From: an uncultured Bacteroidales bacterium
GTDB taxonomy: Bacteria > Bacteroidota > Bacteroidia > Bacteroidales > FEN-979
DNA: 64,000 nt
Assembly (NCBI GenBank): GCA_903903985.1
Contig: CAIVAT010000018.1
Location: 124,001 to 188,000, forward strand
Direction of reading: 5' to 3'
Shown here piece by piece: positions 1 through 64,000 of the stretch. Both the position numbers and the translations under genes were made by a program. Each line of letters starts with the position of its first letter. Positions within the stretch are counted from its first letter, which is position 1. The notes below the pieces were generated by a model. The model was not told the DNA's origin. It searched no databases and saw only the letters and a list, made by a program, of their open reading frames with translations.

Positions 1-930
1 AGCAAAATTGAAATGATGGCTGCTGCAACGATCCAGCATGATGTGACCAGTATTTCGGGCGTACCTTCGTGGACTTTGTTGCTTTTTAAACGAATTCTCG
101 AAATCACCGGGAAATCAAATCTCCTTGAGGTATGGCCCAATTTTGAATTGTTTATCCACGGAGGTGTCAATTTTTCTCCTTACCGTGAACAATTCAGGCA
201 GATCCTCCCTTCCAACAGGGTAAATTACCTGGAAACATACAATGCATCGGAGGGTTTTTTTGGGATCCAGGACCGGACGAACGCAGACGACATGCTGCTG
301 ATGCTTGACTATGGAATTTATTATGAATTCATACCGCTTGATCAGGTAGGGCTGGATCAACCCGATGCCTGCCGTTTGGATCAGGTGGAACTGAACACCC
401 ATTATGCAATGGTCATAACAACAAACGCCGGGTTATGGCGATATATGATCGGAGATACCATACAATTTACCTCATGCCGCCCTTACAGGATTAAAATTTC
501 AGGCCGTACGAAGAATTTCATCAATGCCTTTGGAGAGGAACTGATCATCGACAATGCCGAAAAAGCCATCGCCATCGCATGCGAGCGCAGCAATGCCGTG
601 GTAACGGAATATACAGCAGCCCCCGTCTATATCACCGGCCATGGTAAAGGTGCCCATGAATGGCTTATTGAATTTGAGCGTTATCCCGATGATCTTTCTT
701 TTTTTACAGCAACCCTGGATACTGCGCTCAAATCACACAATTCCGATTATGAAGCCAAGCGCTATCACGACCTGATCCTGGAAGAACCACGTATCAGACC
801 TGTTCCCTCCAGGACTTTCTATAATTGGCTTAAATCGAAAGGAAAACTGGGAGGACAGCATAAAGTTCCAAGGTTGTCAAATGACAGAAAATATATTGAC
901 GAAATCCTGAATTTATTACCCCCTGGTTAA
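1..930 (+). CDS. GH3 auxin-responsive-promoter family protein, 5'-truncated
   Basis: The frame is open from base 1 and ends at a TAA, so the N-terminus lies outside the window; 309 C-terminal residues are visible. The sequence has the GH3 pattern: a YLETYNASEGFFGIQ segment (the acyl-adenylate A5-like motif), then the YRIGDTI-like stretch seen here as WRYMIGDTIQF, and a C-terminal domain with FINAFGEELIIDNAEKA. Plant GH3 enzymes adenylate carboxylic hormones and couple them to amino acids. Homologues are common in Bacteroidota, where I know of no established substrate. The next gene, a deoxynucleoside kinase, follows after 36 bp and has its own promoter-like box. The family call is firm, the bacterial role unknown. 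Confidence 0.88.
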   Translation, partial: SKIEMMAAATIQHDVTSISGVPSWTLLLFKRILEITGKSNLLEVWPNFELFIHGGVNFSPYREQFRQILPSNRVNYLETYNASEGFFGIQDRTNADDMLLMLDYGIYYEFIPLDQVGLDQPDACRLDQVELNTHYAMVITTNAGLWRYMIGDTIQFTSCRPYRIKISGRTKNFINAFGEELIIDNAEKAIAIACERSNAVVTEYTAAPVYITGHGKGAHEWLIEFERYPDDLSFFTATLDTALKSHNSDYEAKRYHDLILEEPRIRPVPSRTFYNWLKSKGKLGGQHKVPRLSNDRKYIDEILNLLPPG

Positions 931-941
931 TTCCTTTTTTT

Positions 942-949
942 TACTTTTG
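942..949 (+). promoter_or_regulatory. Bacteroidota -7 promoter box (TACTTTTG)
   Basis: TACTTTTG matches TAnnTTTG and lies 17 bp before the kinase ATG at 967, which would leave a very short leader. No convincing -33 TTTG is seen at the usual distance. Confidence 0.4.
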
Positions 950-966
950 ATCACAAATTCTAAATT

Positions 967-1581
967 ATGCATATAGCAGTCGCCGGAAACATCGGATCCG
1001 GAAAAACCACGCTGACCGGATTGCTTGCCAAACACTTTGGGTGGGATCCGCATTATGAAGATGTTGATACAAACCCTTACCTCAACAGTTTTTATGAGGA
1101 CATGCAACGGTGGTCATTTAACCTGCAGATCTACTTTTTAAACAGCCGGTTCCGACAGGTGGTCGATATCCGGAATTCTGGTAAAACGGTGATCCAGGAC
1201 CGGACGATCTATGAAGATGCCTATATTTTCGCCCCCAACCTGCATACCATGAACCTCATGAGCACCCGCGACTATGAGAATTACCGGTCGCTGTTTGATC
1301 TCATGGGTACCTTTATCCTGCCTCCCGATCTGCTTATCTATTTGAGAGCCAGTGTTCCTACACTTGTCAGCCAGATCCAGAAACGTGGCAGGGACTATGA
1401 AAACGCGATCCGCCTCGATTACCTTAAAAACCTGAATGAAATGTATGAGGACTGGATAGAAGGTTATAAATTCGGAAAACTCCTGATCATTGATGTTGAT
1501 ACCCTGAAGGTCAATGAAAATCCTGAAGACCTCGGATATGTGATTGATAATATCAATGCACAATTGCACGGACTTTTCTAG
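967..1581 (+). CDS. Deoxynucleoside kinase
   Basis: A 204-residue protein of the dNK family, which phosphorylates deoxynucleosides in the salvage pathway. The Walker A loop GNIGSGKT lies at residues 7-14, right after the first beta strand. The family QDR motif, here QDRTIYEDAYIF, begins at about residue 77; an acidic EDVDTNPYL segment with substrate-site character precedes it. Length and order fit the bacterial deoxyadenosine/deoxyguanosine kinase group, but base specificity cannot be read from sequence alone. kdsB starts 9 bp after the stop, so the two genes are probably cotranscribed. Confidence 0.92.
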   Translation: MHIAVAGNIGSGKTTLTGLLAKHFGWDPHYEDVDTNPYLNSFYEDMQRWSFNLQIYFLNSRFRQVVDIRNSGKTVIQDRTIYEDAYIFAPNLHTMNLMSTRDYENYRSLFDLMGTFILPPDLLIYLRASVPTLVSQIQKRGRDYENAIRLDYLKNLNEMYEDWIEGYKFGKLLIIDVDTLKVNENPEDLGYVIDNINAQLHGLF

Positions 1582-1589
1582 CGCAGCGG

Positions 1590-2351
1590 ATGAAAATTTT
1601 AGGTGTTATTCCTGCACGATATGCTTCCACGCGTTTTCCGGGGAAACCACTTGTTGTGATCGATGGTAAAACCATGATCCAACGGGTTTACGAACAGGCT
1701 ATCCGGTGCGGCAAACTTGCAAAAGTAGTGGTGGCCACCGATAACGAAGCAATTTTTCATCATGTCATTCTTTTTGGAGGCAATGCGCTGATGACCGGCG
1801 AACACCATGCCACGGGAACAGAACGTTGCCATGAAGCGGTTGAAAAACTGGGTTCGGCTGGCGAGAATTACGATTTCATCATCAATGTTCAGGGAGATGA
1901 GCCCTACATTGATCCGGCCCAGATCAGCCAGGTTGCTGATTGTTTTCAATATGCACACACCCAACTGGCAACCCTTATCAAAAAGATATCATCCGTGGAG
2001 GAACTGATCAATCACAATGTTGTAAAGGTGGTGGTTGACAATCAGGGCTGCGCCATGCTGTTCAGCCGGTCGGTCATCCCCTTTACCCGCGGGAACGATA
2101 TGCAAACATGGTTGTCGGAAACGACCTATTACAAGCATATAGGCATATATGGCTACCAGGCTTCGGTTCTTGCGAAAATCGTCGCACTGCCGGTGTCTGC
2201 ACTGGAGCGTGCTGAATCGCTGGAGCAGTTGCGCTGGCTGGAGGCAGGATACAGAATCCAGACACAAATAACAGAATTCGAGAGCGTTGCCATTGATGTT
2301 CCTGCAGATTTATTAAAAATTACTAACAGCACCGGAACCTTTCATCATTAA
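1590..2351 (+). CDS. kdsB: 3-deoxy-manno-octulosonate cytidylyltransferase
   Basis: A 253-residue CMP-Kdo synthetase that activates Kdo with CTP for inner-core lipopolysaccharide in the cytoplasm. The N-terminal nucleotide-binding signature PARYASTRFPGKPL is at residues 7-20. INVQGDEPYIDP (metal and sugar site) and the C-terminal YKHIGIYGY and SALERAESLEQLRWLE segments are all present. Length is normal for the family. It sits directly behind the deoxynucleoside kinase with a 9-bp gap. Together with rfaE2 further on, it shows that the cell makes a Kdo/heptose-type lipopolysaccharide core. Confidence 0.97.
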   Translation: MKILGVIPARYASTRFPGKPLVVIDGKTMIQRVYEQAIRCGKLAKVVVATDNEAIFHHVILFGGNALMTGEHHATGTERCHEAVEKLGSAGENYDFIINVQGDEPYIDPAQISQVADCFQYAHTQLATLIKKISSVEELINHNVVKVVVDNQGCAMLFSRSVIPFTRGNDMQTWLSETTYYKHIGIYGYQASVLAKIVALPVSALERAESLEQLRWLEAGYRIQTQITEFESVAIDVPADLLKITNSTGTFHH

Positions 2352-2386
2352 TCCCGTATCTTAGCAGACTGAAAAACAGCAGGAAT

Positions 2387-3361
2387 ATGGACATCCGCCA
2401 TTGTATCACAGAATTATTGTTTTTGCATGACTGCGTGATCATCCCGGGTTTTGGAGGATTCATCGGCAATTACGCTCCGGCCAGGATTGATCCGGTTAAC
2501 CATGCATTTCAACCGCCTGCTAAAAAACTTCTCTTTAACATCAATCTGAAACAGAATGACGGGTTGCTTGCCAATGCAGTTGCTGCCTCCTATGGCACTT
2601 CCTATGCCGAAGCATGTCTGCTAATTGATGAATTTGCAGAAGCCTGCCGCATTACATTGAAATCCGGCGAACCGTTTGTCATTCCACAGGTTGGGCGGCT
2701 GAACCAGGGCAAAGAAGGAATAATTTATTTTGAACAGGATAAATCCGCCAATCTGCTCCCGGATGCATTCGGGCTGACGCGGTTTATATCCCCCCCTGTT
2801 ATCAGGCATTCCCAGGTACTGGGCCGTGACTGGAACCATGCAATTGATCAGCCCGGAAAGAAATTAATGCTGCAGCGGGCAATTAAATGGGCAGCGGTTA
2901 TTATTTTACCAATCGGGGTTGCCGCAGTGATCGGGATGACCCAGTACGAAAAATTATCTGCCAATTTTGAAAACAATGCAGGGATTCTAGGTTCTGTTTT
3001 TTCCAGGTTTTCTGCGGCCTCGCTTGTTGAGAAAAAGAAAGCTCCTGCTGTTGCTGCCATCAAAGTGGTGCCTGCCGTAAAAATTTCCAGCCCCATCGTC
3101 CGGGAGGCTGACAAAGAATTCCCCATCAGGCCTGACGATCGCTTCGCCGTGATTGTCGGTGCTTTCAGGGTGCAGCAAAATGCTGAAAAATTAATAGCAG
3201 AATTGCAGGAAAAAGGGATCAGGGCCTCTATTTTTGATCAATCAAAAACGGGTCTTTTCCGTGTCACCATCGGTACAAGTTCCGACCGGGCCGATGCAAA
3301 ACAATTACTGGCATCGGTAAAATCCAACGATTTCAGCGGGGCCTGGATCCTGGCAAAATAA
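2387..3361 (+). CDS. HU-CCDC81/SPOR domain membrane protein
   Basis: A 324-residue protein with a Bacteroidota-specific architecture. Residues 1-130 form two HU-like (CCDC81-type) domains starting MDIRHCITELLFLHDCVIIP. A single membrane helix lies at about 165-185, and a C-terminal SPOR domain covers about 250-324 (RFAVIVGAFRVQQNAEKLI). SPOR domains bind denuded glycan strands of septal peptidoglycan, so a division or wall-related role is inferred. The HU-like part predicts a cytoplasmic N-terminus and the SPOR part a periplasmic C-terminus. A TATCTTAG box at 2357-2364, one mismatch from TAnnTTTG, may drive it. The trmB start follows within 10 bp of the stop. Confidence 0.9.
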   Translation: MDIRHCITELLFLHDCVIIPGFGGFIGNYAPARIDPVNHAFQPPAKKLLFNINLKQNDGLLANAVAASYGTSYAEACLLIDEFAEACRITLKSGEPFVIPQVGRLNQGKEGIIYFEQDKSANLLPDAFGLTRFISPPVIRHSQVLGRDWNHAIDQPGKKLMLQRAIKWAAVIILPIGVAAVIGMTQYEKLSANFENNAGILGSVFSRFSAASLVEKKKAPAVAAIKVVPAVKISSPIVREADKEFPIRPDDRFAVIVGAFRVQQNAEKLIAELQEKGIRASIFDQSKTGLFRVTIGTSSDRADAKQLLASVKSNDFSGAWILAK

Positions 3362-3369
3362 AATGGTTT

Positions 3370-4035
3370 GTGGCAAAAAAGAAACTGATCCATTTCCAGG
3401 AAAACCTCACATTCACTCATCTTTTTCAGCCTTCATACGGCGACCTGATTTCAGGCTTTTCTTTCCGGGGCAGATGGCATGATGGTTTTTTCGGGAATAA
3501 CCATCCCATTGTCGTTGAACTTGGATGCGGCAAAGGAGAATATACCGTTGGACTGGCAATGAAATATCCTCAGAAGAATTTCATCGGGATCGACTGGAAA
3601 GGGGCCAGGCTCTGGAGGGGAAGCAAAACCGTTCTGGAACAGGAACTGAAAAATGTCGGGTTCATGCGTGCCATGGTAGATCACGTCGAGCAAATTTTTT
3701 ATTCAGCGGAAATTTCAGAAATCTGGATCACCTTTCCCGACCCACAGGTGAAAAAGGAAAGGTTAAGGCTCACTTCTCCGGTTTTTTTATCCAAATATCA
3801 AAATATTCTCACACCAGACGGAATCATTCACCTGAAGACGGATGATCCTTTTTTCTTTTCCTATACGATGGATGTGATCAGGGAACATGGCCATAAACTT
3901 TTATGGGCTACCACTGATCTTTATCAGTCGGGTACCCGTGATGACGTGGTCTCCATTCAGACTTACTATGAAAACCGTTGGCTGGAAATGGGAAAGAAAA
4001 TTTGCTATTTAAAATTTCAGCTCAACCGGACATGA
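3370..4035 (+). CDS. trmB: tRNA (guanine-N7)-methyltransferase
   Basis: A 221-residue SAM-dependent enzyme that makes m7G46 in the tRNA variable loop. Motif I is VELGCGKGEYT at about 48-58, followed by GIDWKGARLWRG and the family signature FPDPQVKKERLRL near 122, which carries the catalytic Asp. The frame begins with GTG, giving MAKKKLIHF. An ATG seven bases upstream is in another frame, so GTG is the supported start. The stop overlaps the ATG of the decayed S46 peptidase (ATGA), suggesting past translational coupling. Confidence 0.95.
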   Translation: MAKKKLIHFQENLTFTHLFQPSYGDLISGFSFRGRWHDGFFGNNHPIVVELGCGKGEYTVGLAMKYPQKNFIGIDWKGARLWRGSKTVLEQELKNVGFMRAMVDHVEQIFYSAEISEIWITFPDPQVKKERLRLTSPVFLSKYQNILTPDGIIHLKTDDPFFFSYTMDVIREHGHKLLWATTDLYQSGTRDDVVSIQTYYENRWLEMGKKICYLKFQLNRT

Positions 4036-5001
4036 CGAAATTCAGGCTCTTGCTGATGGCAATGACCATGATCTGCCAATATTCAATAGCCGAGGAGGGC
4101 ATGTGGATCCCATCCCTGATTGAGCAAATAAATTTTCAATACATGCAGGATCTCGGGCTGGAACAGGCTGCCATGAAGTGAACACATTATGATGCCCGGA
4201 TCAGACCGTTTTATTATGGTTATCAATACTATTTATTTGTCAATGAGACTTTTAAGGATGTAAGGCTTGCAGGTGCCCCAGCATCAAACATCGAAAATTT
4301 CGGTGGGGACACCGATAACTGGATGTGGCCCAGGCATACGGGCGATTTTTCAATTTTCAGGATTTATGCAAATAAGAACAATGATCCGGCGCCTTACTTA
4401 AAAGATAATGTTCCGTATAAACCTAAAAATTATCTTCCGGTTTCCTTAAAAGGTTACCAGAAAAATAATTTTACTTTTGTCATGGGTTACCCTGCAGCCA
4501 CACGTGAATATCTTCCCTCGTATGGTGACGGTTTAATTGCAAAAAAAGAAAATCCGTTGAAAGTGGAACTGCGCCGGCAGCGGATTGACATCATCAATGC
4601 GGCAATGGATGAAAGTCACCTGGTTCGGATACAGTATAGTGAAAAAGCCCAAAGGATTGCAAATTACTGGAAAAAAATGACTGGTGAGTCGCGCGGCATC
4701 GGGCGGATAGATGCTGTATCAGAAAAGGAACGGTTTGAACAACGATTCAGGTTGTGGGCAGATTCCATCCCGGAACGTAAATCGCTTTATGGCGGTTTAT
4801 TTCCTGCTTTTAAATCGGCCTACGAGGGTTATCTGCCGGTTGACCTTTGACCGCAACCGGAAGGGTACGCACAGCGACCTGATGTACGATCCGCTGGAGT
4901 GCCGGAATATTTCACTGGATATCCGGTATTGCCTATTCGTGATTGATAAAGTTGCAGGTGACCAACACCTGATAAACGAAATGACGATCATTCAGCCATA
5001 G
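4032..5001 (+). pseudogene. S46 family dipeptidyl-peptidase (DPP7/DPP11-like), internally deleted
   Basis: Three collinear fragments of one S46 peptidase remain. The first (ATG at 4032) has a signal peptide and the mature start EEGMWIPSLIEQ, and ends at an in-frame TGA at 4179. The second resumes in the same frame at 4182 with YDARIRPFYYGYQYYLFVNETF and includes FGGDTDNWMWPRHTGDF, which holds the catalytic Asp; it ends at 4850. The third, in the +1 frame from about 4843, gives the family C-terminus (YDPLECRNISLDIRYCLFVIDK). The NHHCGY block with the catalytic His and the GGNSGSP block with the nucleophile Ser are both absent. The family is about 710 residues long; roughly 315 codons remain. 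The gene cannot encode an active peptidase. Confidence 0.88.
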
Positions 5002-5849
5002 ATTGCAACCAAAGCATTCTGGATTGTCGGATATTTGAACATGAACCCGGCTTGCAGCAGTTTTTCCGGGAGCACGCGCTGACCTTCAAGCACTACCTGC
5101 GCCCCTTCCCCGTAAATCATTTTAAAGGCAAAAGCAGGGACCGTCAGCCAGGTGGGTTGGCCAAAAACCTTCCCCAATTTATCAGCAAATTCGGCATTGA
5201 AGGTAGGATAGGGGGAGACTGCATTGACTACTCCGCTGACTGATTTATTTTCAATGGTAAAAATGATCGAGTGAATGAGATCCTTGATATGGATAAATGA
5301 CATGGCCTGTCTCCCGTTCCCGATTTTTCCTCCCATGCCGATGCTGAAAGGGATGCGCATTTTTTCAAGTGCGCCTCCATCCGGGCCAAGAACAACGCCC
5401 AGGCGGAAAATGACCACCCGCGTTGCGCTTTCTGATTTCATGGCCTCATGCTCCCAGTTTTGGCAGACTTTTGCCAGGAACGAATCTGCGTAAGCATTGC
5501 TCGACTCGGTATGGGTTGTTTCGGAATCGTAAATTCCAATGGCGGAGGCGGATATAAAAACGGAAGGTTTCTGCCGGGCACTGATGATCGAATCTGAAAT
5601 TTTCCGTGTCGCATTCACGCGGCTGTCCATAATTTCCTGTTTCCAGGCATTTGTCCATTTTTTGGCGACAGGTGCTCCGGCAAGGTTGATGATCACATCA
5701 GTCCCCTCCGTTTTCTGTTCAAGGAATTCCTGGTCTGAAAGGTTGATGGAGTCGCGGTCGATGATCTTTACTGTCCATCCCCTCGATGCCATTTCCTTCC
5801 TCAGTGCCCGACCTACAAATCCGGTTGATCCACTCAGTGCAACGATCAT
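4992..5849 (-). CDS. TIGR01777 family NAD(P)-dependent epimerase (SDR39U1-like)
   Basis: A 285-residue extended short-chain dehydrogenase. The N-terminal dinucleotide loop is SGSTGFVGRAL (residues 6-16), followed by DVIINLAGAPVAKKW and SVFISASAIGIY, the typical TIGR01777 sequences. The C-terminal DUF1731-like tail with LPEKLLQAGFMFKYP is present. The substrate is unknown. The stop overlaps the 3' end of the S46 pseudogene by 10 bp on the opposite strand, and the gene is divergent from mutA. Confidence 0.93.
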   Translation of the reverse strand: MIVALSGSTGFVGRALRKEMASRGWTVKIIDRDSINLSDQEFLEQKTEGTDVIINLAGAPVAKKWTNAWKQEIMDSRVNATRKISDSIISARQKPSVFISASAIGIYDSETTHTESSNAYADSFLAKVCQNWEHEAMKSESATRVVIFRLGVVLGPDGGALEKMRIPFSIGMGGKIGNGRQAMSFIHIKDLIHSIIFTIENKSVSGVVNAVSPYPTFNAEFADKLGKVFGQPTWLTVPAFAFKMIYGEGAQVVLEGQRVLPEKLLQAGFMFKYPTIQNALVAIYG

Positions 5850-5856
5850 ACCTTTT

Positions 5857-5888
5857 TTTGTGTAAAGTTATGGAATTCTTTAATTTTG
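5857..5888 (+). promoter_or_regulatory. Promoter of mutA: TTTG - 20 bp - TAATTTTG
   Basis: A -33 TTTG at 5857-5860 and a -7 TAATTTTG at 5881-5888 are separated by 20 bp, close to the Bacteroidota consensus. The mutA ATG at 5960 would have a leader of about 65 nt. Confidence 0.65.
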
Positions 5889-5959
5889 CGGTACTTTTAT
5901 AGACCACCAGGAAATTTCATCTCCTGAAAAACCACCACAACTTTATCCGGGAACCCGTC

Positions 5960-7849
5960 ATGGACAGCAACGAAAAGACAAAATTATTCACAGAGTTTCC
6001 ACCAGTATCTGCCGGATCCTGGGAGGAAAAGATCTTGGCCGACCTCAAGGGAGGGGACTACAAGAAAAAACTCATTTGGAAAACAGATGAAGGTTTTGAT
6101 GTTAAACCATATTATCGTGCTGAAGATCTGGTTGGCCTGGAATACCTGAATGCCCTTCCGGGCAGTTCTCCATACGTACGTGGACTTAAAAAAGAAAACA
6201 ATGAATGGGTGGTGAGGCAGGATGTTTTTTCGACGGATATTCTTGTCAGCAATGCACAGGCAGTGGATGCCATTGCGAAAGGAGCCGGAGCGGTTGGGTT
6301 AAAAACCAATGAAGTAACTACCCACAAACAACTGGGCGAATTGCTGAAAGGAATCGATTTTCAGAATACTGCCGTGAATTTTATCTCCGCTCAGTCCTTC
6401 CCGATGACCCTTGAATTTTTAATATATGAATTGAACCACCGTGGATTTGGAGGTGACCGGATGACAGGGTCTATCAATTTTGATCCCATCAGTTACCTGT
6501 TGCTGCATGGAGGGTTTTATATCAGTTGGGATAATGACCTGGAGGAGGCGAAATACCTGCTTGGTATTATTCGGGAAAAGCTGCCGCATTTTAAAGGCAT
6601 TACGATCAATGGCCATTATTTTCAAAATGCGGGAGCAACCATTGTCCAGGAACTGGCATACAGCCTCGCTTCTGCCAGCGAGTATCTTTCGGGGTTGACC
6701 GACGAGGGATTATCCGTTGATGAAGTTGCACCATACATTCAGTTCTCCCTGGCTATCGGGCCGAACTATTTCATGGAAATTGCCAAACTACGTGCCGCAC
6801 GCCTGTTATGGACCCGGATGATTGAACAATACCACGCAACCCGCGAAGAATCATACAAGTTGTTTATTCATTCCACCACCGCTTTGTGGAACAAATCAAT
6901 CTATGATCCTTATGTCAACATGCTCCGTACCACCACGGAAGGCATGTCGGCCGCGCTGGGCAACGCTGATTCGGTGACAACCCTTCCGTTTGATACTTCC
7001 TTTGCCAACCCGGACGAAATTTCCAGAAGGATCGCGCGAAATCAGCAACTGGTGCTTAAGGAAGAATCGTACCTCGATAAAATCGTTGACCCGGGCGCTG
7101 GTTCCTACTATATTGAAAACCTTACCGATTCCATTGCGCATCATGCCTGGACAATGTTTAAAGATGTTGAATCGCGCGGGGGGATGCTGGAATGCATTAA
7201 ATCAGGGTTTATCCAGGATGAAGTCGGGCAGATGCGGAACCAGAAGATCATGGACATGGCACAGCGTAAAATCATCGTATTGGGTACCAACCAGTATCCA
7301 AACCTGCTGGAGAAAATGGCTGATTCGATCCAGGCGCCGGAAGAGGTAAAATCACCGGTTCCGGCCACATATAAAATTCTTTCCCCTTTTCGCGTTGCTG
7401 CTGAATTTGAAGCGATCAGGCTGGCTACGGAGCGTTATGTGAAAAAAGGAGGGAAACGACCGGCAGTCTTCCTCTTTACCATGGGCAGCCTGGCCATGCT
7501 CAGGGCGCGGGCTGGTTTTTCAACTAACTTTTTTGGTTGTGCAGGCTATGAAATCATTGATAATCCCGGGTTTTCAACAGTTGATGAAGGGGTTGCCGCA
7601 GCCCTGGCCTCAAATGCGGAAATAATCGTAATATGCAGCTCTGATGAGGAGTATACCCAGATCGTTCCTGAAATTGCCGCGAAAATTAAAGCGACAGGAA
7701 CAAAGATCAGGATCGTGGTGGCTGGGTTCCCCAAGGATCAGGTAGAATCATTTAAAACTGCCGGGGTTGATGATTTCATTCATGTCAGGAGCAACCTGCT
7801 TGAAACGCTCCGCGATTTTCAAAACAAACTTAGAATATCAACTTTCTGA
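5960..7849 (+). CDS. mutA: Methylmalonyl-CoA mutase small (beta) subunit
   Basis: A 629-residue non-catalytic subunit of the heterodimeric mutase that interconverts succinyl-CoA and (R)-methylmalonyl-CoA for propionate metabolism. It has the N-terminal TIM-barrel half (LEYLNALPGSSPYVRG, then GHYFQNAGATIVQELAYSL near 215) and a C-terminal flavodoxin-like domain. That domain lacks the cobalamin-ligating DxHxxG found in MutB, as expected for this subunit. mutB lies 1.3 kb downstream; a receiver gene and a porin gene intervene, which is unusual because the two are normally adjacent. Confidence 0.96.
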   Translation: MDSNEKTKLFTEFPPVSAGSWEEKILADLKGGDYKKKLIWKTDEGFDVKPYYRAEDLVGLEYLNALPGSSPYVRGLKKENNEWVVRQDVFSTDILVSNAQAVDAIAKGAGAVGLKTNEVTTHKQLGELLKGIDFQNTAVNFISAQSFPMTLEFLIYELNHRGFGGDRMTGSINFDPISYLLLHGGFYISWDNDLEEAKYLLGIIREKLPHFKGITINGHYFQNAGATIVQELAYSLASASEYLSGLTDEGLSVDEVAPYIQFSLAIGPNYFMEIAKLRAARLLWTRMIEQYHATREESYKLFIHSTTALWNKSIYDPYVNMLRTTTEGMSAALGNADSVTTLPFDTSFANPDEISRRIARNQQLVLKEESYLDKIVDPGAGSYYIENLTDSIAHHAWTMFKDVESRGGMLECIKSGFIQDEVGQMRNQKIMDMAQRKIIVLGTNQYPNLLEKMADSIQAPEEVKSPVPATYKILSPFRVAAEFEAIRLATERYVKKGGKRPAVFLFTMGSLAMLRARAGFSTNFFGCAGYEIIDNPGFSTVDEGVAAALASNAEIIVICSSDEEYTQIVPEIAAKIKATGTKIRIVVAGFPKDQVESFKTAGVDDFIHVRSNLLETLRDFQNKLRISTF

Positions 7850-7897
7850 GAAAGGTTTTTTCGGATTTGCACGATTCTTTTCAACAGCCAACACAAA

Positions 7898-8302
7898 ATG
7901 AATGAAAACCAATCCAATACACCCATACGGCCATTGAAAATCCTGGTGGTTGACGACAATGCCCACAATCTGCGCCTGATGTCTGCCGCCTTGTCATGCC
8001 TTGGCCACCAGGTGGATTTGGTGGAGGATGGCGCTGCCGCTGTGATAAAATTTACCGACAATCAATATGATGCTATTTTAATGGATATCATGATGCCAGT
8101 CATGGATGGCATCATGGCTACCCGTGAAATCAGGAAAGTTGAAGTTGATCGGCAGACAGGGGCAAACAACCGGGTAAAGATCATTGCCATTACCGCCAAC
8201 ATATTCGATGACGACCGGGTAAAGCTGTTTGAGGCAGGAATGGACTATTATATGAACAAACCCTTTGAAATAGGTGAATTGCAAAAGCTTTTGAATCTTT
8301 AA
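7898..8302 (+). CDS. Single-domain response regulator (receiver only)
   Basis: A 134-residue CheY-like receiver with no output domain. It shows the acidic pair VVDDN near residue 18, the phosphoacceptor in AILMDIMMPVMDG near 65, the switch Thr in AITAN and the Lys in NKPFE. The sequence style resembles receivers attached to hybrid kinases, so it may take phosphate from a kinase encoded elsewhere. It lies 48 bp after mutA and 11 bp before the barrel gene, suggesting one transcript. Nothing in the sequence shows what it regulates. Confidence 0.9.
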   Translation: MNENQSNTPIRPLKILVVDDNAHNLRLMSAALSCLGHQVDLVEDGAAAVIKFTDNQYDAILMDIMMPVMDGIMATREIRKVEVDRQTGANNRVKIIAITANIFDDDRVKLFEAGMDYYMNKPFEIGELQKLLNL

Positions 8303-8313
8303 TACTGTATTAA

Positions 8314-9159
8314 ATGTACAACCGGTCATTTTTTCAGCTTCTCATCAAAGTTCAAATTCCCATCATGTTCCTCTTCGCCGCCATCACCCTCCAGGCGCAG
8401 GATGAAGAAGTGCGTAATGAAATTGAAGCTGAAAAGAGGGATACCACTTCGACCCTTAATTTTGGCGCTGATCTGGTGAGCAGGTACGTTTGGAGGGGCA
8501 TTGATTTTGGAAATTCCCCGGCCATTCAGCCCAATTTTTCATTTGCATGGAAGGGTTTGAGCATCGGGGCGTGGGGTACTTACGGATTTTCCAGGTACAA
8601 CATCGAGATAAATGATACGACCATGGCCGATGCGGGAAACTATGCCGAAACAGATCTCTATCTCTCGTATACCTATAAATGGTTTACACTGATGGTGTTC
8701 GATTTTTTTACCGTGAACGGCCTGAACCCGAATGAAGGCAACCACTATTTCGATTACAAGAATGCCACGACCAGGCATGCTTTTGAAGGATCTATTGCAT
8801 TCCATGGATCGGAGAAATTCCCGCTACAGTTCCTGGTATCCACTTTGTTTTACGGTGCAGACAAAGATCAGGATTCCACCGGTCAATATGGCCTCGGTGA
8901 TAAAAACAACTATTCCACCTATTTTGAATTAGGCTATAAAATACATCTTCGGAAAATGGATGTGGACCTCAGCCCTTTCATCGGCGGAATTCCGTTCGGA
9001 AGTTCATGGTACGGACCCTATGCCGGGATTACAAACATCGGAATGACTGCCAGAAAGTCGATCCCGGTTACCACACAATACGCGATACCTGTGCAGGTTT
9101 CAATCATTACGAACCCACAGGCGCAGAATATGTTTTTTGTATTTGGAATTTCATTTTAG
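8314..9159 (+). CDS. TorF-like putative outer-membrane porin
   Basis: A 281-residue protein with a signal peptide ending near LQAQDEE and alternating-strand barrel sequence ending in FVFGISF, with a terminal aromatic residue as in outer-membrane barrels. The N-terminal core [19 protein letters not shown] resembles the TorF/TIGR02001 putative porin family. A clear paralogue, with the same block and the same end, lies beside the ammonium transporter gene at 31827-32654. The solute is unknown. Its place between mutA and mutB may mean it supplies a carboxylate substrate or is simply carried along. Confidence 0.75.
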
Positions 9160-9184
9160 CACTTACAGCAACTATACATCAACT

Positions 9185-11335
9185 ATGAGACCAGATTTTA
9201 ATAATGTTGACCTAAAAGGAGTACCGGCAGACCAATCTTTCGCCGAATGGGAGAAAGAAGCAGGGATTCAAAAAAACTGGAAAACACCGGAACAGATCCC
9301 CGTGAAACCGGTTTATGGAGAACAGGACCTGTCGGATATGGAACATCTCGACTACGCAGCCGGCCTGCCTCCGTTTCTGCGGGGTCCATACGCTACCATG
9401 TATGTAATGAACCCATGGACAATCCGGCAATATGCCGGTTTTTCCACGGCCGAGGAATCCAATGCCTTCTATCGCCGGAACCTGAAGGCAGGGCAGAAGG
9501 GCTTGTCGGTGGCTTTTGATCTTGCAACACACCGGGGATATGATTCCGACCATGAAAGGGTCGAGGGAGATGTTGGCAAAGCCGGAGTAGCCATCGATTC
9601 CATCCTGGATATGAAAATACTTTTTGATCAGATCCCGCTCGATATCATGTCGGTATCAATGACCATGAACGGGGCGGTACTCCCGATCCTTGCATTTTAT
9701 ATTGTTGCGGCCGAGGAACAAGGCGTACCGATGGCAAAACTCACCGGCACGATCCAGAATGATATTCTCAAAGAATTCATGGTGCGGAACACATACATTT
9801 ATCCTCCGGCCCCTTCGATGAAGATCATTGCCGATATCTTTGAGTATACTTCGAAGAACATGCCAAAATTCAATTCGATCTCCATCAGCGGCTATCACAT
9901 GCAGGAAGCAGGAGCAACGGCTGATATTGAACTGGCATACACGCTGGCTGATGGATTGGAATACCTGCGAGCCGGGATTAACACGGGGATGGACATCGAT
10001 ACGTTTGCTCCCCGTCTCTCATTTTTTTGGGCAGCCGGGATGAATCACTTCATGGAGATTGCCAAAATGCGTGCTGCACGCCTGCTTTGGGCAAAAATCG
10101 TGAAGCAGTTCAATCCGAAAAACCCCAAGTCGATGGCCCTTCGCACGCATACGCAAACCTCCGGGTGGAGCCTTACCGAACAGGACCCTTTCAACAACGT
10201 GGCCCGTACTTGTGTGGAAGCCCTTGCTGCAGCACTTGGCCATACACAATCGTTGCATACCAATGCATTGGATGAGGCGATCGCATTGCCTACTGATTTT
10301 TCGGCACGCATTGCCCGCAATACGCAGATATACCTGCAGGAAGAGACCCAGATCTGCCGGTCGCTCGATCCCTGGGCAGGGTCGTATTATGTAGAAATGC
10401 TGACGCATGAAATTGCACACAAGGCCTGGGCGCTGATCGAGGAGGTGGAACTGCTGGGCGGCATGGCAAAGGCCATTGAAACCGGGATCCCCAAAATGCG
10501 CATCGAGGAGGCTTCGGCCCGGAAACAGGCAAGGATCGATTCGGGAAAGGATAAAATCGTTGGTGTCAATCTTCACAGGCTTGAAAAAGAAGATCCCATC
10601 GAAATTTTAAATGTTGACAATGCCGCGGTTCGTGAATCCCAGGTACTCAGGCTGCAAGATCTGCGGGCGAACCGAAACAATGAAGAGGTGCTTTCAGCCC
10701 TGGAGGCATTTACAGCATCAGCAGCATCCGGGCAGGGCAATTTACTGGCCCTGGCGATTGATGCCGCACGTAAAAGAGCATCACTGGGTGAAATTTCATT
10801 CGCACTTGAAAAAATATATGGGAGGTACAAAGCAGTGATACGAAGTATTTCAGGAGTGTATTCCTCGGAATCGAAGGATAATGAAGCTTTTTTAAAAGCA
10901 CGCGCCCTGGCTGATGAGTTTGCTGAAATGGAAGGCCGCAGGCCACGCATCATGATTGCTAAAATGGGTCAGGATGGGCATGACCGCGGCGCCAAAGTAG
11001 TAGCAACAGGATATGCCGACATCGGTTTTGACGTTGACATCGGACCACTTTTCCAAACACCGGCGGAATCTGCCAAACAGGCGGTGGAAAACGATGTGCA
11101 CATTCTCGGTGTTTCCAGCCTTGCAGCAGGACACAAAACGCTGGTGCCCCAGGTGATCGAAGAGTTGAAAAAGCTTGGCCGTGAAGATATTATGGTCATT
11201 GTGGGCGGCGTAATTCCCCCGCAGGATTATGATTTTCTTTACAAGGCTGGCGCTGCCGCAATTTTTGGGCCCGGAACGGTTGTTTCCGACGCAGGGATCA
11301 AGTTGCTTGAGATCCTGATCGAAAGCCGGAAATAG
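9185..11335 (+). CDS. mutB: Methylmalonyl-CoA mutase large (alpha) subunit
   Basis: A 716-residue adenosylcobalamin-dependent catalytic subunit. The ATG at 9185 is chosen over an earlier in-frame ATG at 9137, which overlaps the barrel gene and adds residues with no family match. The substrate-binding segment contains RGPYATMY and [29 protein letters not shown] lies in the barrel, and the cobalamin motif DGHDRG is at residues 597-602 with the following GADVVATG-like stretch. Length is typical. The M16 peptidase begins 3 bp after the stop. Confidence 0.97.
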
Positions 11336-11338
11336 TTC

Positions 11339-12559
11339 ATGGAACTCCAGGTTTTTAGATTGCCGAATGGGATAAGACTCGTGCACTGCCCGGTTCAGAG
11401 CCCGGTAGCCCATTGCGGGCTTTTTATCCATGCGGGCTCCCGGGATGAAACAGATGCAGAACATGGTATCGCACACTTTATTGAACATACTATTTTCAAG
11501 GGAACCACCAAACGCACTGTTTTCCAGGTACTGAACCGCCTGGAAAATATTGGCGCCGATTTGAATGCCTACACAACCAAAGAGGAGACCTGCATCCATG
11601 CTTCCTTTCTCAATGAGTATTACGACCGTACCCTTGAATTGTTCCAGGATATTTTTTTTCATTCGGTATTTCCCCAAAAAGAACTGGAACGGGAAAAACA
11701 GGTGGTGATGGATGAAATCCGGTCGTACCGGGATACACCGGATGAACAGATATTTGATGACTTTGAGGATCTCGTATTTGCCGGGCATCCTCTTGGAAAA
11801 AATATCCTGGGTTCGGTAAAAAGCATAAAAAAACTGAAACAGCAGGATATTCTGAATTTCATTCACCGCAATTACCGGTTCGATGAAATAGTCATCGCCT
11901 CGGTGGGAAAGATTGACTTTACCAAACTTGTAAAGCTGGTCAATAAGTACTTCATCGATCAACCGGATCGTGGCCAAAGTCCTCCCAGGATCGCTTTTCA
12001 GAATTACCAGCCATTCCTTGTCAGCCAAAAAAGAAAAACTTCCCAGGTGCATTGCGTGGTTGGTGCACCAGCCTACGCATATGGACATGAACGCCGGATT
12101 CCCCTGGCACTGCTTAACAACATGCTGGGAGGCCCGGTGATGAACTCCCGGCTGTCGTTGGCGCTTCGTGAACGCAACGGGTTGACCTACCACAACGAGT
12201 CAAACTATACGGCATATTCAGATGCCGGGATCATTCATATTTATTTTGGAACCGATCCGGTAAATTACGAAAAGGCGCTGGTTATTCTGCATAAGGAGTT
12301 GAACTGCCTGCGTGAACAGAAGCTGACTCCGGTTCAGTTGCACACGATAAAAAAGCAAATTACCGGGCAACTGGCTATTGCCCAGGAGTCGAACATGGCG
12401 GCTATGCTTGCCATCGGGAAAAGCTATCTGCTGCAAAACAGGTTCGAGCCGGTTGAGAAGCTCATTGCGCGCATCCAGGATACGACAGCGGAGGAACTGA
12501 TCGAAATTGCCAACGAGATCTTTGAAGAAAAGCAGTTGAGTATGCTCACTTTTAAATGA
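11339..12559 (+). CDS. M16 family zinc metallopeptidase (insulinase/processing-peptidase type)
   Basis: A 406-residue single-chain M16 protein. The inverted zinc motif HFIEH is at residues 46-50 (HxxEH), and the third ligand is probably the Glu in REKQVVMDEIRSYRD near 126. The C-terminal half has the inactive M16_C fold with GGPVMNSRLSLALRERNGLTY. No signal peptide is evident, so a cytoplasmic site is inferred. It starts 3 bp after mutB and is probably translated from the same message. A link to mutase function is not known. Confidence 0.94.
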   Translation: MELQVFRLPNGIRLVHCPVQSPVAHCGLFIHAGSRDETDAEHGIAHFIEHTIFKGTTKRTVFQVLNRLENIGADLNAYTTKEETCIHASFLNEYYDRTLELFQDIFFHSVFPQKELEREKQVVMDEIRSYRDTPDEQIFDDFEDLVFAGHPLGKNILGSVKSIKKLKQQDILNFIHRNYRFDEIVIASVGKIDFTKLVKLVNKYFIDQPDRGQSPPRIAFQNYQPFLVSQKRKTSQVHCVVGAPAYAYGHERRIPLALLNNMLGGPVMNSRLSLALRERNGLTYHNESNYTAYSDAGIIHIYFGTDPVNYEKALVILHKELNCLREQKLTPVQLHTIKKQITGQLAIAQESNMAAMLAIGKSYLLQNRFEPVEKLIARIQDTTAEELIEIANEIFEEKQLSMLTFK

Positions 12560-12582
12560 CTTGCGCAAGGGTTGAAAAAAGC

Positions 12583-12615
12583 TGAACGCAGAGAACGCGG
12601 AGTTTATACGCAGGG
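12583..12615. repeat. Word array, family F (degenerate 8-mers AACGCAGA/GAACGCGG)
   Basis: Between convergent genes lie the words AACGCAGA, GAACGCGG, AGTTTATA and CGCAGG. They are related in reverse complement to the TGCGTCTT words at 53010-53040. No coding role is seen here. Confidence 0.5.
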
Positions 12616-12648
12616 GGCCGCTGAAACCATTTAAAGATCACCTTTGAT

Positions 12649-13113
12649 TTAAATATACAAAGCAGACCCATTGTTTTCTTCCAGGATTTTTTTTCTGAAT
12701 TCAAAAATTCCGGCCACCTTTTTATGGATGAAGAAGTTGTCGAGCAATTTCCCGATGATCCCCAAAGGAACCTTGTAAAAAAGCTTGTCTGTCATCATCA
12801 CTCCATTTTCCACGGGTTCAAAATAATGTTCATGATGCCAGATGGCATATGGACCTGAACGCTGATCATCAATGAAGTAAAATGGTTCTTTTACCTGGGT
12901 GATCTCCGTAACCCACGAAAACGGGATGCCCAATACCGGTGATACTTTATACGTGATGATCAATCCCGGGTAAATATTTTCCGGGACCCGGGAAGTAATG
13001 ATGAAGTTCATCGCTTTGGGAGTTATCCTGGCCAGGTTGGCAGGATTGCTGAAAAACTTCCAGGCATGTTCCACCGGAATCTGTAAATACTGTTTGAATT
13101 CAAGCTGCCGCAT
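12649..13113 (-). CDS. SRPBCC (START/Bet v1-like) family protein
   Basis: A 154-residue cytoplasmic lipid-binding-fold protein. MRQLEFKQYLQIPVEHAWKF begins the domain, and the sequence matches the polyketide cyclase/CoxG-like SRPBCC pattern with NPANLARITP and WHHEHYFEP. The start at 13113 is preferred. An ATG nine codons earlier (13140) overlaps a TAATTTTG promoter box and would sit upstream of the predicted transcript start. Such proteins are ligand binders or cyclases; the ligand is not known here. Confidence 0.8.
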   Translation of the reverse strand: MRQLEFKQYLQIPVEHAWKFFSNPANLARITPKAMNFIITSRVPENIYPGLIITYKVSPVLGIPFSWVTEITQVKEPFYFIDDQRSGPYAIWHHEHYFEPVENGVMMTDKLFYKVPLGIIGKLLDNFFIHKKVAGIFEFRKKILEENNGSALYI

Positions 13114-13137
13114 GATCATGGTTTTAATTACAGCATG

Positions 13138-13145
13138 CAAAATTA
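13138..13145 (-). promoter_or_regulatory. -7 box (TAATTTTG) for the SRPBCC gene
   Basis: On the minus strand TAATTTTG matches TAnnTTTG. Transcription would start near 13131, which argues for the downstream ATG at 13113. Confidence 0.5.
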
Positions 13146-13213
13146 TTCACTTTTCCTATGACCTGTTCATTATAAACGGTTCTCTGTTGACTTTTCCGTG
13201 GGAATATTCGTAG

Positions 13214-13250
13214 CATGTGACGCATGACAGGTGACAAATGAGCGTGACAG
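13214..13250. repeat. Word array, family B (GTGACGC/GTGACAA type)
   Basis: Short words based on GTGACNN (GTGACGC, ATGACAG, GTGACAA, GTGACAG) lie upstream of the O-methyltransferase. They are reverse complements of the GTCACGC words found near thrA and radA. Confidence 0.55.
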
Positions 13251-13296
13251 TATCAGAATGGATTTTTGTATTTTGCGGAAAAATAATTTACCAATG

Positions 13297-13992
13297 ATGA
13301 CAGAGATTCTTTTCAAATATTCCGAGGCCCACACCACCCCTGAACCCGCAGTCCTGGCCCGTTTGAATCGGGAAACCCACCTCTCGCAGGTATATCCGCA
13401 GATGTTGTCGGGGCATTTGCAAGGAGCCTTGCTCAGGATGATCGTTCAGATGCTTTGTCCGGAAAGGGTTCTGGAGATCGGAACTTTTACCGGTTATTCC
13501 GCGATCGCCATGGGATTGGGGATGCCCTCACCCCCGGCCCCTCCCGCAAGCGGGATGCCCTCACCCCCGGCCCCTCTCCCACAGGAGAGGGGAGGCGCGT
13601 TGTTGCACACGATTGAGGTTAATCCGGAACTGGAGGATGGGATACGCCGTGTTATCCGGGAGGCCGGACTGGAGGACCAGGTTGTTCTCCATATCGGGCA
13701 GGCAATTGATATTATCCCCGGACTTGACGAGATGTGGGACCTGGTGTTTATCGATGCGGATAAACCAAACTACCTGAATTATTACAACATGGTGTTGCCA
13801 AAGGTACGACCCGGAGGGTTTATCATTGCCGACAATGTGTTGTGGGATGGGAAGGTTACCGGCGATCCTGCAAAAATGGATAAGGATACACTTGGGATTG
13901 TTGAATTTAATAAATTTGTTCATCAAGACGAGCGGGTGGAAAACCTGATCCTGCCGATCAGGGATGGACTGATGATCATCAGGAAACTTTAA
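13297..13992 (+). CDS. O-methyltransferase (class I, catechol-type) with in-frame repeat insertion
   Basis: A SAM-dependent methyltransferase of the O-methyltransferase family 3, 231 residues from the ATG at 13297 (13294 is also an in-frame ATG). Motif I VLEIGTFTGYSAIAM lies near 58-72. Downstream are HTIEVNPELE (acidic loop), DLVFIDADKPNYL (metal-binding Asp) and IIADNVLWDGKV. Between motif I and the acidic loop, where relatives have a short turn, is a Pro-rich stretch GMPSPPAPPASGMPSPPAPL encoded by a palindromic repeat (13518-13594). Flanking fold elements stay in frame, so the enzyme may still work. The substrate is unknown. Confidence 0.9.
   Translation: MTEILFKYSEAHTTPEPAVLARLNRETHLSQVYPQMLSGHLQGALLRMIVQMLCPERVLEIGTFTGYSAIAMGLGMPSPPAPPASGMPSPPAPLPQERGGALLHTIEVNPELEDGIRRVIREAGLEDQVVLHIGQAIDIIPGLDEMWDLVFIDADKPNYLNYYNMVLPKVRPGGFIIADNVLWDGKVTGDPAKMDKDTLGIVEFNKFVHQDERVENLILPIRDGLMIIRKL
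13518..13594 (+). repeat. Palindromic repeat, family G, in frame inside the O-methyltransferase
   Basis: Two direct copies of a GC-rich unit beginning GGGATGCCCTCACCCCCGGC are offset by 33 bp (11 codons). The second copy ends in a perfect 9-bp hairpin, CCCCTCTCC (13571-13579) with GGAGAGGGG (13584-13592). The same family lies between genes at 19128-19209 and overlaps a sulfotransferase end at 51867-51938. Confidence 0.85.
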
Positions 13993-14009
13993 ATTAAAAT
14001 ACCGGCATC

Positions 14010-15413
14010 ATGAAATATTTGTTTGTGACCTTTTTTATCAGTTTGACCTGTCCTGCGATTTTTTCTCAAAACACAATGCTTCATCCGGTTGTTGATGAAC
14101 GGACTGAATTGCTGAGCATTGTATTCAGGATGGCCGGTTCACGGGAATACATGAACAGCGATATTAAAATTTATACCAGTGCCATTGATGATTATTTCAA
14201 AGGGTACAAAAATGACCCGTTGATAAAATTTGTCAGAAAAATCACAAAAAGGAGCGGTGTCTCTTTCGATGCAGTAATGTCGATGGCAGTGCACATTGAA
14301 CTGACAAATGGGACCATCAGTTTAATCAAGAATATCAGCAGTACCAGTCTTGACAGCCGATGGGGAAACAACAGTGAAAAATTCGTATCCCTGTTAAATG
14401 ATTTTTACCGGAAGAGTGATTTTTCCAGGTTCTTTGCCGAGCACAAAGCGTTGTATGCCTTGGCTGAAAAACGCTTGTCGGAAGTCGTTAAAACCATTGA
14501 CATGAATTGGTTTGAATCATTCTATGGAAAAAAACCGGATGTCGGTTACACGCTCATCATCAGCCTTTCAAATGGCGGATGCAACTATGGGCCTGAAGTC
14601 ATGTACCTGGATGGCAGGGAAGAGCTTTATTCAATCATCGGGTCATGGGAAACAGACAGTCTGGGATTCCCGGTCTATTCAAATGACATCTCTGAGACGA
14701 TCATTCATGAGTTCTGTCATTCATTCTGCGATCAGCTTGCCACCAGCTATTATCCGGAAATGAAAACAGTCGCAGACCGGTTTTTCAACCTTGTTCAGGA
14801 GAACATGCAGCGGCAGGCTTATATAAATGCGCGGTCGATGCTGAATGAAATACTGGTGCGGGCCTCGGTCATTGAATATTTTCATGCCCATCAGGCCAGC
14901 CAGGTAAAGATAAACAATTTGCTGGGAGCCGAGCAGGCCAGTGGATTTATCTGGATTGATACCCTTGTCGGCGCTTTCGGAAAATATGAAAAACTGCGCA
15001 AGGATTATCCGACGCTGGAGAAGTACATGCCGGAGATCGTTAAACTGCAAAACTCCTTATCTCCCGAGGAACAACAAAAAACAGCCGAAGCAAACAGGCC
15101 GCAACTTATTTCATTTTCAATCGGGAAAAACAGGTTGGATGTTGATCCTTCCATCAAGGAATTGCTGCTTACTTTCGACAGGCCCATGATGACAAGGCCC
15201 TATGGCATGAACAAGGGCAAATGCGGCGATAAGTGCTGGCCCAAAATCACATCTGTGAAATGGAACCCTGAGAAAAATAACGAGTTGATTATTTCATGGG
15301 AATTATTACCGGACCACCATTATTCCATGATCTTCCCGGCCCGGTTTATGATGGATGAGCATGGATTTTACATGAAAGAAACCTATTATTTAGACTTTAA
15401 AACCAAAAAATAA
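14010..15413 (+). CDS. DUF4932 domain protein, predicted secreted zinc-dependent protein
   Basis: A 467-residue protein with an N-terminal signal peptide (MKYLFVTFFISLTCPAIFSQ). HEFCH at residues 233-237 is an HExxH zinc motif within ETIIHEFCHSFCDQ, and the upstream ISLSNGGCNYGPEV stretch is typical of DUF4932. The C-terminal 100 residues look like a beta-sandwich domain (SIKELLLTFDRPM). It has the hallmarks of a gluzincin-type metallopeptidase, but proteolysis by this family has not been shown to my knowledge. It lies 17 bp after the O-methyltransferase and is convergent with purE. Confidence 0.8.
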   Translation: MKYLFVTFFISLTCPAIFSQNTMLHPVVDERTELLSIVFRMAGSREYMNSDIKIYTSAIDDYFKGYKNDPLIKFVRKITKRSGVSFDAVMSMAVHIELTNGTISLIKNISSTSLDSRWGNNSEKFVSLLNDFYRKSDFSRFFAEHKALYALAEKRLSEVVKTIDMNWFESFYGKKPDVGYTLIISLSNGGCNYGPEVMYLDGREELYSIIGSWETDSLGFPVYSNDISETIIHEFCHSFCDQLATSYYPEMKTVADRFFNLVQENMQRQAYINARSMLNEILVRASVIEYFHAHQASQVKINNLLGAEQASGFIWIDTLVGAFGKYEKLRKDYPTLEKYMPEIVKLQNSLSPEEQQKTAEANRPQLISFSIGKNRLDVDPSIKELLLTFDRPMMTRPYGMNKGKCGDKCWPKITSVKWNPEKNNELIISWELLPDHHYSMIFPARFMMDEHGFYMKETYYLDFKTKK

Positions 15414-15437
15414 CAAAGGATCCTCAACAGGAACAGC

Positions 15438-15944
15438 TTATCCCACCCTATACTCAAACTTCACCCCGGATAACTCTTCATTGGCTTTGATGATCTTCTT
15501 TTTCAGCTCTTCTTTGAACCGGACCATTTTTTTATGAAGTTCCGTGTCGGAAATGGCAAGGATTTCTGCTGCAAGGATCGCAGCGTTCTGGGCCGCGTTA
15601 ATTCCGACCGTGGCCACCGGGATGCCGGGAGGCATCTGGACGATGGCCAAAAGTGCATCCAGCCCCTCGAGCGAAGCTTTGATCGGAACGCCGATCACAG
15701 GCAAGGTTGTCATGGAAGCGATAACACCCGGAAGGTGAGCAGCCATCCCGGCAGCGGCAATGATGACGCGGATCCCCCGCTGATGGGCGTTTTTTGCAAA
15801 CGCCTCAACCTCCTGAGGGGTCCGGTGGGCTGAAAGGGCATTGATCTCAAATGGGACCTGCATGTCGTTCAGAAATTTGGCAGCCGCTTCCATGACCGGG
15901 AGGTCGGAGGTGCTGCCCATGATGATGCTGACTTTGGCTTCCAT
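15438..15944 (-). CDS. purE: N5-carboxyaminoimidazole ribonucleotide mutase
   Basis: A 168-residue class I PurE that moves the carboxyl group of N5-CAIR to give CAIR in purine synthesis. The ATG at 15944 gives MEAKVSIIMGSTSDLPVM, the usual N-terminus; a longer frame upstream adds non-homologous residues across the promoter. SAHRTPQ near 45 carries the active-site His, and GVPIKASLEGLDALL and GINAAQNAAILA follow as expected. It is divergent from hpt, another purine gene, with both promoters in the 77-bp gap. Confidence 0.96.
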   Translation of the reverse strand: MEAKVSIIMGSTSDLPVMEAAAKFLNDMQVPFEINALSAHRTPQEVEAFAKNAHQRGIRVIIAAAGMAAHLPGVIASMTTLPVIGVPIKASLEGLDALLAIVQMPPGIPVATVGINAAQNAAILAAEILAISDTELHKKMVRFKEELKKKIIKANEELSGVKFEYRVG

Positions 15945-15968
15945 GAGTGCAGATTTCTGGTTACAACA

Positions 15969-15976
15969 CAAAAGTA
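15969..15976 (-). promoter_or_regulatory. -7 box (TACTTTTG) for purE
   Basis: Minus-strand TACTTTTG fits TAnnTTTG, 25 bp from the purE ATG. Together with the oppositely oriented box at 15990-15997 it makes a compact divergent promoter between two purine genes. Confidence 0.5.
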
Positions 15977-15989
15977 GATATATTTTACC

Positions 15990-15997
15990 TACCTTTG
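15990..15997 (+). promoter_or_regulatory. -7 box (TACCTTTG) for hpt
   Basis: TACCTTTG fits TAnnTTTG and lies 25 bp before the hpt ATG at 16022. It also argues against the longer hpt frame that begins at 15947. Confidence 0.55.
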
Positions 15998-16021
15998 TGC
16001 AAAAGTAACATATCACTGATT

Positions 16022-16558
16022 ATGACAAAGGTACAGGTACGGGAATTGGTTTTTGAGAAGTTCATCAGCAAAGAAGAGATTGATGCCGCCGTGCAAAAAG
16101 TTGCCGATGGGATTAATCGCGATTATGAAGGGAAAGACCCATTGTTGCTGGCCATACTGAATGGAGCATTTATCTTTGCCTCCGACCTGATGCGCAAGAT
16201 CACCATTCCTTGTGAAATCTCCTTTGTAAAATTCGCCTCCTATTCAGGAACATTGACCACATCAAAGGTTAGAGAACTGATAGGGGTTGATGAAGAGTTA
16301 AAAGACAGAAATGTGATCATTGTGGAGGATATAGTGGATACCGGTATTACCATGGATAAACTTCTTCTGGACGTAAAGAAAAAAAAACCCGCCAGCATTA
16401 AAGTTGCCTGTTTCTGTTTTAAACCCGAAGCCTTTCAGAAGGATTTTGCAATCGACTACGTGGGGGTGATCATCCCCAATGATTTTATCGTTGGATATGG
16501 GCTTGATTATGACGGGCAGGGAAGAAACCTGCCTGAAATTTACAAGATTGTTGAATAA
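16022..16558 (+). CDS. hpt: Hypoxanthine phosphoribosyltransferase
   Basis: A 178-residue purine-salvage enzyme that converts hypoxanthine (and guanine) plus PRPP to IMP/GMP. The PRPP loop VIIVEDIVDTGITMDKLL lies near residue 98, FVKFASYSG is the flexible-loop region, and IDYVGVIIPNDFIVGYGLDY is the C-terminal purine site. The ATG at 16022 follows a promoter box and gives the standard N-terminus. The hpt-adk-obg order is common in Bacteroidota. Here hpt and adk are separated by 216 bp dominated by an octamer array. Confidence 0.96.
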   Translation: MTKVQVRELVFEKFISKEEIDAAVQKVADGINRDYEGKDPLLLAILNGAFIFASDLMRKITIPCEISFVKFASYSGTLTTSKVRELIGVDEELKDRNVIIVEDIVDTGITMDKLLLDVKKKKPASIKVACFCFKPEAFQKDFAIDYVGVIIPNDFIVGYGLDYDGQGRNLPEIYKIVE

Positions 16559-16589
16559 CTATTGTGTTAAAAATGATACCGCATGAGCT

Positions 16590-16745
16590 CCCCTGTCACT
16601 TTGTTCCCCTGTTACCCTGTTCCCCTGTTACCCTGTTCCCCTGTTACCCTGTTACCCTGTCACTTTGTTACCCTGTTACCCTGTTACCCTGTTACCCTGT
16701 TACCCTGTTACCCTGTCACTTTGTTCCCCTGTCACTTGTCACTTA
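16590..16745 (+). repeat. Octamer tandem array, family A (CCCTGTTA words)
   Basis: About 19 tandem 8-base words fill most of the hpt-adk gap. The main unit is CCCTGTTA, with variants CCCTGTTC, CCCTGTCA, CTTTGTTA and CTTTGTTC. The phase is kept across nearly the whole array, which means the unit is truly 8 bases. Reading through it gives a stop-free frame but no protein-like composition. The reverse complement of the same words lies in frame inside the MFS gene at 38195-38262. Confidence 0.93.
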
Positions 16746-16774
16746 TCAATCATCACCCCTAAAAACCACCTGCA

Positions 16775-17341
16775 ATGTTCAATCTAATCCTGTTTGGCCC
16801 GCCGGGTGCCGGTAAAGGTACCCAGGCTGTTAAAATTGCTGAAAAATTCGGTTGGAAACATATTTCAACCGGTGATATCCTTCGTGCCGAGGTAAGCCAG
16901 GGAACCCCTTTGGGGTTGAAAGTCAAAACGGTCATGGATGCCGGGCATCTCGTATCGGATGAATTGCTGATTGAGATCATGGAGTCGGTGTTTGTCAACA
17001 ACAGCCCTGTCAAAGGGTTTGTACTCGATGGCTTTCCCCGCACCCTGAACCAGGCCCGGGAACTCGACCGGATGCTTTTAAAGCATGGCCACACAGTATC
17101 CCTTGTACTGGCGCTTGAGGTGGATGAGGACGAGCTGGTGGCACGATTGCTGAAACGTGCACAGGATCAGGGACGGAAGGATGATACCGAAGAGGTGATC
17201 AAAAACCGCCTGGTCCAGTACCATCATCATACCAAACCACTGATTGATTATTACCTGGATAAAAAATTGTACCAGGAGGTACATGGGATGGGAACGATTG
17301 ATGATATTTTCAGCCAGCTTTGTTCGGTGATCAAACTATAG
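16775..17341 (+). CDS. adk: Adenylate kinase (short-LID form)
   Basis: A 188-residue enzyme (AMP + ATP to 2 ADP). The P-loop GPPGAGKGT is at 8-16, the AMP-binding segment HISTGDILRAEV follows, and DGFPRTLNQA carries the DGFPR motif. The LID is the short non-zinc type (RAQDQGRKDDTEEVI), which explains the length. It is the middle gene of hpt-adk-obgE. Just after the stop is a small GC stem (CCCC ... GGGG, 17342-17357), followed by a heptamer array leading into obgE. Confidence 0.97.
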   Translation: MFNLILFGPPGAGKGTQAVKIAEKFGWKHISTGDILRAEVSQGTPLGLKVKTVMDAGHLVSDELLIEIMESVFVNNSPVKGFVLDGFPRTLNQARELDRMLLKHGHTVSLVLALEVDEDELVARLLKRAQDQGRKDDTEEVIKNRLVQYHHHTKPLIDYYLDKKLYQEVHGMGTIDDIFSQLCSVIKL

Positions 17342-17365
17342 CCCCATTAGGGCGGGGTAAAACAT

Positions 17366-17395
17366 TAAATCGTAAATCATAAATCGAAAATAAAT
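17366..17395 (+). repeat. Heptamer array, family D (AAATCGT words) before obgE
   Basis: The words AAATCGT, AAATCAT, AAATCGA and AAATAAA run directly up to the TTG start of obgE. Other members of this family lie at six more gene junctions in the window. Confidence 0.8.
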
Positions 17396-18391
17396 TTGTC
17401 TGATTCAAACTTTGTTGATTATGTGAAAATCCACTGTGCTTCCGGCAACGGCGGCGCAGGTTCACGGCATTTTATGCGTACCCGCACCAACGCACATGGA
17501 GGACCCGATGGCGGCGATGGCGGACGTGGCGGACATGTCATCCTTAAAGGAAACAGCCAGTTCTGGACGTTGCTGCATCTTAAATTCACAAAGCACCTCA
17601 AGGCTGAACATGGTGGTGCAGGCTCAAAGCAACTCATGCACGGGGCAAATGGAAAAGATGTCATCATCGATGTTCCCCTGGGAACTGTTGCCCGTGATTC
17701 GGAGACCGGTGAGTTTGAATGTGAGATCACAGAAGACGGCCAAACGTTCATTCTTGTCCCGGGAGGAAGGGGAGGCCTTGGGAATGACCATTTTAAAACG
17801 CCCACCCGGCAATCGCCCAAGTTCGCTCAACCCGGCGAACCTGGCCTTGAATTCTGGAAAGTCCTTGAATTGAAGCTTTTGGCCGACGTCGGTCTCGTCG
17901 GTTTTCCGAATGCAGGTAAATCAACGCTCCTTTCTGTTATTTCAGCGGCAAAGCCCCAGATAGCCGACTACCCCTTCACCACGCTGGTCCCAAATCTTGG
18001 AATTGTCAGGTATCATGACAATAAATCGTTTGTGATGGCCGACATCCCGGGGATTATTGAAGGTGCCAGTGAAGGCAAAGGCCTGGGATTGCGTTTTTTG
18101 CGACATATTGAGCGCAACGCTGCCTTGTTGTTCATGGTTCCGGTGGATACCAGGGATATCCGCAAAGAATATCAGATCCTGCTGAATGAGCTCTCGCAAT
18201 ACAATCCCGAATTGCTGGACAAAACACGGATCCTCGCAATTACAAAATCCGACCTGGCCGACGAGGAGATTCTGAATGAACTGAAAAAGGATTTACCTGA
18301 AATTCCGACTGTTTTTATCTCATCACACAGGCAAACGGGGCTTGAGAAATTGAAACAAATGCTTTGGGAAGAGCTTAACCGTGAAACGTAA
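17396..18391 (+). CDS. obgE: Obg family ribosome-associated GTPase
   Basis: A 331-residue GTPase that binds the 50S subunit late in assembly. The Gly-rich Obg fold fills residues 1-157 ([14 protein letters not shown]). The G domain has G1 [11 protein letters not shown] near 169, G2 within [13 protein letters not shown]3 DIPGIIEGA and G4 ITKSDL. The start is TTG ([13 protein letters not shown]); no ATG or GTG fits the family N-terminus. The last codons and the TAA are the first part of the family C word array at 18381-18454. It probably shares a transcript with adk. Confidence 0.96.
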
Positions 18392-18454
18392 ACCGAAAGA
18401 CGAAAGACGTTTCACGTCTTACGTCCTACGTCCTGCGTCCTGCGTCTCACGTCC
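18381..18454 (+). repeat. Heptamer array, family C (ACGTCCT words), overlapping the obgE stop
   Basis: The words TACGTCC, TACGTCC, TGCGTCC, TGCGTCT and CACGTCC are preceded by a partly inverted section (AAGACGAAAGACGTTTCACG). The obgE TAA at 18389-18391 falls inside the inverted section. The array ends 16 bp before the PAP2 gene. Confidence 0.8.
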
Positions 18455-18469
18455 ATGTAAATTTTTCAA

Positions 18470-19042
18470 ATGCTGGCAAGCCTGAAAACATTCGACCAAT
18501 CTGCATTCCTGTTCCTGAACGGGATCCATTCACCGTTTTTTGATGCCGTCATTTTTTGGGGGACCAACGCTTCCACATGGCTGCCTCTATATGGTTTGCT
18601 CCTGTACCTTGTTATCCGGAGATACAGGTGGCAAACCTTATGGATCCTCCTTTTCGTAATATTAATGATCATTGCCAGTGATCAGTTTGCAAATATTTTC
18701 AAAGATCTGACGGCCCGGCCCCGGCCATCGCATGAGGCAGGGTTGCCGGGGATTCACACGGTGAATGGATACCTTGGTGGCGAGTTCGGATTTTATTCAT
18801 CACATGCCTCTACAACCCTTGCCATTTCATTATTTACGATCATTCTTCTGGGCAGGCCGTTCGCGTACTTTCCTCTTATAATGCTTGCCTGGGCATTCTT
18901 CATGTCATATACACGCATATATCTGGGAGTCCATTACCCTGGTGACATCCTTGCGGGGTGGGTTGCGGGCGGTCTGATTGGCTGGGGCTTTGGCCACTTG
19001 TGTGGCTGGTTTATCCGCAAACCGGAAAACATCAATAATTAA
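18470..19042 (+). CDS. PAP2 family membrane phosphatase
   Basis: A 190-residue integral membrane protein with about five to six helices. The three phosphatase motifs are KDLTARPRPSHE (near 81), FYSSHAST (near 105) and SYTRIYLGVHYPGDILAG (near 145), the last with the catalytic His and Asp. Likely substrates are undecaprenyl pyrophosphate or lipid phosphates at the periplasmic face; the sequence does not decide between them. It follows obgE but is separated from it by the family C array. Confidence 0.9.
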   Translation: MLASLKTFDQSAFLFLNGIHSPFFDAVIFWGTNASTWLPLYGLLLYLVIRRYRWQTLWILLFVILMIIASDQFANIFKDLTARPRPSHEAGLPGIHTVNGYLGGEFGFYSSHASTTLAISLFTIILLGRPFAYFPLIMLAWAFFMSYTRIYLGVHYPGDILAGWVAGGLIGWGFGHLCGWFIRKPENINN

Positions 19043-19127
19043 CTGCTTGTTTATTTTGACGTTAGGCAGGTTCATTTGAAAAAATGGGTATGCGGGTATA
19101 TTATTTTGCTGCGGAGAACCGTTATTA

Positions 19128-19209
19128 ATGCCTCACCTCTGCCCCTCTCCCCCCCCGGGAGAGGGATTTCTCCTTCTACAGCAGGGAGAAGGGGCCATGG
19201 GATGAGCAT
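19128..19209. repeat. Palindromic repeat, family G (intergenic)
   Basis: An 82-bp imperfect palindrome with outer arms ATGCCTCAC and GGGATGAGCAT and inner GC stems (CCCCTCTCC..., GGAGAAGGGG). It lies between the PAP2 and barrel genes and is a free-standing member of the family also found inside the O-methyltransferase gene. Confidence 0.8.
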
Positions 19210-19242
19210 TAAGAAATCCCCCTGAACTATAAATAAATATCT

Positions 19243-19806
19243 ATGAATAAACTATTGAAAATCATATCACTAATAATATTTGTTGCTGTTGCAACAACAC
19301 TCCGGATCCATGCAAAAGGCCCGCTTGATCCTGTCCGGTTAAAATCGATGGTCATCAATGTCGGCCTTGGCCCGGGTACACATTATTTTGGAAACGGAGT
19401 TGGATTTGGCCCGGCACTGAAGGGATCGTTCGAAACGGGCATGTGGGACTTAGGGCCGGGGGTGATTACCCTGGGCGGTGAAGCAACGTTTTCCTTCTTC
19501 AGTCACCATTACGGAGATAACTGGAATGAATCATGGGTCAACTTTATCTTCGGCGCGCGTGGCGCCTACCATTATGGATGGGATGTGGAAGGGCTGGATA
19601 CTTATGGAGGAATCCCCCTTGGAATAGGGTTTTGCGCCCATGCCTGGGACGATCACCCAGGGAGTCAAGGGTATACGCCTGTGTATCCCTATGTCGGTAT
19701 TTTTTTCGGCGCCACTTACTTTTTCAACAAGTCGATGGGGATCAATGGAGAGATAGGATTTAACTCAACCTACACCAATATCGGGATGGTGTTCAAACTG
19801 AAGTAA
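19243..19806 (+). CDS. Putative outer-membrane beta-barrel protein
   Basis: A 187-residue protein with a signal peptide (MNKLLKIISLIIFVAVATTL...). It has Gly/aromatic-rich alternating strands and ends in a strand of the NIGMVFKLK type. Segments such as YPYVGIFFGATYFFNKSMGI resemble small eight-stranded barrels of the Bacteroidota porin-like families. I do not recognise a named family or ligand. It has its own upstream region, holding the family G palindrome. Confidence 0.65.
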   Translation: MNKLLKIISLIIFVAVATTLRIHAKGPLDPVRLKSMVINVGLGPGTHYFGNGVGFGPALKGSFETGMWDLGPGVITLGGEATFSFFSHHYGDNWNESWVNFIFGARGAYHYGWDVEGLDTYGGIPLGIGFCAHAWDDHPGSQGYTPVYPYVGIFFGATYFFNKSMGINGEIGFNSTYTNIGMVFKLK

Positions 19807-19842
19807 TTGGGAAAAAGTTTATTCGTCAGATGTCATGCTTTT

Positions 19843-20304
19843 TTAATATCCATACGCCCTTCCTTCAAATTTTAAAATCTTGACTTTCCACACACAAACC
19901 TCCTTGATTGCCGGAGGGTTGAATTTGAATTCACCGCCTGTGTACTGGGCCATCACAATGTGGAATGCGGCAATTTTTTCTTCGGGATCCGTGATGAATT
20001 CTGCCGCGCCATAACAGAGGACACTGCGGTATTTCATGCTCCATGAGCAGGCTACCTGTTCATTTTGGTACCGCAGAAGGTGGTCGGTGGTAAAGTTGAT
20101 GCAAACCACCGGGTGTTGTTTCAGGATATCGATCTTTTTTCCATGCCGGGCACCGTGAAGGTAGATCACATCGTCCCTGAAGCCGAAATTCATCGGGATG
20201 ACATACGGATGGCCTTCCGTATCAACCATGGAAAGATGGCAAAACCGGCAGCGTTGAATGACATCAACAAGCTCAGTTTTTTCAGAAATTACGCGTGCTC
20301 TCAT
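19843..20304 (-). CDS. Pyridoxamine 5'-phosphate oxidase family (Nim-like) flavoprotein
   Basis: A 153-residue split-barrel FMN-binding protein. The ATG at 20304 gives MRARVISEKTELVDVIQRC, the normal N-terminus; upstream codons overlap the holin-like gene and do not match. CRFCHLSMVDTEGHPYVIPM and IYLHGARHGKKIDIL fit the PNPOx/Nim-like group, often annotated as nitroimidazole-resistance or FMN-binding proteins. The substrate is unknown. It overlaps the preceding holin-like gene by 23 bp, so the two are probably cotranscribed. Confidence 0.88.
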   Translation of the reverse strand: MRARVISEKTELVDVIQRCRFCHLSMVDTEGHPYVIPMNFGFRDDVIYLHGARHGKKIDILKQHPVVCINFTTDHLLRYQNEQVACSWSMKYRSVLCYGAAEFITDPEEKIAAFHIVMAQYTGGEFKFNPPAIKEVCVWKVKILKFEGRAYGY

Positions 20305-20641
20305 CGTGTTTGACCAGACTTTCCAACAATGAAGAAATAAAAGAGAGAATGATGCTGAAAAACATTGCCCACCAGAAACCATCAACTTTAAACCCATGAA
20401 TCCATGAACCGGCGATCATGATGATCAGCGCGTTGATTACCAGTAAAAACAAACCAAAGGTGATCACGGTAAAGGGAATGGTGAGGATGACCATCACTGG
20501 TTTTAGAAACACATTCAGGAAACTCAGTGTCAGCGCGACAAGCAGGGCAGTCCAGAAGGAACTGACATGGATCCCGGGTAAAAAATACCCGGCGATCAGG
20601 ATGGCAACCGACGTTAAAAGGAGCTTGGGAATAAATGGCAT
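20282..20641 (-). CDS. Phage holin family 4 / YvlD-like membrane protein
   Basis: A 119-residue protein with four predicted membrane helices (LLLTSVAILIAGYFLPGI, ALLVALTLSFLNVFLKPVMV, TFGLFLLVINALIIMIAG, WWAMFFSIILSFISSLL). The LNVFLKPVMVILTIPFTVIT pattern is the PF04020 signature. Despite the family name this is a chromosomal envelope protein, not evidence of a prophage. It is followed by the Nim-like gene with a 23-bp overlap. Confidence 0.88.
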   Translation of the reverse strand: MPFIPKLLLTSVAILIAGYFLPGIHVSSFWTALLVALTLSFLNVFLKPVMVILTIPFTVITFGLFLLVINALIIMIAGSWIHGFKVDGFWWAMFFSIILSFISSLLESLVKHDESTRNF

Positions 20642-20759
20642 AGCAGGATATCAGTATAAATTGGTGAGGCAAAATTACATAATATTCACGATTAATATCA
20701 TTGACTTACCCTTCAATTTCTCACTCAACACACGATCAACTTTAACATATTAATATTTT

Positions 20760-20767
20760 TATATTTG
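20760..20767 (+). promoter_or_regulatory. -7 box (TATATTTG) for thrA
   Basis: TATATTTG matches TAnnTTTG, 25 bp before the ATG at 20792. It overlaps the upstream start codon at 20765, so that longer start is unlikely. Confidence 0.55.
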
Positions 20768-20791
20768 TACTTTATTTCAGAAATAGAAAAT

Positions 20792-23236
20792 ATGCAGGTA
20801 TTAAAATTCGGGGGCACCTCGGTTGCCAATGCGGCAAATATTCGTAAAGTAATTGATATCATACGGCAGGCATGCCTGAAGGATCAGACCATGGTGGTGG
20901 TTTCGGCCCTTGGCGGAACGACGGATATGCTGATCGACGCCGGCAGATTTGCCGCTTCGCACGATGAGGCATACAAAGAAAAGATCAGGGAATTCGGAAC
21001 GCGTCACAACGACACCGTGAGAGCGTTGCTTCCGGCGAACCTGCAGGGTAATATACTTGCTCTTGTTGAAGAACAACGCAGCGAGCTCGATCGCATCTGC
21101 GAAGCCGTGTTCCTACTGCGGGAACTTTCCCCCCGGACACAGGACAGCATCGTAAGCCATGGTGAGTTGCTTTCATCCCGGATCGTCTCGGCTGCCTTCG
21201 ACTCGCTTCACCATGCAAATCAATGGCTCGATGCACGTGAAATCATCAGGACAGATTCGGGCTTCGGATCGGCAGCGCCCGACTTCGATTTCATTCAGAA
21301 GGCGCTCACGGACTGTATCGTTCAAAAACCGGCGCCTCTTTATATCATTCCGGGGTTTATTGCTGCGGATGAGTATGGAGTAACCACAACCCTGGGCCGT
21401 GGAGGATCAGATTACACCGCCGCCATTGTCGCTGCAGCCATCGGTGCAACAGTGCTTGAAATCTGGACGGACGTCAGCGGCATGATGACCGCCGATCCGC
21501 GCATGGTGACCAATGCAAAAGTAATCCCCTATATTTCCTACAAGGAGGCGATGGAACTTTCGCATTTCGGGGCCAGGGTCATTTATCCGCCCACCATACA
21601 ACCGGTGATGAAGAAAGGGATCCCTCTCTGGATCAAAAATACATTTGCCCCGGATGATTACGGCACGCTGATCGAAAGCAGTGTTTCGGAAAATAAAAAT
21701 ATGGTGAGGGGAATTTCGAGTATCGGCAAAATGGCTTTGCTGAGCCTGGAGGGAAGCGGAATGGTGGGGATCCCCGGCTTTTCCAAACGGCTCTTCGGCG
21801 CGCTGGCAGAAGAGAAAATAAACGTGATCCTGATTACACAGAGTTCTTCAGAACACTCCATTTGCGCCGCCATTGACGAAGCGAATGTCAATAAAGCCAA
21901 AAAGGCTGTAGATGCTGAATTTGTAAATGAAATAGATGCCGGTAAGGTCGAACCGCTGCAACTGGAATCAGGGCTTTCCATCATCGCCCTGGTGGGTGAT
22001 AACATGAAAAACCACACCGGGATCAGTGGTAAAATGTTTGGAGCACTTGGACGCAACAGTGTCAATATCCGGGCGATCGCCCAGGGTTCATCGGAAAAAA
22101 ACATTTCAGCCGTCATCAGCACCACAGATGTAAAAAAGGCCGTCAACGTACTGCATGAGGAATTTTTTGAAACAGCCTATAAACAGGTGAACCTGCTCGT
22201 GACCGGTGTCGGGAACGTTGGGAGCAGATTAATTGCCCAATTGCTTGAGCAGCAGCAATACCTGCTCGATCACCTGCGTCTTCAGATAAGGGTGGTTGGG
22301 CTCTGCAACAGCAAAAGAATGTTGCTGGATGAAGAGGGGATTAATTTGCAGCATTGGAAAGAACTGCTTTTGCAAGGTGCATCGTTGAACCTTGAGGGTT
22401 TCATTGCCTTTATTGAACAAAAAAATCTACGTAACCCTGTATTTGTTGATGTTACATCAAGTGAACCTGTAACCGGGTTTTACGGGTCCCTGTTGAGAAA
22501 AAGCGTGGCGGTGGTGGCCTGCAATAAAATTGCCAGTTCATCTTCCTATGAAAATTTCGAACTGCTGAAACATCTTGCACGCGAATACAACACATCCTAT
22601 CTTTTTGAAACCAATGTCGGCGCAGGGTTACCGATCATCGGTACACTGAACGACCTGATGCGCAGCGGCGATAAAGTGAACAGGATCGAAGCGGTGTTGT
22701 CGGGCACGCTTAATTTCGTATTCAACAACTATGATGGCACGGTTCCTTTCGCAAAGATCGTGAAACGGGCCCAGGATGAGGGATATGCTGAACCAGATCC
22801 GCGCATCGACCTCAGCGGTACCGACGTGATGCGGAAAATTCTCATCCTTTCGCGCGAAGCAGGGTACAGGATGGAAATGGAAGAGATACAAAGCACCTCT
22901 TTCCTGCCTGAATCATGCATGCAAGGCGATGTTGCAAGTTTCTACCGGGAGATGGAGCGGCATGAAGCACACTTCAAATTCCTGTACGTTGAAGCATTTG
23001 AAAAAGGCTGTAAATTGAAGTTTGTTGCCACCCTCGACAACGGGAAAGCATCGGTGGGTTTGCAACACATCGGCAAGGACCACGACCTGTACCATCTTTA
23101 TGGGAAAGACAACGTGGTGCTCTTTTACACCAACCGTTATCTACAGCAACCACTGGTCATAAAAGGAGCCGGTGCCGGTGCAGAGGTGACTGCATCAGGA
23201 ATCTTTGCCGACATCATCCGCGCTGCAAGGGTTTAA
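20792..23236 (+). CDS. thrA: Bifunctional aspartokinase / homoserine dehydrogenase
   Basis: An 814-residue fusion catalysing the first and third steps from aspartate to threonine and methionine. The kinase domain starts MQVLKFGGTS (KFGGTS at 5-10) and has TTLGRGGSDYTAA near 205. Two ACT regulatory domains follow (about 310-460, with GISGKMFGALGRNSVNI), so feedback control by threonine is expected. The dehydrogenase starts at VTGVGNVGSRL near 470 and contains GTLNFVFNNYDG. The ATG at 20792 lies just after a promoter box. Heptamer words (GTCACGC, GTCACAT) follow the stop within 5 bp. Confidence 0.97.
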   Translation: MQVLKFGGTSVANAANIRKVIDIIRQACLKDQTMVVVSALGGTTDMLIDAGRFAASHDEAYKEKIREFGTRHNDTVRALLPANLQGNILALVEEQRSELDRICEAVFLLRELSPRTQDSIVSHGELLSSRIVSAAFDSLHHANQWLDAREIIRTDSGFGSAAPDFDFIQKALTDCIVQKPAPLYIIPGFIAADEYGVTTTLGRGGSDYTAAIVAAAIGATVLEIWTDVSGMMTADPRMVTNAKVIPYISYKEAMELSHFGARVIYPPTIQPVMKKGIPLWIKNTFAPDDYGTLIESSVSENKNMVRGISSIGKMALLSLEGSGMVGIPGFSKRLFGALAEEKINVILITQSSSEHSICAAIDEANVNKAKKAVDAEFVNEIDAGKVEPLQLESGLSIIALVGDNMKNHTGISGKMFGALGRNSVNIRAIAQGSSEKNISAVISTTDVKKAVNVLHEEFFETAYKQVNLLVTGVGNVGSRLIAQLLEQQQYLLDHLRLQIRVVGLCNSKRMLLDEEGINLQHWKELLLQGASLNLEGFIAFIEQKNLRNPVFVDVTSSEPVTGFYGSLLRKSVAVVACNKIASSSSYENFELLKHLAREYNTSYLFETNVGAGLPIIGTLNDLMRSGDKVNRIEAVLSGTLNFVFNNYDGTVPFAKIVKRAQDEGYAEPDPRIDLSGTDVMRKILILSREAGYRMEMEEIQSTSFLPESCMQGDVASFYREMERHEAHFKFLYVEAFEKGCKLKFVATLDNGKASVGLQHIGKDHDLYHLYGKDNVVLFYTNRYLQQPLVIKGAGAGAEVTASGIFADIIRAARV

Positions 23237-23238
23237 TT

Positions 23239-23253
23239 GTCACGCGTCACATG
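23239..23253 (+). repeat. Family B words (two heptamers) after thrA
   Basis: GTCACGC and GTCACAT lie directly after the thrA stop and before xseA. They are a minimal copy of the array at 24923-24950. Confidence 0.55.
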
Positions 23254-23271
23254 ATATAACCATACCTTCAA

Positions 23272-24681
23272 ATGCCTGAAAAACTAAATGACCGCACCAT
23301 ATTCTCACTTTCCGAGGTAAGTTATAGTATTCAGAAAACATTGCTGGAAAGGTATACGAGTTCGTTTTGGATCAAGGCGGAAATGAACAAACTGAATCAC
23401 TATCCGCAGTCGGGCCATTGTTTCCCTGACCTCATTGAAAAAACAGAGGGTAAAATTGTTGCTGAAATGAAAGCAACGATCTGGCATGATGATTTTCAGC
23501 GGATTAATGCCAATTTTCTGAACGTTCTGCACGAACCTTTGAAAAGCGGGATCAAGATCCTGTTTTGTGCGAAAATCTCGTTCAACCCGGTTTATGGACT
23601 TAGCCTGAGAATCCTCGACATTGATCCATCATGGTCTCTGGGTGAACTTGAAAAAGAGAAACAACAAACCATTGAAAGGATCAAAAAAGAAGGAATTTTC
23701 AATACGAACCGGTCGATGGTTCTGCCGTTGCTCCCCAAGAGAATTGCCATTATCTCTGTTCAAACCAGCAAAGGCTTTGCCGATTTTCGAAAGGTCCTTG
23801 ACGAGAACGAATGGGGATATACTTTTTTTTACATGTTGTTCACCGCGCTGCTCCAGGGGGAAAATGCGGTCAACTCGATCATGAACCAGATGGAGCGCAT
23901 CAGCAGGGTCAAACACCATTTCGATGCGGTTGCGATCATACGCGGTGGCGGTGGCGACGTTGGGTTAGCCTGTTATAACAGCTATGAGCTTGCCAGGGCA
24001 ATCGCACTTTTCCCTCTGCCTGTATTCACCGGCATCGGGCATTCGACCAATGAAACAGTTGCTGAAATGGTCGCTTTTAAAAACGCCATCACGCCTACAG
24101 AGCTGGCAGATTTTCTCCTTCAGAAGTTTCATAATTTTTCTGTGCCTTTAAATAAAGCGAAGGAGACGATCTTTGACAAATGTACCCGGTTGTTACAGGA
24201 TAAAAACATCTCGATGTTGAACTCGGTTCGGTACTTTAAATCAGTGACCTTGTCGAGACTGGCGCAAAACAAAAATGAAGTTCAACAGCAAATAAAAGCG
24301 CTTCAGCAACAATCCGCCTGGTTCGTTCAGCAGAAGCAGGAACGGCATGTATACCAGAACCGGTTGCTGATTGAAAAAGGTTCAGTTCAAATCCTTAAAT
24401 CCAACCGGAAGGTCATCGACGATGCCATGAAAAATATTTTATCAGAAACGATTCATTTTTTCAGCCGGCAGTGGAATGACATCACGGGGGTTGAGAAAAC
24501 CCTTGAAATATTGGATCCGGCCAATGTGCTGAAACGCGGATACAGCATTACCCTGGCCAATGGCAAGGTGTTGAAATCGGTCGGAATGACCGGGGCAGGT
24601 ACTGCCCTGAAAACCATCATCGCGGACGGTCATATCATCAGTACAGTTAACTCAGTCAGTAAAAATGAAACCAATGACTAA
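23272..24681 (+). CDS. xseA: Exodeoxyribonuclease VII large subunit
   Basis: A 469-residue nuclease subunit. An N-terminal OB fold (FSLSEVSYSIQKTLLERY, FWIKAEMNKLNHY) is followed by the catalytic domain with VAIIRGGGGDVGL and FTGIGHSTNETVAEMVA, then a long coiled coil (about 290-410, Gln/Lys-rich) and the C-terminal CDPANVLKRGYSIT-like block, seen here as LDPANVLKRGYSI. Length is normal. xseB begins inside its 3' end with a 17-bp overlap. Confidence 0.95.
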   Translation: MPEKLNDRTIFSLSEVSYSIQKTLLERYTSSFWIKAEMNKLNHYPQSGHCFPDLIEKTEGKIVAEMKATIWHDDFQRINANFLNVLHEPLKSGIKILFCAKISFNPVYGLSLRILDIDPSWSLGELEKEKQQTIERIKKEGIFNTNRSMVLPLLPKRIAIISVQTSKGFADFRKVLDENEWGYTFFYMLFTALLQGENAVNSIMNQMERISRVKHHFDAVAIIRGGGGDVGLACYNSYELARAIALFPLPVFTGIGHSTNETVAEMVAFKNAITPTELADFLLQKFHNFSVPLNKAKETIFDKCTRLLQDKNISMLNSVRYFKSVTLSRLAQNKNEVQQQIKALQQQSAWFVQQKQERHVYQNRLLIEKGSVQILKSNRKVIDDAMKNILSETIHFFSRQWNDITGVEKTLEILDPANVLKRGYSITLANGKVLKSVGMTGAGTALKTIIADGHIISTVNSVSKNETND

Positions 24682-24889
24682 AGAGCCAAATTACACCGAA
24701 GCCTATGATGAGCTTCAGAACATTGTTTCTGAGATAGAAGGCGGCGAAATTTCCGTCGATGAATTATCGGAAAAGGTTAAAAGAGCGGCATTCCTGATCA
24801 AAATATGCAAAAACAAACTTACCTCAACGGAGGAAGATGTAACCAGGATTCTTAAAGAACTTGAAACCAACGAAGGGCTGAATCAATAA
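24665..24889 (+). CDS. xseB: Exodeoxyribonuclease VII small subunit
   Basis: A 74-residue helical partner of XseA. YTEAYDELQNIVSEIEGG and the following VDELSEKVKRAAFLI are typical of XseB, where the subunit docks on the XseA coiled coil. The ATG at 24665 overlaps the xseA end; an alternative ATG at 24674 would remove three residues. Coupled translation with xseA is likely. Confidence 0.93.
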   Translation: MKPMTKEPNYTEAYDELQNIVSEIEGGEISVDELSEKVKRAAFLIKICKNKLTSTEEDVTRILKELETNEGLNQ

Positions 24890-24922
24890 AATCCAGGTTC
24901 AATGATCTGGTAAACGTATATT

Positions 24923-24950
24923 GTCACGCGTCACATGTCACGCGTCACGA
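24923..24950. repeat. Heptamer array, family B (GTCACGC words), supplying the radA stop
   Basis: Four tandem heptamers, GTCACGC, GTCACAT, GTCACGC and GTCACGA, lie between convergent xseB and radA. The radA TGA (minus strand, 24945-24947) is formed by the last word. Confidence 0.85.
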
Positions 24951-26312
24951 AAACAACTTCCTGTAAACCTCTTCAATTTTGGCAACCGGAATCACCTGGA
25001 TGGCATAGCGCTTGAGATCCAGTCCTTTGGTATTGTACCTGGAGATGAAAATCCGCGCGAACCCGAGTTTGTCGGCTTCAGAGATACGTTGTTCGACACG
25101 GTTGATGGGTCGGATTTCACCACTGAGGCCAACTTCGGCAGTAAAACAGGTTTTGGAGTCGACGGGTGAATCCTGGTTAGAGGAAAGCACGGCAGCCACC
25201 ACAGCCAGGTCGATGGCGGGGTCTTCCACCCTGATCCCTCCGGCGATGTTGAGGAACACATCCTTGTGACCAAGCCTGAAGCCACTGCGTTTTTCCAACA
25301 CGGCGAGCAGCATGTTGAGCCGCCGTACATCGAAACCGGTGGTTGACCGTTGAGGCGTTCCATACACGGCTGTACTCACCAGTGCCTGTGTTTCAATGAG
25401 CATGGGGCGCTGCCCCTCCATCATCGCTGCAATCGCAATGCCGCTCACTGCTTCATCACGCTGGCTGAGCAAAATCTCCGAAGGATTTGAAACCTCACGC
25501 AGGCCGGCATCGTTCATTTCATAGATTCCCAGTTCGGAGGTCGACCCGAAGCGGTTTTTCAGGGACCGAAGGATGCGGTAACCGTAATTGCGGTCGCCTT
25601 CGAACTGAAGCACGGTATCTACCATGTGTTCCAGGATTTTAGGGCCGGCAAGACTGCCATCCTTGGTAATGTGCCCGATCAGAAAAACGGGGGTATTGCT
25701 GTACTTTGAATATTTTTGCATCTCAGCGGCGCACTCTTTGATTTGTGAAACGCTGCCTGCCGATGAATCGATCAGGTCGGTCTGCAGCGTTTGAATGGAA
25801 TCGGCAATGATGATGCCAGGCTTCAGCGTTTCAAGATGCTGGGAAATGGTCTGTGTGTTGGTTTCGGTAAGGATGTAACAGTTGTCGTTTTTAATACCGA
25901 TCCGTTCCGATCGCATCCTGATCTGCTGGGCGCTCTCTTCTCCGGTAATGTAAAGAATTTTCTGGTCGGAACATTTGAGGGCGACCTGCAGCATCAGGGT
26001 TGATTTACCGATACCGGGCTCCCCTCCGATCAGGGTGAGTGAACCGGGAACAAGTCCTCCGCCCAGCACCCTGTTAAGTTCCTGATCGTGCGTATTTATC
26101 CTGGCCTCATGACTGAAAGTGACTTCGGAAATTCTTACAGGGCTAACCGGTTTGGAATCCCGGGGCCGTAGGCCCGGCAATCCTTTCTCCTCTCTTTGTA
26201 TGACCTCTTCAACGAAGGTATTCCACTCCCCGCAGGCATTGCATTTTCCCATCCATTTGGGTGCCTGGGTGCCGCAATTTTGGCAAAAGAATGCTGTTTT
26301 AAGTTTAGACAT
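24945..26312 (-). CDS. radA: DNA repair protein RadA
   Basis: A 455-residue RecA-like branch-migration factor. The N-terminal four-Cys zinc finger has C10, C13, C24 and C27. Walker A GGEPGIGKSTLM lies near 91, the RadA-specific LKNRFGSTSELG near 255, and a Lon-like C-terminal domain follows (DVFLNIAGGIRVEDPA). The linker after the zinc finger, GLPGLRPRDSKPVSP, is Pro/Arg-rich. The ATG lies in a heptamer word (GAATGTC) and the stop in a family B word, so both ends abut repeats. Confidence 0.97.
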   Translation of the reverse strand: MSKLKTAFFCQNCGTQAPKWMGKCNACGEWNTFVEEVIQREEKGLPGLRPRDSKPVSPVRISEVTFSHEARINTHDQELNRVLGGGLVPGSLTLIGGEPGIGKSTLMLQVALKCSDQKILYITGEESAQQIRMRSERIGIKNDNCYILTETNTQTISQHLETLKPGIIIADSIQTLQTDLIDSSAGSVSQIKECAAEMQKYSKYSNTPVFLIGHITKDGSLAGPKILEHMVDTVLQFEGDRNYGYRILRSLKNRFGSTSELGIYEMNDAGLREVSNPSEILLSQRDEAVSGIAIAAMMEGQRPMLIETQALVSTAVYGTPQRSTTGFDVRRLNMLLAVLEKRSGFRLGHKDVFLNIAGGIRVEDPAIDLAVVAAVLSSNQDSPVDSKTCFTAEVGLSGEIRPINRVEQRISEADKLGFARIFISRYNTKGLDLKRYAIQVIPVAKIEEVYRKLFS

Positions 26313-26340
26313 TCGATGATCGTAAATCGAAAATCCTAAA
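26313..26340. repeat. Heptamer array, family D, filling the rfaE2-radA gap
   Basis: Read on the minus strand the gap is GATTTTC, GATTTAC, GATCATC, then GAATGTC holding the radA ATG. The rfaE2 TAG abuts the first word. The entire 23-bp spacer is therefore array sequence. Confidence 0.8.
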
Positions 26341-26833
26341 GGTGGACCTTCTGTGCGAGTTCAATGGTGTGGGTAGTGGAATATCCTTTGGTAAGTTCAA
26401 TGGTCACTACCTGGCCGCCATGGGCTTTGACCACATCGCTGCCAACGATCTCTTTTCCTTCATAATCTTTGCCTTTTACGAGGATATCAGGCTGGATCAG
26501 TTTGATAAGTTCGTGAGGGGTATCTTCTCCAAACAGGATGACCCCGTCGACAAAAGAGAATGCAGCCAGGGTAACGGCACGGGCCTCCTCGTTGTTGACA
26601 GGCCTGCGGGCACCCTTGATGCGGTGGACCGAGTCATCGGAGTTGAGCCCTACAATCAGGATGTCGCCAAGGTCGCGCGCTTTGGCAAGATATTCAACAT
26701 GTCCGAGGTGCAGTACATCAAAGCAACCATTGGAAAATACGATGGTTTTTTCTTTGTAACGCCATACCGCAAGTTTTTGTTTCAGATGCTCCCAGGTGAA
26801 AATTTTTGACTTTATTAAACTAAGCCTTTCCAT
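26336..26833 (-). CDS. rfaE2: D-glycero-beta-D-manno-heptose 1-phosphate adenylyltransferase
   Basis: A 165-residue nucleotidyltransferase equal to the HldE C-terminal domain. It transfers AMP to heptose 1-phosphate on the way to ADP-heptose for the lipopolysaccharide core. The cytidylyltransferase-like signature FSNGCFDVLHLGHVEYL (HxGH) lies near 33-49, and IVGLNSDDSVHRIKG and DILVKGKDYEGKEIVG follow. The stand-alone form is common in Bacteroidota. It overlaps the preceding membrane gene by 14 bp, so the two are probably coupled. Confidence 0.95.
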   Translation of the reverse strand: MERLSLIKSKIFTWEHLKQKLAVWRYKEKTIVFSNGCFDVLHLGHVEYLAKARDLGDILIVGLNSDDSVHRIKGARRPVNNEEARAVTLAAFSFVDGVILFGEDTPHELIKLIQPDILVKGKDYEGKEIVGSDVVKAHGGQVVTIELTKGYSTTHTIELAQKVHL

Positions 26834-27878
26834 TGGTTTGTTTGTTAAATGAAAGTAAAAGAAGAGAAACTCCTCCCAACGCCAGGATCATACTGGTTTG
26901 GGCAGTCCAGGAAATCCATCCCAGGGCCAAACCGGTGGTCCGAACGATGCCATAAAGCATCATGGTTTCCTGAATGATCGCAGGATAAAGCCCGATGCCT
27001 CCGGGAGTGACCATGATTCCGACACTGCCTAATACCAGTCCCGACAGTGCTGCTCCAGGACTCAGGGTACTTGTATCGGTGAAACAGAAAAAACAGACGT
27101 AGAGCATGAAAAAATAAAGTACCCAGATGGCAATTGAATAGAAAATGAAGAGTCCGGGTTTGCTGATCAGGCTTAAGGATTTAAGACCTTCCCAAAACCC
27201 AAGGATCAGCCTCATTACTTTATGAAACAGTGAGGAAGCCGCAATCTTCTTGCGCAGCAAATAGATAATGGCGATTAATAATGCGCCAAAAGCAATTGAT
27301 GAAAAAAGAAATACCCTGCCGAACAGCGGGTTGTTGAATTTTTCAGCCAGTTTTGGATAAATGTTGGTGTTCAGATAATGGCCGATCGTGCCTGCCTGGG
27401 TTACGATCATCAGAAAAAACAGGAAGATGAAGATGATCATGTCAATTGCCCGTTCGGTGATGACGGTGCCAAACGACTTATTGAATGGTATTTTCTCATA
27501 ACGGGCAAGAATGCCGCAACGCGTAACTTCGCCCAGCCTAGGAAATGCCATATTTGCGAAATAACCTACCATCACTGCGAAGAATGTATTCTTCAGTGAA
27601 GGATGATAGCCAAGCGGTTCAAAAAACAACATCCATCGCAAGGCGCGAAGCACATGACTGGATATTCCCATCGCAACAGTAAGAATAACCCAGTTGTAAT
27701 TTGCAATCCGGAAGGAGTGTAAAATCTGGATCCGTTCTTCAGGGGTCAACCCTCTCAGGGATAACCAAATGATGAAAATACCCAACCCTAAGAAAAATGA
27801 AAACTTAATAAAGGTGGTTAACCGGTTTGTCCGGGGAGATTCTTCAATAATTAATTCTGGTATCGGGGATGGTGGCAC
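26820..27878 (-). CDS. UPF0104 / lysylphosphatidylglycerol synthase-type membrane protein
   Basis: A 352-residue polytopic protein with about eight helices, matching the flippase-like N-terminal domain of MprF (PF03706) without the lysyl-transferase domain. Typical segments are MGISSHVLRALRWMLFFEPLG, FFAVMVGYFANMAFPRLGEV and GSVGIMVTPGGIGLYPAI. It may move a lipid across the inner membrane; the substrate is unknown. It sits between panC and rfaE2 in one minus-strand group. Confidence 0.9.
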   Translation of the reverse strand: MPPSPIPELIIEESPRTNRLTTFIKFSFFLGLGIFIIWLSLRGLTPEERIQILHSFRIANYNWVILTVAMGISSHVLRALRWMLFFEPLGYHPSLKNTFFAVMVGYFANMAFPRLGEVTRCGILARYEKIPFNKSFGTVITERAIDMIIFIFLFFLMIVTQAGTIGHYLNTNIYPKLAEKFNNPLFGRVFLFSSIAFGALLIAIIYLLRKKIAASSLFHKVMRLILGFWEGLKSLSLISKPGLFIFYSIAIWVLYFFMLYVCFFCFTDTSTLSPGAALSGLVLGSVGIMVTPGGIGLYPAIIQETMMLYGIVRTTGLALGWISWTAQTSMILALGGVSLLLLSFNKQTNGKA

Positions 27879-27923
27879 GATGGATGTTCGATTTTAAAAC
27901 TTGAATACACGTCATCGGCAAAA

Positions 27924-28778
27924 TTACGAAAAAAGTTCAATATTGTCGATCAGTCTGACGTCGCCCAGAAAAACGGCCGCAAAAGCCACCGCCCGTTCTT
28001 TGTTATTCCAGTCTTTAATTGGCACCAGGCTGTCTTTGTCTGCGATCTCAAAATATTCAACCTGCATCCCCCGAATTTCCTGGATTTTTTTGATGGCCCA
28101 TGCTTTAAGTTCACGAACAGGAATGTTTCCTGCCTGTTCCCTGACCTTCAACAGCGTTTGATAAATTCCCAGTGCCAGGTTACGCTCTGCAATGGTCAGC
28201 CTCATGTTCCTCGAACTCATTGCCAATCCATCGGCTTCCCTGACGGTTTCACATGGAATTATTTTCACAGGCAGTTCAAGCGTTTCTGCCATGAACTTGA
28301 TGATCGCAAGTTGCTGAAAATCTTTTTTCCCAAAGTAGGCACGGGTTGGCTGGATGATATCAAAAAATTTCTTCACAACAATAGCCACGCCATTGAAATG
28401 ACCCGGACGGAATTTGCCCTCCATGACCTTGTCCAGCAAGCCAAATTCCAGGTTGAATTTTACCGGTTCTCCTTGAGGATACATTTCAGCTGTTTCCGGG
28501 GAGAAGACGAGGTCGCATCCGGCAGCTTCAAGCATCATTGTATCACGTTCAAGGGTGCGCGGGTATTTTGCCAGATCTTCTGCGTTGTTAAACTGTATCG
28601 GATTGACAAAAATGCTGCAGACAGTAAGTTCATTTTCCCGTTTTGATCTGTTCACCAAGTCAAGGTGGCCTTCATGCAATGCCCCCATCGTAGGAACAAA
28701 TCCAATCGTCAACCCCTTTTCTTTCAGGCAATTCAGATAGTCTGTTGTTATTGATTTGCTTGTAAAAAGTTTCATCAT
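27924..28778 (-). CDS. panC: Pantothenate synthetase
   Basis: A 284-residue ligase that joins pantoate and beta-alanine with ATP. The ATP-binding PTMGALHEGHLDLV (HxGH) lies near 29-42, and FGKKDFQQLAIIK and MSSRNMRLTIAERN are in place. Length is typical. No panD lies next to it, although panC and panD are often paired in Bacteroidota; beta-alanine supply must be encoded elsewhere. It is the first gene of the panC-UPF0104-rfaE2-radA group. Confidence 0.97.
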   Translation of the reverse strand: MMKLFTSKSITTDYLNCLKEKGLTIGFVPTMGALHEGHLDLVNRSKRENELTVCSIFVNPIQFNNAEDLAKYPRTLERDTMMLEAAGCDLVFSPETAEMYPQGEPVKFNLEFGLLDKVMEGKFRPGHFNGVAIVVKKFFDIIQPTRAYFGKKDFQQLAIIKFMAETLELPVKIIPCETVREADGLAMSSRNMRLTIAERNLALGIYQTLLKVREQAGNIPVRELKAWAIKKIQEIRGMQVEYFEIADKDSLVPIKDWNNKERAVAFAAVFLGDVRLIDNIELFS

Positions 28779-28832
28779 GTGTATGGCGTCAAAATATCTT
28801 TTTTATGAGCGATCACAGGTATCAGTGCCTAT

Positions 28833-29798
28833 TTAATCCTGAATACAACGCACGGAGAAACCGTATTGCTTATGGAAGTTGGCACGATAAATATTCGTTA
28901 CATCATAGTGAAGATAGCGGTACCATGAATAGTCAGGGTTATAGGCCGAACGGGTCCACCAGAAGCCATCGGTGCCAAGGTTGATAAACGTACCATCAGT
29001 ATATTCCCTGCGGCCACCCGGCAAGGCTGTAAAACCACTCGCATTTGTTGCCCCTGTGTTCGGTGTGATCCAATGTGACAAACCGGTTTCCTTTAATTTC
29101 GCGCCTGAAACATTTTCGTTGCCAAGGTAAGTTGTTAAAGTGGCCCATTCCGCATCCGAAGCCACATGCCACCCGGTCGGAGCGATGTTCCGGCTGTCGG
29201 ATACGGCAAACCAATTGTATAATCTGCCATAAGTGGCAATTTTATCCGGATCAGATGTGTTTCCATAATTGCAATAGGCGTGGGTGGTCAGATTTTTCCA
29301 GGTCAGATTCACCGAAACTTCCGGGATGGAATCGCCGTTGCGGTATCTGGTAGTACGCAGGTTTTCAGCCATCCATACTTGTGTGCCGATGGTGATTGTT
29401 TTATAAATGTTGCCGTCGATGTCAGACATTGTGCCATAGGTCAGGTTTGGATTAAAGATGGCATGGCTTATCCCGCGATAGATCACATTGATTTTTACCG
29501 TTTTGGTTGCTGTTTTGTATGCACTTGCATCTGCAGGCGAAAAATAAACATCCAGATCCTGATTTGATCCTGCAGGTAGTTTTGTCCCTGAAGCCGGAGT
29601 GTAGGTGAATGTGCCCGCAACCTCGGCCGTTGCATTCAATTGTGTGGTATCCAGCAATGTTCCATAAGCAATATCCTCCGGGTTTGACCAGGTTAGGATC
29701 GGTTCTTTTTTAGTTGTTTCAGTTTTTGCACAACCGGCCATTATGGCAGCAATGAAAATCAGCAGCAGCAATGCTGGTGTTTTTATTAAATATTTCAT
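28833..29798 (-). CDS. FISUMP-domain lipoprotein (Fibrobacter succinogenes major paralogous domain)
   Basis: A 321-residue exported lipoprotein with signal peptide and lipobox ending IMAGC (Cys 23). An Ig-like or bacterial repeat region (about 35-110, TFTYTPASGTKLPAGSNQ) is followed by the TIGR02145 domain starting DIDGNIYKTITIGTQVWMAE, with YGRLYNWFAV, GWHVASDAEWATL, FWWTRSAY and the end YGFSVRCIQD. The domain resembles a C-type-lectin/sulfatase-modifying fold and its role is unknown. No T9SS tail is present, consistent with lipid anchoring. Confidence 0.9.
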   Translation of the reverse strand: MKYLIKTPALLLLIFIAAIMAGCAKTETTKKEPILTWSNPEDIAYGTLLDTTQLNATAEVAGTFTYTPASGTKLPAGSNQDLDVYFSPADASAYKTATKTVKINVIYRGISHAIFNPNLTYGTMSDIDGNIYKTITIGTQVWMAENLRTTRYRNGDSIPEVSVNLTWKNLTTHAYCNYGNTSDPDKIATYGRLYNWFAVSDSRNIAPTGWHVASDAEWATLTTYLGNENVSGAKLKETGLSHWITPNTGATNASGFTALPGGRREYTDGTFINLGTDGFWWTRSAYNPDYSWYRYLHYDVTNIYRANFHKQYGFSVRCIQD

Positions 29799-30118
29799 CA
29801 GATCGATCTATGGTTTTCACCTTGCCTTTCAAACAGAAACCGGCAACAATAATCATGTTCAAATTTAAAAGGAAATGAGAACATGATCCTGAAACAAGCT
29901 CCAAAAAAGAATTTCATCGGAACAAGGTAAACGAAGGCTGAAAGGTACTAATAAACACTCAATGTATTGAACGGGAGAAAAAATTACCTTATTTTATAAT
30001 TCATTCTTGGGTAATTTTTGAAAATCGTTGTATCTTAGCGTGGGTTTTATTAGCGTTTCGGGGTTAATGGAAATATGACCCAGGGATTATATTTCAGTTG
30101 CTAGACATTACCAGCAGC
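29799..30118. other. Intergenic region with divergent promoters and an inverted repeat
   Basis: This 320-bp gap separates the FISUMP gene (minus) from a receiver gene (plus). It holds a minus -7 box TAAATTTG (29860-29867) and a perfect 10-bp inverted repeat, AAAAATTACC (29979-29988) and GGTAATTTTT (30010-30019). A plus-strand TATCTTAG (30031-30038) is one mismatch from the promoter consensus. No gene is seen in it. Confidence 0.5.
29860..29867 (-). promoter_or_regulatory. -7 box (TAAATTTG) for the FISUMP lipoprotein
   Basis: Minus-strand TAAATTTG fits TAnnTTTG, 61 bp upstream of the ATG. No clear -33 element is seen. Confidence 0.4.
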
Positions 30119-30478
30119 ATGTACAAAATATTACAAATAGAAGACCTTCCTTCCGATGCCTATCTGATACGCAGAGAGGTGAAAAAAGTGCTTGACGCTT
30201 GTGAATTCCAGATAGTTGATTCACGGGAGCCTTTTTTACAGGCACTGGTTGATTTTAAACCAGATATCATCATCTCCGATTTCAGCATGCCTGGTTTTGA
30301 CTGGTATACCGCACTCAAGCTCACTCTGGTCCATGCACCCCATACCCCGTTTATCGTTGTCACCGGTTCAACCAGCCCTGAAATCAGCAGGGAATGTATA
30401 GATGCCGGAGTGACGGAATTTATCAGTAAAAATTCTATTCAGAAACTGGGACCGGCAATCCTGAATGCCCTTAAATAA
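30119..30478 (+). CDS. Single-domain response regulator (receiver only)
   Basis: A 119-residue receiver starting MYKILQIEDLPSDAYLI. The acidic site is IEDLPSDA, the phosphoacceptor is in IIISDFSMPGFDWYTAL, the switch Thr in FIVVTGST and the Lys in EFISKNSI. A TTG seven codons upstream is possible but has no support. The unusual IEDLPSD start and the GFDW loop resemble Rcp1-like receivers that often pair with bacteriophytochromes or PAS kinases. The partner kinase is not in the immediate neighbourhood. It is convergent with amt. Confidence 0.85.
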   Translation: MYKILQIEDLPSDAYLIRREVKKVLDACEFQIVDSREPFLQALVDFKPDIIISDFSMPGFDWYTALKLTLVHAPHTPFIVVTGSTSPEISRECIDAGVTEFISKNSIQKLGPAILNALK

Positions 30479-30539
30479 AGAACCATAACGGAACTTTCCT
30501 CATTTTCTGGTGGGGGAGTTACAGAACTTGCCGAAACTA

Positions 30540-31769
30540 TCAGAGCGACCCTTCATCGTATGCCTTTTCCCCATGCAATGCCACATCCAGTCCAGCTTTC
30601 TCATGTTCTCCGGAAACTCTTACCGGTGTGATCAGGTTGATGAGGGCAAGCATGATATAAGTGAAAATAAAGGCATAAGCAGAAGCAGCAACAACGGTAA
30701 TCAGTTGTTTGAAGAAAAAAGTACCTTGGCCGAACCACAACCCTTCAGATAAAACAGCCGGATTGATCATTTTCGTTGCAAATACGCCAAGCAGGATGGT
30801 TCCCAGCAAGCCGCCTACGCCGTGAACTCCCCATACATCAAGCGCATCATCCCACTTCAGTTTGTTTTTCAACTGAACTGCCAGGTAGCAGGTAATCCCT
30901 GCTGCGACACCGATGATGGGAGCGGACCACATCGGGACAAAACCGGCACAGGGCGTAATGGTTGCCAACCCGGCAATGGAACCCGTGAGCAGACCCAACA
31001 GTTTTGGCCGTCCTTCCCTGATCCATTCCACAGCAACCCAGGCGGCTGTGGCAAATGAAGCAGCCACATCGGTGTTGATGAAAGCAAGTGCCGTGATTTT
31101 ATCAACCTGGAGCTCACTGCCGGCATTAAATCCGTACCAGCCAAACCAGAGCAGCCCGCTTCCGATGGCGACAAGCGGAATGCTGTTGGGGATCGAGCTT
31201 TTATCAGTCCTTGCCCCGACATAAAACACCGAGGCCAGTGCAGCGAAACCTGCTGTTGCATGAACCACGATTCCGCCGGCAAAGTCAAGAACCCCCCACT
31301 GTGCAAGCATTCCGTTGCCCCAGATCATGTGAACAAAAGGGTAATAAACCATGATCTGCCAAACCGTCAGGAAGATCATGTACGAACGGAAGGTCACACG
31401 GTTTACGAAAGCGCCGGTGATCAGGGCCGGGGTGATGATGGCAAACATCATCTGGTAAACGATAAAAACAATCTCGGGAATCTTGCCATTGCCGGCATAA
31501 ATGGAATCAATGCTTACACCATGGAGGAAAACTTTTTCCAGGTTGCCGAAAATTCCACCAACTCCGCCACTGAAGCAAAGCGAATAACCAAAGGTGACCC
31601 AAAGAACGGTCGTCCACCCCAGCGAGGCGAAACTCTGGATCATGATCCCAAGAATGTTTCTTTTCGTGGCAAGACCGCCATAAAAAAATGCCAGAGCCGG
31701 CGTCATTAACATCACCAGGCTTGCCGATAATAGCATGAACCCGGTTGAACCAACATCGATTGTTCCCAT
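30540..31769 (-). CDS. amt: Ammonium transporter (Amt family)
   Basis: A 409-residue membrane protein with eleven predicted helices. MLMTPALAFFYGGLATKRN is the family N-terminus after the first helix, and DFAGGIVVHATAGFAAL and DVWGVHGVGGLLGT carry the two pore His regions. No glnK PII gene lies beside it, which is unusual because amtB and glnK are usually linked. A TorF-like barrel gene lies directly upstream in the same direction. Its start is preceded by a heptamer array. Confidence 0.96.
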   Translation of the reverse strand: MGTIDVGSTGFMLLSASLVMLMTPALAFFYGGLATKRNILGIMIQSFASLGWTTVLWVTFGYSLCFSGGVGGIFGNLEKVFLHGVSIDSIYAGNGKIPEIVFIVYQMMFAIITPALITGAFVNRVTFRSYMIFLTVWQIMVYYPFVHMIWGNGMLAQWGVLDFAGGIVVHATAGFAALASVFYVGARTDKSSIPNSIPLVAIGSGLLWFGWYGFNAGSELQVDKITALAFINTDVAASFATAAWVAVEWIREGRPKLLGLLTGSIAGLATITPCAGFVPMWSAPIIGVAAGITCYLAVQLKNKLKWDDALDVWGVHGVGGLLGTILLGVFATKMINPAVLSEGLWFGQGTFFFKQLITVVAASAYAFIFTYIMLALINLITPVRVSGEHEKAGLDVALHGEKAYDEGSL

Positions 31770-31802
31770 TTTACAATTTTAGATTTACAATTTTAGAGTT
31801 AC
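31770..31802. repeat. Heptamer array, family D (TTTACAA/TTTTAGA words) before amt
   Basis: The 14-bp unit TTTACAATTTTAGA occurs twice, which equals four heptamers, directly upstream of the amt ATG and inside the gap to the barrel gene. Confidence 0.75.
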
Positions 31803-31826
31803 GACTGTATATTAATATTTCATCAT

Positions 31827-32654
31827 TTATAAAGAGATCCCGAAAACCAAAAACACGCTCTCCGCCTGCGGATTGGTTATTACAGAGCCGAAAACAGGTA
31901 GTGCATACTCTTTCGAAATTTGGATGGATTTGTTAACACATACTCCTGTGTTGATAATCCCGCCATAAGGTCCGTACCAGGCAGAGCCGAAAGGGATGCC
32001 TCCGACAAAGGGTTTTATCCCAAATCCTTTGACAGTGAACTGGTAAGCGGCTTCCAGATAGGTTGAATAATTATTATCGCTTCCCGCCCCGTAAACCCCG
32101 GAGGAATCTTTTCCTTTGTCGGCCCCGTAAACAAAAGTTCCTGCATACAGCTGCAAAGGAAATTTTTCGGGGCCGGCCCATGAAAGGCAAACCTCAACGG
32201 TATGTCCGGTGGAATTCTTTTTAAAGTTGAAATACTTGTTCCCTGTGTTCGGACTGAGCGAATTTGGAAAAAAATAATCGTATGCCATGAGCGTGAAGCC
32301 TTTCATGGTATAGGAGACATACATGTCAAACTCGGCATAATGACCCATGTTGGCGACGGTAGAGTCATTGATCTTCCTGGAATATTGGCCCATCCCATAG
32401 GAGCCCCAGAAGCCGGCCTTGAACCCGGCAACGGAAAAAGCCACAGCAGGCTGAATACCGGGAGAATTCCCATAATCCGCCCCGCGCCAGACATAACGGC
32501 TTACCAGGTCGGCCCCGGCACTGAAAGTGGCTGAACCGGAACTCTTTTCTTCCATTTTGTTTTCATCCTGAAGTTGCGCAAATGCTACCGTGGAAAAACT
32601 CAAAAAAAGAGTGATAAAAACAATCAGTTTATGGAGGGTGATAGGTTTTACCAT
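31827..32654 (-). CDS. TorF-like putative outer-membrane porin, paralogue
   Basis: About 275 residues. The signal peptide starts at MVKPITLHKLIVF; other in-frame starts lie at 32660 and 32687. [20 protein letters not shown] and the closing VFLVFGISL closely match the barrel at 8314-9159. In Proteobacteria TorF/TIGR02001 genes are often next to glnK-amtB, and here the gene is directly upstream of amt. A role in nitrogen uptake across the outer membrane is a reasonable inference, but the transported solute is unproven. Confidence 0.78.
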   Translation of the reverse strand: MVKPITLHKLIVFITLFLSFSTVAFAQLQDENKMEEKSSGSATFSAGADLVSRYVWRGADYGNSPGIQPAVAFSVAGFKAGFWGSYGMGQYSRKINDSTVANMGHYAEFDMYVSYTMKGFTLMAYDYFFPNSLSPNTGNKYFNFKKNSTGHTVEVCLSWAGPEKFPLQLYAGTFVYGADKGKDSSGVYGAGSDNNYSTYLEAAYQFTVKGFGIKPFVGGIPFGSAWYGPYGGIINTGVCVNKSIQISKEYALPVFGSVITNPQAESVFLVFGISL

Positions 32655-32777
32655 CAGCATGTGATTTGTTAATTTTTTAACATGCAATGGTAAGGCGATT
32701 GTTAAACGCTTGCAATCCTGTAAACTACTGAATTTTACTCAGCAAACAACAGAGATGGTTGTACGTGAATTTCTTAC

Positions 32778-33437
32778 CTAGATCTCAACGATCTTATTCC
32801 TGATGGCATACTTGATCAGTTCCACGGTCGATTTCAGTTCGAGCTTTTTCATGATGTGGTTTTTATGGGTTTCCACGGTTCGGATGCTGATGTCGAGTTG
32901 GTCGCTGATCTCCTTGTTGATGAATCCTTCGGCAAAAAGCTTGAGGATTTCGATTTCGCGTGCAGTAAGCGGAATCGGTCCGCGCTGGGGGGTAAGGTCA
33001 TCCTCCTTGGCTTTTCGCACATAACTTTTCAGCATGATCCTGGAGATGGAGTCGGCAAAAAATTCATCGCCTTCATAAATGGCATGGATGGCACTGAGCA
33101 GTTCTTCCCGGGAGGTGTTTTTCGGCAGGTATCCCCGTGCCCCGGCTTTCAGCGAATTGAATATGAAATCCTCATTCGTATACATGGAGAGGATGAGCAC
33201 CTTGGTTTCCGGGTATTCGGCCGTAATCCGTTTCGTAATTTCGATGCCATTGGTATCGGGCAATGAGATATCAAGGATGAGGATATCGGGTGGTTCAAGG
33301 GCTATTTTTTCAAAACACTCTTTGCCCGAAGAGGCTTCTCCAAGAATGGAAAGCTCTTCGGCACTCACAAGCAAGGCTTTGATCCCATCCCTCACGAGCT
33401 GGTGATCATCCACGAGAAAAATCCTGATCTTTGGCAT
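32778..33437 (-). CDS. NarL/FixJ-type response regulator
   Basis: A 219-residue transcription factor. The receiver domain has VDDHQLV near 8, the phosphoacceptor in ILILDISLPDTNGIE near 55 and PKNTS with the conserved Lys. The LuxR-type HTH covers about 150-210 (LTAREIEILKLFAEGFINKE, RTVETHKNHIMKKL). Its start overlaps the 3' end of the kinase gene by 32 bp, so the pair is translationally coupled and is almost certainly a cognate two-component system. Target genes are unknown. Confidence 0.95.
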   Translation of the reverse strand: MPKIRIFLVDDHQLVRDGIKALLVSAEELSILGEASSGKECFEKIALEPPDILILDISLPDTNGIEITKRITAEYPETKVLILSMYTNEDFIFNSLKAGARGYLPKNTSREELLSAIHAIYEGDEFFADSISRIMLKSYVRKAKEDDLTPQRGPIPLTAREIEILKLFAEGFINKEISDQLDISIRTVETHKNHIMKKLELKSTVELIKYAIRNKIVEI

Positions 33438-35163
33438 AAGTCGCTGTAATTGGTACGTTTAAAGTTATTGTTGTGCCTTTCGCCGGGGCCGAACTGATCT
33501 CAATTTGTCCTTGCAGCAGGCTTGCCCGTTCCCGCATGTTGTGAATTCCGTTTCCACCTTTATTCAGGACATCATCAGGTGAAAATCCTTTCCCGTCATC
33601 ATGAATCACCAGGGTAAGCTGGTCTGTATACCGCAGGAGATGAACCCACACTTCATGTGCATCCGCATGTTTTACGATGTTGTTCAGCGCTTCCTGGATC
33701 AGCCGGTAAATATAGGTCTTGATCTTTTGATCGAGGTCGTCGAAATTCCCTTTCGCTTCAAAATGAATGCGCAAACCGCTGTGCTCCTCCGTTTCGGAAA
33801 AGAGATTGCGGAATGCGATCGGAATGCTGAATACCTCAAGGACGGAAGGCATCAGGTTGTTCGAAATGCGGCGAACTTCATCGATGATCTGATCAAAATA
33901 TTTTTTCAGCTCCTGGATGGAATTCCGGATGTCTTTCCCTTCCAGGTACAAGAGATTTTCAAGACGCAATTTGATGGCAATCAGTGATTGGCCGATACCA
34001 TCGTGCAATTCACGCGACAGGCGCTGCCGTTCCATCTCCTCTCCATCGAAAACAGACCTCATTCGTCCGAAACGCTCCATCTGAAGTTCGGTGGTTTTTT
34101 CTTTGATCTGGTGGGCCATGATGTTGAACGACCTGGTGAGTGCCCCGATCTCATCGTCGGTGTCGACAGGAAGGTTGATGTCATAATTCCCCATCCCGAG
34201 ATTTACCGATGCATCCCTGAGCCGGATCAGCGGTTTGGTAATGCGCCTGGAAATGAGTAAAACACATATAAAAAAAACGATCAGGATGATGGCGCTTAGC
34301 AAGAGGATGCGTGTCCGGGTTTCATAAATAGGCACCATGGCTTCCTGCGTGTCAATTTCCGCTAATATCACCCATTTCAAACCGGGCACATCGATCGTAC
34401 TGTACGACGAAAGGACAGGGATGTTGCGGTAGTCATTGGTTGTGATCACACCGGTGCTGCCTGCAAGGGCTTTGACTGCGGATTGTGTCCTGGCGATCGT
34501 TTTCAGGATCGAATTTGGCTGAAACCTTGACGTGGAGCGCATCCTGAAATCGGGACCCACCAGGTAGGTTTCACCACTGAGCCCAAGTCCGCTCAACGGA
34601 TCGTTGTTCAGCATGATCGCGTTGATTGCATCTATTGAAATGGCAAGTACCAGCATTTCTCCGCCGAATCGGCTTTTACCTGCAACCCCGTTCATTTTGG
34701 CAGCGATCAGCTGGTATGGAATGCCAGAACGGGCATCAGCAAAAACATCGCACAACACTACGGCCTGGCTCTTCAACTGATTGCGGATTTTTGCCAACAG
34801 GTTATCAGAAATCACATGTTGAGGGGAACCAGGGGAATCAAAAAAGCCCTGGGCGATGACTCCTTCACTGCCAATGATGTAATACGCTTTGAAATATTGC
34901 CCGAGAGATCCTGCACCCGGCCCTTTCCCAAAAGGGATCGCTCCCAATCCTGCCATCAGGGTAAGGTCCCTCATCCGGTCGGCATAGAATTGGTTAATCT
35001 GGTTTTTTTTTACGATGCGGAGGGAGGTAAGTTGATCGAAAGTGCGGCTCATCAGGGCATTTCTGGTACTGAAGAATGATACGTACCCCACGATTGCGAT
35101 TGCACCGATGCCCAGCATGACAAAGTACAGGATGAGTTTTTCGGTAAGCGAGCCGATCTTCAT
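33406..35163 (-). CDS. Membrane sensor histidine kinase (HisKA_3, NarX/DesK class)
   Basis: A 585-residue kinase. A first helix near 12-30 is followed by a periplasmic sensor region of about 250 residues that looks like a double-Cache domain (MLVLAISIDAINAIMLN, WVILAEIDTQEAM). A second helix lies near 285-305, then a HAMP domain, the dimerization box RQRLSRELHDGIGQSL with the phospho-His near 386, and an HATPase domain (EALNNIVKHA, IHDDGKGFS, GNGIHNMRER). It pairs with the overlapping NarL-type regulator. Cache sensors usually bind small metabolites; the ligand is unknown. Confidence 0.94.
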   Translation of the reverse strand: MKIGSLTEKLILYFVMLGIGAIAIVGYVSFFSTRNALMSRTFDQLTSLRIVKKNQINQFYADRMRDLTLMAGLGAIPFGKGPGAGSLGQYFKAYYIIGSEGVIAQGFFDSPGSPQHVISDNLLAKIRNQLKSQAVVLCDVFADARSGIPYQLIAAKMNGVAGKSRFGGEMLVLAISIDAINAIMLNNDPLSGLGLSGETYLVGPDFRMRSTSRFQPNSILKTIARTQSAVKALAGSTGVITTNDYRNIPVLSSYSTIDVPGLKWVILAEIDTQEAMVPIYETRTRILLLSAIILIVFFICVLLISRRITKPLIRLRDASVNLGMGNYDINLPVDTDDEIGALTRSFNIMAHQIKEKTTELQMERFGRMRSVFDGEEMERQRLSRELHDGIGQSLIAIKLRLENLLYLEGKDIRNSIQELKKYFDQIIDEVRRISNNLMPSVLEVFSIPIAFRNLFSETEEHSGLRIHFEAKGNFDDLDQKIKTYIYRLIQEALNNIVKHADAHEVWVHLLRYTDQLTLVIHDDGKGFSPDDVLNKGGNGIHNMRERASLLQGQIEISSAPAKGTTITLNVPITATYAKDQDFSRG

Positions 35164-35173
35164 GGTTTTTTAT

Positions 35174-35181
35174 TACTTTTG
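35174..35181 (+). promoter_or_regulatory. -7 box (TACTTTTG) for the M1 aminopeptidase
   Basis: TACTTTTG fits TAnnTTTG. It overlaps the first possible start (35179), which supports the downstream ATG at 35242. Confidence 0.5.
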
Positions 35182-35241
35182 AATCACCTGTGCCAGGGAA
35201 ACGCAGTTGATATCCGGGCAAACATAATAAAAAAAGGAGTT

Positions 35242-37620
35242 ATGCGGACATTTTTCGTACGAGAATCACGTAATAATTTTTTGAATATTTTTCTGCTTCT
35301 ATTGGTTTTCATCATCTTTAACAACCATCCGGGTTTGAAGGCCCAGGAAAAAACCGTCACCTACTATGCCGACCCGGCCGGGATTCCGCCTGATTTGCCA
35401 ATAGCGATCAAGCACCTTACTGCCCATGTCCGTTTTCAGGCTGAGAAAAATCTTGTTTTAGGAACGGCTGAATTTACATGCATCCAAAACAGGGAACAGG
35501 TCGATTCCATTGTATTTCATACCCCCGATTTCAAGATCTCTTCCGTAAAAATGGATGATCAGGATGTTCAATTTCACCAAACCGGCAGCAACCTGGTCAT
35601 CAATCCCCCTTCCCACGTCTCACGTCTATCGAATAACCTCCCGCGTCCCACATCCCGCATCCTCATCTCCTATACCGCCACTCCGCTGGCCGGCCCTATT
35701 TATTTCATTGGCTGGCGCCCCGAAGAAACAGGCAAGCGCAAGCAAATATGGGCACATCGCCCGCACGGATGGATTCCATACATGGATGGCCGCATCACGG
35801 CTGACCTGTTCATCACTTTTGACAGTAAATTCAAAGTGTATTCCAACGGTGAACGGCTGGAGGTAAAGGATAATGCCGATGGTACCAGCACCTGGCATTA
35901 TGCCATGATAAAGGACCATCCTTTTTTTTCTACAGCACTGGTGATTGGCGATTACAATTATAAAAGCGCGAAAACATCACGGGGAGTGCCGCTTGAATTC
36001 TGGTATTATTCCGATATGCCCGACCGTGTTGGCACAACCTATAGGTATACCGAACGGATGTTTGATTTCCTGGAAAAGGAACTGGATTTCAACTATCCAT
36101 ATCCGCTGTACCGCGAAGCGCCGGTGATCGATTACATGTATGGAGCAATGGAAACCACCACAAGCACAATCTTCGGAGACTTTATGCTGATCAATCCCAG
36201 GGCATGGTGGCAGCGGAATTATGTGAATGTGAATGCCCACGAACTGGCGCACCAGTGGTTCGGGAATTGTGTGGCCCATTTTGTGAACCGGGATGTGTGG
36301 CTGACCGAAAGCTTTGGCACCTATTATGCCAAATTGTTCGAAAAGAGCATTTATGGTGAAGATTATTACCAGAATATCCGCAATGATGAAATGCGCCTGG
36401 CTTTCGAAGCCTCTGCCAAAAACGATTACCCGGTCGGGGGCAGCCAGGGCGGTGTTCAGCGGATCTACCAGAAAGGATCGCTGGTGCTCGACATGCTTCG
36501 TGATGTCATGGGAGCAGGGGCATACAGGGATGCAGTAAAGCGTTACCTTCAAAAATATGCATTCGGTTCCGCCGAAACCAACGATTTCATCCGCTGTACT
36601 TACGAGGCAACAGGAAAACCCTGGAACTGGTTTTTCGACCAGTGGGTAAGGAGAGGAGGTGAACCCGATTACCTGGTAAAGGATACGGTCACTGTTGATT
36701 CGCTGGGAAACGGAAATATCCTTTTTAAAATCAGGCAGGTCCAGAAAGTCAATGAGCTGAATGGACTGTTTAAAATGCCGTTTGCTTTTGAAGTGCATTA
36801 CCAGGATGGTACAAGTGTGCATCAGGAAGCCTGGATCGAAAATCAATACACGGAGGTTCCTGTGCCAATTCAAGGGAACAAACCGATTGACTTTCTTCTC
36901 TTTGATCCCGGCAGGAGAATATTGAAAAAGGTAACGTTCACGCAATCCGTTGAAAGGCTTCTGGCACAGGCCCAAAAAGCAGACAACATGATCGACCGGT
37001 ACGATGCCTGGCTGGCCTTGCGAAAGGAACCGGTTTCAAAAAAAGCGGAAATCCTGGTTTCTTCTTTTAAAAAGGAATCCTTCTGGCTGATCCGGTCAGA
37101 GATTCTACAGCAGCTGGCAGCGGATCATTCACCTGAAACTGTAGAATTGTTCAGGCAGGCGTTGCTTGACAAGGATGCCAATGTCAGAAAATCAGCGCTG
37201 TTGCTGGTCAATCCGGTTCCCGATCTGCTTCAAAGCACCGTGGAAGAGATGTTGTATGATTCCAGCTACCTCAACGTCGAATATGCCCTGGAAGCACTGT
37301 GCACTTCCTTTCCGAAGAGCCTGGATTACTATCTTGAACTTGCCCGGGACATGGAGGGATGGCGTGGAAAAAATATCCGGATGATGTGGCTTTCATTGGC
37401 TATTAAAAACGGAAAAATGGAATTTCTGTCTGAACTCATCAACTACAGCAGCCCGAAATACGAATTCGAAACCCGGATGAACGCATTCAACCTCATGGCA
37501 AAACTGAAATACTCCGATGCGGAAACGCTTAAATATGCAGAGGCAGCGAGCAAACACTGGAACAACAAGCTAAGTGGCGCGGCGAAGGAATATCTTAAAA
37601 ATAGCGAATTAGCAAAATAG
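35242..37620 (+). CDS. M1 family metallo-aminopeptidase with in-frame repeat insertion
   Basis: A 792-residue exported peptidase with a signal peptide (NIFLLLLVFIIFNNHPGLKAQ). The exopeptidase loop is GAMET at 301-305 (GAMEN in many relatives). The zinc site is HELAH at 333-337, with the third ligand Glu 356 in WLTESFGTYYA. HEAT-like C-terminal repeats occupy about 580-790. Residues of about 123-142 in the N-terminal beta domain (SHVSRLSNNLPRPTSR) are encoded by a family C repeat. The last residues, NSELAK, and the stop come from a family E array shared with the start of the MFS gene. Confidence 0.93.
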   Translation: MRTFFVRESRNNFLNIFLLLLVFIIFNNHPGLKAQEKTVTYYADPAGIPPDLPIAIKHLTAHVRFQAEKNLVLGTAEFTCIQNREQVDSIVFHTPDFKISSVKMDDQDVQFHQTGSNLVINPPSHVSRLSNNLPRPTSRILISYTATPLAGPIYFIGWRPEETGKRKQIWAHRPHGWIPYMDGRITADLFITFDSKFKVYSNGERLEVKDNADGTSTWHYAMIKDHPFFSTALVIGDYNYKSAKTSRGVPLEFWYYSDMPDRVGTTYRYTERMFDFLEKELDFNYPYPLYREAPVIDYMYGAMETTTSTIFGDFMLINPRAWWQRNYVNVNAHELAHQWFGNCVAHFVNRDVWLTESFGTYYAKLFEKSIYGEDYYQNIRNDEMRLAFEASAKNDYPVGGSQGGVQRIYQKGSLVLDMLRDVMGAGAYRDAVKRYLQKYAFGSAETNDFIRCTYEATGKPWNWFFDQWVRRGGEPDYLVKDTVTVDSLGNGNILFKIRQVQKVNELNGLFKMPFAFEVHYQDGTSVHQEAWIENQYTEVPVPIQGNKPIDFLLFDPGRRILKKVTFTQSVERLLAQAQKADNMIDRYDAWLALRKEPVSKKAEILVSSFKKESFWLIRSEILQQLAADHSPETVELFRQALLDKDANVRKSALLLVNPVPDLLQSTVEEMLYDSSYLNVEYALEALCTSFPKSLDYYLELARDMEGWRGKNIRMMWLSLAIKNGKMEFLSELINYSSPKYEFETRMNAFNLMAKLKYSDAETLKYAEAASKHWNNKLSGAAKEYLKNSELAK
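35612..35667 (+). repeat. Family C words in frame inside the M1 peptidase
   Basis: CCACGTCT, CACGTCT, then CCGCGTCC, CACATCC and CGCATCC follow the ACGTCC word pattern of the array at 18381-18454. They encode a Ser/Arg/Pro-rich insert between two beta strands, and no stop arises in the used frame. Confidence 0.7.
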
Positions 37621-37637
37621 CGAAATGGCGAAATCTG
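37597..37637 (+). repeat. Octamer array, family E (AATAGCGA words), bridging M1 and MFS genes
   Basis: The words AATAGCGA, ATTAGCAA, AATAGCGA, AATGGCGA and AATCTGGC contain the last codons and TAG of the M1 gene, the 4-bp gap, and the ATG GCG AAA start of the MFS gene. Confidence 0.85.
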
Positions 37638-38884
37638 GCAACTACAAAATCCTCACCCGCACCGTCCTCCTCGTTTCTTTCGTGAGCCTGTTTACTGACG
37701 TTGCCAGTGAGATGCTCTATCCCATCATGCCGGTTTACCTGAAATCCATCGGGTTCTCAGTGCTTCTCATCGGAATCCTTGAAGGAGTGGCAGAAGCCAC
37801 TGCAGGATTAAGTAAAGGCTATTTCGGTCATTTGTCGGATATCCGCGGCAAACGCGTCCCTTTTGTCCGCGCTGGTTATACCCTGAGTGCCATTTCCAAA
37901 CCCATGATGGCCATCCTGACCTTCCCGGTATGGATCTTCTTTGCCCGCACCCTCGACCGGTTCGGCAAGGGAATCCGCACCAGCGCACGCGATGCCATGC
38001 TCAGCGACGAAACCATGCCAGAACATAAGGGTAAGGTATTCGGATTTCACCGTTCCATGGATACCGTGGGAGCTGCCATCGGCCCGATCCTTGCGCTCGT
38101 GTTCCTGTGGTTCTACCCGGGACAGTACAAATGGATGTTCATGATCGCCTTCTTTCCGGGACTGGTGGCCATTGGGCTTACGTTCCTTTTGAAAGACAGG
38201 GTAACAGGGTTACAAGGTGACAGGGTAACAGGGTTACAAGGTGACAGGGTGACAAAGTCACAAATGTCGTCTGCCCGGCCGACCATCAACCCGTCCACCA
38301 AAGTCGGCTTCTTCTCTTTTCTCAGATATTGGTCAAAGGCTTCATCAGGATTCCGTTTCCTGGTTGCCGGACTGCTGGCTTTTACACTGTTCAACAGCTC
38401 CGATGCATTCCTGTTGCTGGCGTTGAAAGAACAACATCTTTCAGATACCTGGATGATCGGGGTTTATATCTTTTACAACCTGGTTTATGCCATGTTCTCT
38501 TATCCGATCGGGGCACTTGCCGATAAAATCGGACTGAAAACAATGCTGATCACCGGCCTGTTCCTTTTTGCAATTGTATATACTTTCATGGGTTTTGTTT
38601 CTTCCCTGGCCATGTTCGGGGTTCTTTTCTTCCTTTACGGGATCTATGCCGCGTGCACCGAAGGAATTTCAAAAGCGCTGATCTCCAACATGGCAGCGAA
38701 AGCGGATACCGCAACAGCCATCGGATTTTACAACAGTTTTGCCAGTATCTTTACGCTGCTTGCCAGCTCATTGGCCGGTGTGCTGTGGTATGCCATCGGG
38801 CCGAAAGCGATGTTCATGGTTTCCGGGATGGGAGTTTTCGTGGTCGCCTGTTACCTGGTGATGGTGTTTCGGGTGAAAAGGTGA
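37625..38884 (+). CDS. MFS transporter with octamer-encoded loop
   Basis: A 419-residue twelve-helix major facilitator. The motif-A-like loop GYFGHLSDIRGKRVPFV lies after helix 2, and FGKGIRTSARDAML is typical of the bacterial MFS group that contains this RTSARD block. The central loop between helices 6 and 7 contains DRVTGLQG twice and then DRVTKSQ (residues 191-213). These are encoded by a family A octamer array in which three octamers make eight codons. The insertion is in a soluble loop where length is tolerated. Substrate unknown. It begins 4 bp after the M1 stop. Confidence 0.93.
   Translation: MAKSGNYKILTRTVLLVSFVSLFTDVASEMLYPIMPVYLKSIGFSVLLIGILEGVAEATAGLSKGYFGHLSDIRGKRVPFVRAGYTLSAISKPMMAILTFPVWIFFARTLDRFGKGIRTSARDAMLSDETMPEHKGKVFGFHRSMDTVGAAIGPILALVFLWFYPGQYKWMFMIAFFPGLVAIGLTFLLKDRVTGLQGDRVTGLQGDRVTKSQMSSARPTINPSTKVGFFSFLRYWSKASSGFRFLVAGLLAFTLFNSSDAFLLLALKEQHLSDTWMIGVYIFYNLVYAMFSYPIGALADKIGLKTMLITGLFLFAIVYTFMGFVSSLAMFGVLFFLYGIYAACTEGISKALISNMAAKADTATAIGFYNSFASIFTLLASSLAGVLWYAIGPKAMFMVSGMGVFVVACYLVMVFRVKR
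38195..38262 (+). repeat. Octamer array, family A, in frame in the MFS loop
   Basis: A 24-bp super-unit (octamers GACAGGGT, AACAGGGT, TACAAGGT) is present twice, followed by a third partial copy. It is the reverse complement of the CCCTGTTA words at 16590-16745. Two identical 24-bp copies point to recent slippage or duplication. Confidence 0.93.
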
Positions 38885-38929
38885 ATTCTGATGTGCCCAC
38901 CCTCCATCACTCAATGACCCCACTCTAAA

Positions 38930-38951
38930 TCCCTCCCCAAACAGGGAGGGA
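38930..38951. terminator. Hairpin between convergent MFS and T9SS genes
   Basis: An 8-bp perfect stem, TCCCTCCC with GGGAGGGA, has a 6-nt loop and is followed by CTTTCTC on the plus strand. The T run is weak, so it may be a terminator for the MFS transcript or a palindromic repeat. Confidence 0.45.
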
Positions 38952-39062
38952 CTTTCTCAGGATTTTTTCAACAGGTTGAAAACTTTCCCCTCTTTCCATA
39001 TTCCTTTGCCTTTTTCCTGTCAATCAAATGTCTTGCCACTTCAATGAGTTTTATGGTTGACG

Positions 39063-40643
39063 TTATCGATTGATCAGAATCTTCTGCGTATAGGTTTTAT
39101 CACTTATCTGTGCCAGGATAAAATAGATTCCACAAGGCCTGGCACGCAAATCAACTGTTAACCGGCCATGGTTTGGACAAGCAGATTCATAGATTTTTTC
39201 GCCCATGACGCTGTAAATTTCAAACTTCACGATGGATTGGATGCCGGGGTGATCGACCGTTATATAAAAGATTCCATTCGATGGATTGGGGCTGATGGTA
39301 ACCACATTTTCACCTGAATTTTTATCGGCCACACTGCCTGTGATGGCCACACATCCGTCGAAGATTGACAATGCGGCATTGGTTACCGCCGGATGAAATG
39401 GCACCAATGTTGCACCGGAAGTTGTCGTATAGGTAACGGATGCCAATCTCACGGTGCAGGTGTCCGCTGCAATCCAGTTCGCCATGACGCATCCGGAACT
39501 GTTGCCAAGTGAATCGGTTTTGATGATCCCGATCTGAGGGCGATCCGTTGGGGCCATTTTAACTCCCATGATCGGGCCATTGCCCAGGAGCATGTATCCG
39601 GTATCGAATGATTCAACCACATCGGTTGCGATGATGGCCATGGTTTGCACCCATTGAATGATTCCGGAAGAATCAATTTTGATCATTGGTTGAAAGCCCC
39701 ATCCGGCTACTGTGAAAACATAACCACCGTCGGTTGTTGCATTCAATTTTGGGCGGGAATTTTCATTCCAGTAACCAAGTGCATACTGCTGATAATTACG
39801 GCTCCATAAAACATTACCGTAAAAATCTGTTTTCAGGATTACGAATCCGTTACTTCCAAGGTCGATATACCATAAATATCCGTTTGATGTTACCACCACA
39901 TCCAGTCCCATCAGGTAGTCTGTAGGTTTACGGTACATTTTTTTTGCCCAGGAAACAGTACCTGCCGGAGTCAGCCTGATCATACATACTGAGGACTCAT
40001 ATGGGGGGTAGTTTCCAAGGTCGCCAGTGAGAATATACCCTCCATCGGATGTTTGTTTGATGGCATAAGCAAGGTTGTCCTGGTTTCCGGAACTTAATAT
40101 GGAATTCCATTGAGGGATTCCCAAAGAATCAAGTTTTACCACTACAATCTTTGTGAATGGGGCAGTGATCTGCCTCAAAAACCCGGCAATGATGAAACCA
40201 TGATCACTGGTTTGCTGCGCCGTCAGGGCATAGGACGACTGGCCAAAATCAACTGATCTTGTCCACAGGGTATCGCCGGTTGAATTCATTTTAACACAAA
40301 AAACATTGGTTCCTTCCTGGTTGGCATCGGGAGAGGTACCAGTGAAAAGATAGCAGAAATCATCGGTCGGGATAACGCTGGTGAATCGAGAGTCATAAAC
40401 GCTGGCGATCATTTTGCTCCATATAATATTCCCCGAGGAATCAATTTTCATCGCGAGTGCATAGCTGTCTTTGTAACCGGCGATCATGTATTTATGATCA
40501 TGGGTTTTTATCAGCGAATGGCCTTGGGCATCACCTGCCACATCGTAATAGACTTTTGTAAAAGTTGATTGCTGGGCGTTCAGGATGTTGGTGAAGCTAT
40601 GAAGCAGCAACAAAAAGGCGATAAATATGGATTTTGCTTTCAT
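39063..40643 (-). CDS. Secreted repeat protein with type IX secretion (type A) sorting domain
   Basis: About 526 residues from MKAKSIFIAFLLLLHSF (ATG at 40643; 40652 is also possible), with a signal peptide. The body is a series of repeats of the pattern TSDHGFIIAGF / TSDGGYILTG with SLGNxxW turns, typical of Bacteroidota delta-60-like beta-propeller proteins. The C-terminal 80 residues (ISPNPSNGIFYITVD ... YTQKILINR) are a type A T9SS sorting domain. The product is expected on the cell surface or released. Binding function unknown. Confidence 0.9.
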   Translation of the reverse strand: MKAKSIFIAFLLLLHSFTNILNAQQSTFTKVYYDVAGDAQGHSLIKTHDHKYMIAGYKDSYALAMKIDSSGNIIWSKMIASVYDSRFTSVIPTDDFCYLFTGTSPDANQEGTNVFCVKMNSTGDTLWTRSVDFGQSSYALTAQQTSDHGFIIAGFLRQITAPFTKIVVVKLDSLGIPQWNSILSSGNQDNLAYAIKQTSDGGYILTGDLGNYPPYESSVCMIRLTPAGTVSWAKKMYRKPTDYLMGLDVVVTSNGYLWYIDLGSNGFVILKTDFYGNVLWSRNYQQYALGYWNENSRPKLNATTDGGYVFTVAGWGFQPMIKIDSSGIIQWVQTMAIIATDVVESFDTGYMLLGNGPIMGVKMAPTDRPQIGIIKTDSLGNSSGCVMANWIAADTCTVRLASVTYTTTSGATLVPFHPAVTNAALSIFDGCVAITGSVADKNSGENVVTISPNPSNGIFYITVDHPGIQSIVKFEIYSVMGEKIYESACPNHGRLTVDLRARPCGIYFILAQISDKTYTQKILINR

Positions 40644-40670
40644 TGTATACATTCTATTTTCTTTGTCATC

Positions 40671-40678
40671 CAAATTTA
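40671..40678 (-). promoter_or_regulatory. -7 box (TAAATTTG) for the T9SS cargo gene
   Basis: Minus-strand TAAATTTG overlaps the most upstream ATG (40673), so translation should begin at 40652 or 40643. Confidence 0.5.
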
Positions 40679-40687
40679 AAAATAAAT

Positions 40688-40731
40688 CCGCTCACGATTT
40701 CGCTATTTCACGATTTCGCTACCCCGCTATC
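40688..40731. repeat. Octamer array, family E (GATTTCGC words)
   Basis: The words GATTTCGC, TATTTCAC, GATTTCGC, TACCCCGC and TATC lie in the gap between divergent T9SS and TonB genes. They are the reverse complement of the GCGAAATA-type words at 37597-37637. Confidence 0.8.
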
Positions 40732-40813
40732 TTTTATTCCCCATTCTGTAATGTTTTCAGGGTTCAATCGTCTGGCATGGTAATTGTCATAATTTAGATC
40801 AATTCAAAATAAT

Positions 40814-40821
40814 TATATTTG
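40814..40821 (+). promoter_or_regulatory. -7 box (TATATTTG) for the TonB-dependent receptor
   Basis: TATATTTG fits TAnnTTTG, 18 bp before the ATG at 40840. It overlaps the alternative TTG start, which is therefore unlikely. Confidence 0.5.
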
Positions 40822-40839
40822 ATCCATATCAGTAAAACG

Positions 40840-43233
40840 ATGCATAAACACTTTCTTACTTTTCTATTTCTTCTTTTTGGGGGAGTATTGTTGGCACAAA
40901 CCGGCATGATCAAAGGCCGGGTGTACAATCATAAGAACAACGAACCGGTTCCATTCGTGAACATCATCATCGATGGCAGGCCCACCCAGGGAGCCACAAG
41001 CGACATTGACGGAAATTTCAGTATCACCAAGGTTCCGCCGGGATATGCCCGGCTTGTTGCGACTGCCGTAGGGTTTAAGAAATTCATCTCTGACGATTTC
41101 CTGGTCACCAATTCAAAAACATCCGATTTGAATATCGGCCTTGATGAACAGGTGATTAACCTCGAACAGGTAATCATCAAGCCATCGGTCGTAGAGCGGA
41201 ACGAAGAGGTCCCGGTATCGCTTCAAAAACTCACCATCCAGGAAATCGAGCGGAGCCCGGGCTCAAACCGCGATATTTCAAAAGTTATTCAAAGTTTGCC
41301 AGGCGTGGCTTCATCACCTTCATTCCGCAATGATGTCATCGTCCGCGGAGGAGGCCCCGGCGAAAACCGGTTTTACCTCGATGGTGTGGAGATCCCGTAC
41401 CTGAACCATTTTTCCACCCAGGGAGCTTCCGGTGGTGCGGTAGGTATTGTCAATGTTGATTTCATCCGTGAAGTACAGCTTTATTCCAGCGCTTTCCCTT
41501 CGGCCAGGGGCAATGCCCTCAGTTCAGTGATGGAATTACGGCAAATTGACGGCAACAAGGAAAAATTCGGAGGCCGGTTGTCTTTGGGATCCAGCGACCT
41601 GGCGCTGACACTGAATGGCCCTGTCACAAAAAATTCATCCATGATCTTTTCCGTGCGCCGTTCTTACCTGCAATTTCTCTTCAGCGCATTGAAACTGCCG
41701 TTTCTGCCAACCTACAATGACTACCAGTTCAAATATAAAATTGACCTGGGTAAACGCGATCAGCTCTCTGTAATTTCTATCGGAGCCCTTGATAAAAACA
41801 AACTGAATACAGGCCTTTCCAACCCTGATGCCTTTCAGAATTATATCCTGCAATCGCTTCCTGTGAATGATCAGTGGAGTTATGTGTTCGGTTTGGTCTA
41901 TCGTCATTTCCGGGCAAAAGGATACGATACCTGGGTGCTGAGCCGTAACATGCTTAACAACGACCAGATAAAATACACAAACAATGTAGAAGTGCCAGAC
42001 AGCCTGCTTTTCAAATACAATTCGCAGGAAATCGAGAACAAATTCCGCTATGAGGGACTGACCGACCTGGTTAAATGGAAGATCACCTATGGTGCCGGGC
42101 TGGAATATGCAAGATATACGAATCAGACATATCAAAAGTTATTTATTGAAAATCAGATCCGTACGCTTGATTACGATTCAAGGATTGAAATGTGGAAATG
42201 GAATGTGTTTGGTCAGGTGAACCGTGCTTTTTTCAATGACCGGCTGAATGTGAATCTTGGGATCAGGATGGATGCCAACAACTATTCCAGCCTGATGAAC
42301 AACTTGTTGAAGCAGTTCTCGCCAAGGTTTTCTGCCTCCTATGCCTTCGTCCCCGATAAATTCTTCCTCAATTTCAATATAGGGCGCTATTATCAGCTTC
42401 CGGCATACACGTCTCTCGGATTCCGCAGCAACAACGGGACGCTGGTTAATGATTCCCTGGGCATCAGGTACATTTCTGCCGACCACGTGGTACTGGGCCT
42501 TGAATACCAGCCCAAAATAAACACCAAAATTTCACTGGAAGGGTTTTACAAGTATTACAGGAACTATCCATTTTCGATCAAAGATTCTGTAGCTCTTGCA
42601 AGCAAGGGGACTGGTTTTGGCGCAGTGGGTGACGAGCCGTTGCTCCCTATTTCCAAGGGCCGAGCCTATGGATTTGAGGTCCTGGTGAGAAATGCCGACT
42701 TTTACAAATTCAATGTTATTATCACCTACACCTTCGTGCGAAGCGAGTTTACGGATTATGAAGGCCGGTACATCCCGTCAGCCTGGGATAACCGTCACCT
42801 GGTTAACATAACCCTTGGCAGAAAATTCAAACACAATTGGGAAATCGGCGCCAAATGGCGGTTCGCAGGCGGACAACCTTATACGCCGTGGGATATGAAT
42901 AAATCGAGCCTTGTAGCAGCATGGGATGCACAGGGCAGTGGCTACCTTGATTATAATGCTTTCAATACACTCAGGCTGTCATCATTCAACCAGATTGATC
43001 TCCGGATCGACAAGGGGTTTTATTTCAAAAAATGGTCGCTGATGTTTTACCTCGATGTGCAAAACGTGCTGAATTTCAAAGCGCAGCAACCTGATTTGCT
43101 TGTCAATACCCAGGAAGACGGTTCGGTAGTGAAATATATGGATCAGGAAGGGAAGGAGCGCTATGAGTTGCGCACCATCCCTAACAGTGCCGGGACCATT
43201 TTGCCAGCCATCGGCATCATGGTTGATTTTTAA
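40840..43233 (+). CDS. TonB-dependent receptor with carboxypeptidase-like N-domain
   Basis: A 797-residue outer-membrane receptor. A signal peptide (MHKHFLTFLFLLFGGVLLAQ) leads into a CarboxypepD_reg-like domain (GMIKGRVYNHKNNEPVPFVN, about 22-100). The plug has SLPGVASSPSFRNDVIVRGG and RFYLDGVEIPYLNHF, then the barrel ends in PAIGIMVDF. No SusD-like partner gene is adjacent, so it is not an obvious polysaccharide utilization locus. The ligand is unknown. Confidence 0.94.
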   Translation: MHKHFLTFLFLLFGGVLLAQTGMIKGRVYNHKNNEPVPFVNIIIDGRPTQGATSDIDGNFSITKVPPGYARLVATAVGFKKFISDDFLVTNSKTSDLNIGLDEQVINLEQVIIKPSVVERNEEVPVSLQKLTIQEIERSPGSNRDISKVIQSLPGVASSPSFRNDVIVRGGGPGENRFYLDGVEIPYLNHFSTQGASGGAVGIVNVDFIREVQLYSSAFPSARGNALSSVMELRQIDGNKEKFGGRLSLGSSDLALTLNGPVTKNSSMIFSVRRSYLQFLFSALKLPFLPTYNDYQFKYKIDLGKRDQLSVISIGALDKNKLNTGLSNPDAFQNYILQSLPVNDQWSYVFGLVYRHFRAKGYDTWVLSRNMLNNDQIKYTNNVEVPDSLLFKYNSQEIENKFRYEGLTDLVKWKITYGAGLEYARYTNQTYQKLFIENQIRTLDYDSRIEMWKWNVFGQVNRAFFNDRLNVNLGIRMDANNYSSLMNNLLKQFSPRFSASYAFVPDKFFLNFNIGRYYQLPAYTSLGFRSNNGTLVNDSLGIRYISADHVVLGLEYQPKINTKISLEGFYKYYRNYPFSIKDSVALASKGTGFGAVGDEPLLPISKGRAYGFEVLVRNADFYKFNVIITYTFVRSEFTDYEGRYIPSAWDNRHLVNITLGRKFKHNWEIGAKWRFAGGQPYTPWDMNKSSLVAAWDAQGSGYLDYNAFNTLRLSSFNQIDLRIDKGFYFKKWSLMFYLDVQNVLNFKAQQPDLLVNTQEDGSVVKYMDQEGKERYELRTIPNSAGTILPAIGIMVDF

Positions 43234-43245
43234 GGCAGGATTTTC

Positions 43246-43641
43246 CTAATGCTGCATGCCACGCCGCCTGGCTTTAAACTCTTCCATCATTTTCAAATAG
43301 GTTTTGAACTGATCGGGGGTGAGTACAGCCTTTAATTCACCATCTTTCTGCTTGTTCATGTTCTGCGCTGTTTTCCGTTGGGCAGCCGTATCTGAAATTT
43401 TCCGGACATCCTCCATCTTTTTAGCATATTTCAGGTTGATGGAAGAAACTTTGGGCTCCTGGGCTGCCGTGAGCGACAAATTCTCTTTCATCATTTCAGT
43501 CTGGCGTTTGGCACGTTCTTCGGGAGAAGCATTGCCAAATCCTTGCCCTGGATGGTTTCCCTGGGCTGAAACAGAGGTAGCGGAGATCAACAGCAGGGTA
43601 ACCAGACCAACACAACGCGGAGGTTTGCCCTCACTGAGCAA
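43246..43641 (-). CDS. Spy/DUF4890-like small periplasmic protein, start region disrupted
   Basis: A helical protein of about 110 mature residues (ERAKRQTEMMKENLSLTAAQ, LKAVLTPDQFKTYLKMMEEF) preceded by a hydrophobic export segment, VGLVTLLLISATSVSAQ. This frame has no ATG; the most upstream usable codon is a TTG at 43641. A normal-looking start, ATG AAA AAA ATT CTT, lies just upstream in another frame and soon hits a stop. The sequence between them (CTCAGTGAGGGC ... CCGCGTTGTG) looks inserted. A frameshift at the 5' end is likely, so the gene may be damaged. Confidence 0.6.
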   Translation of the reverse strand: MLSEGKPPRCVGLVTLLLISATSVSAQGNHPGQGFGNASPEERAKRQTEMMKENLSLTAAQEPKVSSINLKYAKKMEDVRKISDTAAQRKTAQNMNKQKDGELKAVLTPDQFKTYLKMMEEFKARRRGMQH

Positions 43642-43652
43642 AGAATTTTTTT

Positions 43653-43679
43653 CATTGTTTTCATTGTTTTCATTGTTTT
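43653..43679. repeat. Nonamer array, family H (CATTGTTTT x3)
   Basis: Three exact copies of CATTGTTTT. On the minus strand they read AAAACAATG and provide three successive ATGs upstream of the Spy-like gene. A degenerate relative (CATTGCTTG, CATTGGTTG) lies at 49590-49625. Confidence 0.8.
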
Positions 43680-43702
43680 CAATTTTTTTTTTAAGCTTTC
43701 AA

Positions 43703-45055
43703 TCATTTCCCCGGTTTTTCCCTTTTACCGTAAACCATCCTGCGATAATTCCAGTTGCTCATGAATGACCAATAAGCGCTGGTTAAACTTCCTGTCCGCC
43801 ACCATGTTTTCAACATCCGGCGTTTCAGAAACGCGGGTTCATACACTTTGTTGTATGCCTTGTAAATATAATCCTGCAATTCAATACGGTCCATATGGAT
43901 GGGAGCAAAGACCAGTGATTCATAGCCATAATGCTGCCAGTCCTCCGGGAAATTGTTCATGACCAGCCGCCCTTCTTTTTTCATCCGTTCGAAAAGCCTT
44001 GTTCCGGGCAGCGGGGTGAGCATGGTAGACTGGATGGAATCGGCATGGCTTTCGCGGGTAAATTTCACACGGTGGTCAATCCGTTCAATGGTATCATCTT
44101 CCCATCCGAAGATGATGCCGGCAATCACGGCAATTCCGTATTTGTGAATTTTCCGGAAAACCTCATCGTACGAATTGACACCCATTTTTGCATTTAGCTT
44201 TTTATTGGCGCCGACAAGCTGGTCTTCTCTTTCTGATTCAATCCCGATGAAAAGCATCCGGCAACCGCTTTTAGCAGCATATTTCAGTACTTCCTCATTG
44301 TCTGCCACGTTCAGGGAAGCCTGCCCGATCCAGTCTTTTTTAATTCCCCGGTCGATCATTGCCTTGAAAAGCCCGATGGCCCGGTTTTGGGCCTGCACCG
44401 TATTGCCTACGATGTTATCATCCAGGATGAAAAGATTCTTCTGGGGTATTTCTTCCATTTCGCTGATCACTTCCGCGATCTGGCGATAACGGTAATTCCT
44501 GCCATTGAAAGCGGTCACCGAACAGAAATCGCAGTTCATCGGGCATCCACGGGTTGTTTGAATGGATGCAAAAATATAAGCCGGATGAAACAGTTCTCTC
44601 CGGGGTTTTGGAGACTCGATCGGGTCGCTGAGCGGTCCTTGATAGATGCGCTGCAACTTGTTGTTTTCGAAATCGCTGATCACCCGGGGCCAACTTGTTT
44701 CTGCCTCTCCGATCACAACTGCATCTACAAATTCGGAGGCCTCCCCGGGCACCATGGATACGTGGATACCCCCGATCACTGTTGGAATCCCCTCATCACG
44801 GTAAAGTTTGGCAAGTTCATAGGCACGGGTCACCGTCGAGCTGAATGCAGTAAAACCAACAAGGTCAGCTTTATAATACCTGAAAATACGAAAATTCTCA
44901 TCGATGATTTTTACCTTCCAGTCTGGAGGCGTCAATGCGGCAATAATACCCAGGCTAAGCGGCTGATAGCGCGTATCCTTGTTGATAATAAACCCGCTTC
45001 CGTTTTTGGTTGCCGGGTTCACCAGAAGGAGTGTCTTTTTTCTTCCGTGTTTCAT
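43703..45055 (-). CDS. B12-binding domain radical SAM protein (copy 1)
   Basis: A 450-residue class B type radical SAM enzyme. The N-terminal Rossmann-like cobalamin domain (about 1-150) has IIDENFRIFRY, GFTAFSSTVTRAYELA and GGIHVSMVPGEA. The canonical DxHxxG histidine is not present. The cluster motif is CPMNCDFC near 165-172 in RGCPMNCDFCSVTAFNG. A C-terminal extension runs to residue 450. It is a tandem paralogue of the next gene, with a 17-bp gap. Enzymes of this group methylate or rearrange unactivated carbon or phosphorus; the substrate is unknown. Confidence 0.92.
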   Translation of the reverse strand: MKHGRKKTLLLVNPATKNGSGFIINKDTRYQPLSLGIIAALTPPDWKVKIIDENFRIFRYYKADLVGFTAFSSTVTRAYELAKLYRDEGIPTVIGGIHVSMVPGEASEFVDAVVIGEAETSWPRVISDFENNKLQRIYQGPLSDPIESPKPRRELFHPAYIFASIQTTRGCPMNCDFCSVTAFNGRNYRYRQIAEVISEMEEIPQKNLFILDDNIVGNTVQAQNRAIGLFKAMIDRGIKKDWIGQASLNVADNEEVLKYAAKSGCRMLFIGIESEREDQLVGANKKLNAKMGVNSYDEVFRKIHKYGIAVIAGIIFGWEDDTIERIDHRVKFTRESHADSIQSTMLTPLPGTRLFERMKKEGRLVMNNFPEDWQHYGYESLVFAPIHMDRIELQDYIYKAYNKVYEPAFLKRRMLKTWWRTGSLTSAYWSFMSNWNYRRMVYGKREKPGK

Positions 45056-45072
45056 TCAATGCGGTTCAACGC

Positions 45073-46428
45073 TTATTTGCAGTAATGGATGGGCCGTTCC
45101 AGCATGATGTCGCGGTACTGGAAATTGATTTTCTGCGACCAGATCGCGGTTTCAAGGCACCTTGTATTGTAAAGGGTTTTCAGGAATCGCATGCGAAGGT
45201 GCATGGGATCATATATCCGTTCCCACCCTTTGGACATCCGGTTCGCCAGGTCGGCTGAGTCGATATGAGGATGGCGGATCACAATGTCTTCCCAGTTATA
45301 AAATTGCCAGTCATGAGGAAAATTTTCACACGTAAGCCGGTTTTCTTCCTGCATGCGTCGGCTGAGTTTGGTGCCGGGATAGGGTGTGAGCATGCTTGTC
45401 TGGATACCATCGAGGTTCAGTTTTGAGATAAACCGGGCACGGTCCGTAATATCCTGCGGTCGGTCGGTTTCCATGGCAAAAATAAAAGTGCCGAGGATGC
45501 CGATCCCTGCTTTGTGAAACTTTTTTATGACGTGACGGTAATTCTCTGCCCCTTTGCGAAGGTTGTTCTTTTTATTGGCCGATTTCAGCCCTTCGGCATT
45601 TTCAGTTTCAAACCCCACCAGCAGCATCTTGCAACCGCTTGCAGCAGCAAGTCTGAGCGCTTCCGGGTCATCGGCAAAATCAATGGATGTCTGCGAAAAC
45701 CAGTTAAACTTCAATTTGCGGTCGATGATGCTCCTGAAAAGTTCCTTTGCCCGTTCACGATGGTTCTGGGTGATGCCACCGATGTTGTCATCGACAAAAA
45801 AAATGTTTCGTCCGTCTCCATGGTAGGATTGAAGTTCCTCCAGCACCTCAGCGGTCGGACGTGTACGGAAATGCCCGCCATTGAATGATGTCACTGAACA
45901 AAAATCACAATTCATCGGGCATCCGCGCGAGGTTTGCACGGAACGCCAATAGTAAAGCGGGTATTGCAGATCATGCCGGGGGATCGGCTGATCCTTCATC
46001 TCGGTAAAATCCCCGTGATAGACTTTTTTAAGCCTGCCGGCCTCAAAATCGGCCACTGCGGTCGCCCATACATTCTCGGCTTCACCAACAACCACTGCAT
46101 CGACATATCTCAGGGCCTCCTCTGTGCACATGGAAGCGTGGATTCCCCCCATCACAACGGGTATGTTTTTATCGCGGTAAACCTTTGCAATCTCATAGGC
46201 CCGGTAAGCATTTGGTGTGTATGCCGTGATACCAACCAGGTTGGCCTCACGGTACCGGAAAGTCTGGTAATTCTCATCCAGGATCCTTGTTTTCCAGGGA
46301 GCGGGCGTCAGGGCGGCAATGATGCCCAGGCTCAGCGGTGGCGTTTTGTCATGTTTTTTATTCGACAGTCCAACACGGTAACGGCTTACCGGGTTGATTA
46401 AAAGCAGGCGCGGATTGGTATCGTTCAT
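45073..46428 (-). CDS. B12-binding domain radical SAM protein (copy 2)
   Basis: A 451-residue paralogue of the preceding enzyme. The cobalamin-domain segments are PPLSLGIIAALTPAPWKTRI, LDENYQTFRY (no lower-ligand His) and MGGIHASMCTEEALRYVDAV. The 4Fe-4S motif CPMNCDFC lies in SRGCPMNCDFCSVTSFNGG, and the C-terminal region ends LERPIHYCK. The pair is divergent from the ACP/ketosynthase genes, whose promoter lies in the short gap, so action on the same product is possible but unproven. Confidence 0.92.
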   Translation of the reverse strand: MNDTNPRLLLINPVSRYRVGLSNKKHDKTPPLSLGIIAALTPAPWKTRILDENYQTFRYREANLVGITAYTPNAYRAYEIAKVYRDKNIPVVMGGIHASMCTEEALRYVDAVVVGEAENVWATAVADFEAGRLKKVYHGDFTEMKDQPIPRHDLQYPLYYWRSVQTSRGCPMNCDFCSVTSFNGGHFRTRPTAEVLEELQSYHGDGRNIFFVDDNIGGITQNHRERAKELFRSIIDRKLKFNWFSQTSIDFADDPEALRLAAASGCKMLLVGFETENAEGLKSANKKNNLRKGAENYRHVIKKFHKAGIGILGTFIFAMETDRPQDITDRARFISKLNLDGIQTSMLTPYPGTKLSRRMQEENRLTCENFPHDWQFYNWEDIVIRHPHIDSADLANRMSKGWERIYDPMHLRMRFLKTLYNTRCLETAIWSQKINFQYRDIMLERPIHYCK

Positions 46429-46483
46429 CTGGTTTGTAACTGGCCGCCAAATTAAGTTTTTATCCCGTTATGGCAAAATATTT

Positions 46484-46491
46484 TACCTTTG
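46484..46491 (+). promoter_or_regulatory. -7 box (TACCTTTG) for the ACP gene cluster
   Basis: TACCTTTG fits TAnnTTTG, 27 bp before the ACP ATG at 46518. It lies inside a longer possible reading frame from 46470, which argues for the shorter ACP. Confidence 0.55.
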
Positions 46492-46517
46492 CTATCTTAA
46501 AACTATTGAAAGGGGAC

Positions 46518-46751
46518 ATGGAAGAGTTTATTAAACATATTGAAGCTGAATTTGATGACCTTAAACCGGGCGTATTGATGGCGGACAGTAATTTCAGGGA
46601 AACATTTGAATGGAATTCGATCAATGCGCTGATACTGATCGCCATGGTAAAAACCGAGTATGATGTAACCCTTACCGCAGATGACCTGATCCAATCAAAA
46701 ACCGTCAATGATCTGTATTCACTGATCGACAACCGTAAATCCAAATCCTAA
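46518..46751 (+). CDS. Acyl carrier protein
   Basis: A 77-residue four-helix carrier protein beginning MEEFIKHIEAEFDD. The phosphopantetheine attachment serine is in FEWNSINALILI, where the usual DSL is replaced by NSI. VKTEYDVTLTADDLIQSKTV matches helix III and the following loop. It is not the housekeeping AcpP, judging from the altered site and the context of ketosynthase III and SDR. The last codons (NRKSKS) and the stop are encoded by family D heptamers that continue to the next ATG. Confidence 0.88.
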   Translation: MEEFIKHIEAEFDDLKPGVLMADSNFRETFEWNSINALILIAMVKTEYDVTLTADDLIQSKTVNDLYSLIDNRKSKS

Positions 46752-46772
46752 TTCGTAAATCGTAAATCCCAC
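46735..46772 (+). repeat. Heptamer array, family D (AAATCGT words), spanning the ACP stop
   Basis: The words CGTAAAT, AAATCCT, AATTCGT, AAATCGT and AAATCCC run from the ACP C-terminal codons through its TAA to the ketosynthase ATG at 46773. Confidence 0.8.
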
Positions 46773-47828
46773 ATGGCTCTGTTTTCCCTTTCCGGGATAA
46801 AGATCAGCGGAATAGCAGCAGCAGTTCCCGAGAATAAGAAATCCAATGCAAATTACCAATGGATTGCCATCAGGGAACGTCAATCGCTGATGAAAAATAT
46901 TGGTGTTGAAACGCGCAGGGTTGCTTTAAAGGGAACCACTACTTCCGACCTGTGTGTTGTTGCAGCTGAGAAATTATTGCAGGAGCTGAAATGGGACAGA
47001 ACCGGAGTTGAATTGCTGATCTTTGTTTCGCAATCGCGCGATTACCTTGTTCCAACCACTGCATGCATCATCCAGGACCGATTGGGGCTGCCTCATTCCT
47101 GTGTGGCCATGGATATCGGGCTTGGTTGTTCGGGGTTTGTATACGGGTTATCGGTCATCGGCAGCATGATGCAATCAGGGGCTTTTAAGAAAGCCTTGCT
47201 GATGGTGGGAGATATTTCGACCCTTACCACCTGTTACCGTGATAAAAGCACCTATCCGTTATTCGGCGACGCCGGAACCGTTACGGCAGTGGAATATGAT
47301 AGCAATGCCCCGGTGATGCACTTCAACCTGCAAACCGACGGTTCAGGATATCGGGCGCTCATGATCAGGGATGGGGGAGCAAGGAATGCCATGTCGAGGC
47401 AGTCGTTTGAAATTAAAAAGATCGGGAAAGGAATCTACCGGTCACGCCTTCATCTGGAATTGGATGGAATAGAGGTTTTTAACTTTACTTTGCGCGAAGT
47501 GGTCCCGAATATTAAAAAGTTACTGGCCAGCACAGGCGGAACCCTCGCGTCAATTGATTTTGTCGTGTTTCACCAGGCTAACCGGCTTATCAATGAAACC
47601 CTGCGGAAAATGCTGAAGCTGGAGACGGACAAGGTGCCTTACTCGATCAGGGATTTTGGAAACACCAGTGGAGCTTCGGTTCCGCTGACCATGATCACGG
47701 CACTGAAAAATCCTCTTGAAACCGGTAAAACAAAATTGCTGCTTTCTGCATTTGGTGTCGGACTGTCATGGGGTTCAGTCGTGGTTGAAACGGATCGTAT
47801 TTGCATTCCTGATTTGATCGAAGTATAA
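46773..47828 (+). CDS. 3-oxoacyl-ACP synthase III family protein (ketosynthase III)
   Basis: A 351-residue thiolase-fold enzyme. The catalytic Cys 119 is in DIGLGCSGFVYGLS, the His in FVVFHQANRLIN near 266 and the Asn in RDFGNTSGASVPLTM near 298. The active-site triad is therefore complete. In this setting it probably condenses or transfers an acyl group to or from the adjacent ACP rather than starting housekeeping fatty-acid synthesis. The stop and the SDR ATG share a base (TAATG), so translation is coupled. Confidence 0.92.
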   Translation: MALFSLSGIKISGIAAAVPENKKSNANYQWIAIRERQSLMKNIGVETRRVALKGTTTSDLCVVAAEKLLQELKWDRTGVELLIFVSQSRDYLVPTTACIIQDRLGLPHSCVAMDIGLGCSGFVYGLSVIGSMMQSGAFKKALLMVGDISTLTTCYRDKSTYPLFGDAGTVTAVEYDSNAPVMHFNLQTDGSGYRALMIRDGGARNAMSRQSFEIKKIGKGIYRSRLHLELDGIEVFNFTLREVVPNIKKLLASTGGTLASIDFVVFHQANRLINETLRKMLKLETDKVPYSIRDFGNTSGASVPLTMITALKNPLETGKTKLLLSAFGVGLSWGSVVVETDRICIPDLIEV

Positions 47829-48604
47829 TGGATGAATTCTCATTAACCGGAAAAACCATTCTCATCACCGGTGCCTCTTCCGGTATCGGCCGGGAAACTG
47901 CAATCCTTGCAGGTGAATATGGCGCAACCCTTTTTATAACCGGTCGCAACCCTGTAAGACTCCGGGAGACATTTAACCGTCTTGGGAAAACAGGTGACAC
48001 GTTACGCGTGGCAAGTGATGAATCAACGAGTCCCCGTCACGTGTCGCGCGTCACGGACCTGATTATCGAAACCGAAATGGATGCACTCGTGGATGCCCTC
48101 CCTCCACTCGACGGCATCGTTCATTGTGCCGGGATTGTTGGCCCGCTGCCCGCCAAATTCATCACTCAGCCCGATATCGATCACATGTTTGGAATCAACT
48201 ATCATGCTCCCGTGAAACTGACCGGTAAGATCCTGCGGAAAAAAAAGCTCTCCAACGGTGCTTCCATTTTATTCATGTCGACCATCGCCACGAAGAATCC
48301 TTATTTCGGAGGCGCACTGTACAGTGGTTCGAAAGCAGCCCTCGAAGCCTATTCCAAAACACTTGCTCTTGAATTGGTTTCAAAAGGAATCCGGTCCAAT
48401 TGCATAATGGCCGGGTTGGTTCATACACCCATGATCGAAAACCCGTCAGAAAAAAACATGCAGGAAGAAGCCCTTGAGCGTTACCTGAAAAGATATCCGT
48501 TGGGCATTGGCCAACCGAAAGAGATCGCCCGGGCCACCATATTTTTTATGTCCGACGCTTCAAAATGGATCACGGGGACCTCTCTCATCATGGGAGGGGA
48601 GTGA
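47828..48604 (+). CDS. Short-chain dehydrogenase/reductase with in-frame repeat insertion
   Basis: A 258-residue FabG-like SDR. The cofactor loop TGASSGIGRETA is at 12-23, GIVHCAGIVG has the NAG-equivalent region, the catalytic Ser is in ILFMSTIATKN and the YxxxK in YSGSK near 169-173. The insert between the second and third strands (about 55-76, TLRVASDESTSPRHVSRV) is encoded by an inverted pair of family B words. It probably reduces the ketoacyl-ACP made by the adjacent synthase, or oxidises a sugar. Confidence 0.92.
   Translation: MDEFSLTGKTILITGASSGIGRETAILAGEYGATLFITGRNPVRLRETFNRLGKTGDTLRVASDESTSPRHVSRVTDLIIETEMDALVDALPPLDGIVHCAGIVGPLPAKFITQPDIDHMFGINYHAPVKLTGKILRKKKLSNGASILFMSTIATKNPYFGGALYSGSKAALEAYSKTLALELVSKGIRSNCIMAGLVHTPMIENPSEKNMQEEALERYLKRYPLGIGQPKEIARATIFFMSDASKWITGTSLIMGGE
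47992..48056 (+). repeat. Inverted family B words in frame inside the SDR gene
   Basis: GTGACACGTTACGCGTG and CGTCACGTGTCGCGCGTCAC are imperfect inverted copies separated by about 25 bp. The GTCACGY words match those near thrA and radA. The used frame is free of stops. Confidence 0.75.
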
Positions 48605-48615
48605 AAACGTGACAT

Positions 48616-48657
48616 TTGACAAATCGTAAATTGCAAATCGTAAACTGTAAATTGCAG
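48616..48657 (+). repeat. Heptamer array, family D, before the glycosyltransferase
   Basis: Tandem words AAATCGT, AAATTGC, AAATCGT, AAACTGT and AAATTGC lie directly upstream of the ATG at 48658. The frame is open through the array from a TTG, so an N-terminal extension of 14 residues is formally possible. Confidence 0.85.
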
Positions 48658-49581
48658 ATGTTGCATCCAGTTAAATTTTCAATCGTGGTCCCTGTTTTTA
48701 ACAGCGAGCAATCCCTGGAAGAATTGTTTGCCGGCGTATCGTTGGTGTTTGAAACCCTGCAGGAGCCTTTTGAAGTCGTTTTTGTAGATGATTACAGCCG
48801 CGACAGCAGCTGGGATGTCATCACCAGGTTGAAACTAAAGTACCCCGATCTGATCACAGCAATCAAACTGAGCAGGAATTTCGGGCAGCACAATGCTACT
48901 TTTTGCGGCCTCAGCTTTGCCAAAGGAGCTTTGATCATCACCATCGATGATGACCTGCAAACACCGCCATCTGAAATCACGAAGTTGATTGCAAAATACA
49001 ATGAATCAAAAGCGGATATGGTCTATGGTTCCATCATCCATAAAAACCATTCACAAATGAGGAACATCGGCAGCCAGTCCTTCAAAGCCTCGGCAAAAGT
49101 TCTTCACAATTCACGCGGAGAAGGGTCTTCTTTCCGCCTCCTGACTTCTGAACTTGCGAAAAAAATTCTCCATCACCACCAGAATTTTATTTTCCTCGAT
49201 GAAGTATTGTTATGGTATACCGATGATGTCGTCTTTGCCGAAGTGATGCACCTGCCCAGGAAATACCAACAATCGGGCTATTCGTTCACCTCCCTGCTGA
49301 AGCTTATTGCAAACCTGGTTCTCTACTATACGATGGTCCCCTTGAAATTCCTGGTTTATGGCGGATTTATCATCTCGCTGGTCACCTTTTTCTTTGGTTT
49401 GTATTTCATCGTAAAAAAGATGGTTTATAACGTACCGCTTGGTTTCACCTCCCTGATCGTGACCATCCTTTTTTCAACAAGCATCATCCTTTTCAGCCTT
49501 GGCGTGTTGGGTGAATACCTCAGCAGGATCTACCAGGTACAAAACCGCAAACCGCCGTATTCGATTAAAAAAGTGATTTGA
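48658..49581 (+). CDS. Glycosyltransferase family 2 (polyprenyl-phosphate type)
   Basis: A 307-residue GT-A enzyme with two C-terminal membrane helices (about 225-250 and 262-285), the layout of DPM1/GtrB/ArnC-like transferases. FSIVVPVFNSEQSLEELF starts the fold, FVDDYSRDSSW holds the first Asp site and ITIDDDLQTPPSEI the DxD-like metal site. It probably moves a sugar onto polyprenyl phosphate at the inner membrane. The ATG at 48658 follows the heptamer array; upstream codons are array sequence. Confidence 0.92.
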   Translation: MLHPVKFSIVVPVFNSEQSLEELFAGVSLVFETLQEPFEVVFVDDYSRDSSWDVITRLKLKYPDLITAIKLSRNFGQHNATFCGLSFAKGALIITIDDDLQTPPSEITKLIAKYNESKADMVYGSIIHKNHSQMRNIGSQSFKASAKVLHNSRGEGSSFRLLTSELAKKILHHHQNFIFLDEVLLWYTDDVVFAEVMHLPRKYQQSGYSFTSLLKLIANLVLYYTMVPLKFLVYGGFIISLVTFFFGLYFIVKKMVYNVPLGFTSLIVTILFSTSIILFSLGVLGEYLSRIYQVQNRKPPYSIKKVI

Positions 49582-49589
49582 CTATAGAT

Positions 49590-49625
49590 AATGCAACCAA
49601 TGCAAGCAATGTAAGGAATGAGTGG
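49590..49625 (+). repeat. Nonamer array, family H (AATGCAACC words)
   Basis: AATGCAACC, AATGCAAGC, AATGTAAGG and AATGAGTGG are in register right after the glycosyltransferase stop. The reverse complement resembles the CATTGTTTT array at 43653-43679. Confidence 0.75.
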
Positions 49626-49677
49626 ATTATGAAAATGTGGTTTGTCACAAATCGTGCACGGTTACACAAAATCAGAT

Positions 49678-50010
49678 ATGTTTAAATCCAGCAGCCAACG
49701 TTCAACATTATCAGCAACAGGAGGAATTTTTTTTCTGGCAATTCCTTTATTTTATCAAATAGAATGGATTTATATCTTCGGATTATTTGACAATCAGGCT
49801 GATCGGGTCAAAAGATACACGCAAATCCTTCCTTCTTTCCTCAAAGATCCCGGAAATGCCTCTTGGTTATTCGTGGCTTCCTGTGTCATTGCAATGATCT
49901 TATTTTCAGTTTGTTTGAAACATTCACGCAAGACAATGAAATTTCTTTGTATTGCAATGCTGGTCCTTGCCGGTTTGCTTTTCCTGTTACTCTTATTCAG
50001 CATGATGTAA
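49678..50010 (+). CDS. Small membrane protein, function unknown
   Basis: A 110-residue protein from the ATG at 49678. It has three predicted helices (FFLAIPLFYQIEWIYIFGLF, SWLFVASCVIAMILFSVCL and a C-terminal CIAMLVLAGLLFLLLLF) and a short soluble loop. I recognise no family. Its position between a polyprenyl-type glycosyltransferase and an acyltransferase suggests a membrane partner in the same pathway. The frame is also open to a TTG at 49642, but the ATG is preferred. Confidence 0.6.
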   Translation: MFKSSSQRSTLSATGGIFFLAIPLFYQIEWIYIFGLFDNQADRVKRYTQILPSFLKDPGNASWLFVASCVIAMILFSVCLKHSRKTMKFLCIAMLVLAGLLFLLLLFSMM

Positions 50011-50069
50011 CCAACCCATGTTCCCATCCACCTGTGCAACTGTCCGCCTGTTAATCTAACTCCTGAAAA

Positions 50070-50747
50070 ATGAAATATTCCCGTTATGGCATATCGATTC
50101 ACTTTCTGAAGGAAGACGAAATTGAGCTGGTCAGGCAATGGAGAAACGATCCGGTCGTGGTCAGCAATTACGAATACAGGGAGCATATCACAGCGGAGAT
50201 GCAAAAGGAATGGTTCAGGTCGATCAACAACATTGATAACCTGTACACGATCATCGAGTACCAGGGAGCGAAAATCGGTGTCATCAATATAAAAAACATC
50301 AACTGGGAAGAGCGTGTCTGCGAGGGAGGGATTTTTCTGCCGGACCCCAGGTTCCATCAAACGTTTTTGCCGGCTATCGTTTCATATATCACCACGGAAA
50401 TTGCTTTCAATGTTTTTGAATGGAACATTTGCTATGCCCATGTGCTGAAGGAGAATAAAAGTGTGCAGTCCTTTGTTAAAATGCTTGGATATGAACAGAT
50501 GGAAGGACAGGAATCGTTGAACAACCAGCAATACCAGATTACCCGTGCCTCTTTTGAAAAACGCGCCTTAAAGATAAAAAAGGCAATTTCCGTTCTTGCG
50601 GGAAACGAAGAAAAAGGGGTGCTTTTCATCGGGACTGCTGAATTTTCAGATCCGCTGGTGCTGCAATGGGAAGAGAAAGTGAAAGCAAGCCGGTTTATTA
50701 CCAGGGCAGAAACCACCGAAGAAGGACGGTTTTATTCTTTTTCCTGA
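50070..50747 (+). CDS. GNAT family N-acetyltransferase (RimJ/RimL-like)
   Basis: A 225-residue protein. Residues 1-165 form a GNAT fold with VRQWRNDPVVVSNYEYREHI and GYEQMEGQES, similar to sugar N-acetyltransferases of the PseH/RimL group. About 60 C-terminal residues (VLAGNEEKGVLFIGTAEF ...) form an extension I do not recognise. The context favours transfer of an acetyl or longer acyl group to an amino sugar. The 3' end overlaps the convergent sulfotransferase gene by 16 bp. Confidence 0.82.
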   Translation: MKYSRYGISIHFLKEDEIELVRQWRNDPVVVSNYEYREHITAEMQKEWFRSINNIDNLYTIIEYQGAKIGVINIKNINWEERVCEGGIFLPDPRFHQTFLPAIVSYITTEIAFNVFEWNICYAHVLKENKSVQSFVKMLGYEQMEGQESLNNQQYQITRASFEKRALKIKKAISVLAGNEEKGVLFIGTAEFSDPLVLQWEEKVKASRFITRAETTEEGRFYSFS

Positions 50748-51808
50748 AAAGCCACGGCACTTTTCTCGGAAAACCGGCTGTATATTCTAACAAGCTTAGG
50801 TAAATTCAGGGAGAGCCACCTGCTGCTGCGATAGGGCAACAGTGAACCCCATTGCATCAGCCTGAAAAGAATTTTCCCATAAGCTGCCATTGGCAGGGAT
50901 TTCAGGAAAACCACCATGCTGAACTGCTTCGTTTTCCTGCTGTATCCCATGGTGTCGGCAGTTTTTCCCGCAATCTGATCGGCGATTTTCACCTCCAGGT
51001 CTGTCAGCTGAGATTTCCAAAGATCCATTCTTCCGGTATTGACCGGATCCATAAGGCTTTGGTGGATTTTCCATATCACCGGGTCCGGAAAAACTGACAA
51101 TAATTCATCCTTTTTTTTGTAATATTCAAAAACCTCAGGAACATAAGGAATACCAAGAAAAGCACACAATTCCCGCATCGATTCCTCTGGCTTCATGACC
51201 AGATCCTCATAGCGGATGATATAGAACCTGTCGGGAAACCTGTTCTGACAGGCAAGAAAAAGTTTGGTTACGTATACCCAGCGTGCTACCTGGAGTGTCA
51301 GTATCGGGGCTTCAAGTTTTACCTCCTGCAGGTTCTTCAACGAAACATAATTATCCCTGTAATCGCGGATGATACATATAAACCAGGCTTTGGGGAAAAT
51401 ATTGATCAGTCTTTTCATGTAAACGGAATAGACAGGGTTTTTATCCCCGACCAACCTGATCTCCTGCTTGGGAAAGACTGAAAAGGAGTGTTCATTCAGC
51501 TTGATCAACAAGTCCTGGATGGTACAGTTGTTCTCGAGTTTCAGCAGGTCCGTTGTAAATAATTCACGGTTGATCCTCAGGTTTTCAAGTTTTCTGTTGT
51601 TGAACACATTGGGTTGAAAAACGTGATCGACAAATGACAGAATTTTTTCTTTATCCCAGGTCTTCACATTTTTGAATTTCTGGTAAAGCGGAAGGAATAT
51701 CGGCAGTTCAGGCGGAATCTTGACATTTGGGTGGGCATCGAATAATGTCTTCAGCAGTGTGGTTCCCGATCGGGGCCGGCCTAAAATGAAAAAAAATGGA
51801 ACTCCCAT
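50732..51808 (-). CDS. Sulfotransferase family protein (copy 1)
   Basis: A 358-residue PAPS-dependent sulfotransferase fold. The 5'-phosphosulfate loop FILGRPRSGTTLLKTLFDAH is at 7-26, and the 3'-phosphate segment AWFICIIRDYRDNYVS lies near 143. IIRYEDLVMKPEESM is a further typical block. The C-terminal 60 residues are basic and hydrophobic. It is a tandem paralogue of the next gene. It probably sulfates a glycan or lipid made by the neighbouring genes; the acceptor is unknown. Confidence 0.9.
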   Translation of the reverse strand: MGVPFFFILGRPRSGTTLLKTLFDAHPNVKIPPELPIFLPLYQKFKNVKTWDKEKILSFVDHVFQPNVFNNRKLENLRINRELFTTDLLKLENNCTIQDLLIKLNEHSFSVFPKQEIRLVGDKNPVYSVYMKRLINIFPKAWFICIIRDYRDNYVSLKNLQEVKLEAPILTLQVARWVYVTKLFLACQNRFPDRFYIIRYEDLVMKPEESMRELCAFLGIPYVPEVFEYYKKKDELLSVFPDPVIWKIHQSLMDPVNTGRMDLWKSQLTDLEVKIADQIAGKTADTMGYSRKTKQFSMVVFLKSLPMAAYGKILFRLMQWGSLLPYRSSRWLSLNLPKLVRIYSRFSEKSAVAFQEKE

Positions 51809-51866
51809 GATGTGACAGGTTTTTTAAGGTGAACTTTTAACTACATCTCATCGGTACGCCATCCTG

Positions 51867-51938
51867 ACCTCACCCTGACCCTCTCCTATAGGAGCGGGAA
51901 TTCCCCTTCTCCTGCAGAAGAAGGGGTCAGGGGATGAG
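51867..51938. repeat. Palindromic repeat, family G, overlapping the sulfotransferase 2 end
   Basis: An imperfect palindrome with arms CCTCACCCTGACCCTCTCC and GAAGGGGTCAGGGGATGAGG. It encodes the last residues (HPLTPSSAGEGEFPLL) and the stop of the gene at 51886-53004, then extends into the 78-bp gap. Confidence 0.8.
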
Positions 51939-53004
51939 GTATTCCAAAGAAGAAATGCCAGATCCGCACCAATACCAGCAATTTGACCGATAACCATAAA
52001 CTGATCCTGGAAGGCAGAAAAGAACCCCATATATAAAGTTTGAAGATCAGGCAGCCATAGAGGGCCATTGGCAGGGATTTTAACCAAAGACCGGGATTCA
52101 TGCCAACCTGTGCCCGCTGATAATGGAAGATGGTGGCATACTTACCGGCCACATGGTCGGCCATACGGACCTCCGCCGGAGTCAAATCCTCCTTCCATGT
52201 TTCCATCCGGCCGGTATTGACGGGATTCATCAAACTGCCATGAAATCTTTCTATCAATGGGTTGTCGTATATTTTAATGGTCTCCTCCTTCTTTTTGTAA
52301 AAGTCAAAAACCGTTGGATCAAAGGGAATGCCGATGAATTGGCACAGATCGGCAAGCACTTCCGATTTGTTTGTCACCAGGTCTTCATACCGGATGATCC
52401 GGATCCGGTCGGGATACTGTTTCTTACAGCGGAGAAACAGGCTGGCTACATAGCGCCAGCGATAAACCTGCAGGGTGAGAATGGGTGCCTCGAGACGCAG
52501 GTCGCTCAACTTGCGCATCGAAACATAATTGTCACGGTAATCACGAATGATGCAAATAAAGCGTGCCTCCGGAAAAATTTTCAGGAATCGCCGGATATAG
52601 ATTGAATATACCGGGTTCTTGTCCCCTATTTGCAGGATCTCCTGCTTGGGGAATATGGAGAACCCCTGCTCATTCACTTTTTTTAGAAAGTCCTGGATGG
52701 TTCCCTTGTGTGCCAGGGACATCAGGTTTGCAGTAAAAGCCCCGCGATCGATTTTAAGGTTTTCGAGGGTGCGGTGAATGAAAACGTTATGTTCGAAAAT
52801 AAATGCAACGAACGACAGGATGGTTTGTTCGTCCCAATCCTTTACTTTCCTGAACTTCTGGTACAAAGGAAGCATGATAGGGAATTCAGGAGGGATCTTC
52901 ACATTCGGGTGGGCATCGAAGAGCGTACTAAGGAGCGTGGTCCCCGACCGGGGACGACCCAGGATGAAAAAGACAGGAACCGTAAGCAGGTTGTCAGTGG
53001 CCAC
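51886..53004 (-). CDS. Sulfotransferase family protein (copy 2), repeat-extended C-terminus
   Basis: A 372-residue paralogue of the preceding gene. The PAPS loop FILGRPRSGTTLLSTLFDAH is at 13-32 and FICIIRDYRDNYVSM lies near 150. The frame begins with GTG at 53004, right after a family F word array; the PAPS loop begins 12 codons later, so no later start fits. The last residues (HPLTPSSAGEGEFPLL) are translated family G palindrome and are absent from copy 1. Both copies may sulfate different positions of one product. Confidence 0.9.
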   Translation of the reverse strand: MATDNLLTVPVFFILGRPRSGTTLLSTLFDAHPNVKIPPEFPIMLPLYQKFRKVKDWDEQTILSFVAFIFEHNVFIHRTLENLKIDRGAFTANLMSLAHKGTIQDFLKKVNEQGFSIFPKQEILQIGDKNPVYSIYIRRFLKIFPEARFICIIRDYRDNYVSMRKLSDLRLEAPILTLQVYRWRYVASLFLRCKKQYPDRIRIIRYEDLVTNKSEVLADLCQFIGIPFDPTVFDFYKKKEETIKIYDNPLIERFHGSLMNPVNTGRMETWKEDLTPAEVRMADHVAGKYATIFHYQRAQVGMNPGLWLKSLPMALYGCLIFKLYIWGSFLPSRISLWLSVKLLVLVRIWHFFFGIPHPLTPSSAGEGEFPLL

Positions 53005-53009
53005 AGAAT

Positions 53010-53040
53010 TTTTTCGCGTCTTTGCGTCTTCGCGGTAAAA
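53010..53040. repeat. Octamer array, family F (TGCGTCTT words)
   Basis: CGCGTCTT, TGCGTCTT and CGCGGTAA lie 6 bp upstream of the sulfotransferase GTG start. They are related to the words at 12583-12615. Confidence 0.7.
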
Positions 53041-53173
53041 TTAACTTTGGAGACAGTTTATGCTTTACTATAAAAATATCATGCCTTCGGCATTTTAATT
53101 AAACATGTTTCAACCCTTGATTTGCATTCATATCACAAATGTAATAAATACCACGAATCAGGGGCTGTTGAAA

Positions 53174-53210
53174 AATGAAAATGCCGGGAACAACAAGCCC
53201 GGCATTTCAT
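53174..53210 (-). terminator. Hairpin terminator downstream of the flippase gene
   Basis: The perfect 8-bp stem ATGCCGGG (53181-53188) and CCCGGCAT (53198-53205) has a 9-nt loop. On the minus strand it is followed by TTTCATTTTTC. Flanking AT pairs would extend the stem. Confidence 0.6.
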
Positions 53211-53376
53211 TGGAGAATAAAGGGAGTTTTCTATTTGGTTTAAGATCAGAACGATTCCCGATAGTCGGTTTCAGATGAGTAGGTGGCAGTTCAAGAGGAT
53301 GGTGAAGTTGGCAAATCGGCTGAATAAGTTGCGCAGACGGAAAAACCAGAAAACTCCCTTATGCGTTCAAAATATC
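53174..53376 (-). ncRNA. Candidate small RNA (speculative)
   Basis: On the minus strand a TACATTTG -7 box (53382-53389) is followed by a region closed by a perfect 13-bp inverted repeat (AAGGGAGTTTTCT with AGAAAACTCCCTT, 115 nt between), then a GC hairpin (ATGCCGGG/CCCGGCAT) and a T-rich run. This is the order promoter, structured body, terminator, with a length near 200 nt. No known RNA family is recognised, and an insertion-sequence remnant is the main alternative. Confidence 0.3.
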
Positions 53377-53456
53377 ACTGGCAAATGTAATTGTTAATAA
53401 TATCACAGATGAAAATATTAGACGATCTGACAATATTCACCGACGGATCAGCCGAA

Positions 53457-54776
53457 TCATCCGGTTGCCTGCTTCCGCTTCAACCGGAATTTAATGTTCC
53501 TGAAAAAATAAAAATCACTTGCCCTGTATCTGAATATCTCTCGGAGTGGCATTTTTACCATCCGTGAATAAAGGATGACAAAAATAATGGATCCGGCAGC
53601 ATAACTTGCATTGGTTGACCAGGCTGCCCCGATTCCGCCAAAACGAGGGATCAGGAACAAATTGAGGATGAAGTTGATGACCAGGGCGGGCATAAAGGTG
53701 TAGATGGCGATCTGTGGTTTTCCCATACCGGTCAGACGGCTGTTCAGTATGCGAAATCCTACCAGGATGAGTACTCCCGGCAGGACAACCTGGATCATGG
53801 CCACACTTTTTACAAACTCCTGTCCAAAGACAAGTGGCACCAGCACCGGGGCAATGAAAAAAATGAACAGGCCGCTCACAAGCCCGATGAGCAGAGAAAC
53901 CCTGAAGATGGATGCCACCGTGCGGTGTAAGGACGGGTCATTTTTCGTATTGGCGCTACGGCTCAGCACAATCGATTCAATGGCGTACGGAATGTGCCAT
54001 AATTGTTCTGCAATCTGCATCGCCAGGGAATAAAACCCAACCTCTTCAAGCGAGGAAAGTTTTTTAAGCATCAGGATATCCAGCCGGTAGTTGAGCTGCA
54101 TGATGAAAATCGCAATGGCATTTACCAACCCGAGCTTAATCATGCTTTTCATGATCCCTTCATGGTATTTCCAGGTAATATTGTACCTGAACTGCACGAT
54201 GACCATCCGGTAGGTGATGAAAAACATGATGAAATTAGCCAGGGCAAGGGCTGTAAATGCTCCGAGAACCGACATATTCAACCCCCATACAAACAGGACC
54301 GTGAGCAGCAGGGTCATGATGGTTGGCCCGGCATTCAGGATGCTGGCTCTTTTAATGTCCTCTTTCCCCAGGAAAATTCCACCGGCAAATACGTTGGTTA
54401 GCAGGAGTGGGATGGTGATCAGGACAAGCACAATGATCAGCGGATCGAACGGCTGGCTTTCGGAAAAGAAATAGACAAACCCGCAAATGATGATGCTCAG
54501 CGTACTCGTCCACAGCAACAGGATGAACAACGCGGAAACTATATGGTCCTCGGGGAGGAGTTTGTTGCCGATATGATAAATGGCGCTGCGGCGGATGCCC
54601 AGCTGGGTAAAACCAATCACCATGACCGGCACGACAATGATGGCCGAATAAAGTCCGAAACCGGCAGCACCCAGCAAACGCGTCAGGATGATGCCAATCG
54701 CGAGGTTACAGAGGGTAACGGTAAGATTGCTCCCCAGAATACTCAGGATGTCGTTGAGGTACGTTCGTTTGGCCAA
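53457..54776 (-). CDS. Oligosaccharide flippase (Wzx/MATE-like)
   Basis: A 439-residue polytopic protein with about 12-14 helices. It starts LNDILSILGSNLTVTLCNLAIGIILTRLLGAAGFGLYS, the usual N-terminus of polysaccharide-biosynthesis flippases (cut here to its family pattern, LTRLLGAAGFGLYS). MLKKLSSLEEVGFYSLAMQI in the middle and a basic C-terminal tail (RLKRKQATG) follow. It would move a lipid-linked glycan across the inner membrane and is the natural export step for the adjacent glycosyltransferase-sulfotransferase locus. It starts 6 bp after the stop of the Asp-box protein gene. Confidence 0.9.
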   Translation of the reverse strand: MAKRTYLNDILSILGSNLTVTLCNLAIGIILTRLLGAAGFGLYSAIIVVPVMVIGFTQLGIRRSAIYHIGNKLLPEDHIVSALFILLLWTSTLSIIICGFVYFFSESQPFDPLIIVLVLITIPLLLTNVFAGGIFLGKEDIKRASILNAGPTIMTLLLTVLFVWGLNMSVLGAFTALALANFIMFFITYRMVIVQFRYNITWKYHEGIMKSMIKLGLVNAIAIFIMQLNYRLDILMLKKLSSLEEVGFYSLAMQIAEQLWHIPYAIESIVLSRSANTKNDPSLHRTVASIFRVSLLIGLVSGLFIFFIAPVLVPLVFGQEFVKSVAMIQVVLPGVLILVGFRILNSRLTGMGKPQIAIYTFMPALVINFILNLFLIPRFGGIGAAWSTNASYAAGSIIFVILYSRMVKMPLREIFRYRASDFYFFRNIKFRLKRKQATG

Positions 54777-54782
54777 AATACT

Positions 54783-57700
54783 TTATTTCCTCCATTCAGG
54801 CAATCTCCCGGGTGTTACCGGTGCTCCCAGGCTTTCCAGTGATTTTTCAAGCTGTGGGATTTCCGTGTCACCAATCTGTTTAATCTGGTCGTATACCGGC
54901 GGGAATTCTGATTCCAGGATGGCATAGGCATCTTTCTGGTTCTGCGATGGATCGCCGGTTGACATCCAGCTGATCCAGCTCAGCTTCCCAAGCCGGCTGT
55001 TCAAGGGTACAGGTGCCGGAGGATTCTCCTCTTCACTGGGTTTATTGGTGTTGCGGTTGAATTTCACGTTGAGTATCTCATCAAGTTGCAACTGCACTTC
55101 ACGGGCCTTCTTCATCAGTTCAGGACTGGCTGACGGAGTGCTGTTCAGCGCCTGGAGGATGCTGGATGCACGTTTATTCAATTCTTCGGCATAATTTTCG
55201 GTACCCTGCATCACCCGGGTGAGTTCAGCAACTTTTTTGTGAAAAGCCACCATGGCGCTGCGATCGGTGGCAGGCAAGGTAGTGTTGTTCAGTACAACGG
55301 CATTGAATTCAACAGGCCCCGCCAACAGTTTGGTCTCCCCATTGCTGGTCAGTGTCAGGCTAACCTTGTATTTTCCGGGCATGGCAAGCACACCACTTCC
55401 ATTGTCGCCCAGCGGATCGAATTTATCGGTTTGTACCACCCTGGTTGACTGATACCTCAAATCCCAATTGATGCGGCTGATCCCTTTCGACGGGGATTTA
55501 CGCATGATCCTTACAGGATAACCATCGGCATCGGTTACGGTGAAGGTGAGGAACGGATCGATGACCAGGTTTTCGGCGCGCAGGTCGGCTTCTGAAGGTT
55601 GCGGGATCGGTTCTCCTTTTTTAAACAGTTCCGTTTCCTTTTCCTGCCTGAGTTCTTTGCCGGTTTTAGGAACCTCCTTGATAAAATAGGTAAAAACGGC
55701 TCCAAAATCAGGATTCTTGGCAACAAATACGGTTGATCCCTGCGAACCTTTGGTATCTGTCGGAAGGTACATCAGTGCATCTTTCACAGGAAAAACATAC
55801 CCGTTCTGATCGAGATTTTCCTTTTTAAGATTCCGCAATGGCGTGTAATCATCGAGAATATAAAATCCACGGCCAAAAGTTGCAATGACAAGATCGTTTT
55901 CACGTTTCTGAATGGTAATATCTTTCACGCATACAGAGGGAAGACCCGATTTCAGCTGGATCCAGTTCTTACCCCCGTCGATGGTAAAGTAACAACCGAA
56001 TTCCGTTCCGGCGAAAAGCAGGTCGGGATTGATAAAATCCTGGATGATGCTGTGTACCGTTCCGTTTTCTGGGAGGTTCCCGGCGATGGATATCCAGGTT
56101 TTTCCTTTATCGGTGCTTTTCAGAAGATAGGGTTTAAAATCATCGCGCAGGATGTTGTCAAATGAAGCGAAAACGATGTTTTCATCAAAACGGGAGGCGA
56201 AAACATCACTTACGTATGTGTTTTCGGGGATTCCCGGAAATTTATCCATCTTCATCCAGGTCCTGGCATCTTCAGATACCTGGATCAGGCCGTCGTCGGT
56301 GCCGGCATAAAGCAGGTTTTCCTTCACCGTAGACTCATCAAAAGAGATGATGGTACCGTACAACGAAGTGGAAATATCCTTCTGAATGGCATCGACCGGC
56401 CAGTATTTACCCATTACGGGCCACTTATTGCGGTCGATCTGTGCAGTGAGGTCGTCGCTGATCACCTGCCAGCTGTTTCCACGGTCGTCACTCCTGAAAA
56501 CCTTGTTGGCGGTTGTATACAGACGGGTATTTGAATGCGGACTGATGATGAGCGGCGTGTTCCAGTTCCATTTGTAGCTGTCTTCTCCCTTGCGCGGTTC
56601 AGGTCTGATATCGACAGCCTCCTGGCTTTTACGGTCGTAGCGGACCATGCCGCCATATTGCGATTCGGCGTACACGATGTTCGGGTCGACGGGGTCGATC
56701 TGCGACCAGAAACCATCGCCGCCATTGGTGTTAAACCAGTCATCGGTGAGAACGCCAGCACCGGCTGTGGTCCGTGACGGGCCACCCATGCTGTTGTTGT
56801 CCTGGGTGCCGCCGTATACATAATAAAACGGGGTTGAATTATCAACCTGGACCCTGTAAAACTGCGCGACAGGCAGATTCGACTTGAAAATAAATTCCTT
56901 GCCACCGTCGAAGGATTCATACGCGCCTCCATCGCTGCCGATGAAAAGATGCTTTGTGTCGTCGGGATCGATCCATATGGCATGATCGTCTACGTGACGT
57001 TTGTTGTTGCCAACCTGCCTCCATGTTTTACCGCCGTCTTCCGATACCTGTGAAACGGTTTCAGCCGAATAAATTTTATTGACATCCTTCGGGTCGCAAT
57101 AAATTTCATTGTAATACTGGCCCTGGGCAGAATGGTCGCTCATTTTCTGCCAGGAAGCCCCGCGGTCGCCGCTTCGGTACAGCCCTTTGGCCTCCGGGGT
57201 CGATTCAATAATGGCATAAATTACATCAGGGTTGACAGGAGAAATAGCCATCCCGATGCCCCCCATGTTTGCCCCCGGAAGTCCGTTGGTAAGTTTGTCC
57301 CAGGATTCACCTGCGTTTGTTGATTTATAGATTGCCGTTTCGGGTCCGCCGCCTATTTTGGTAAACACATGGCGCCGCCGTTGTTCCGACGAAGCATACA
57401 GCACATCCGGGTTTCGGGGGTCAAGGATCACATTGTTCACTCCGGTGTTTTCACTGATTTCCAGAACCTTTTTCCAGGTTTTGCCGCCATCCGTGGTTTT
57501 ATAAAGGCCACGTTCACCACCAGGCCCCCACACTGATCCCTCCGCAGCCACGTAAACGACATCGGAATTCCGCGGATCGATGAGAATTTTACCGATCTGG
57601 CGCGAATCCTTCAAACCCATGTTTTTCCAGCTCTTTCCGTTGTCGGAACTTTTATATACGCCATTGCCATAACCCAGCGATCGCTGATGGTTGTTTTCAC

Positions 57701-58127
57701 CCGTACCCAGCCAAACCACGCTGGTATTGTTCGGATCGATGACGATACAGCCCATCGAGTAAACGCCATTGTTATCGAATACCGGATCAAAGGTTGTTCC
57801 GTTGTTGACTGTTTTCCATACATGTCCTGAGGCAACGGCAACAAACCATTCACTGTGGTTGTTCGGGTTCACTGCAAAATCGGCGATACGTCCTGAACAA
57901 AAGGCCGGTCCGATGCTGCGGAATTTCATACCGCCCACCAACCCCGAATTATAAACCGAATCCTCCTTGGGTTTATCTTTTTCTTTACTATCCTTGGATT
58001 TTTTCTCAGATTTTTCCTTTACGGCAGCATTTTTTTTATCCTTTTTATCTGCTGCAAAAACCTGAAACGCCAGGCCAAAGATCATTGCTCCGCAAAGCAT
58101 CAGTATGAACAATCGTTGTAATTTCAT
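54783..58127 (-). CDS. Large secreted VPS10/sortilin-like Asp-box repeat protein
   Basis: A 1114-residue exported protein. The ATG at 58127 gives MKLQRLFILMLCGAMIFGLA; a longer frame adds 15 residues without signal character. A Lys-rich segment (about 25-60) follows the signal peptide, then a double beta-propeller of Asp-box repeats (YKSSDNGKSWKNMG, YKTTDGGKTWKKV, YRSGDRGASWQKM) to about 760. The rest is a beta-rich and helical C-terminal region. Annotated relatives are called glycosyl hydrolases, but no catalytic residues are recognisable. No T9SS tail is seen. Confidence 0.85.
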   Translation of the reverse strand: MKLQRLFILMLCGAMIFGLAFQVFAADKKDKKNAAVKEKSEKKSKDSKEKDKPKEDSVYNSGLVGGMKFRSIGPAFCSGRIADFAVNPNNHSEWFVAVASGHVWKTVNNGTTFDPVFDNNGVYSMGCIVIDPNNTSVVWLGTGENNHQRSLGYGNGVYKSSDNGKSWKNMGLKDSRQIGKILIDPRNSDVVYVAAEGSVWGPGGERGLYKTTDGGKTWKKVLEISENTGVNNVILDPRNPDVLYASSEQRRRHVFTKIGGGPETAIYKSTNAGESWDKLTNGLPGANMGGIGMAISPVNPDVIYAIIESTPEAKGLYRSGDRGASWQKMSDHSAQGQYYNEIYCDPKDVNKIYSAETVSQVSEDGGKTWRQVGNNKRHVDDHAIWIDPDDTKHLFIGSDGGAYESFDGGKEFIFKSNLPVAQFYRVQVDNSTPFYYVYGGTQDNNSMGGPSRTTAGAGVLTDDWFNTNGGDGFWSQIDPVDPNIVYAESQYGGMVRYDRKSQEAVDIRPEPRKGEDSYKWNWNTPLIISPHSNTRLYTTANKVFRSDDRGNSWQVISDDLTAQIDRNKWPVMGKYWPVDAIQKDISTSLYGTIISFDESTVKENLLYAGTDDGLIQVSEDARTWMKMDKFPGIPENTYVSDVFASRFDENIVFASFDNILRDDFKPYLLKSTDKGKTWISIAGNLPENGTVHSIIQDFINPDLLFAGTEFGCYFTIDGGKNWIQLKSGLPSVCVKDITIQKRENDLVIATFGRGFYILDDYTPLRNLKKENLDQNGYVFPVKDALMYLPTDTKGSQGSTVFVAKNPDFGAVFTYFIKEVPKTGKELRQEKETELFKKGEPIPQPSEADLRAENLVIDPFLTFTVTDADGYPVRIMRKSPSKGISRINWDLRYQSTRVVQTDKFDPLGDNGSGVLAMPGKYKVSLTLTSNGETKLLAGPVEFNAVVLNNTTLPATDRSAMVAFHKKVAELTRVMQGTENYAEELNKRASSILQALNSTPSASPELMKKAREVQLQLDEILNVKFNRNTNKPSEEENPPAPVPLNSRLGKLSWISWMSTGDPSQNQKDAYAILESEFPPVYDQIKQIGDTEIPQLEKSLESLGAPVTPGRLPEWRK

Positions 58128-58150
58128 ATTCTGGGTTTTAAATGTTATGT

Positions 58151-58192
58151 TTTCACAATTTTGCTTTTTCACTATTTCGCAATCCCGCCACT
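58151..58192. repeat. Octamer array, family E, supplying the mtnA stop
   Basis: On the minus strand the words GGGATTGC, GAAATAGT, GAAAAAGC and AAAATTGT follow the AATAGCGA-type pattern. The mtnA codons ATT GCG AAA TAG match the end of the M1 gene (TTA GCA AAA TAG), as if the same array had been captured at both stops. Confidence 0.65.
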
Positions 58193-59230
58193 GAACAGGT
58201 CTCTTATGCTGTCGTTCGTAGCCTTGATAATTCCCTTTTCAGTAATAATTCCCGTGATCAATCTGGCAGGAGTAACATCGAATGCGGGGTTGAAGGCCGA
58301 AGATCCGGGCGAACACACCCGTATTCTTTTATGGAGGCCTTCTTCTGTAATTCCGTCCTGGTAAAGTACTTCATCCTCATTGCGTTCCTCGATGGGGATG
58401 GTGTTGCCGGCGTGACAATCCAAATCAAATGTGGAAGTAGGAGCGGCTACATAAAAAGGGATGCCAAATTCTTTTGCGGCGATGGCTTTCTCCAAAGTCC
58501 CTATTTTATTGGCCACATCACCGTTGGCAGCGATGCGGTCGGCGCCGACGATCATCAGGTCGATCTTTCCCAGCGACATCAGCCATGCACCTGCATTGTC
58601 GGGGATAATTGTGTGGGGAACACCAGCCTGTTTGAGTTCCCAGGCAGTAAGTCGCGCTCCCTGGCTCCTGGGGCGTGTTTCATCGGCATAGACAAAAATT
58701 TTCTTTCCCTGCTGATGGGCCAGGTATACCGGTGACAAAGCAGTGCCATAATCCACAAAAGCCAGCCAGCCGGCATTGCAATGGGTTTCAATGTTCATTC
58801 CATCGAGGATCAGTTCGTTTCCGAACCTGCCGATGTTCCTGGAATCGGCAGCATCCTGGTTTGCAACCTGTTGCGATGCAGCAACCGCCAACAGGGGTGA
58901 CGTCAGCGCCTGGTTAAAAACCTTTTCCACGGCATAAAAAAGATTTCGGGCGGTGGGACGTGTAGATTCGATTTCGGTTCTGGCCCGCTGAAGGAAAAAC
59001 AGCGTATCCTTTTCAGGAGCTTCCAATGCCGCCTGGGCCATGGCGAAACCGGCCATGGCTCCGATGGCGCCTGCCCCGCGGATCATCATTGTCCGGATGG
59101 CATGACAACTTTCGCTGTATGTCCTGGCTTCCTGAATGTTGAATTGAAAGGGCAACAGGTTTTGTTCAATGAAAAAAACCGAGGGTCCTTCCATCCAAAC
59201 AGTCCTGTAATCTGTGCCGTTAACATTCAT
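58172..59230 (-). CDS. mtnA: S-methyl-5-thioribose-1-phosphate isomerase
   Basis: A 352-residue methionine-salvage isomerase converting methylthioribose 1-phosphate to methylthioribulose 1-phosphate. IRTMMIRGAGAIGAMAGFA (about 48-66), the catalytic Cys in ETHCNAGWLAF near 155 and the catalytic Asp in IVGADRIAANGDVANKIGT near 240 are present. Other methionine-salvage genes are not adjacent. The C-terminal residues GGIAK and the stop are part of a family E array. Confidence 0.94.
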   Translation of the reverse strand: MNVNGTDYRTVWMEGPSVFFIEQNLLPFQFNIQEARTYSESCHAIRTMMIRGAGAIGAMAGFAMAQAALEAPEKDTLFFLQRARTEIESTRPTARNLFYAVEKVFNQALTSPLLAVAASQQVANQDAADSRNIGRFGNELILDGMNIETHCNAGWLAFVDYGTALSPVYLAHQQGKKIFVYADETRPRSQGARLTAWELKQAGVPHTIIPDNAGAWLMSLGKIDLMIVGADRIAANGDVANKIGTLEKAIAAKEFGIPFYVAAPTSTFDLDCHAGNTIPIEERNEDEVLYQDGITEEGLHKRIRVCSPGSSAFNPAFDVTPARLITGIITEKGIIKATNDSIRDLFSGGIAK

Positions 59231-59319
59231 ATGCGAAACTTATTCTGAGTCCGGTTCTGGTGGCCACCCCGAACACGGAGCGCTTTATCCCCGTTTTCCA
59301 TGGTAGTGGAAGCTGGCAT

Positions 59320-59949
59320 TCAAATGATCTTGAACCCAAGACTGATAACAAATACGTTCCCCTTGGAATTTACTGTATAAACGGTCCCGTTTGAGCCGGT
59401 CACATCGCTGATCAGGCTGTTAAGACCTGTCTGGTAACGGATATCCAGTGTCATGAAAAGTATATCCAAACCGGTGCCGGCCTGCAGGTACCAATTGGTG
59501 GTGTTCAGGTCTGATTTCTCGATAGGTCCGGTGAGGTTAAGGTTTTCGATTTTGGAATTTACGACAAAGGATGCTTCGGGTCCAACCATGATCCGCCATT
59601 TCAGAAGTTTGGACTGGATGATCGTAAAACCTATCAGAACAGGAACATCCAGGGTTCCTACGGTGACTTTCTGCTTCCAGTCATCGATTGTGCCAATGCC
59701 AAGGTTTTCAAAAGTCGCCCCTGAAAGGGTGTAGTAAAACTCAGGTTGCAAATGAACCCGTTTGCCGATCCTGGCAAAGACCCCTGCATGAAACCCGGAA
59801 CGCATGCTCGATTTAATGGAGTCGATGCTGGTACTGATGTTGGAAGCATTGTACCCGAGTTTTATTCCAAAATCGATCTGGGCATTGGATTGTTCCGATG
59901 TGAAAAGAGTTAAAATAAAGACGATCAGGATAAAACATGTTTTTTTCAT
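59320..59949 (-). CDS. PorT-like outer-membrane beta-barrel protein
   Basis: A 209-residue protein with a signal peptide (MKKTCFILIVFILTLFTSEQSNA). The typical start IDFGIKLGYNASNI is followed by alternating strands ending GNVFVISLGFKII. This is the outer-membrane beta-barrel family common in Bacteroidota (DUF3575/PorT-like). No ligand is known. It has its own promoter box and is separated from serS by about 110 bp. Confidence 0.8.
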   Translation of the reverse strand: MKKTCFILIVFILTLFTSEQSNAQIDFGIKLGYNASNISTSIDSIKSSMRSGFHAGVFARIGKRVHLQPEFYYTLSGATFENLGIGTIDDWKQKVTVGTLDVPVLIGFTIIQSKLLKWRIMVGPEASFVVNSKIENLNLTGPIEKSDLNTTNWYLQAGTGLDILFMTLDIRYQTGLNSLISDVTGSNGTVYTVNSKGNVFVISLGFKII

Positions 59950-59974
59950 CTCCGCATGGGTTTGGTTAACTCAT

Positions 59975-59982
59975 CAAAAGTA
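59975..59982 (-). promoter_or_regulatory. -7 box (TACTTTTG) for the barrel gene
   Basis: Minus-strand TACTTTTG fits TAnnTTTG, 26 bp before the ATG at 59949. Confidence 0.5.
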
Positions 59983-60059
59983 GAAAATAAAAGTTAAAAA
60001 TCAGAAATTTTGTTGGCCCAATGAATGTGCAACCTTCCGGTGAGCCATGTGTCACGTTG

Positions 60060-61331
60060 TCATTCTATCCTCTCAAACCCCGTATAAGGAACCAAAGCCG
60101 CTGGAATGGTAATGCCATCGTGGGACTGGTTATTTTCAAGGAGCGCGGCCACGATGCGGGGAAGGGCAAGGGCACTGCCGTTCAGGGTATGGGCTGTTTG
60201 AATTTTTCCCGCCTCATCCTTGAATCTTAGTTTCAGCCGGTTTGATTGAAAGGTTTCAAAATTGGAGATGGAACTCACTTCCAGCCATCTGGCCTGCGCC
60301 GCTGACCAAACCTCCATGTCGTAGGTCAGTGCAGAGGTAAAACTCATGTCGCCACCGCAGAGTTTTAGCACACGGAACGGAAGGCCGAGTTTGCGCAATA
60401 GGCCTGTTACATAGGCCCGCATTTCTTCAAGTATTTCATATGATTTTTCAGGATGGGCGATTTGGACGATCTCCACTTTATCGAATTGGTGCAGGCGGTT
60501 CAGCCCCCGGACATCCTTGCCATAAGAACCCGCTTCGCGGCGGAAGCAGGCCGAATATGCAACGTTCTTCAAAGGAAGGTCGGCCCCTTTCAGGATGATA
60601 TCGCGGTAAATATTGGTAACCGGCACCTCTGCTGTTGGGATGAGATAGAGATCATCAAGTCCGACATGGTACATCTGGGCATCCTTGTCGGGCAATTGCC
60701 CGGTAGCATAGGCTGATGCCGCGTTTACCATATACGGAGGCTGTACTTCCGTGTATCCTGCCTTGAGCGCTTCGTCAAGAAAAAAATTGATCAGTGCACG
60801 CTGTAGTCTGGCTCCTTTTCCTTTGTATAAAGGGAACCCGGCACCGGTTATTTTATTCCCGGTGAGAAAATCAATGATGTCGTATTTTGTGGTCAGGTCC
60901 CAATGCGGAACATCTGTTGGGGATGCAGGAATAATTTCACCTTCCTGTGCCACCACTAGGTTGTCTTCCGGTGTTTTTCCTGCTGGAACAGAAGGATGGG
61001 GGAGGTTTGGCACGCGAACCAGGATATCATCCAGTTCCTTCTTGATGTTTTCGAGTGCCAGGTCAAATTCTTTGCCCAGGATTTTCAATTCTCCTGTTTT
61101 TTCTTTTAACTGGTTTGCCGCGGCCGTATTACTGGATTGAAAAAGCACGCCAATCTCTTTGGCGATGAGGTTGCCCTGTGCCTGCGTGTCGTCAAGTTTT
61201 TTCTGTGTTTCCCGGCGTTGATTATCAAGTTCAACAATCCGGTTGATCACTTCAGACCCGTCAAAGTTTTTAAGGGCAAGTCTGTCAATAACCTCCTGGG
61301 TATTTTCACGGATGAAATTCAATGAGAGCAT
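60060..61331 (-). CDS. serS: Seryl-tRNA synthetase
   Basis: A 423-residue class II synthetase charging tRNA-Ser. An N-terminal antiparallel coiled coil (about 25-105) is followed by motif 2 in FRREAGSYGKDVRGLNRLHQF near 275-295 and motif 3 in LNGSALALPRIVAALLENNQ near 390, where GSGLA is changed to GSALA. Length is normal. It lies downstream of rplU-rpmA, separated from them by a strong terminator and its own promoter box. Confidence 0.97.
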   Translation of the reverse strand: MLSLNFIRENTQEVIDRLALKNFDGSEVINRIVELDNQRRETQKKLDDTQAQGNLIAKEIGVLFQSSNTAAANQLKEKTGELKILGKEFDLALENIKKELDDILVRVPNLPHPSVPAGKTPEDNLVVAQEGEIIPASPTDVPHWDLTTKYDIIDFLTGNKITGAGFPLYKGKGARLQRALINFFLDEALKAGYTEVQPPYMVNAASAYATGQLPDKDAQMYHVGLDDLYLIPTAEVPVTNIYRDIILKGADLPLKNVAYSACFRREAGSYGKDVRGLNRLHQFDKVEIVQIAHPEKSYEILEEMRAYVTGLLRKLGLPFRVLKLCGGDMSFTSALTYDMEVWSAAQARWLEVSSISNFETFQSNRLKLRFKDEAGKIQTAHTLNGSALALPRIVAALLENNQSHDGITIPAALVPYTGFERIE

Positions 61332-61351
61332 AAAAAAAGATATTTAATGAG

Positions 61352-61359
61352 CAAAAATA
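61352..61359 (-). promoter_or_regulatory. -7 box (TATTTTTG) for serS
   Basis: Minus-strand TATTTTTG fits TAnnTTTG, 21 bp from the serS ATG. It lies just downstream of the rpmA terminator, so serS is probably transcribed separately. Confidence 0.5.
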
Positions 61360-61381
61360 GTGAAAAACCATTGTTGGGATC

Positions 61382-61416
61382 AAAAAAAATGCCGGCCTGG
61401 GCTACCCCATGCCGGC
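61382..61416 (-). terminator. Intrinsic terminator of rplU-rpmA
   Basis: On the minus strand GCCGGC, TGGG, a 4-nt loop, CCCA and GCCGGC form a 10-bp stem with one mismatch, followed by ATTTTTTTTG. This is a classic rho-independent terminator 45 bp past the rpmA stop. Confidence 0.85.
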
Positions 61417-61461
61417 TTTCATCAAGATATTCCAAACGCACGCAAAGCCGTGCAATATTCT

Positions 61462-61731
61462 TTAATTGGCAGTTTCCTCCATCGGAACGATAGAAACAAA
61501 GGAACGGTCACTCCGCTTTTTCTTGAATTCCACAATGCCTTCTATAAGGGCGAAAAGGGTATGATCCTTGCCGATGCCGACATTCAGGCCGGGATTATGC
61601 ACTGTTCCGCGCTGCCGGAGAATAATTGCTCCCGGTTTTGCGTACTGACCACCATAAATTTTAACACCTAAACGTTTGCTATGCGATTCCCGGCCGTTGC
61701 TTGAACTACCAGCCCCTTTTTTGTGTGCCAT
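61462..61731 (-). CDS. rpmA: 50S ribosomal protein L27
   Basis: An 89-residue protein starting [20 protein letters not shown], with no N-terminal cleavage extension of the Firmicutes type. [20 protein letters not shown] and [14 protein letters not shown] are diagnostic. It follows rplU by 36 bp, the standard L21-L27 pair; the spacer contains a heptamer array. A strong terminator follows. Confidence 0.98.
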
Positions 61732-61744
61732 ACCACTAAATATT

Positions 61745-61773
61745 ATTTACGATTTACGATTTGCGATTTACAA
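61745..61773. repeat. Heptamer array, family D (GATTTAC words), between rplU and rpmA
   Basis: The plus-strand words GATTTAC, GATTTAC... are GATTTAC, GATTTGC and GATTTAC in register. The rplU TAA (61768-61770 on the minus strand) is part of the array. Confidence 0.8.
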
Positions 61774-62142
61774 TATTACTTCTGTCGGTTCTTCTTCTGT
61801 TGCTTTGGCCTTTGGGGCTTTGGCTGCGCTTTTTATGCTGATGTTTTCAATCAGTACTTTACTGAAATCCTGGCGGTGGCCTGATTCCTTTTCATAGCCT
61901 TTCCGGCGTTTCTTTTTAAAGACGACCACTTTATCGCCCCTGGCGTGATCGATGATCTGGCCGGAAATGCTGGCCCCTTCAACCAAAGGCTTCCCGACAC
62001 TGATCTTGCCGTCGTTATCCAGCAGCAATATCTGCTCGAATTCAATTTTTGTTCCGGGGTCACCTTCAAGCCGGTGGACAAAGATTTCATTATTCTTTTC
62101 TACCTTAAATTGCTGGCCGGCTATTTCAACGATTGCGTACAT
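61768..62142 (-). CDS. rplU: 50S ribosomal protein L21, C-terminally extended
   Basis: A 124-residue protein. The canonical L21 fold covers 1-103 (MYAIVEIAGQQFKVEKN, VVVFKKKRRKGYEKESGHRQ). About 21 extra residues (SAAKAPKAKATEEEPTEVIL) form an Ala/Lys/Glu-rich tail, probably disordered. The stop lies in a family D heptamer array. It is transcribed with rpmA from a strong promoter at 62179-62208. Confidence 0.97.
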   Translation of the reverse strand: MYAIVEIAGQQFKVEKNNEIFVHRLEGDPGTKIEFEQILLLDNDGKISVGKPLVEGASISGQIIDHARGDKVVVFKKKRRKGYEKESGHRQDFSKVLIENISIKSAAKAPKAKATEEEPTEVIL

Positions 62143-62178
62143 GATTTAATGAATTGATGTTCGTAAAATTGGGAGTGC

Positions 62179-62208
62179 AAAGTTATAAATTTTTTCTTAT
62201 TAACAAAC
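62179..62208 (-). promoter_or_regulatory. Promoter of rplU-rpmA: TTTG - 18 bp - TAACTTTG
   Basis: On the minus strand a -33 TTTG (62205-62208) and a -7 TAACTTTG (62179-62186) are spaced by 18 bp. This is the best full match to the Bacteroidota promoter consensus in the window, as expected for a ribosomal operon. Confidence 0.75.
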
Positions 62209-62502
62209 CAAAGGATAAAAAAAATGTATATTTCGTCAAAGAGGATATGGTAAACGGATACGAAACACATGAGCCTGATGCAGCAAGAATGCAGGCTGTG
62301 AACATATATATTAGGCCGATTTCGGGCCGGACTATTTGTGAAAAAGTGGAATGAAATAGTTAACACATTGAAAACCCGGACAATAAATAAATGCGAAAAA
62401 ATCGTCAATTTTTAAAAAATGTGTAACTTGCAGTGCCTTATTTTTTTTATTGTTCATACTATTTCTAAATAATTTTCTTTTATTAACCTTAATTCAAAAC
62501 TT
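62209..62502. other. Intergenic region upstream of the surface-protein gene
   Basis: About 290 AT-rich bases lie between the divergent rplU promoter and the ATG at 62503. A TAACTTGC (about 62415) is near the -7 consensus. No open reading frame with coding character and no RNA gene were seen. Confidence 0.4.
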
Positions 62503-64000
62503 ATGAGAAATTTTACCAAAACGCTTAGGACATTTGTGCTGATGGCATCGATGATTTTCGTCTTGGTTACTTTTGGTTATGCCCAGCAAACGGTATTGCT
62601 GACCGAGAGTTTCGAGACAGGGAGCGGGACGACCCCCCCAGCCGGGTGGTCGATTGAACAGGTTACAGGCACCACGTTGGGTGTAAATTTTGTAACCACG
62701 GGAACGTTCCCGACCATAGCGGCCGCCTATGATGGGACGAAGTTTGTACAATACAATTCATACAACATAAGCAGTGGCTCGACACGGTTGAAGCGGAGTA
62801 CGGCAGTTTCAACAACGAACAAGTCATTTATCATGGTTGATTTTGCCTGGTATGAAGATGCAGGTTCTCCGGCCAATGAAGATAAGGTAGACGTACAATG
62901 GTCGACCAACGGCACAACATGGAATACTTCTGGAACATTCGACAGGTACAATTCAGTAACGGGATGGAAAGTGAAGAATGTGGTTTTGCCATCCGGGGCG
63001 AACAATCAGGCTACCGTATATGTAGCTTTTCTGTTTACCTCCGGCAACGGGAACAACTGCTCCATGGACCTGGTTCATGTTACAGCAGGCCCGGCAGCTC
63101 CTCCGGCGTTTATAACGATCGGCACGGGGACAGTTTCCTCGAATTATCCCTATACCACCTATTGGATGGGAGGCAGGACACAGATGCTGTTCACTGCAGC
63201 TGAATTAACGGCAGCAGGAGCCATCGCAGGTAATCTCTCAACGGTTGGGTTTGATGTTATCTCAAACTCCACGCAGGTGATGAATGGGTTCAACCTTAAA
63301 ATGGGGAATACCGGCCTTGCTAATTTAACAGCCGGTTTTGTTGATGGGCTGACCGCATATTACACCACTCCGTATGCAGTACCCGGGACAGGCTGGCAGA
63401 GCATAACGCTCACGACCCCTTTTGCCTGGGATGGTACTTCGAACATCATTGTGGAGATCTGCTACGCAAATACAAGTTATACGAGTTATTCACCGGTACA
63501 TGCCACAACCCTTGCCGGGATGACCGCAGGTCACTATGCAGATAACCAGACCCAATGTTCGGTTACTACCAACAGCGCACCTGCAGCCCGTCCGAACATT
63601 CGTTTTGGGGTACCCCCGATCACCCCGGGCGTACTGATGGGATATGTAAGGGATGTGAATACCCTTGCCCCGATAGCCGGAGCGATCATCCAGGTAGGCT
63701 CAGCCAAAGACACCTCTCGTGCGAATGGGATGTATGTTCTCTATAACCTGAATGCCGGAACGGTGACAGTCAACTCTGTCTCCCCGGGATATATTTCAGG
63801 ATCGGTACCCGCAACCATTACAGGCGGCGAAGTGACAACCCTTGACGTACTGATGTCCCCGGGTCCCAAGGTGGGCGGGATAGTAACCAATGCAGCGACC
63901 GGAGCCCCGGTGACTGGTGCAGCGGTTACGATCGGCACAGGTTCTGGCGCACTTACAGTGCTCACAGTAGGGGATGGGAGCTATCTTTCACCACTCCTCT
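62503..64000 (+). CDS. Large secreted surface protein, 3'-truncated by the window end
   Basis: The frame opens at the ATG at 62503 and is still open at base 64000, giving 499 visible residues. A signal peptide (ending near VTFGYAQQ) is followed by a cleaved-adhesin / choice-of-anchor-J-like beta-sandwich (about 25-195, LTESFETGSGTTPPAGWSIE, with VDVQWSTNGTTW). A second beta domain follows (about 200-370), then carboxypeptidase regulatory-like repeats (GVLMGYVRDVNTLAPIAGA, VGGIVTNAATGAPVTGAAV). This is typical of large T9SS-exported Bacteroidota proteins; the expected C-terminal sorting domain would be outside the window. Confidence 0.88.
   Translation, partial: MRNFTKTLRTFVLMASMIFVLVTFGYAQQTVLLTESFETGSGTTPPAGWSIEQVTGTTLGVNFVTTGTFPTIAAAYDGTKFVQYNSYNISSGSTRLKRSTAVSTTNKSFIMVDFAWYEDAGSPANEDKVDVQWSTNGTTWNTSGTFDRYNSVTGWKVKNVVLPSGANNQATVYVAFLFTSGNGNNCSMDLVHVTAGPAAPPAFITIGTGTVSSNYPYTTYWMGGRTQMLFTAAELTAAGAIAGNLSTVGFDVISNSTQVMNGFNLKMGNTGLANLTAGFVDGLTAYYTTPYAVPGTGWQSITLTTPFAWDGTSNIIVEICYANTSYTSYSPVHATTLAGMTAGHYADNQTQCSVTTNSAPAARPNIRFGVPPITPGVLMGYVRDVNTLAPIAGAIIQVGSAKDTSRANGMYVLYNLNAGTVTVNSVSPGYISGSVPATITGGEVTTLDVLMSPGPKVGGIVTNAATGAPVTGAAVTIGTGSGALTVLTVGDGSYLSPLL

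Follow-up and report, generated by a model that had tools for sequence, protein, structure and literature searches.

The window, by which we mean the whole 64,000-nt stretch analysed, carries short tandem arrays of degenerate 7- to 9-bp words around genes that include adk, obg, a peptidase M1 gene and an MFS-transporter gene (Table 1). The original prediction had placed seven families of such arrays at gene junctions. Arrays of period 7-9 do lie at these places and recur genome-wide, but the weakest of them are possibly chance; the junction placement mostly holds, but one array lies inside the open MFS gene.

Table 1. Arrays in the window, with strand, TRF evidence and gene context
Feature	Position	Strand	Evidence	Context
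Family A, octamer TRACAGGG (CCCTGTTA on +), about 18 copies	16591..16748	-	TRF score 193; copies in register; Pfam of neighbours	Flanked by a phosphoribosyltransferase gene and adk; ends in a 7-bp TGTCACT stretch (TRF score 31)
Family D, heptamer AAATCGT	17366..17391	+	TRF	adk/obg junction
Family C, heptamer ACGTCCT	18414..18454	+	TRF score 47	Junction of obg and a PAP2-family gene
Family B, heptamer TGACGCG (GTCACGC on +)	24922..24949	-	TRF	Convergent-gene junction, 3' of the exonuclease VII large-subunit gene
Extra array TTTACAATTTTAGA, 14-bp unit, absent from the original prediction	31768..31802	.	TRF score 59	
Family E, octamer AAATAGCG	37599..37634	+	TRF score 51	Spans the peptidase M1 gene end and the MFS gene start
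Family A	38195..38264	+	TRF 24-bp period, score 113	Within the MFS-transporter gene
E-like octamer (TCGCTATT / TCACGATT)	40692..40717	-	TRF score 38	Divergent-gene junction
Family H, nonamer CAATGAAAA (CATTGTTTT on +)	43645..43688	-	TRF scores 67 and 70	
Family D	46734..46768	+	TRF score 42	4 nt 5' of an ATG start; first part overlaps the end of called gene 46470-46751
Family D	48621..48652	+	TRF score 36	5 nt ahead of the next gene's called start
Family H, CAATGCAAG	49590..49620	+	TRF score 41	8 nt after a called gene's last base
Family F, TGCGTCTT, 2.8 copies, weak	53013..53034	.	TRF score 37	
Family D (ATTTACG on +)	61745..61771	-	TRF score 47	3' end of minus-strand gene 61768-62142

TRF rows of period 7-9 in the window were counted against 30 segment-wise dinucleotide shuffles. 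At scores of at least 40 there are 10 rows versus a mean of 0.07 (max 1), and at scores of at least 35 there are 15 versus 0.87 (max 2). Lowering the score to at least 30 gives 22 versus 5.2 (max 11); at this level the weakest ones, such as rows 12584-12602, 3788-3806 and 63470-63489, may therefore be chance. The row at 17506-17534 is read as no more than the Gly-rich beginning of the obg reading frame. A de novo scan of 684 kb of the 5.2-Mb source genome (draft contigs, with C13 and C34 included owing to their family A matches) found 20, 16 and 4 intergenic arrays of periods 7, 8 and 9, compared to 0, 0 and 0.2 in shuffles. At a threshold of 13 there are 54 arrays of period 7-9, made up of 27 heptamer, 21 octamer and 6 nonamer arrays. 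These are true periodic arrays, as had been proposed, concentrated at periods 7-9: in the source genome and in the window alike, degenerate head-to-tail words far exceed shuffled expectation, and one word occupies many unrelated, chiefly intergenic loci.

The words also recur in 620 kb of the source genome outside the window, where doublets with at most 1 mismatch were counted against 12 permuted control words. Family D has 22 loci (control mean 0.4, max 2) and family A has 9 (mean 0.0, max 0), followed by E with 6 (mean 0.5, max 6, one permuted word equalling it) and B with 4 (mean 0.9, max 3). The H1 word CATTGTTTT recurs only at 2 mismatches (6 loci; mean 0.7, max 2), at which H2 has 2 loci (0.4, max 2). 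No locus was found for C in these 620 kb, and F, with 1 locus versus 0.1 (max 1), does not recur. Of the seven proposed families, A and D thus recur strongly and E, B and H more weakly, but C and F do not; seven is in any case an unclean count, because A, B and other TRAC-core words resemble one another. Neither outcome that was to overturn the original prediction, counts at shuffled level or words confined to the window, came about. With regard to the score of the F array, chance gives 0.87 rows of at least 35 per whole window. Genome-wide, family A doublets (at most 2 mismatches) give 425 matches versus 2 with the reversed word, a control that is non-zero in G003 (46 matches), G018 (12) and G040 (133), and family D triplets (at most 1 mismatch) give 61 matches versus 0.

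Based on gene calls from a simple, uncurated custom caller, 114 of 193 arrays are wholly intergenic, 50 overlap a gene end and 29 lie inside, with 24 of the 193 well inside genes. Arrays are present at 6 of 163 divergent junctions versus 99 of 645 tandem ones (p=2e-5). They cluster behind stop codons: for 40 of 100, the upstream stop is no more than 10 nt away, compared to 16.5 expected. The Beggiatoa-type placement of TAACTGA, mostly a few nucleotides upstream of starts, does not apply: of the 100 arrays, 17 come within 15 nt of a start codon, where 20.1 are expected. A tendency of D arrays to hug start codons is likewise unconvincing, as 5 of the 12 in sense orientation are this close versus 2.9 expected. 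Within 10 nt of stop codons, TRAC words are polar, with 12 of 16 sense arrays so placed compared to 1 of 15 antisense. Array flanks have nearly no common homology, since only 3 of 99 matching segment pairs join two of the 62 array-bearing intergenic segments, and a larger mobile element was dismissed as carrier on these grounds. Hairpin-forming inverted pairs were also dismissed as a general form: opposite-strand doublets occur at 20 of 382 flanks and same-strand doublets at 14, with a control rate of 1.9% (36/1910), and inverted pairing is real for some loci but not general.

The original prediction concerned a single genome, which proved too narrow, as the arrays and their common vocabulary extend across a whole genus. 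The genus set comprises 19 species genomes, not all of them array-rich; several stretches in G003, G013, G016, G017 and other sisters, and the four in G040, were picked via pattern or protein matches on the contig, so per-100-kb array densities are biased. Identical words occur in 246 of 6,981 cross-genome array pairs, versus a mean of 8.7 (max 17) in 50 draws of random intergenic words; the 246 include pairs at orthologous junctions, but only 38 same-junction sharers were found in the 34 junctions compared. This indicates that local sequence alone does not seed the words. The 34 junctions, each with at least 3 sister orthologues, all fall within C18:120944-161625. A word is common to 38 of 157 array pairs at one junction versus 62 of 1,069 across junctions, so that most co-occupied junctions have swapped words, and some junctions are hot (104 co-occupied pairs versus 29.6). 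At the peptidase M1/MFS junction, for example, sisters carry AAATAGCG, AAACGGGT, AAACAGCG, AAGCGGAC, AATGACC or AAAAATC, or are arrayless. The adk/obg junction has AAATCGT arrays in 5 of the 17 sisters that possess it (G001, G017, G004, G013 and G007), and the family B word forms 8 arrays across 5 genomes.

The vocabulary is genus-wide and changes fast from species to species. Within the genus, the load per species ranges from 1 to 425 matches for family A and from 0 to 525 for family D, whose word has no match in congeners G005 and G010. The octamers of family A form dialects, e.g., TAACAGAG in G017 and TAAAATGG in G014, with 34% identical pairs within genomes versus 5% between (0 of 1,000 permutations). 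For the words of D, B, E and H, between-genome likeness equals within-genome likeness, and pooling all heptamers gives no significant within-genome excess (p=0.23); selection or an intrinsic preference would account for this no less well than copying. Across the phylum, 37 of 247 genomes contain D words, a spread that copying within genomes can hardly explain by itself. On a cyanobacterial plasmid, 10 of 13 heptamer arrays have words equal to or one change from genus words; a vocabulary in common with cyanobacteria was rejected, as exact words in 2 of 13 arrays are close to chance (7.6% each).

Arrays also occur within protein-coding sequence, namely in MurB, MFS and peptidase genes. In the MFS array, the 24-bp higher-order unit consists of three octamers, the third altered to TTACAAGG, so that the frame stays open and VTGLQGDR repeats are encoded. 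This frame-open unit is present in 2 copies in the MFS gene and in 4 in murB, an unrelated gene of the same genome, and 23 of 24 bases agree between the two, including a synonymous CAA for CAG. Among the matches listed, best first, exact doublets of the open pattern in the source genome are confined to these two genes (4 overlapping matches); the other matches listed have 2 mismatches each, nearly always through the retained, stop-bearing TRAC. The common unit could be due to convergence. We suggest, tentatively and with somewhat less than even confidence, that a process copying between loci writes a species-accented genus vocabulary into junctions and protein loops, by which MurB and the transporter would have gained a near-identical repeated peptide and homologous loops differing words. 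For the MFS relatives, 8 of 16 were read, with minus-strand loci left out.

Change within arrays could be followed in G006/G011, which at 96.5% identity are the closest pair. Here 3 of 9 repeat loci have indels of at least 4 bp, compared to none in 30.8 kb of other aligned DNA; among these few loci of one close pair, one indel is a clear 7-bp unit and the others are 17 bp or fall in a poorly aligned stretch. An empty-site comparison in this array-poor pair met no plain arrays in the 40 and 31 kb covered but a composite dispersed motif; in G006, D-like words form part of a longer dispersed motif. No clean empty-site insertion was seen; outside this pair, the sisters are too diverged to show one, at no more than about 77% DNA identity. 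Variation within arrays falls mainly at fixed phases: in family B the TGAC core varies by 2-8% and the next two positions by 25-26%. This looks like recognition, though inherited array polymorphism could also give it. Families were assigned by hand-picked words, which help to define the core; its constancy from array to array is therefore in part a circular result, less so in the figures taken within arrays. For single-copy words, 4 of 15 forms tested are above the 95th percentile of all heptamers, and seeds may be somewhat enriched.

How might such arrays arise and spread? We regard it as an even chance that they are "naked" degenerate 7- to 9-bp tandem words, a Bacteroidales variant of the STRR/LSSR class that grows by slippage, spreads ectopically and persists where harm is slight. 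Slipped-strand replication, with slight direct evidence, may grow and shrink each array by whole units, and words would most likely reach unrelated loci by ectopic copying of array DNA at short microhomologies, via template switching or short gene conversion. Newly formed arrays would then last where harm is small: right behind stops, between the genes of operons, and in a small number of protein loops, the latter retaining frame-open units. Selection would purge them from divergent promoter regions. A quite different possibility, which we consider unlikely, is that the arrays are multivalent RNA or DNA sites for sequence-specific proteins that read the core and leave the spacer free, selected as post-transcriptional or 3'-end signals. 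The phase-specific constancy in 6 of 6 families tested agrees with this, although the p-values are overstated because units are non-independent, as do the D arrays ahead of obg in the source genome and 5 of 17 sisters, the hot junctions and the polarity of TRAC words at stop codons. However, that polarity could stem from the stop codon carried in the word, single copies are enriched about twofold at most, different species usually have different words at one junction, some congeners lack a given word altogether (D in G005 and G010), and the in-gene arrays of MurB, MFS and peptidase occupy non-regulatory positions.

Independent local slippage at chance near-repeats, with intrinsically prone words recurring without copying, we judge to be rather improbable. 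Bacteria in general favour heptamers, a preference that has been tied to the footprint of the polymerase (Mrazek 2007, cited in PMC4679880), and both the scatter of D words across the phylum and the near-genus words of the cyanobacterial plasmid are in favour of local slippage, exact matches in the latter being near the chance rate. It is at odds with the unequal load among congeners (1 to 425 matches for A), the genome-specific octamer dialects and the 8.7 shared pairs that random local words predict. Dedicated enzymes fare worse. Reverse-transcriptase counts do not track arrays: among the 21 draft genomes searched, G012 has no RVT_1 match yet carries 5 arrays in 40 kb and 144 D matches, an absence that in incomplete drafts is no proof. 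The sole RVT_1 match in the source genome is presumably a group II intron maturase, which it resembles, and a dictionary word in 1.5 copies that could act as template was not found at four RT loci examined. We therefore think it very improbable that telomerase-like reverse transcription or another templated enzyme writes the repeats, even though DRT10 makes tandem-repeat cDNA, in one system with a 9-nt period (PMC12632851), and unit lengths overlap. Equally remote, for the source genome, is carriage by REP/REPIN-type or other small transposable elements. This genome does have Y1 transposases and an unrelated 70-110-bp dispersed repeat, and there are the D-like words in the longer motif of G006; but Y1 (RAYT) counts do not track array load, with no Y1 match in array-bearing G008 (337 A matches), G012 and G016, and array flanks are not in common. 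A search of 12 sources, the window and 11 loci, against Rfam gave no family that reached the gathering score.

Slippage combined with probable ectopic copying is the reading that we prefer, and the genus offers a means to take it further. In the literature on cyanobacteria, Xanthomonas and Beggiatoaceae, as far as its available parts go, the presence of one heptamer at hundreds of unrelated sites is seemingly unexplained. With 19 species genomes, overlapping vocabulary, hot junctions with differing words, bursts from 0 to more than 500 matches and in-gene arrays including murB, local slippage, ectopic copying and selection by a binding protein become separable by strain sequencing. Moreover, repeat DNA here shapes protein sequence in frame.

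Cyanobacterial STRR and prokaryotic LSSR are heptamer-rich, degenerate, dispersed tandem repeats like those described here. The heptanucleotide repeats of cyanobacteria named in the original prediction are a fair precedent. Rickettsia palindromic elements insert in frame in genes and thus also represent repeat DNA tolerated inside proteins, but they are longer palindromes rather than tandem words. The heptanucleotides of the Nostoc tRNALeu intron P6b stem (Class I TDNGATT, Class II NNTGAGT) are degenerate words that combine fixed and free positions, and evolution has replaced the word class at one locus repeatedly, as at the junctions here, but this concerns one structured RNA alone, which is constrained by its folding (PMC4476775). 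The GGGAATC / GGGGA(C/T)T repeats of Xanthomonas and Nostoc, with 186 and 183 degenerate heptamer repeats in two Xanthomonas genomes, resemble our arrays in being dispersed and mostly intergenic, with conserved core positions, length variation among relatives and coding-strand copies near or overlapping stop codons; according to the text available, however, they are one G-rich, quadruplex-forming word type per genome studied, whereas here there are many words, mostly without long G tracts (PMC4692102). The LSSR class covers units up to 11 nt (as summarised in PMC4679880), and the parts of STRR/LSSR descriptions at hand contain no multi-period common vocabulary or in-frame 24-bp higher-order units in essential genes. 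Heptamer arrays are not new to Bacteroidota: MacGregor (2015, PMC4679880) reports them in Flexibacter, Paludibacter, Gramella, Aequorivita and Elizabethkingia. The TAACTGA arrays of that study, found in Beggiatoaceae, Cyanobacteria and some Bacteroidetes, are likewise short tandem words at many, mostly intergenic loci, patchy among close relatives, mixed with other heptamers and in few cases in-gene. They involve one heptamer, which in the principal organism mostly lies right before start codons, in contrast to the several words, post-stop clustering and genus vocabulary here. What is new in the present arrays is the mixture of 7-, 8- and 9-bp units, the common vocabulary, the swapping of words and the arrays in protein loops.

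The word arrays are real, lie above chance and form an unusual system, one case of a class of repeats that is known but still lacks an explanation. Arrays of period 7, 8 and 9 are present in the window where the original prediction had placed them, as seen both by TRF and by printing the sequence in register; TRF gives 10 rows of period 7 to 9 at score 40 or more, against 0.07 in shuffled sequence. Window proteins carry marks of Bacteroidota (a secretion-system C-terminal sorting domain, CarboxypepD_reg-like and TonB plug domains). De novo detection across 684 kb of the source genome, a 5.2-Mb draft of 195 contigs, yielded 20, 16 and 4 mainly intergenic and 7, 5 and 2 mainly coding arrays of period 7, 8 and 9, respectively, with at most 0.2 arrays per period at 7 to 9 in the shuffled control. 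Intergenic arrays of periods 4 to 6, 10, 12 and 13 were absent from these 684 kb, while three had period 11 and three period 14, i.e., double 7. The ends of several source-genome contigs (C8, C12, C13, C62, C94, C96 and C125) coincide with word arrays, mostly of family A, or lie very close to them; the arrays therefore probably interrupt short-read assembly and are undercounted.

Seven recurring word families had been proposed. Outside the window, recurrence is strong for A (octamer TRACAGGG) and D (AAATCGT) and weaker for E (octamer), B (TGACGCG) and H (nonamers), but is not seen for C (ACGTCCT) and F (octamer). Searching whole genomes for the A doublet with up to 2 mismatches gave 425 matches in the source genome and, among 18 congeners (G-numbers), 337 in G008, 158 in G003, 137 in G018, 79 in G017, 31 in G009, 27 in G013, 15 in G012 and 1 to 4 in the remaining 11; the reversed A control had 46 matches in G003. 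The D triplet is distributed differently, with 525 matches in G001, 340 in G007, 323 in G013, 228 in G018, 61 in the source genome and none in G005 and G010, and its reversed control had 0 matches in all 41 genomes. In the phylum, 37 of 247 genomes, the source genome included, have at least one D match, versus 3, by our count, with a control match. A genome of the same order and another family, G040, has its own frequent words (196 AATTCGT-type matches and 133 matches to the reversed A word ATTGTCCC). The exact triple A word also has one match in each of six MAGs named Anaerolineae, Bacteroidaceae, Prolixibacteraceae, Chloroflexi, Saprospiraceae and Pyrinomonadaceae (loci L181, L184, L187, L190, L194 and L199), possibly through binning error.

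Across 1.79 Mb from 19 genomes, we detected 193 arrays with 104 distinct words at a threshold of 12. Identical words make up 246 of 6981 cross-genome pairs, compared to 8.7 for random intergenic words. The cores TRAC, GGAC, CAATG, AAWTC or AAATAGCG occur in many words, and core positions are the least variable within arrays; 66 of the 193 arrays fall outside all assigned families, a grouping that rests partly on representative words of our choosing. Octamer A words are identical in 34% of pairs from one genome versus 5% of pairs between genomes, so this family is homogenised within genomes; no such homogenisation was found for D, B, E and H words. Outside arrays, single words occur at about 0.6 (TGACGCG, 3 versus 5) to 2.2 times expectation, and by our reckoning 4 of the 15 forms tested (AAATCGT, CAATGCA, AAATAGC and AATAGCG) rank above the 95th percentile for heptamers overall.

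Arrays occupy 99 of 645 junctions between tandem genes, 11 of 105 between convergent genes and 6 of 163 between divergent genes, and the difference between tandem and divergent junctions has p=2e-5. Among 100 arrays at tandem junctions with room to move, the upstream stop is no more than 10 nt away for 40 (16.5 expected) and the downstream start no more than 15 nt away for 17 (20.1 expected). A similar positional preference is described for Xanthomonas GGGAATC repeats (PMC4692102). For A and B words, the TAA/TGA-bearing strand reads away from the gene, and the stop is touched by 12 of 16 sense arrays and 1 of 15 antisense arrays; a simple account is that the word itself may supply the stop codon. 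Some arrays form inverted pairs of one word, set within about 140 bp and able to fold into hairpins (Table).

Junctions differ in their propensity to carry arrays. Sister orthologues were available for 108 of 462 source-genome junctions (349 pairs), and a given junction has differing words across species, in some cases a common word, and in others no array. For the 34 junctions with at least 3 sister orthologues, all within one 41-kb stretch, arrays occur in 41 of 287 junction copies, all confined to 8 junctions, and co-occupied pairs number 104 versus 29.6 after within-genome shuffling (reached in 0 of 2000 shuffles). Words are shared, allowing one mismatch, by 38 of 157 same-junction array pairs versus 62 of 1069 different-junction pairs. 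Together, these counts indicate that some junctions are hot and that some word memory is left, with most words replaced. Of 9 repeat loci compared between the closely related G006 and G011, 3 have indels of at least 4 bp, one of them a clear 7-bp step, and no such indel was found in 30.8 kb outside repeat loci.

Of the 193 arrays, 24 sit well within called genes, with 45 nt or more to either gene end. The central loop of the MFS transporter has A-type words in the source genome, G008 and G013, while the words are of GGACAAGC type in G014 and of TTACAGCG type in G009; among eight relatives read, the repeat is absent in G001, G005, G011 and G012 and a remnant is left in G015. In the M1 peptidase, one loop holds heptamers of TGAC type in three genomes (G008, G001 and G003); in G016 it holds the unrelated repeat VPRPSSL, and the protein on its far side is homologous. 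Since a run of three octamers passes through every reading frame, the frame stays open only if one of the three stop-bearing units is altered. In both MFS and murB of the source genome the change is to TTACAAGG, within a 24-bp unit repeated 2 and 4 times, respectively, and the two units differ at 1 of 24 bases. A search of 21 genomes (the source, 12 congeners and 8 others) found the open pattern as exact doublets only in these two genes of the source genome; murB of G003 has one mismatch, and the remaining source-genome matches listed have two, nearly always owing to a retained TRAC. Given that the shared CAA for CAG is synonymous, comparison of the units makes a common origin by copying appear likelier than convergence. 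The C18 protein in the Table reads like what we take to be a cysteine desulfurase-SelD fusion.

Table. Locations of array-bearing genes, inverted word pairs and dispersed repeats (C-numbers, contigs; L-numbers, fetched loci)
Feature	Location	Remark
Array in MFS transporter central loop	window 38195-38264	A-type words in source genome
MurB with about 35 residues encoded by octamer array	L028:2377-3621 (source C34:102377-103621)	A array; Pfam MurB_C
MurB with A array, G003	L152:6521-7651	
Protein with two D-type arrays between its halves	source C18:58886-61141	
Inverted word pair	G018:C5 stretch 60001-140000 at 14097-14203	
Inverted word pair	G014:C54:6201-6319	
Inverted word pair	G015:C204:14560-14760	
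Dispersed repeat, example	source C34:60560-61109	
Dispersed repeat, example	source C13:62939-63082	
Dispersed repeat, example	source C11:4575-4728	
Segment matching dispersed repeat	source C18:21024-22543	Spans Y1 transposase match

The best reading of these data is that word arrays would arise via slippage plus ectopic copying, to which we give roughly an even chance. The main rival, in which the arrays would serve a binding-protein role, we regard as unlikely. Array flanks in the source genome share almost no sequence, and no Rfam family was found in the window and 11 further loci. RAYT-type Y1 transposases are disfavoured as carriers, with no match in the array-bearing G008, G012 and G016, as is reverse transcriptase as a source: array-bearing G012 gave no RVT_1 match, and no template was found beside the four RT loci examined. 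A dispersed repeat also occurs in the source genome, roughly 70-110 bp long and joining up to 23 intergenic segments into one linked group; it looks REP-like and is unrelated to the word arrays. In G006, most of 20 fetched loci (L279-L298) have a composite of approximately 34 bp made of D-like words (AATCGTAAATCGTAAATC, a 3-5-nt spacer and CAATCGTAAAT), some with a longer left flank in common; this is possibly a small mobile or regulatory element.

Several features have precedents in earlier papers: five Bacteroidetes with arrays of TAACTGA and mixed heptamers (MacGregor 2015, PMC4679880), degenerate heptamers with fixed and free positions (PMC4692102, PMC4476775) and, at one locus, word classes that have repeatedly replaced each other (PMC4476775). 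Searches of open-licence papers found no description of a multi-period, genus-wide vocabulary in Bacteroidota, which speaks only weakly for novelty. In Trichormus variabilis, a 320-kb stretch of plasmid A has 13 heptamer, 2 octamer and 2 nonamer arrays, with none in the shuffle; its heptamer words are identical to ours in 2 cases (about 1 expected), one change off in 8 and two changes off in 3. These plasmid arrays are the same kind of thing, with exact word sharing near the chance level. What is new is that unit lengths are mixed, that a shared vocabulary comes in species dialects, that words are swapped in protein loops as well as at hot junctions, and that two unrelated genes carry almost identical frame-open units.
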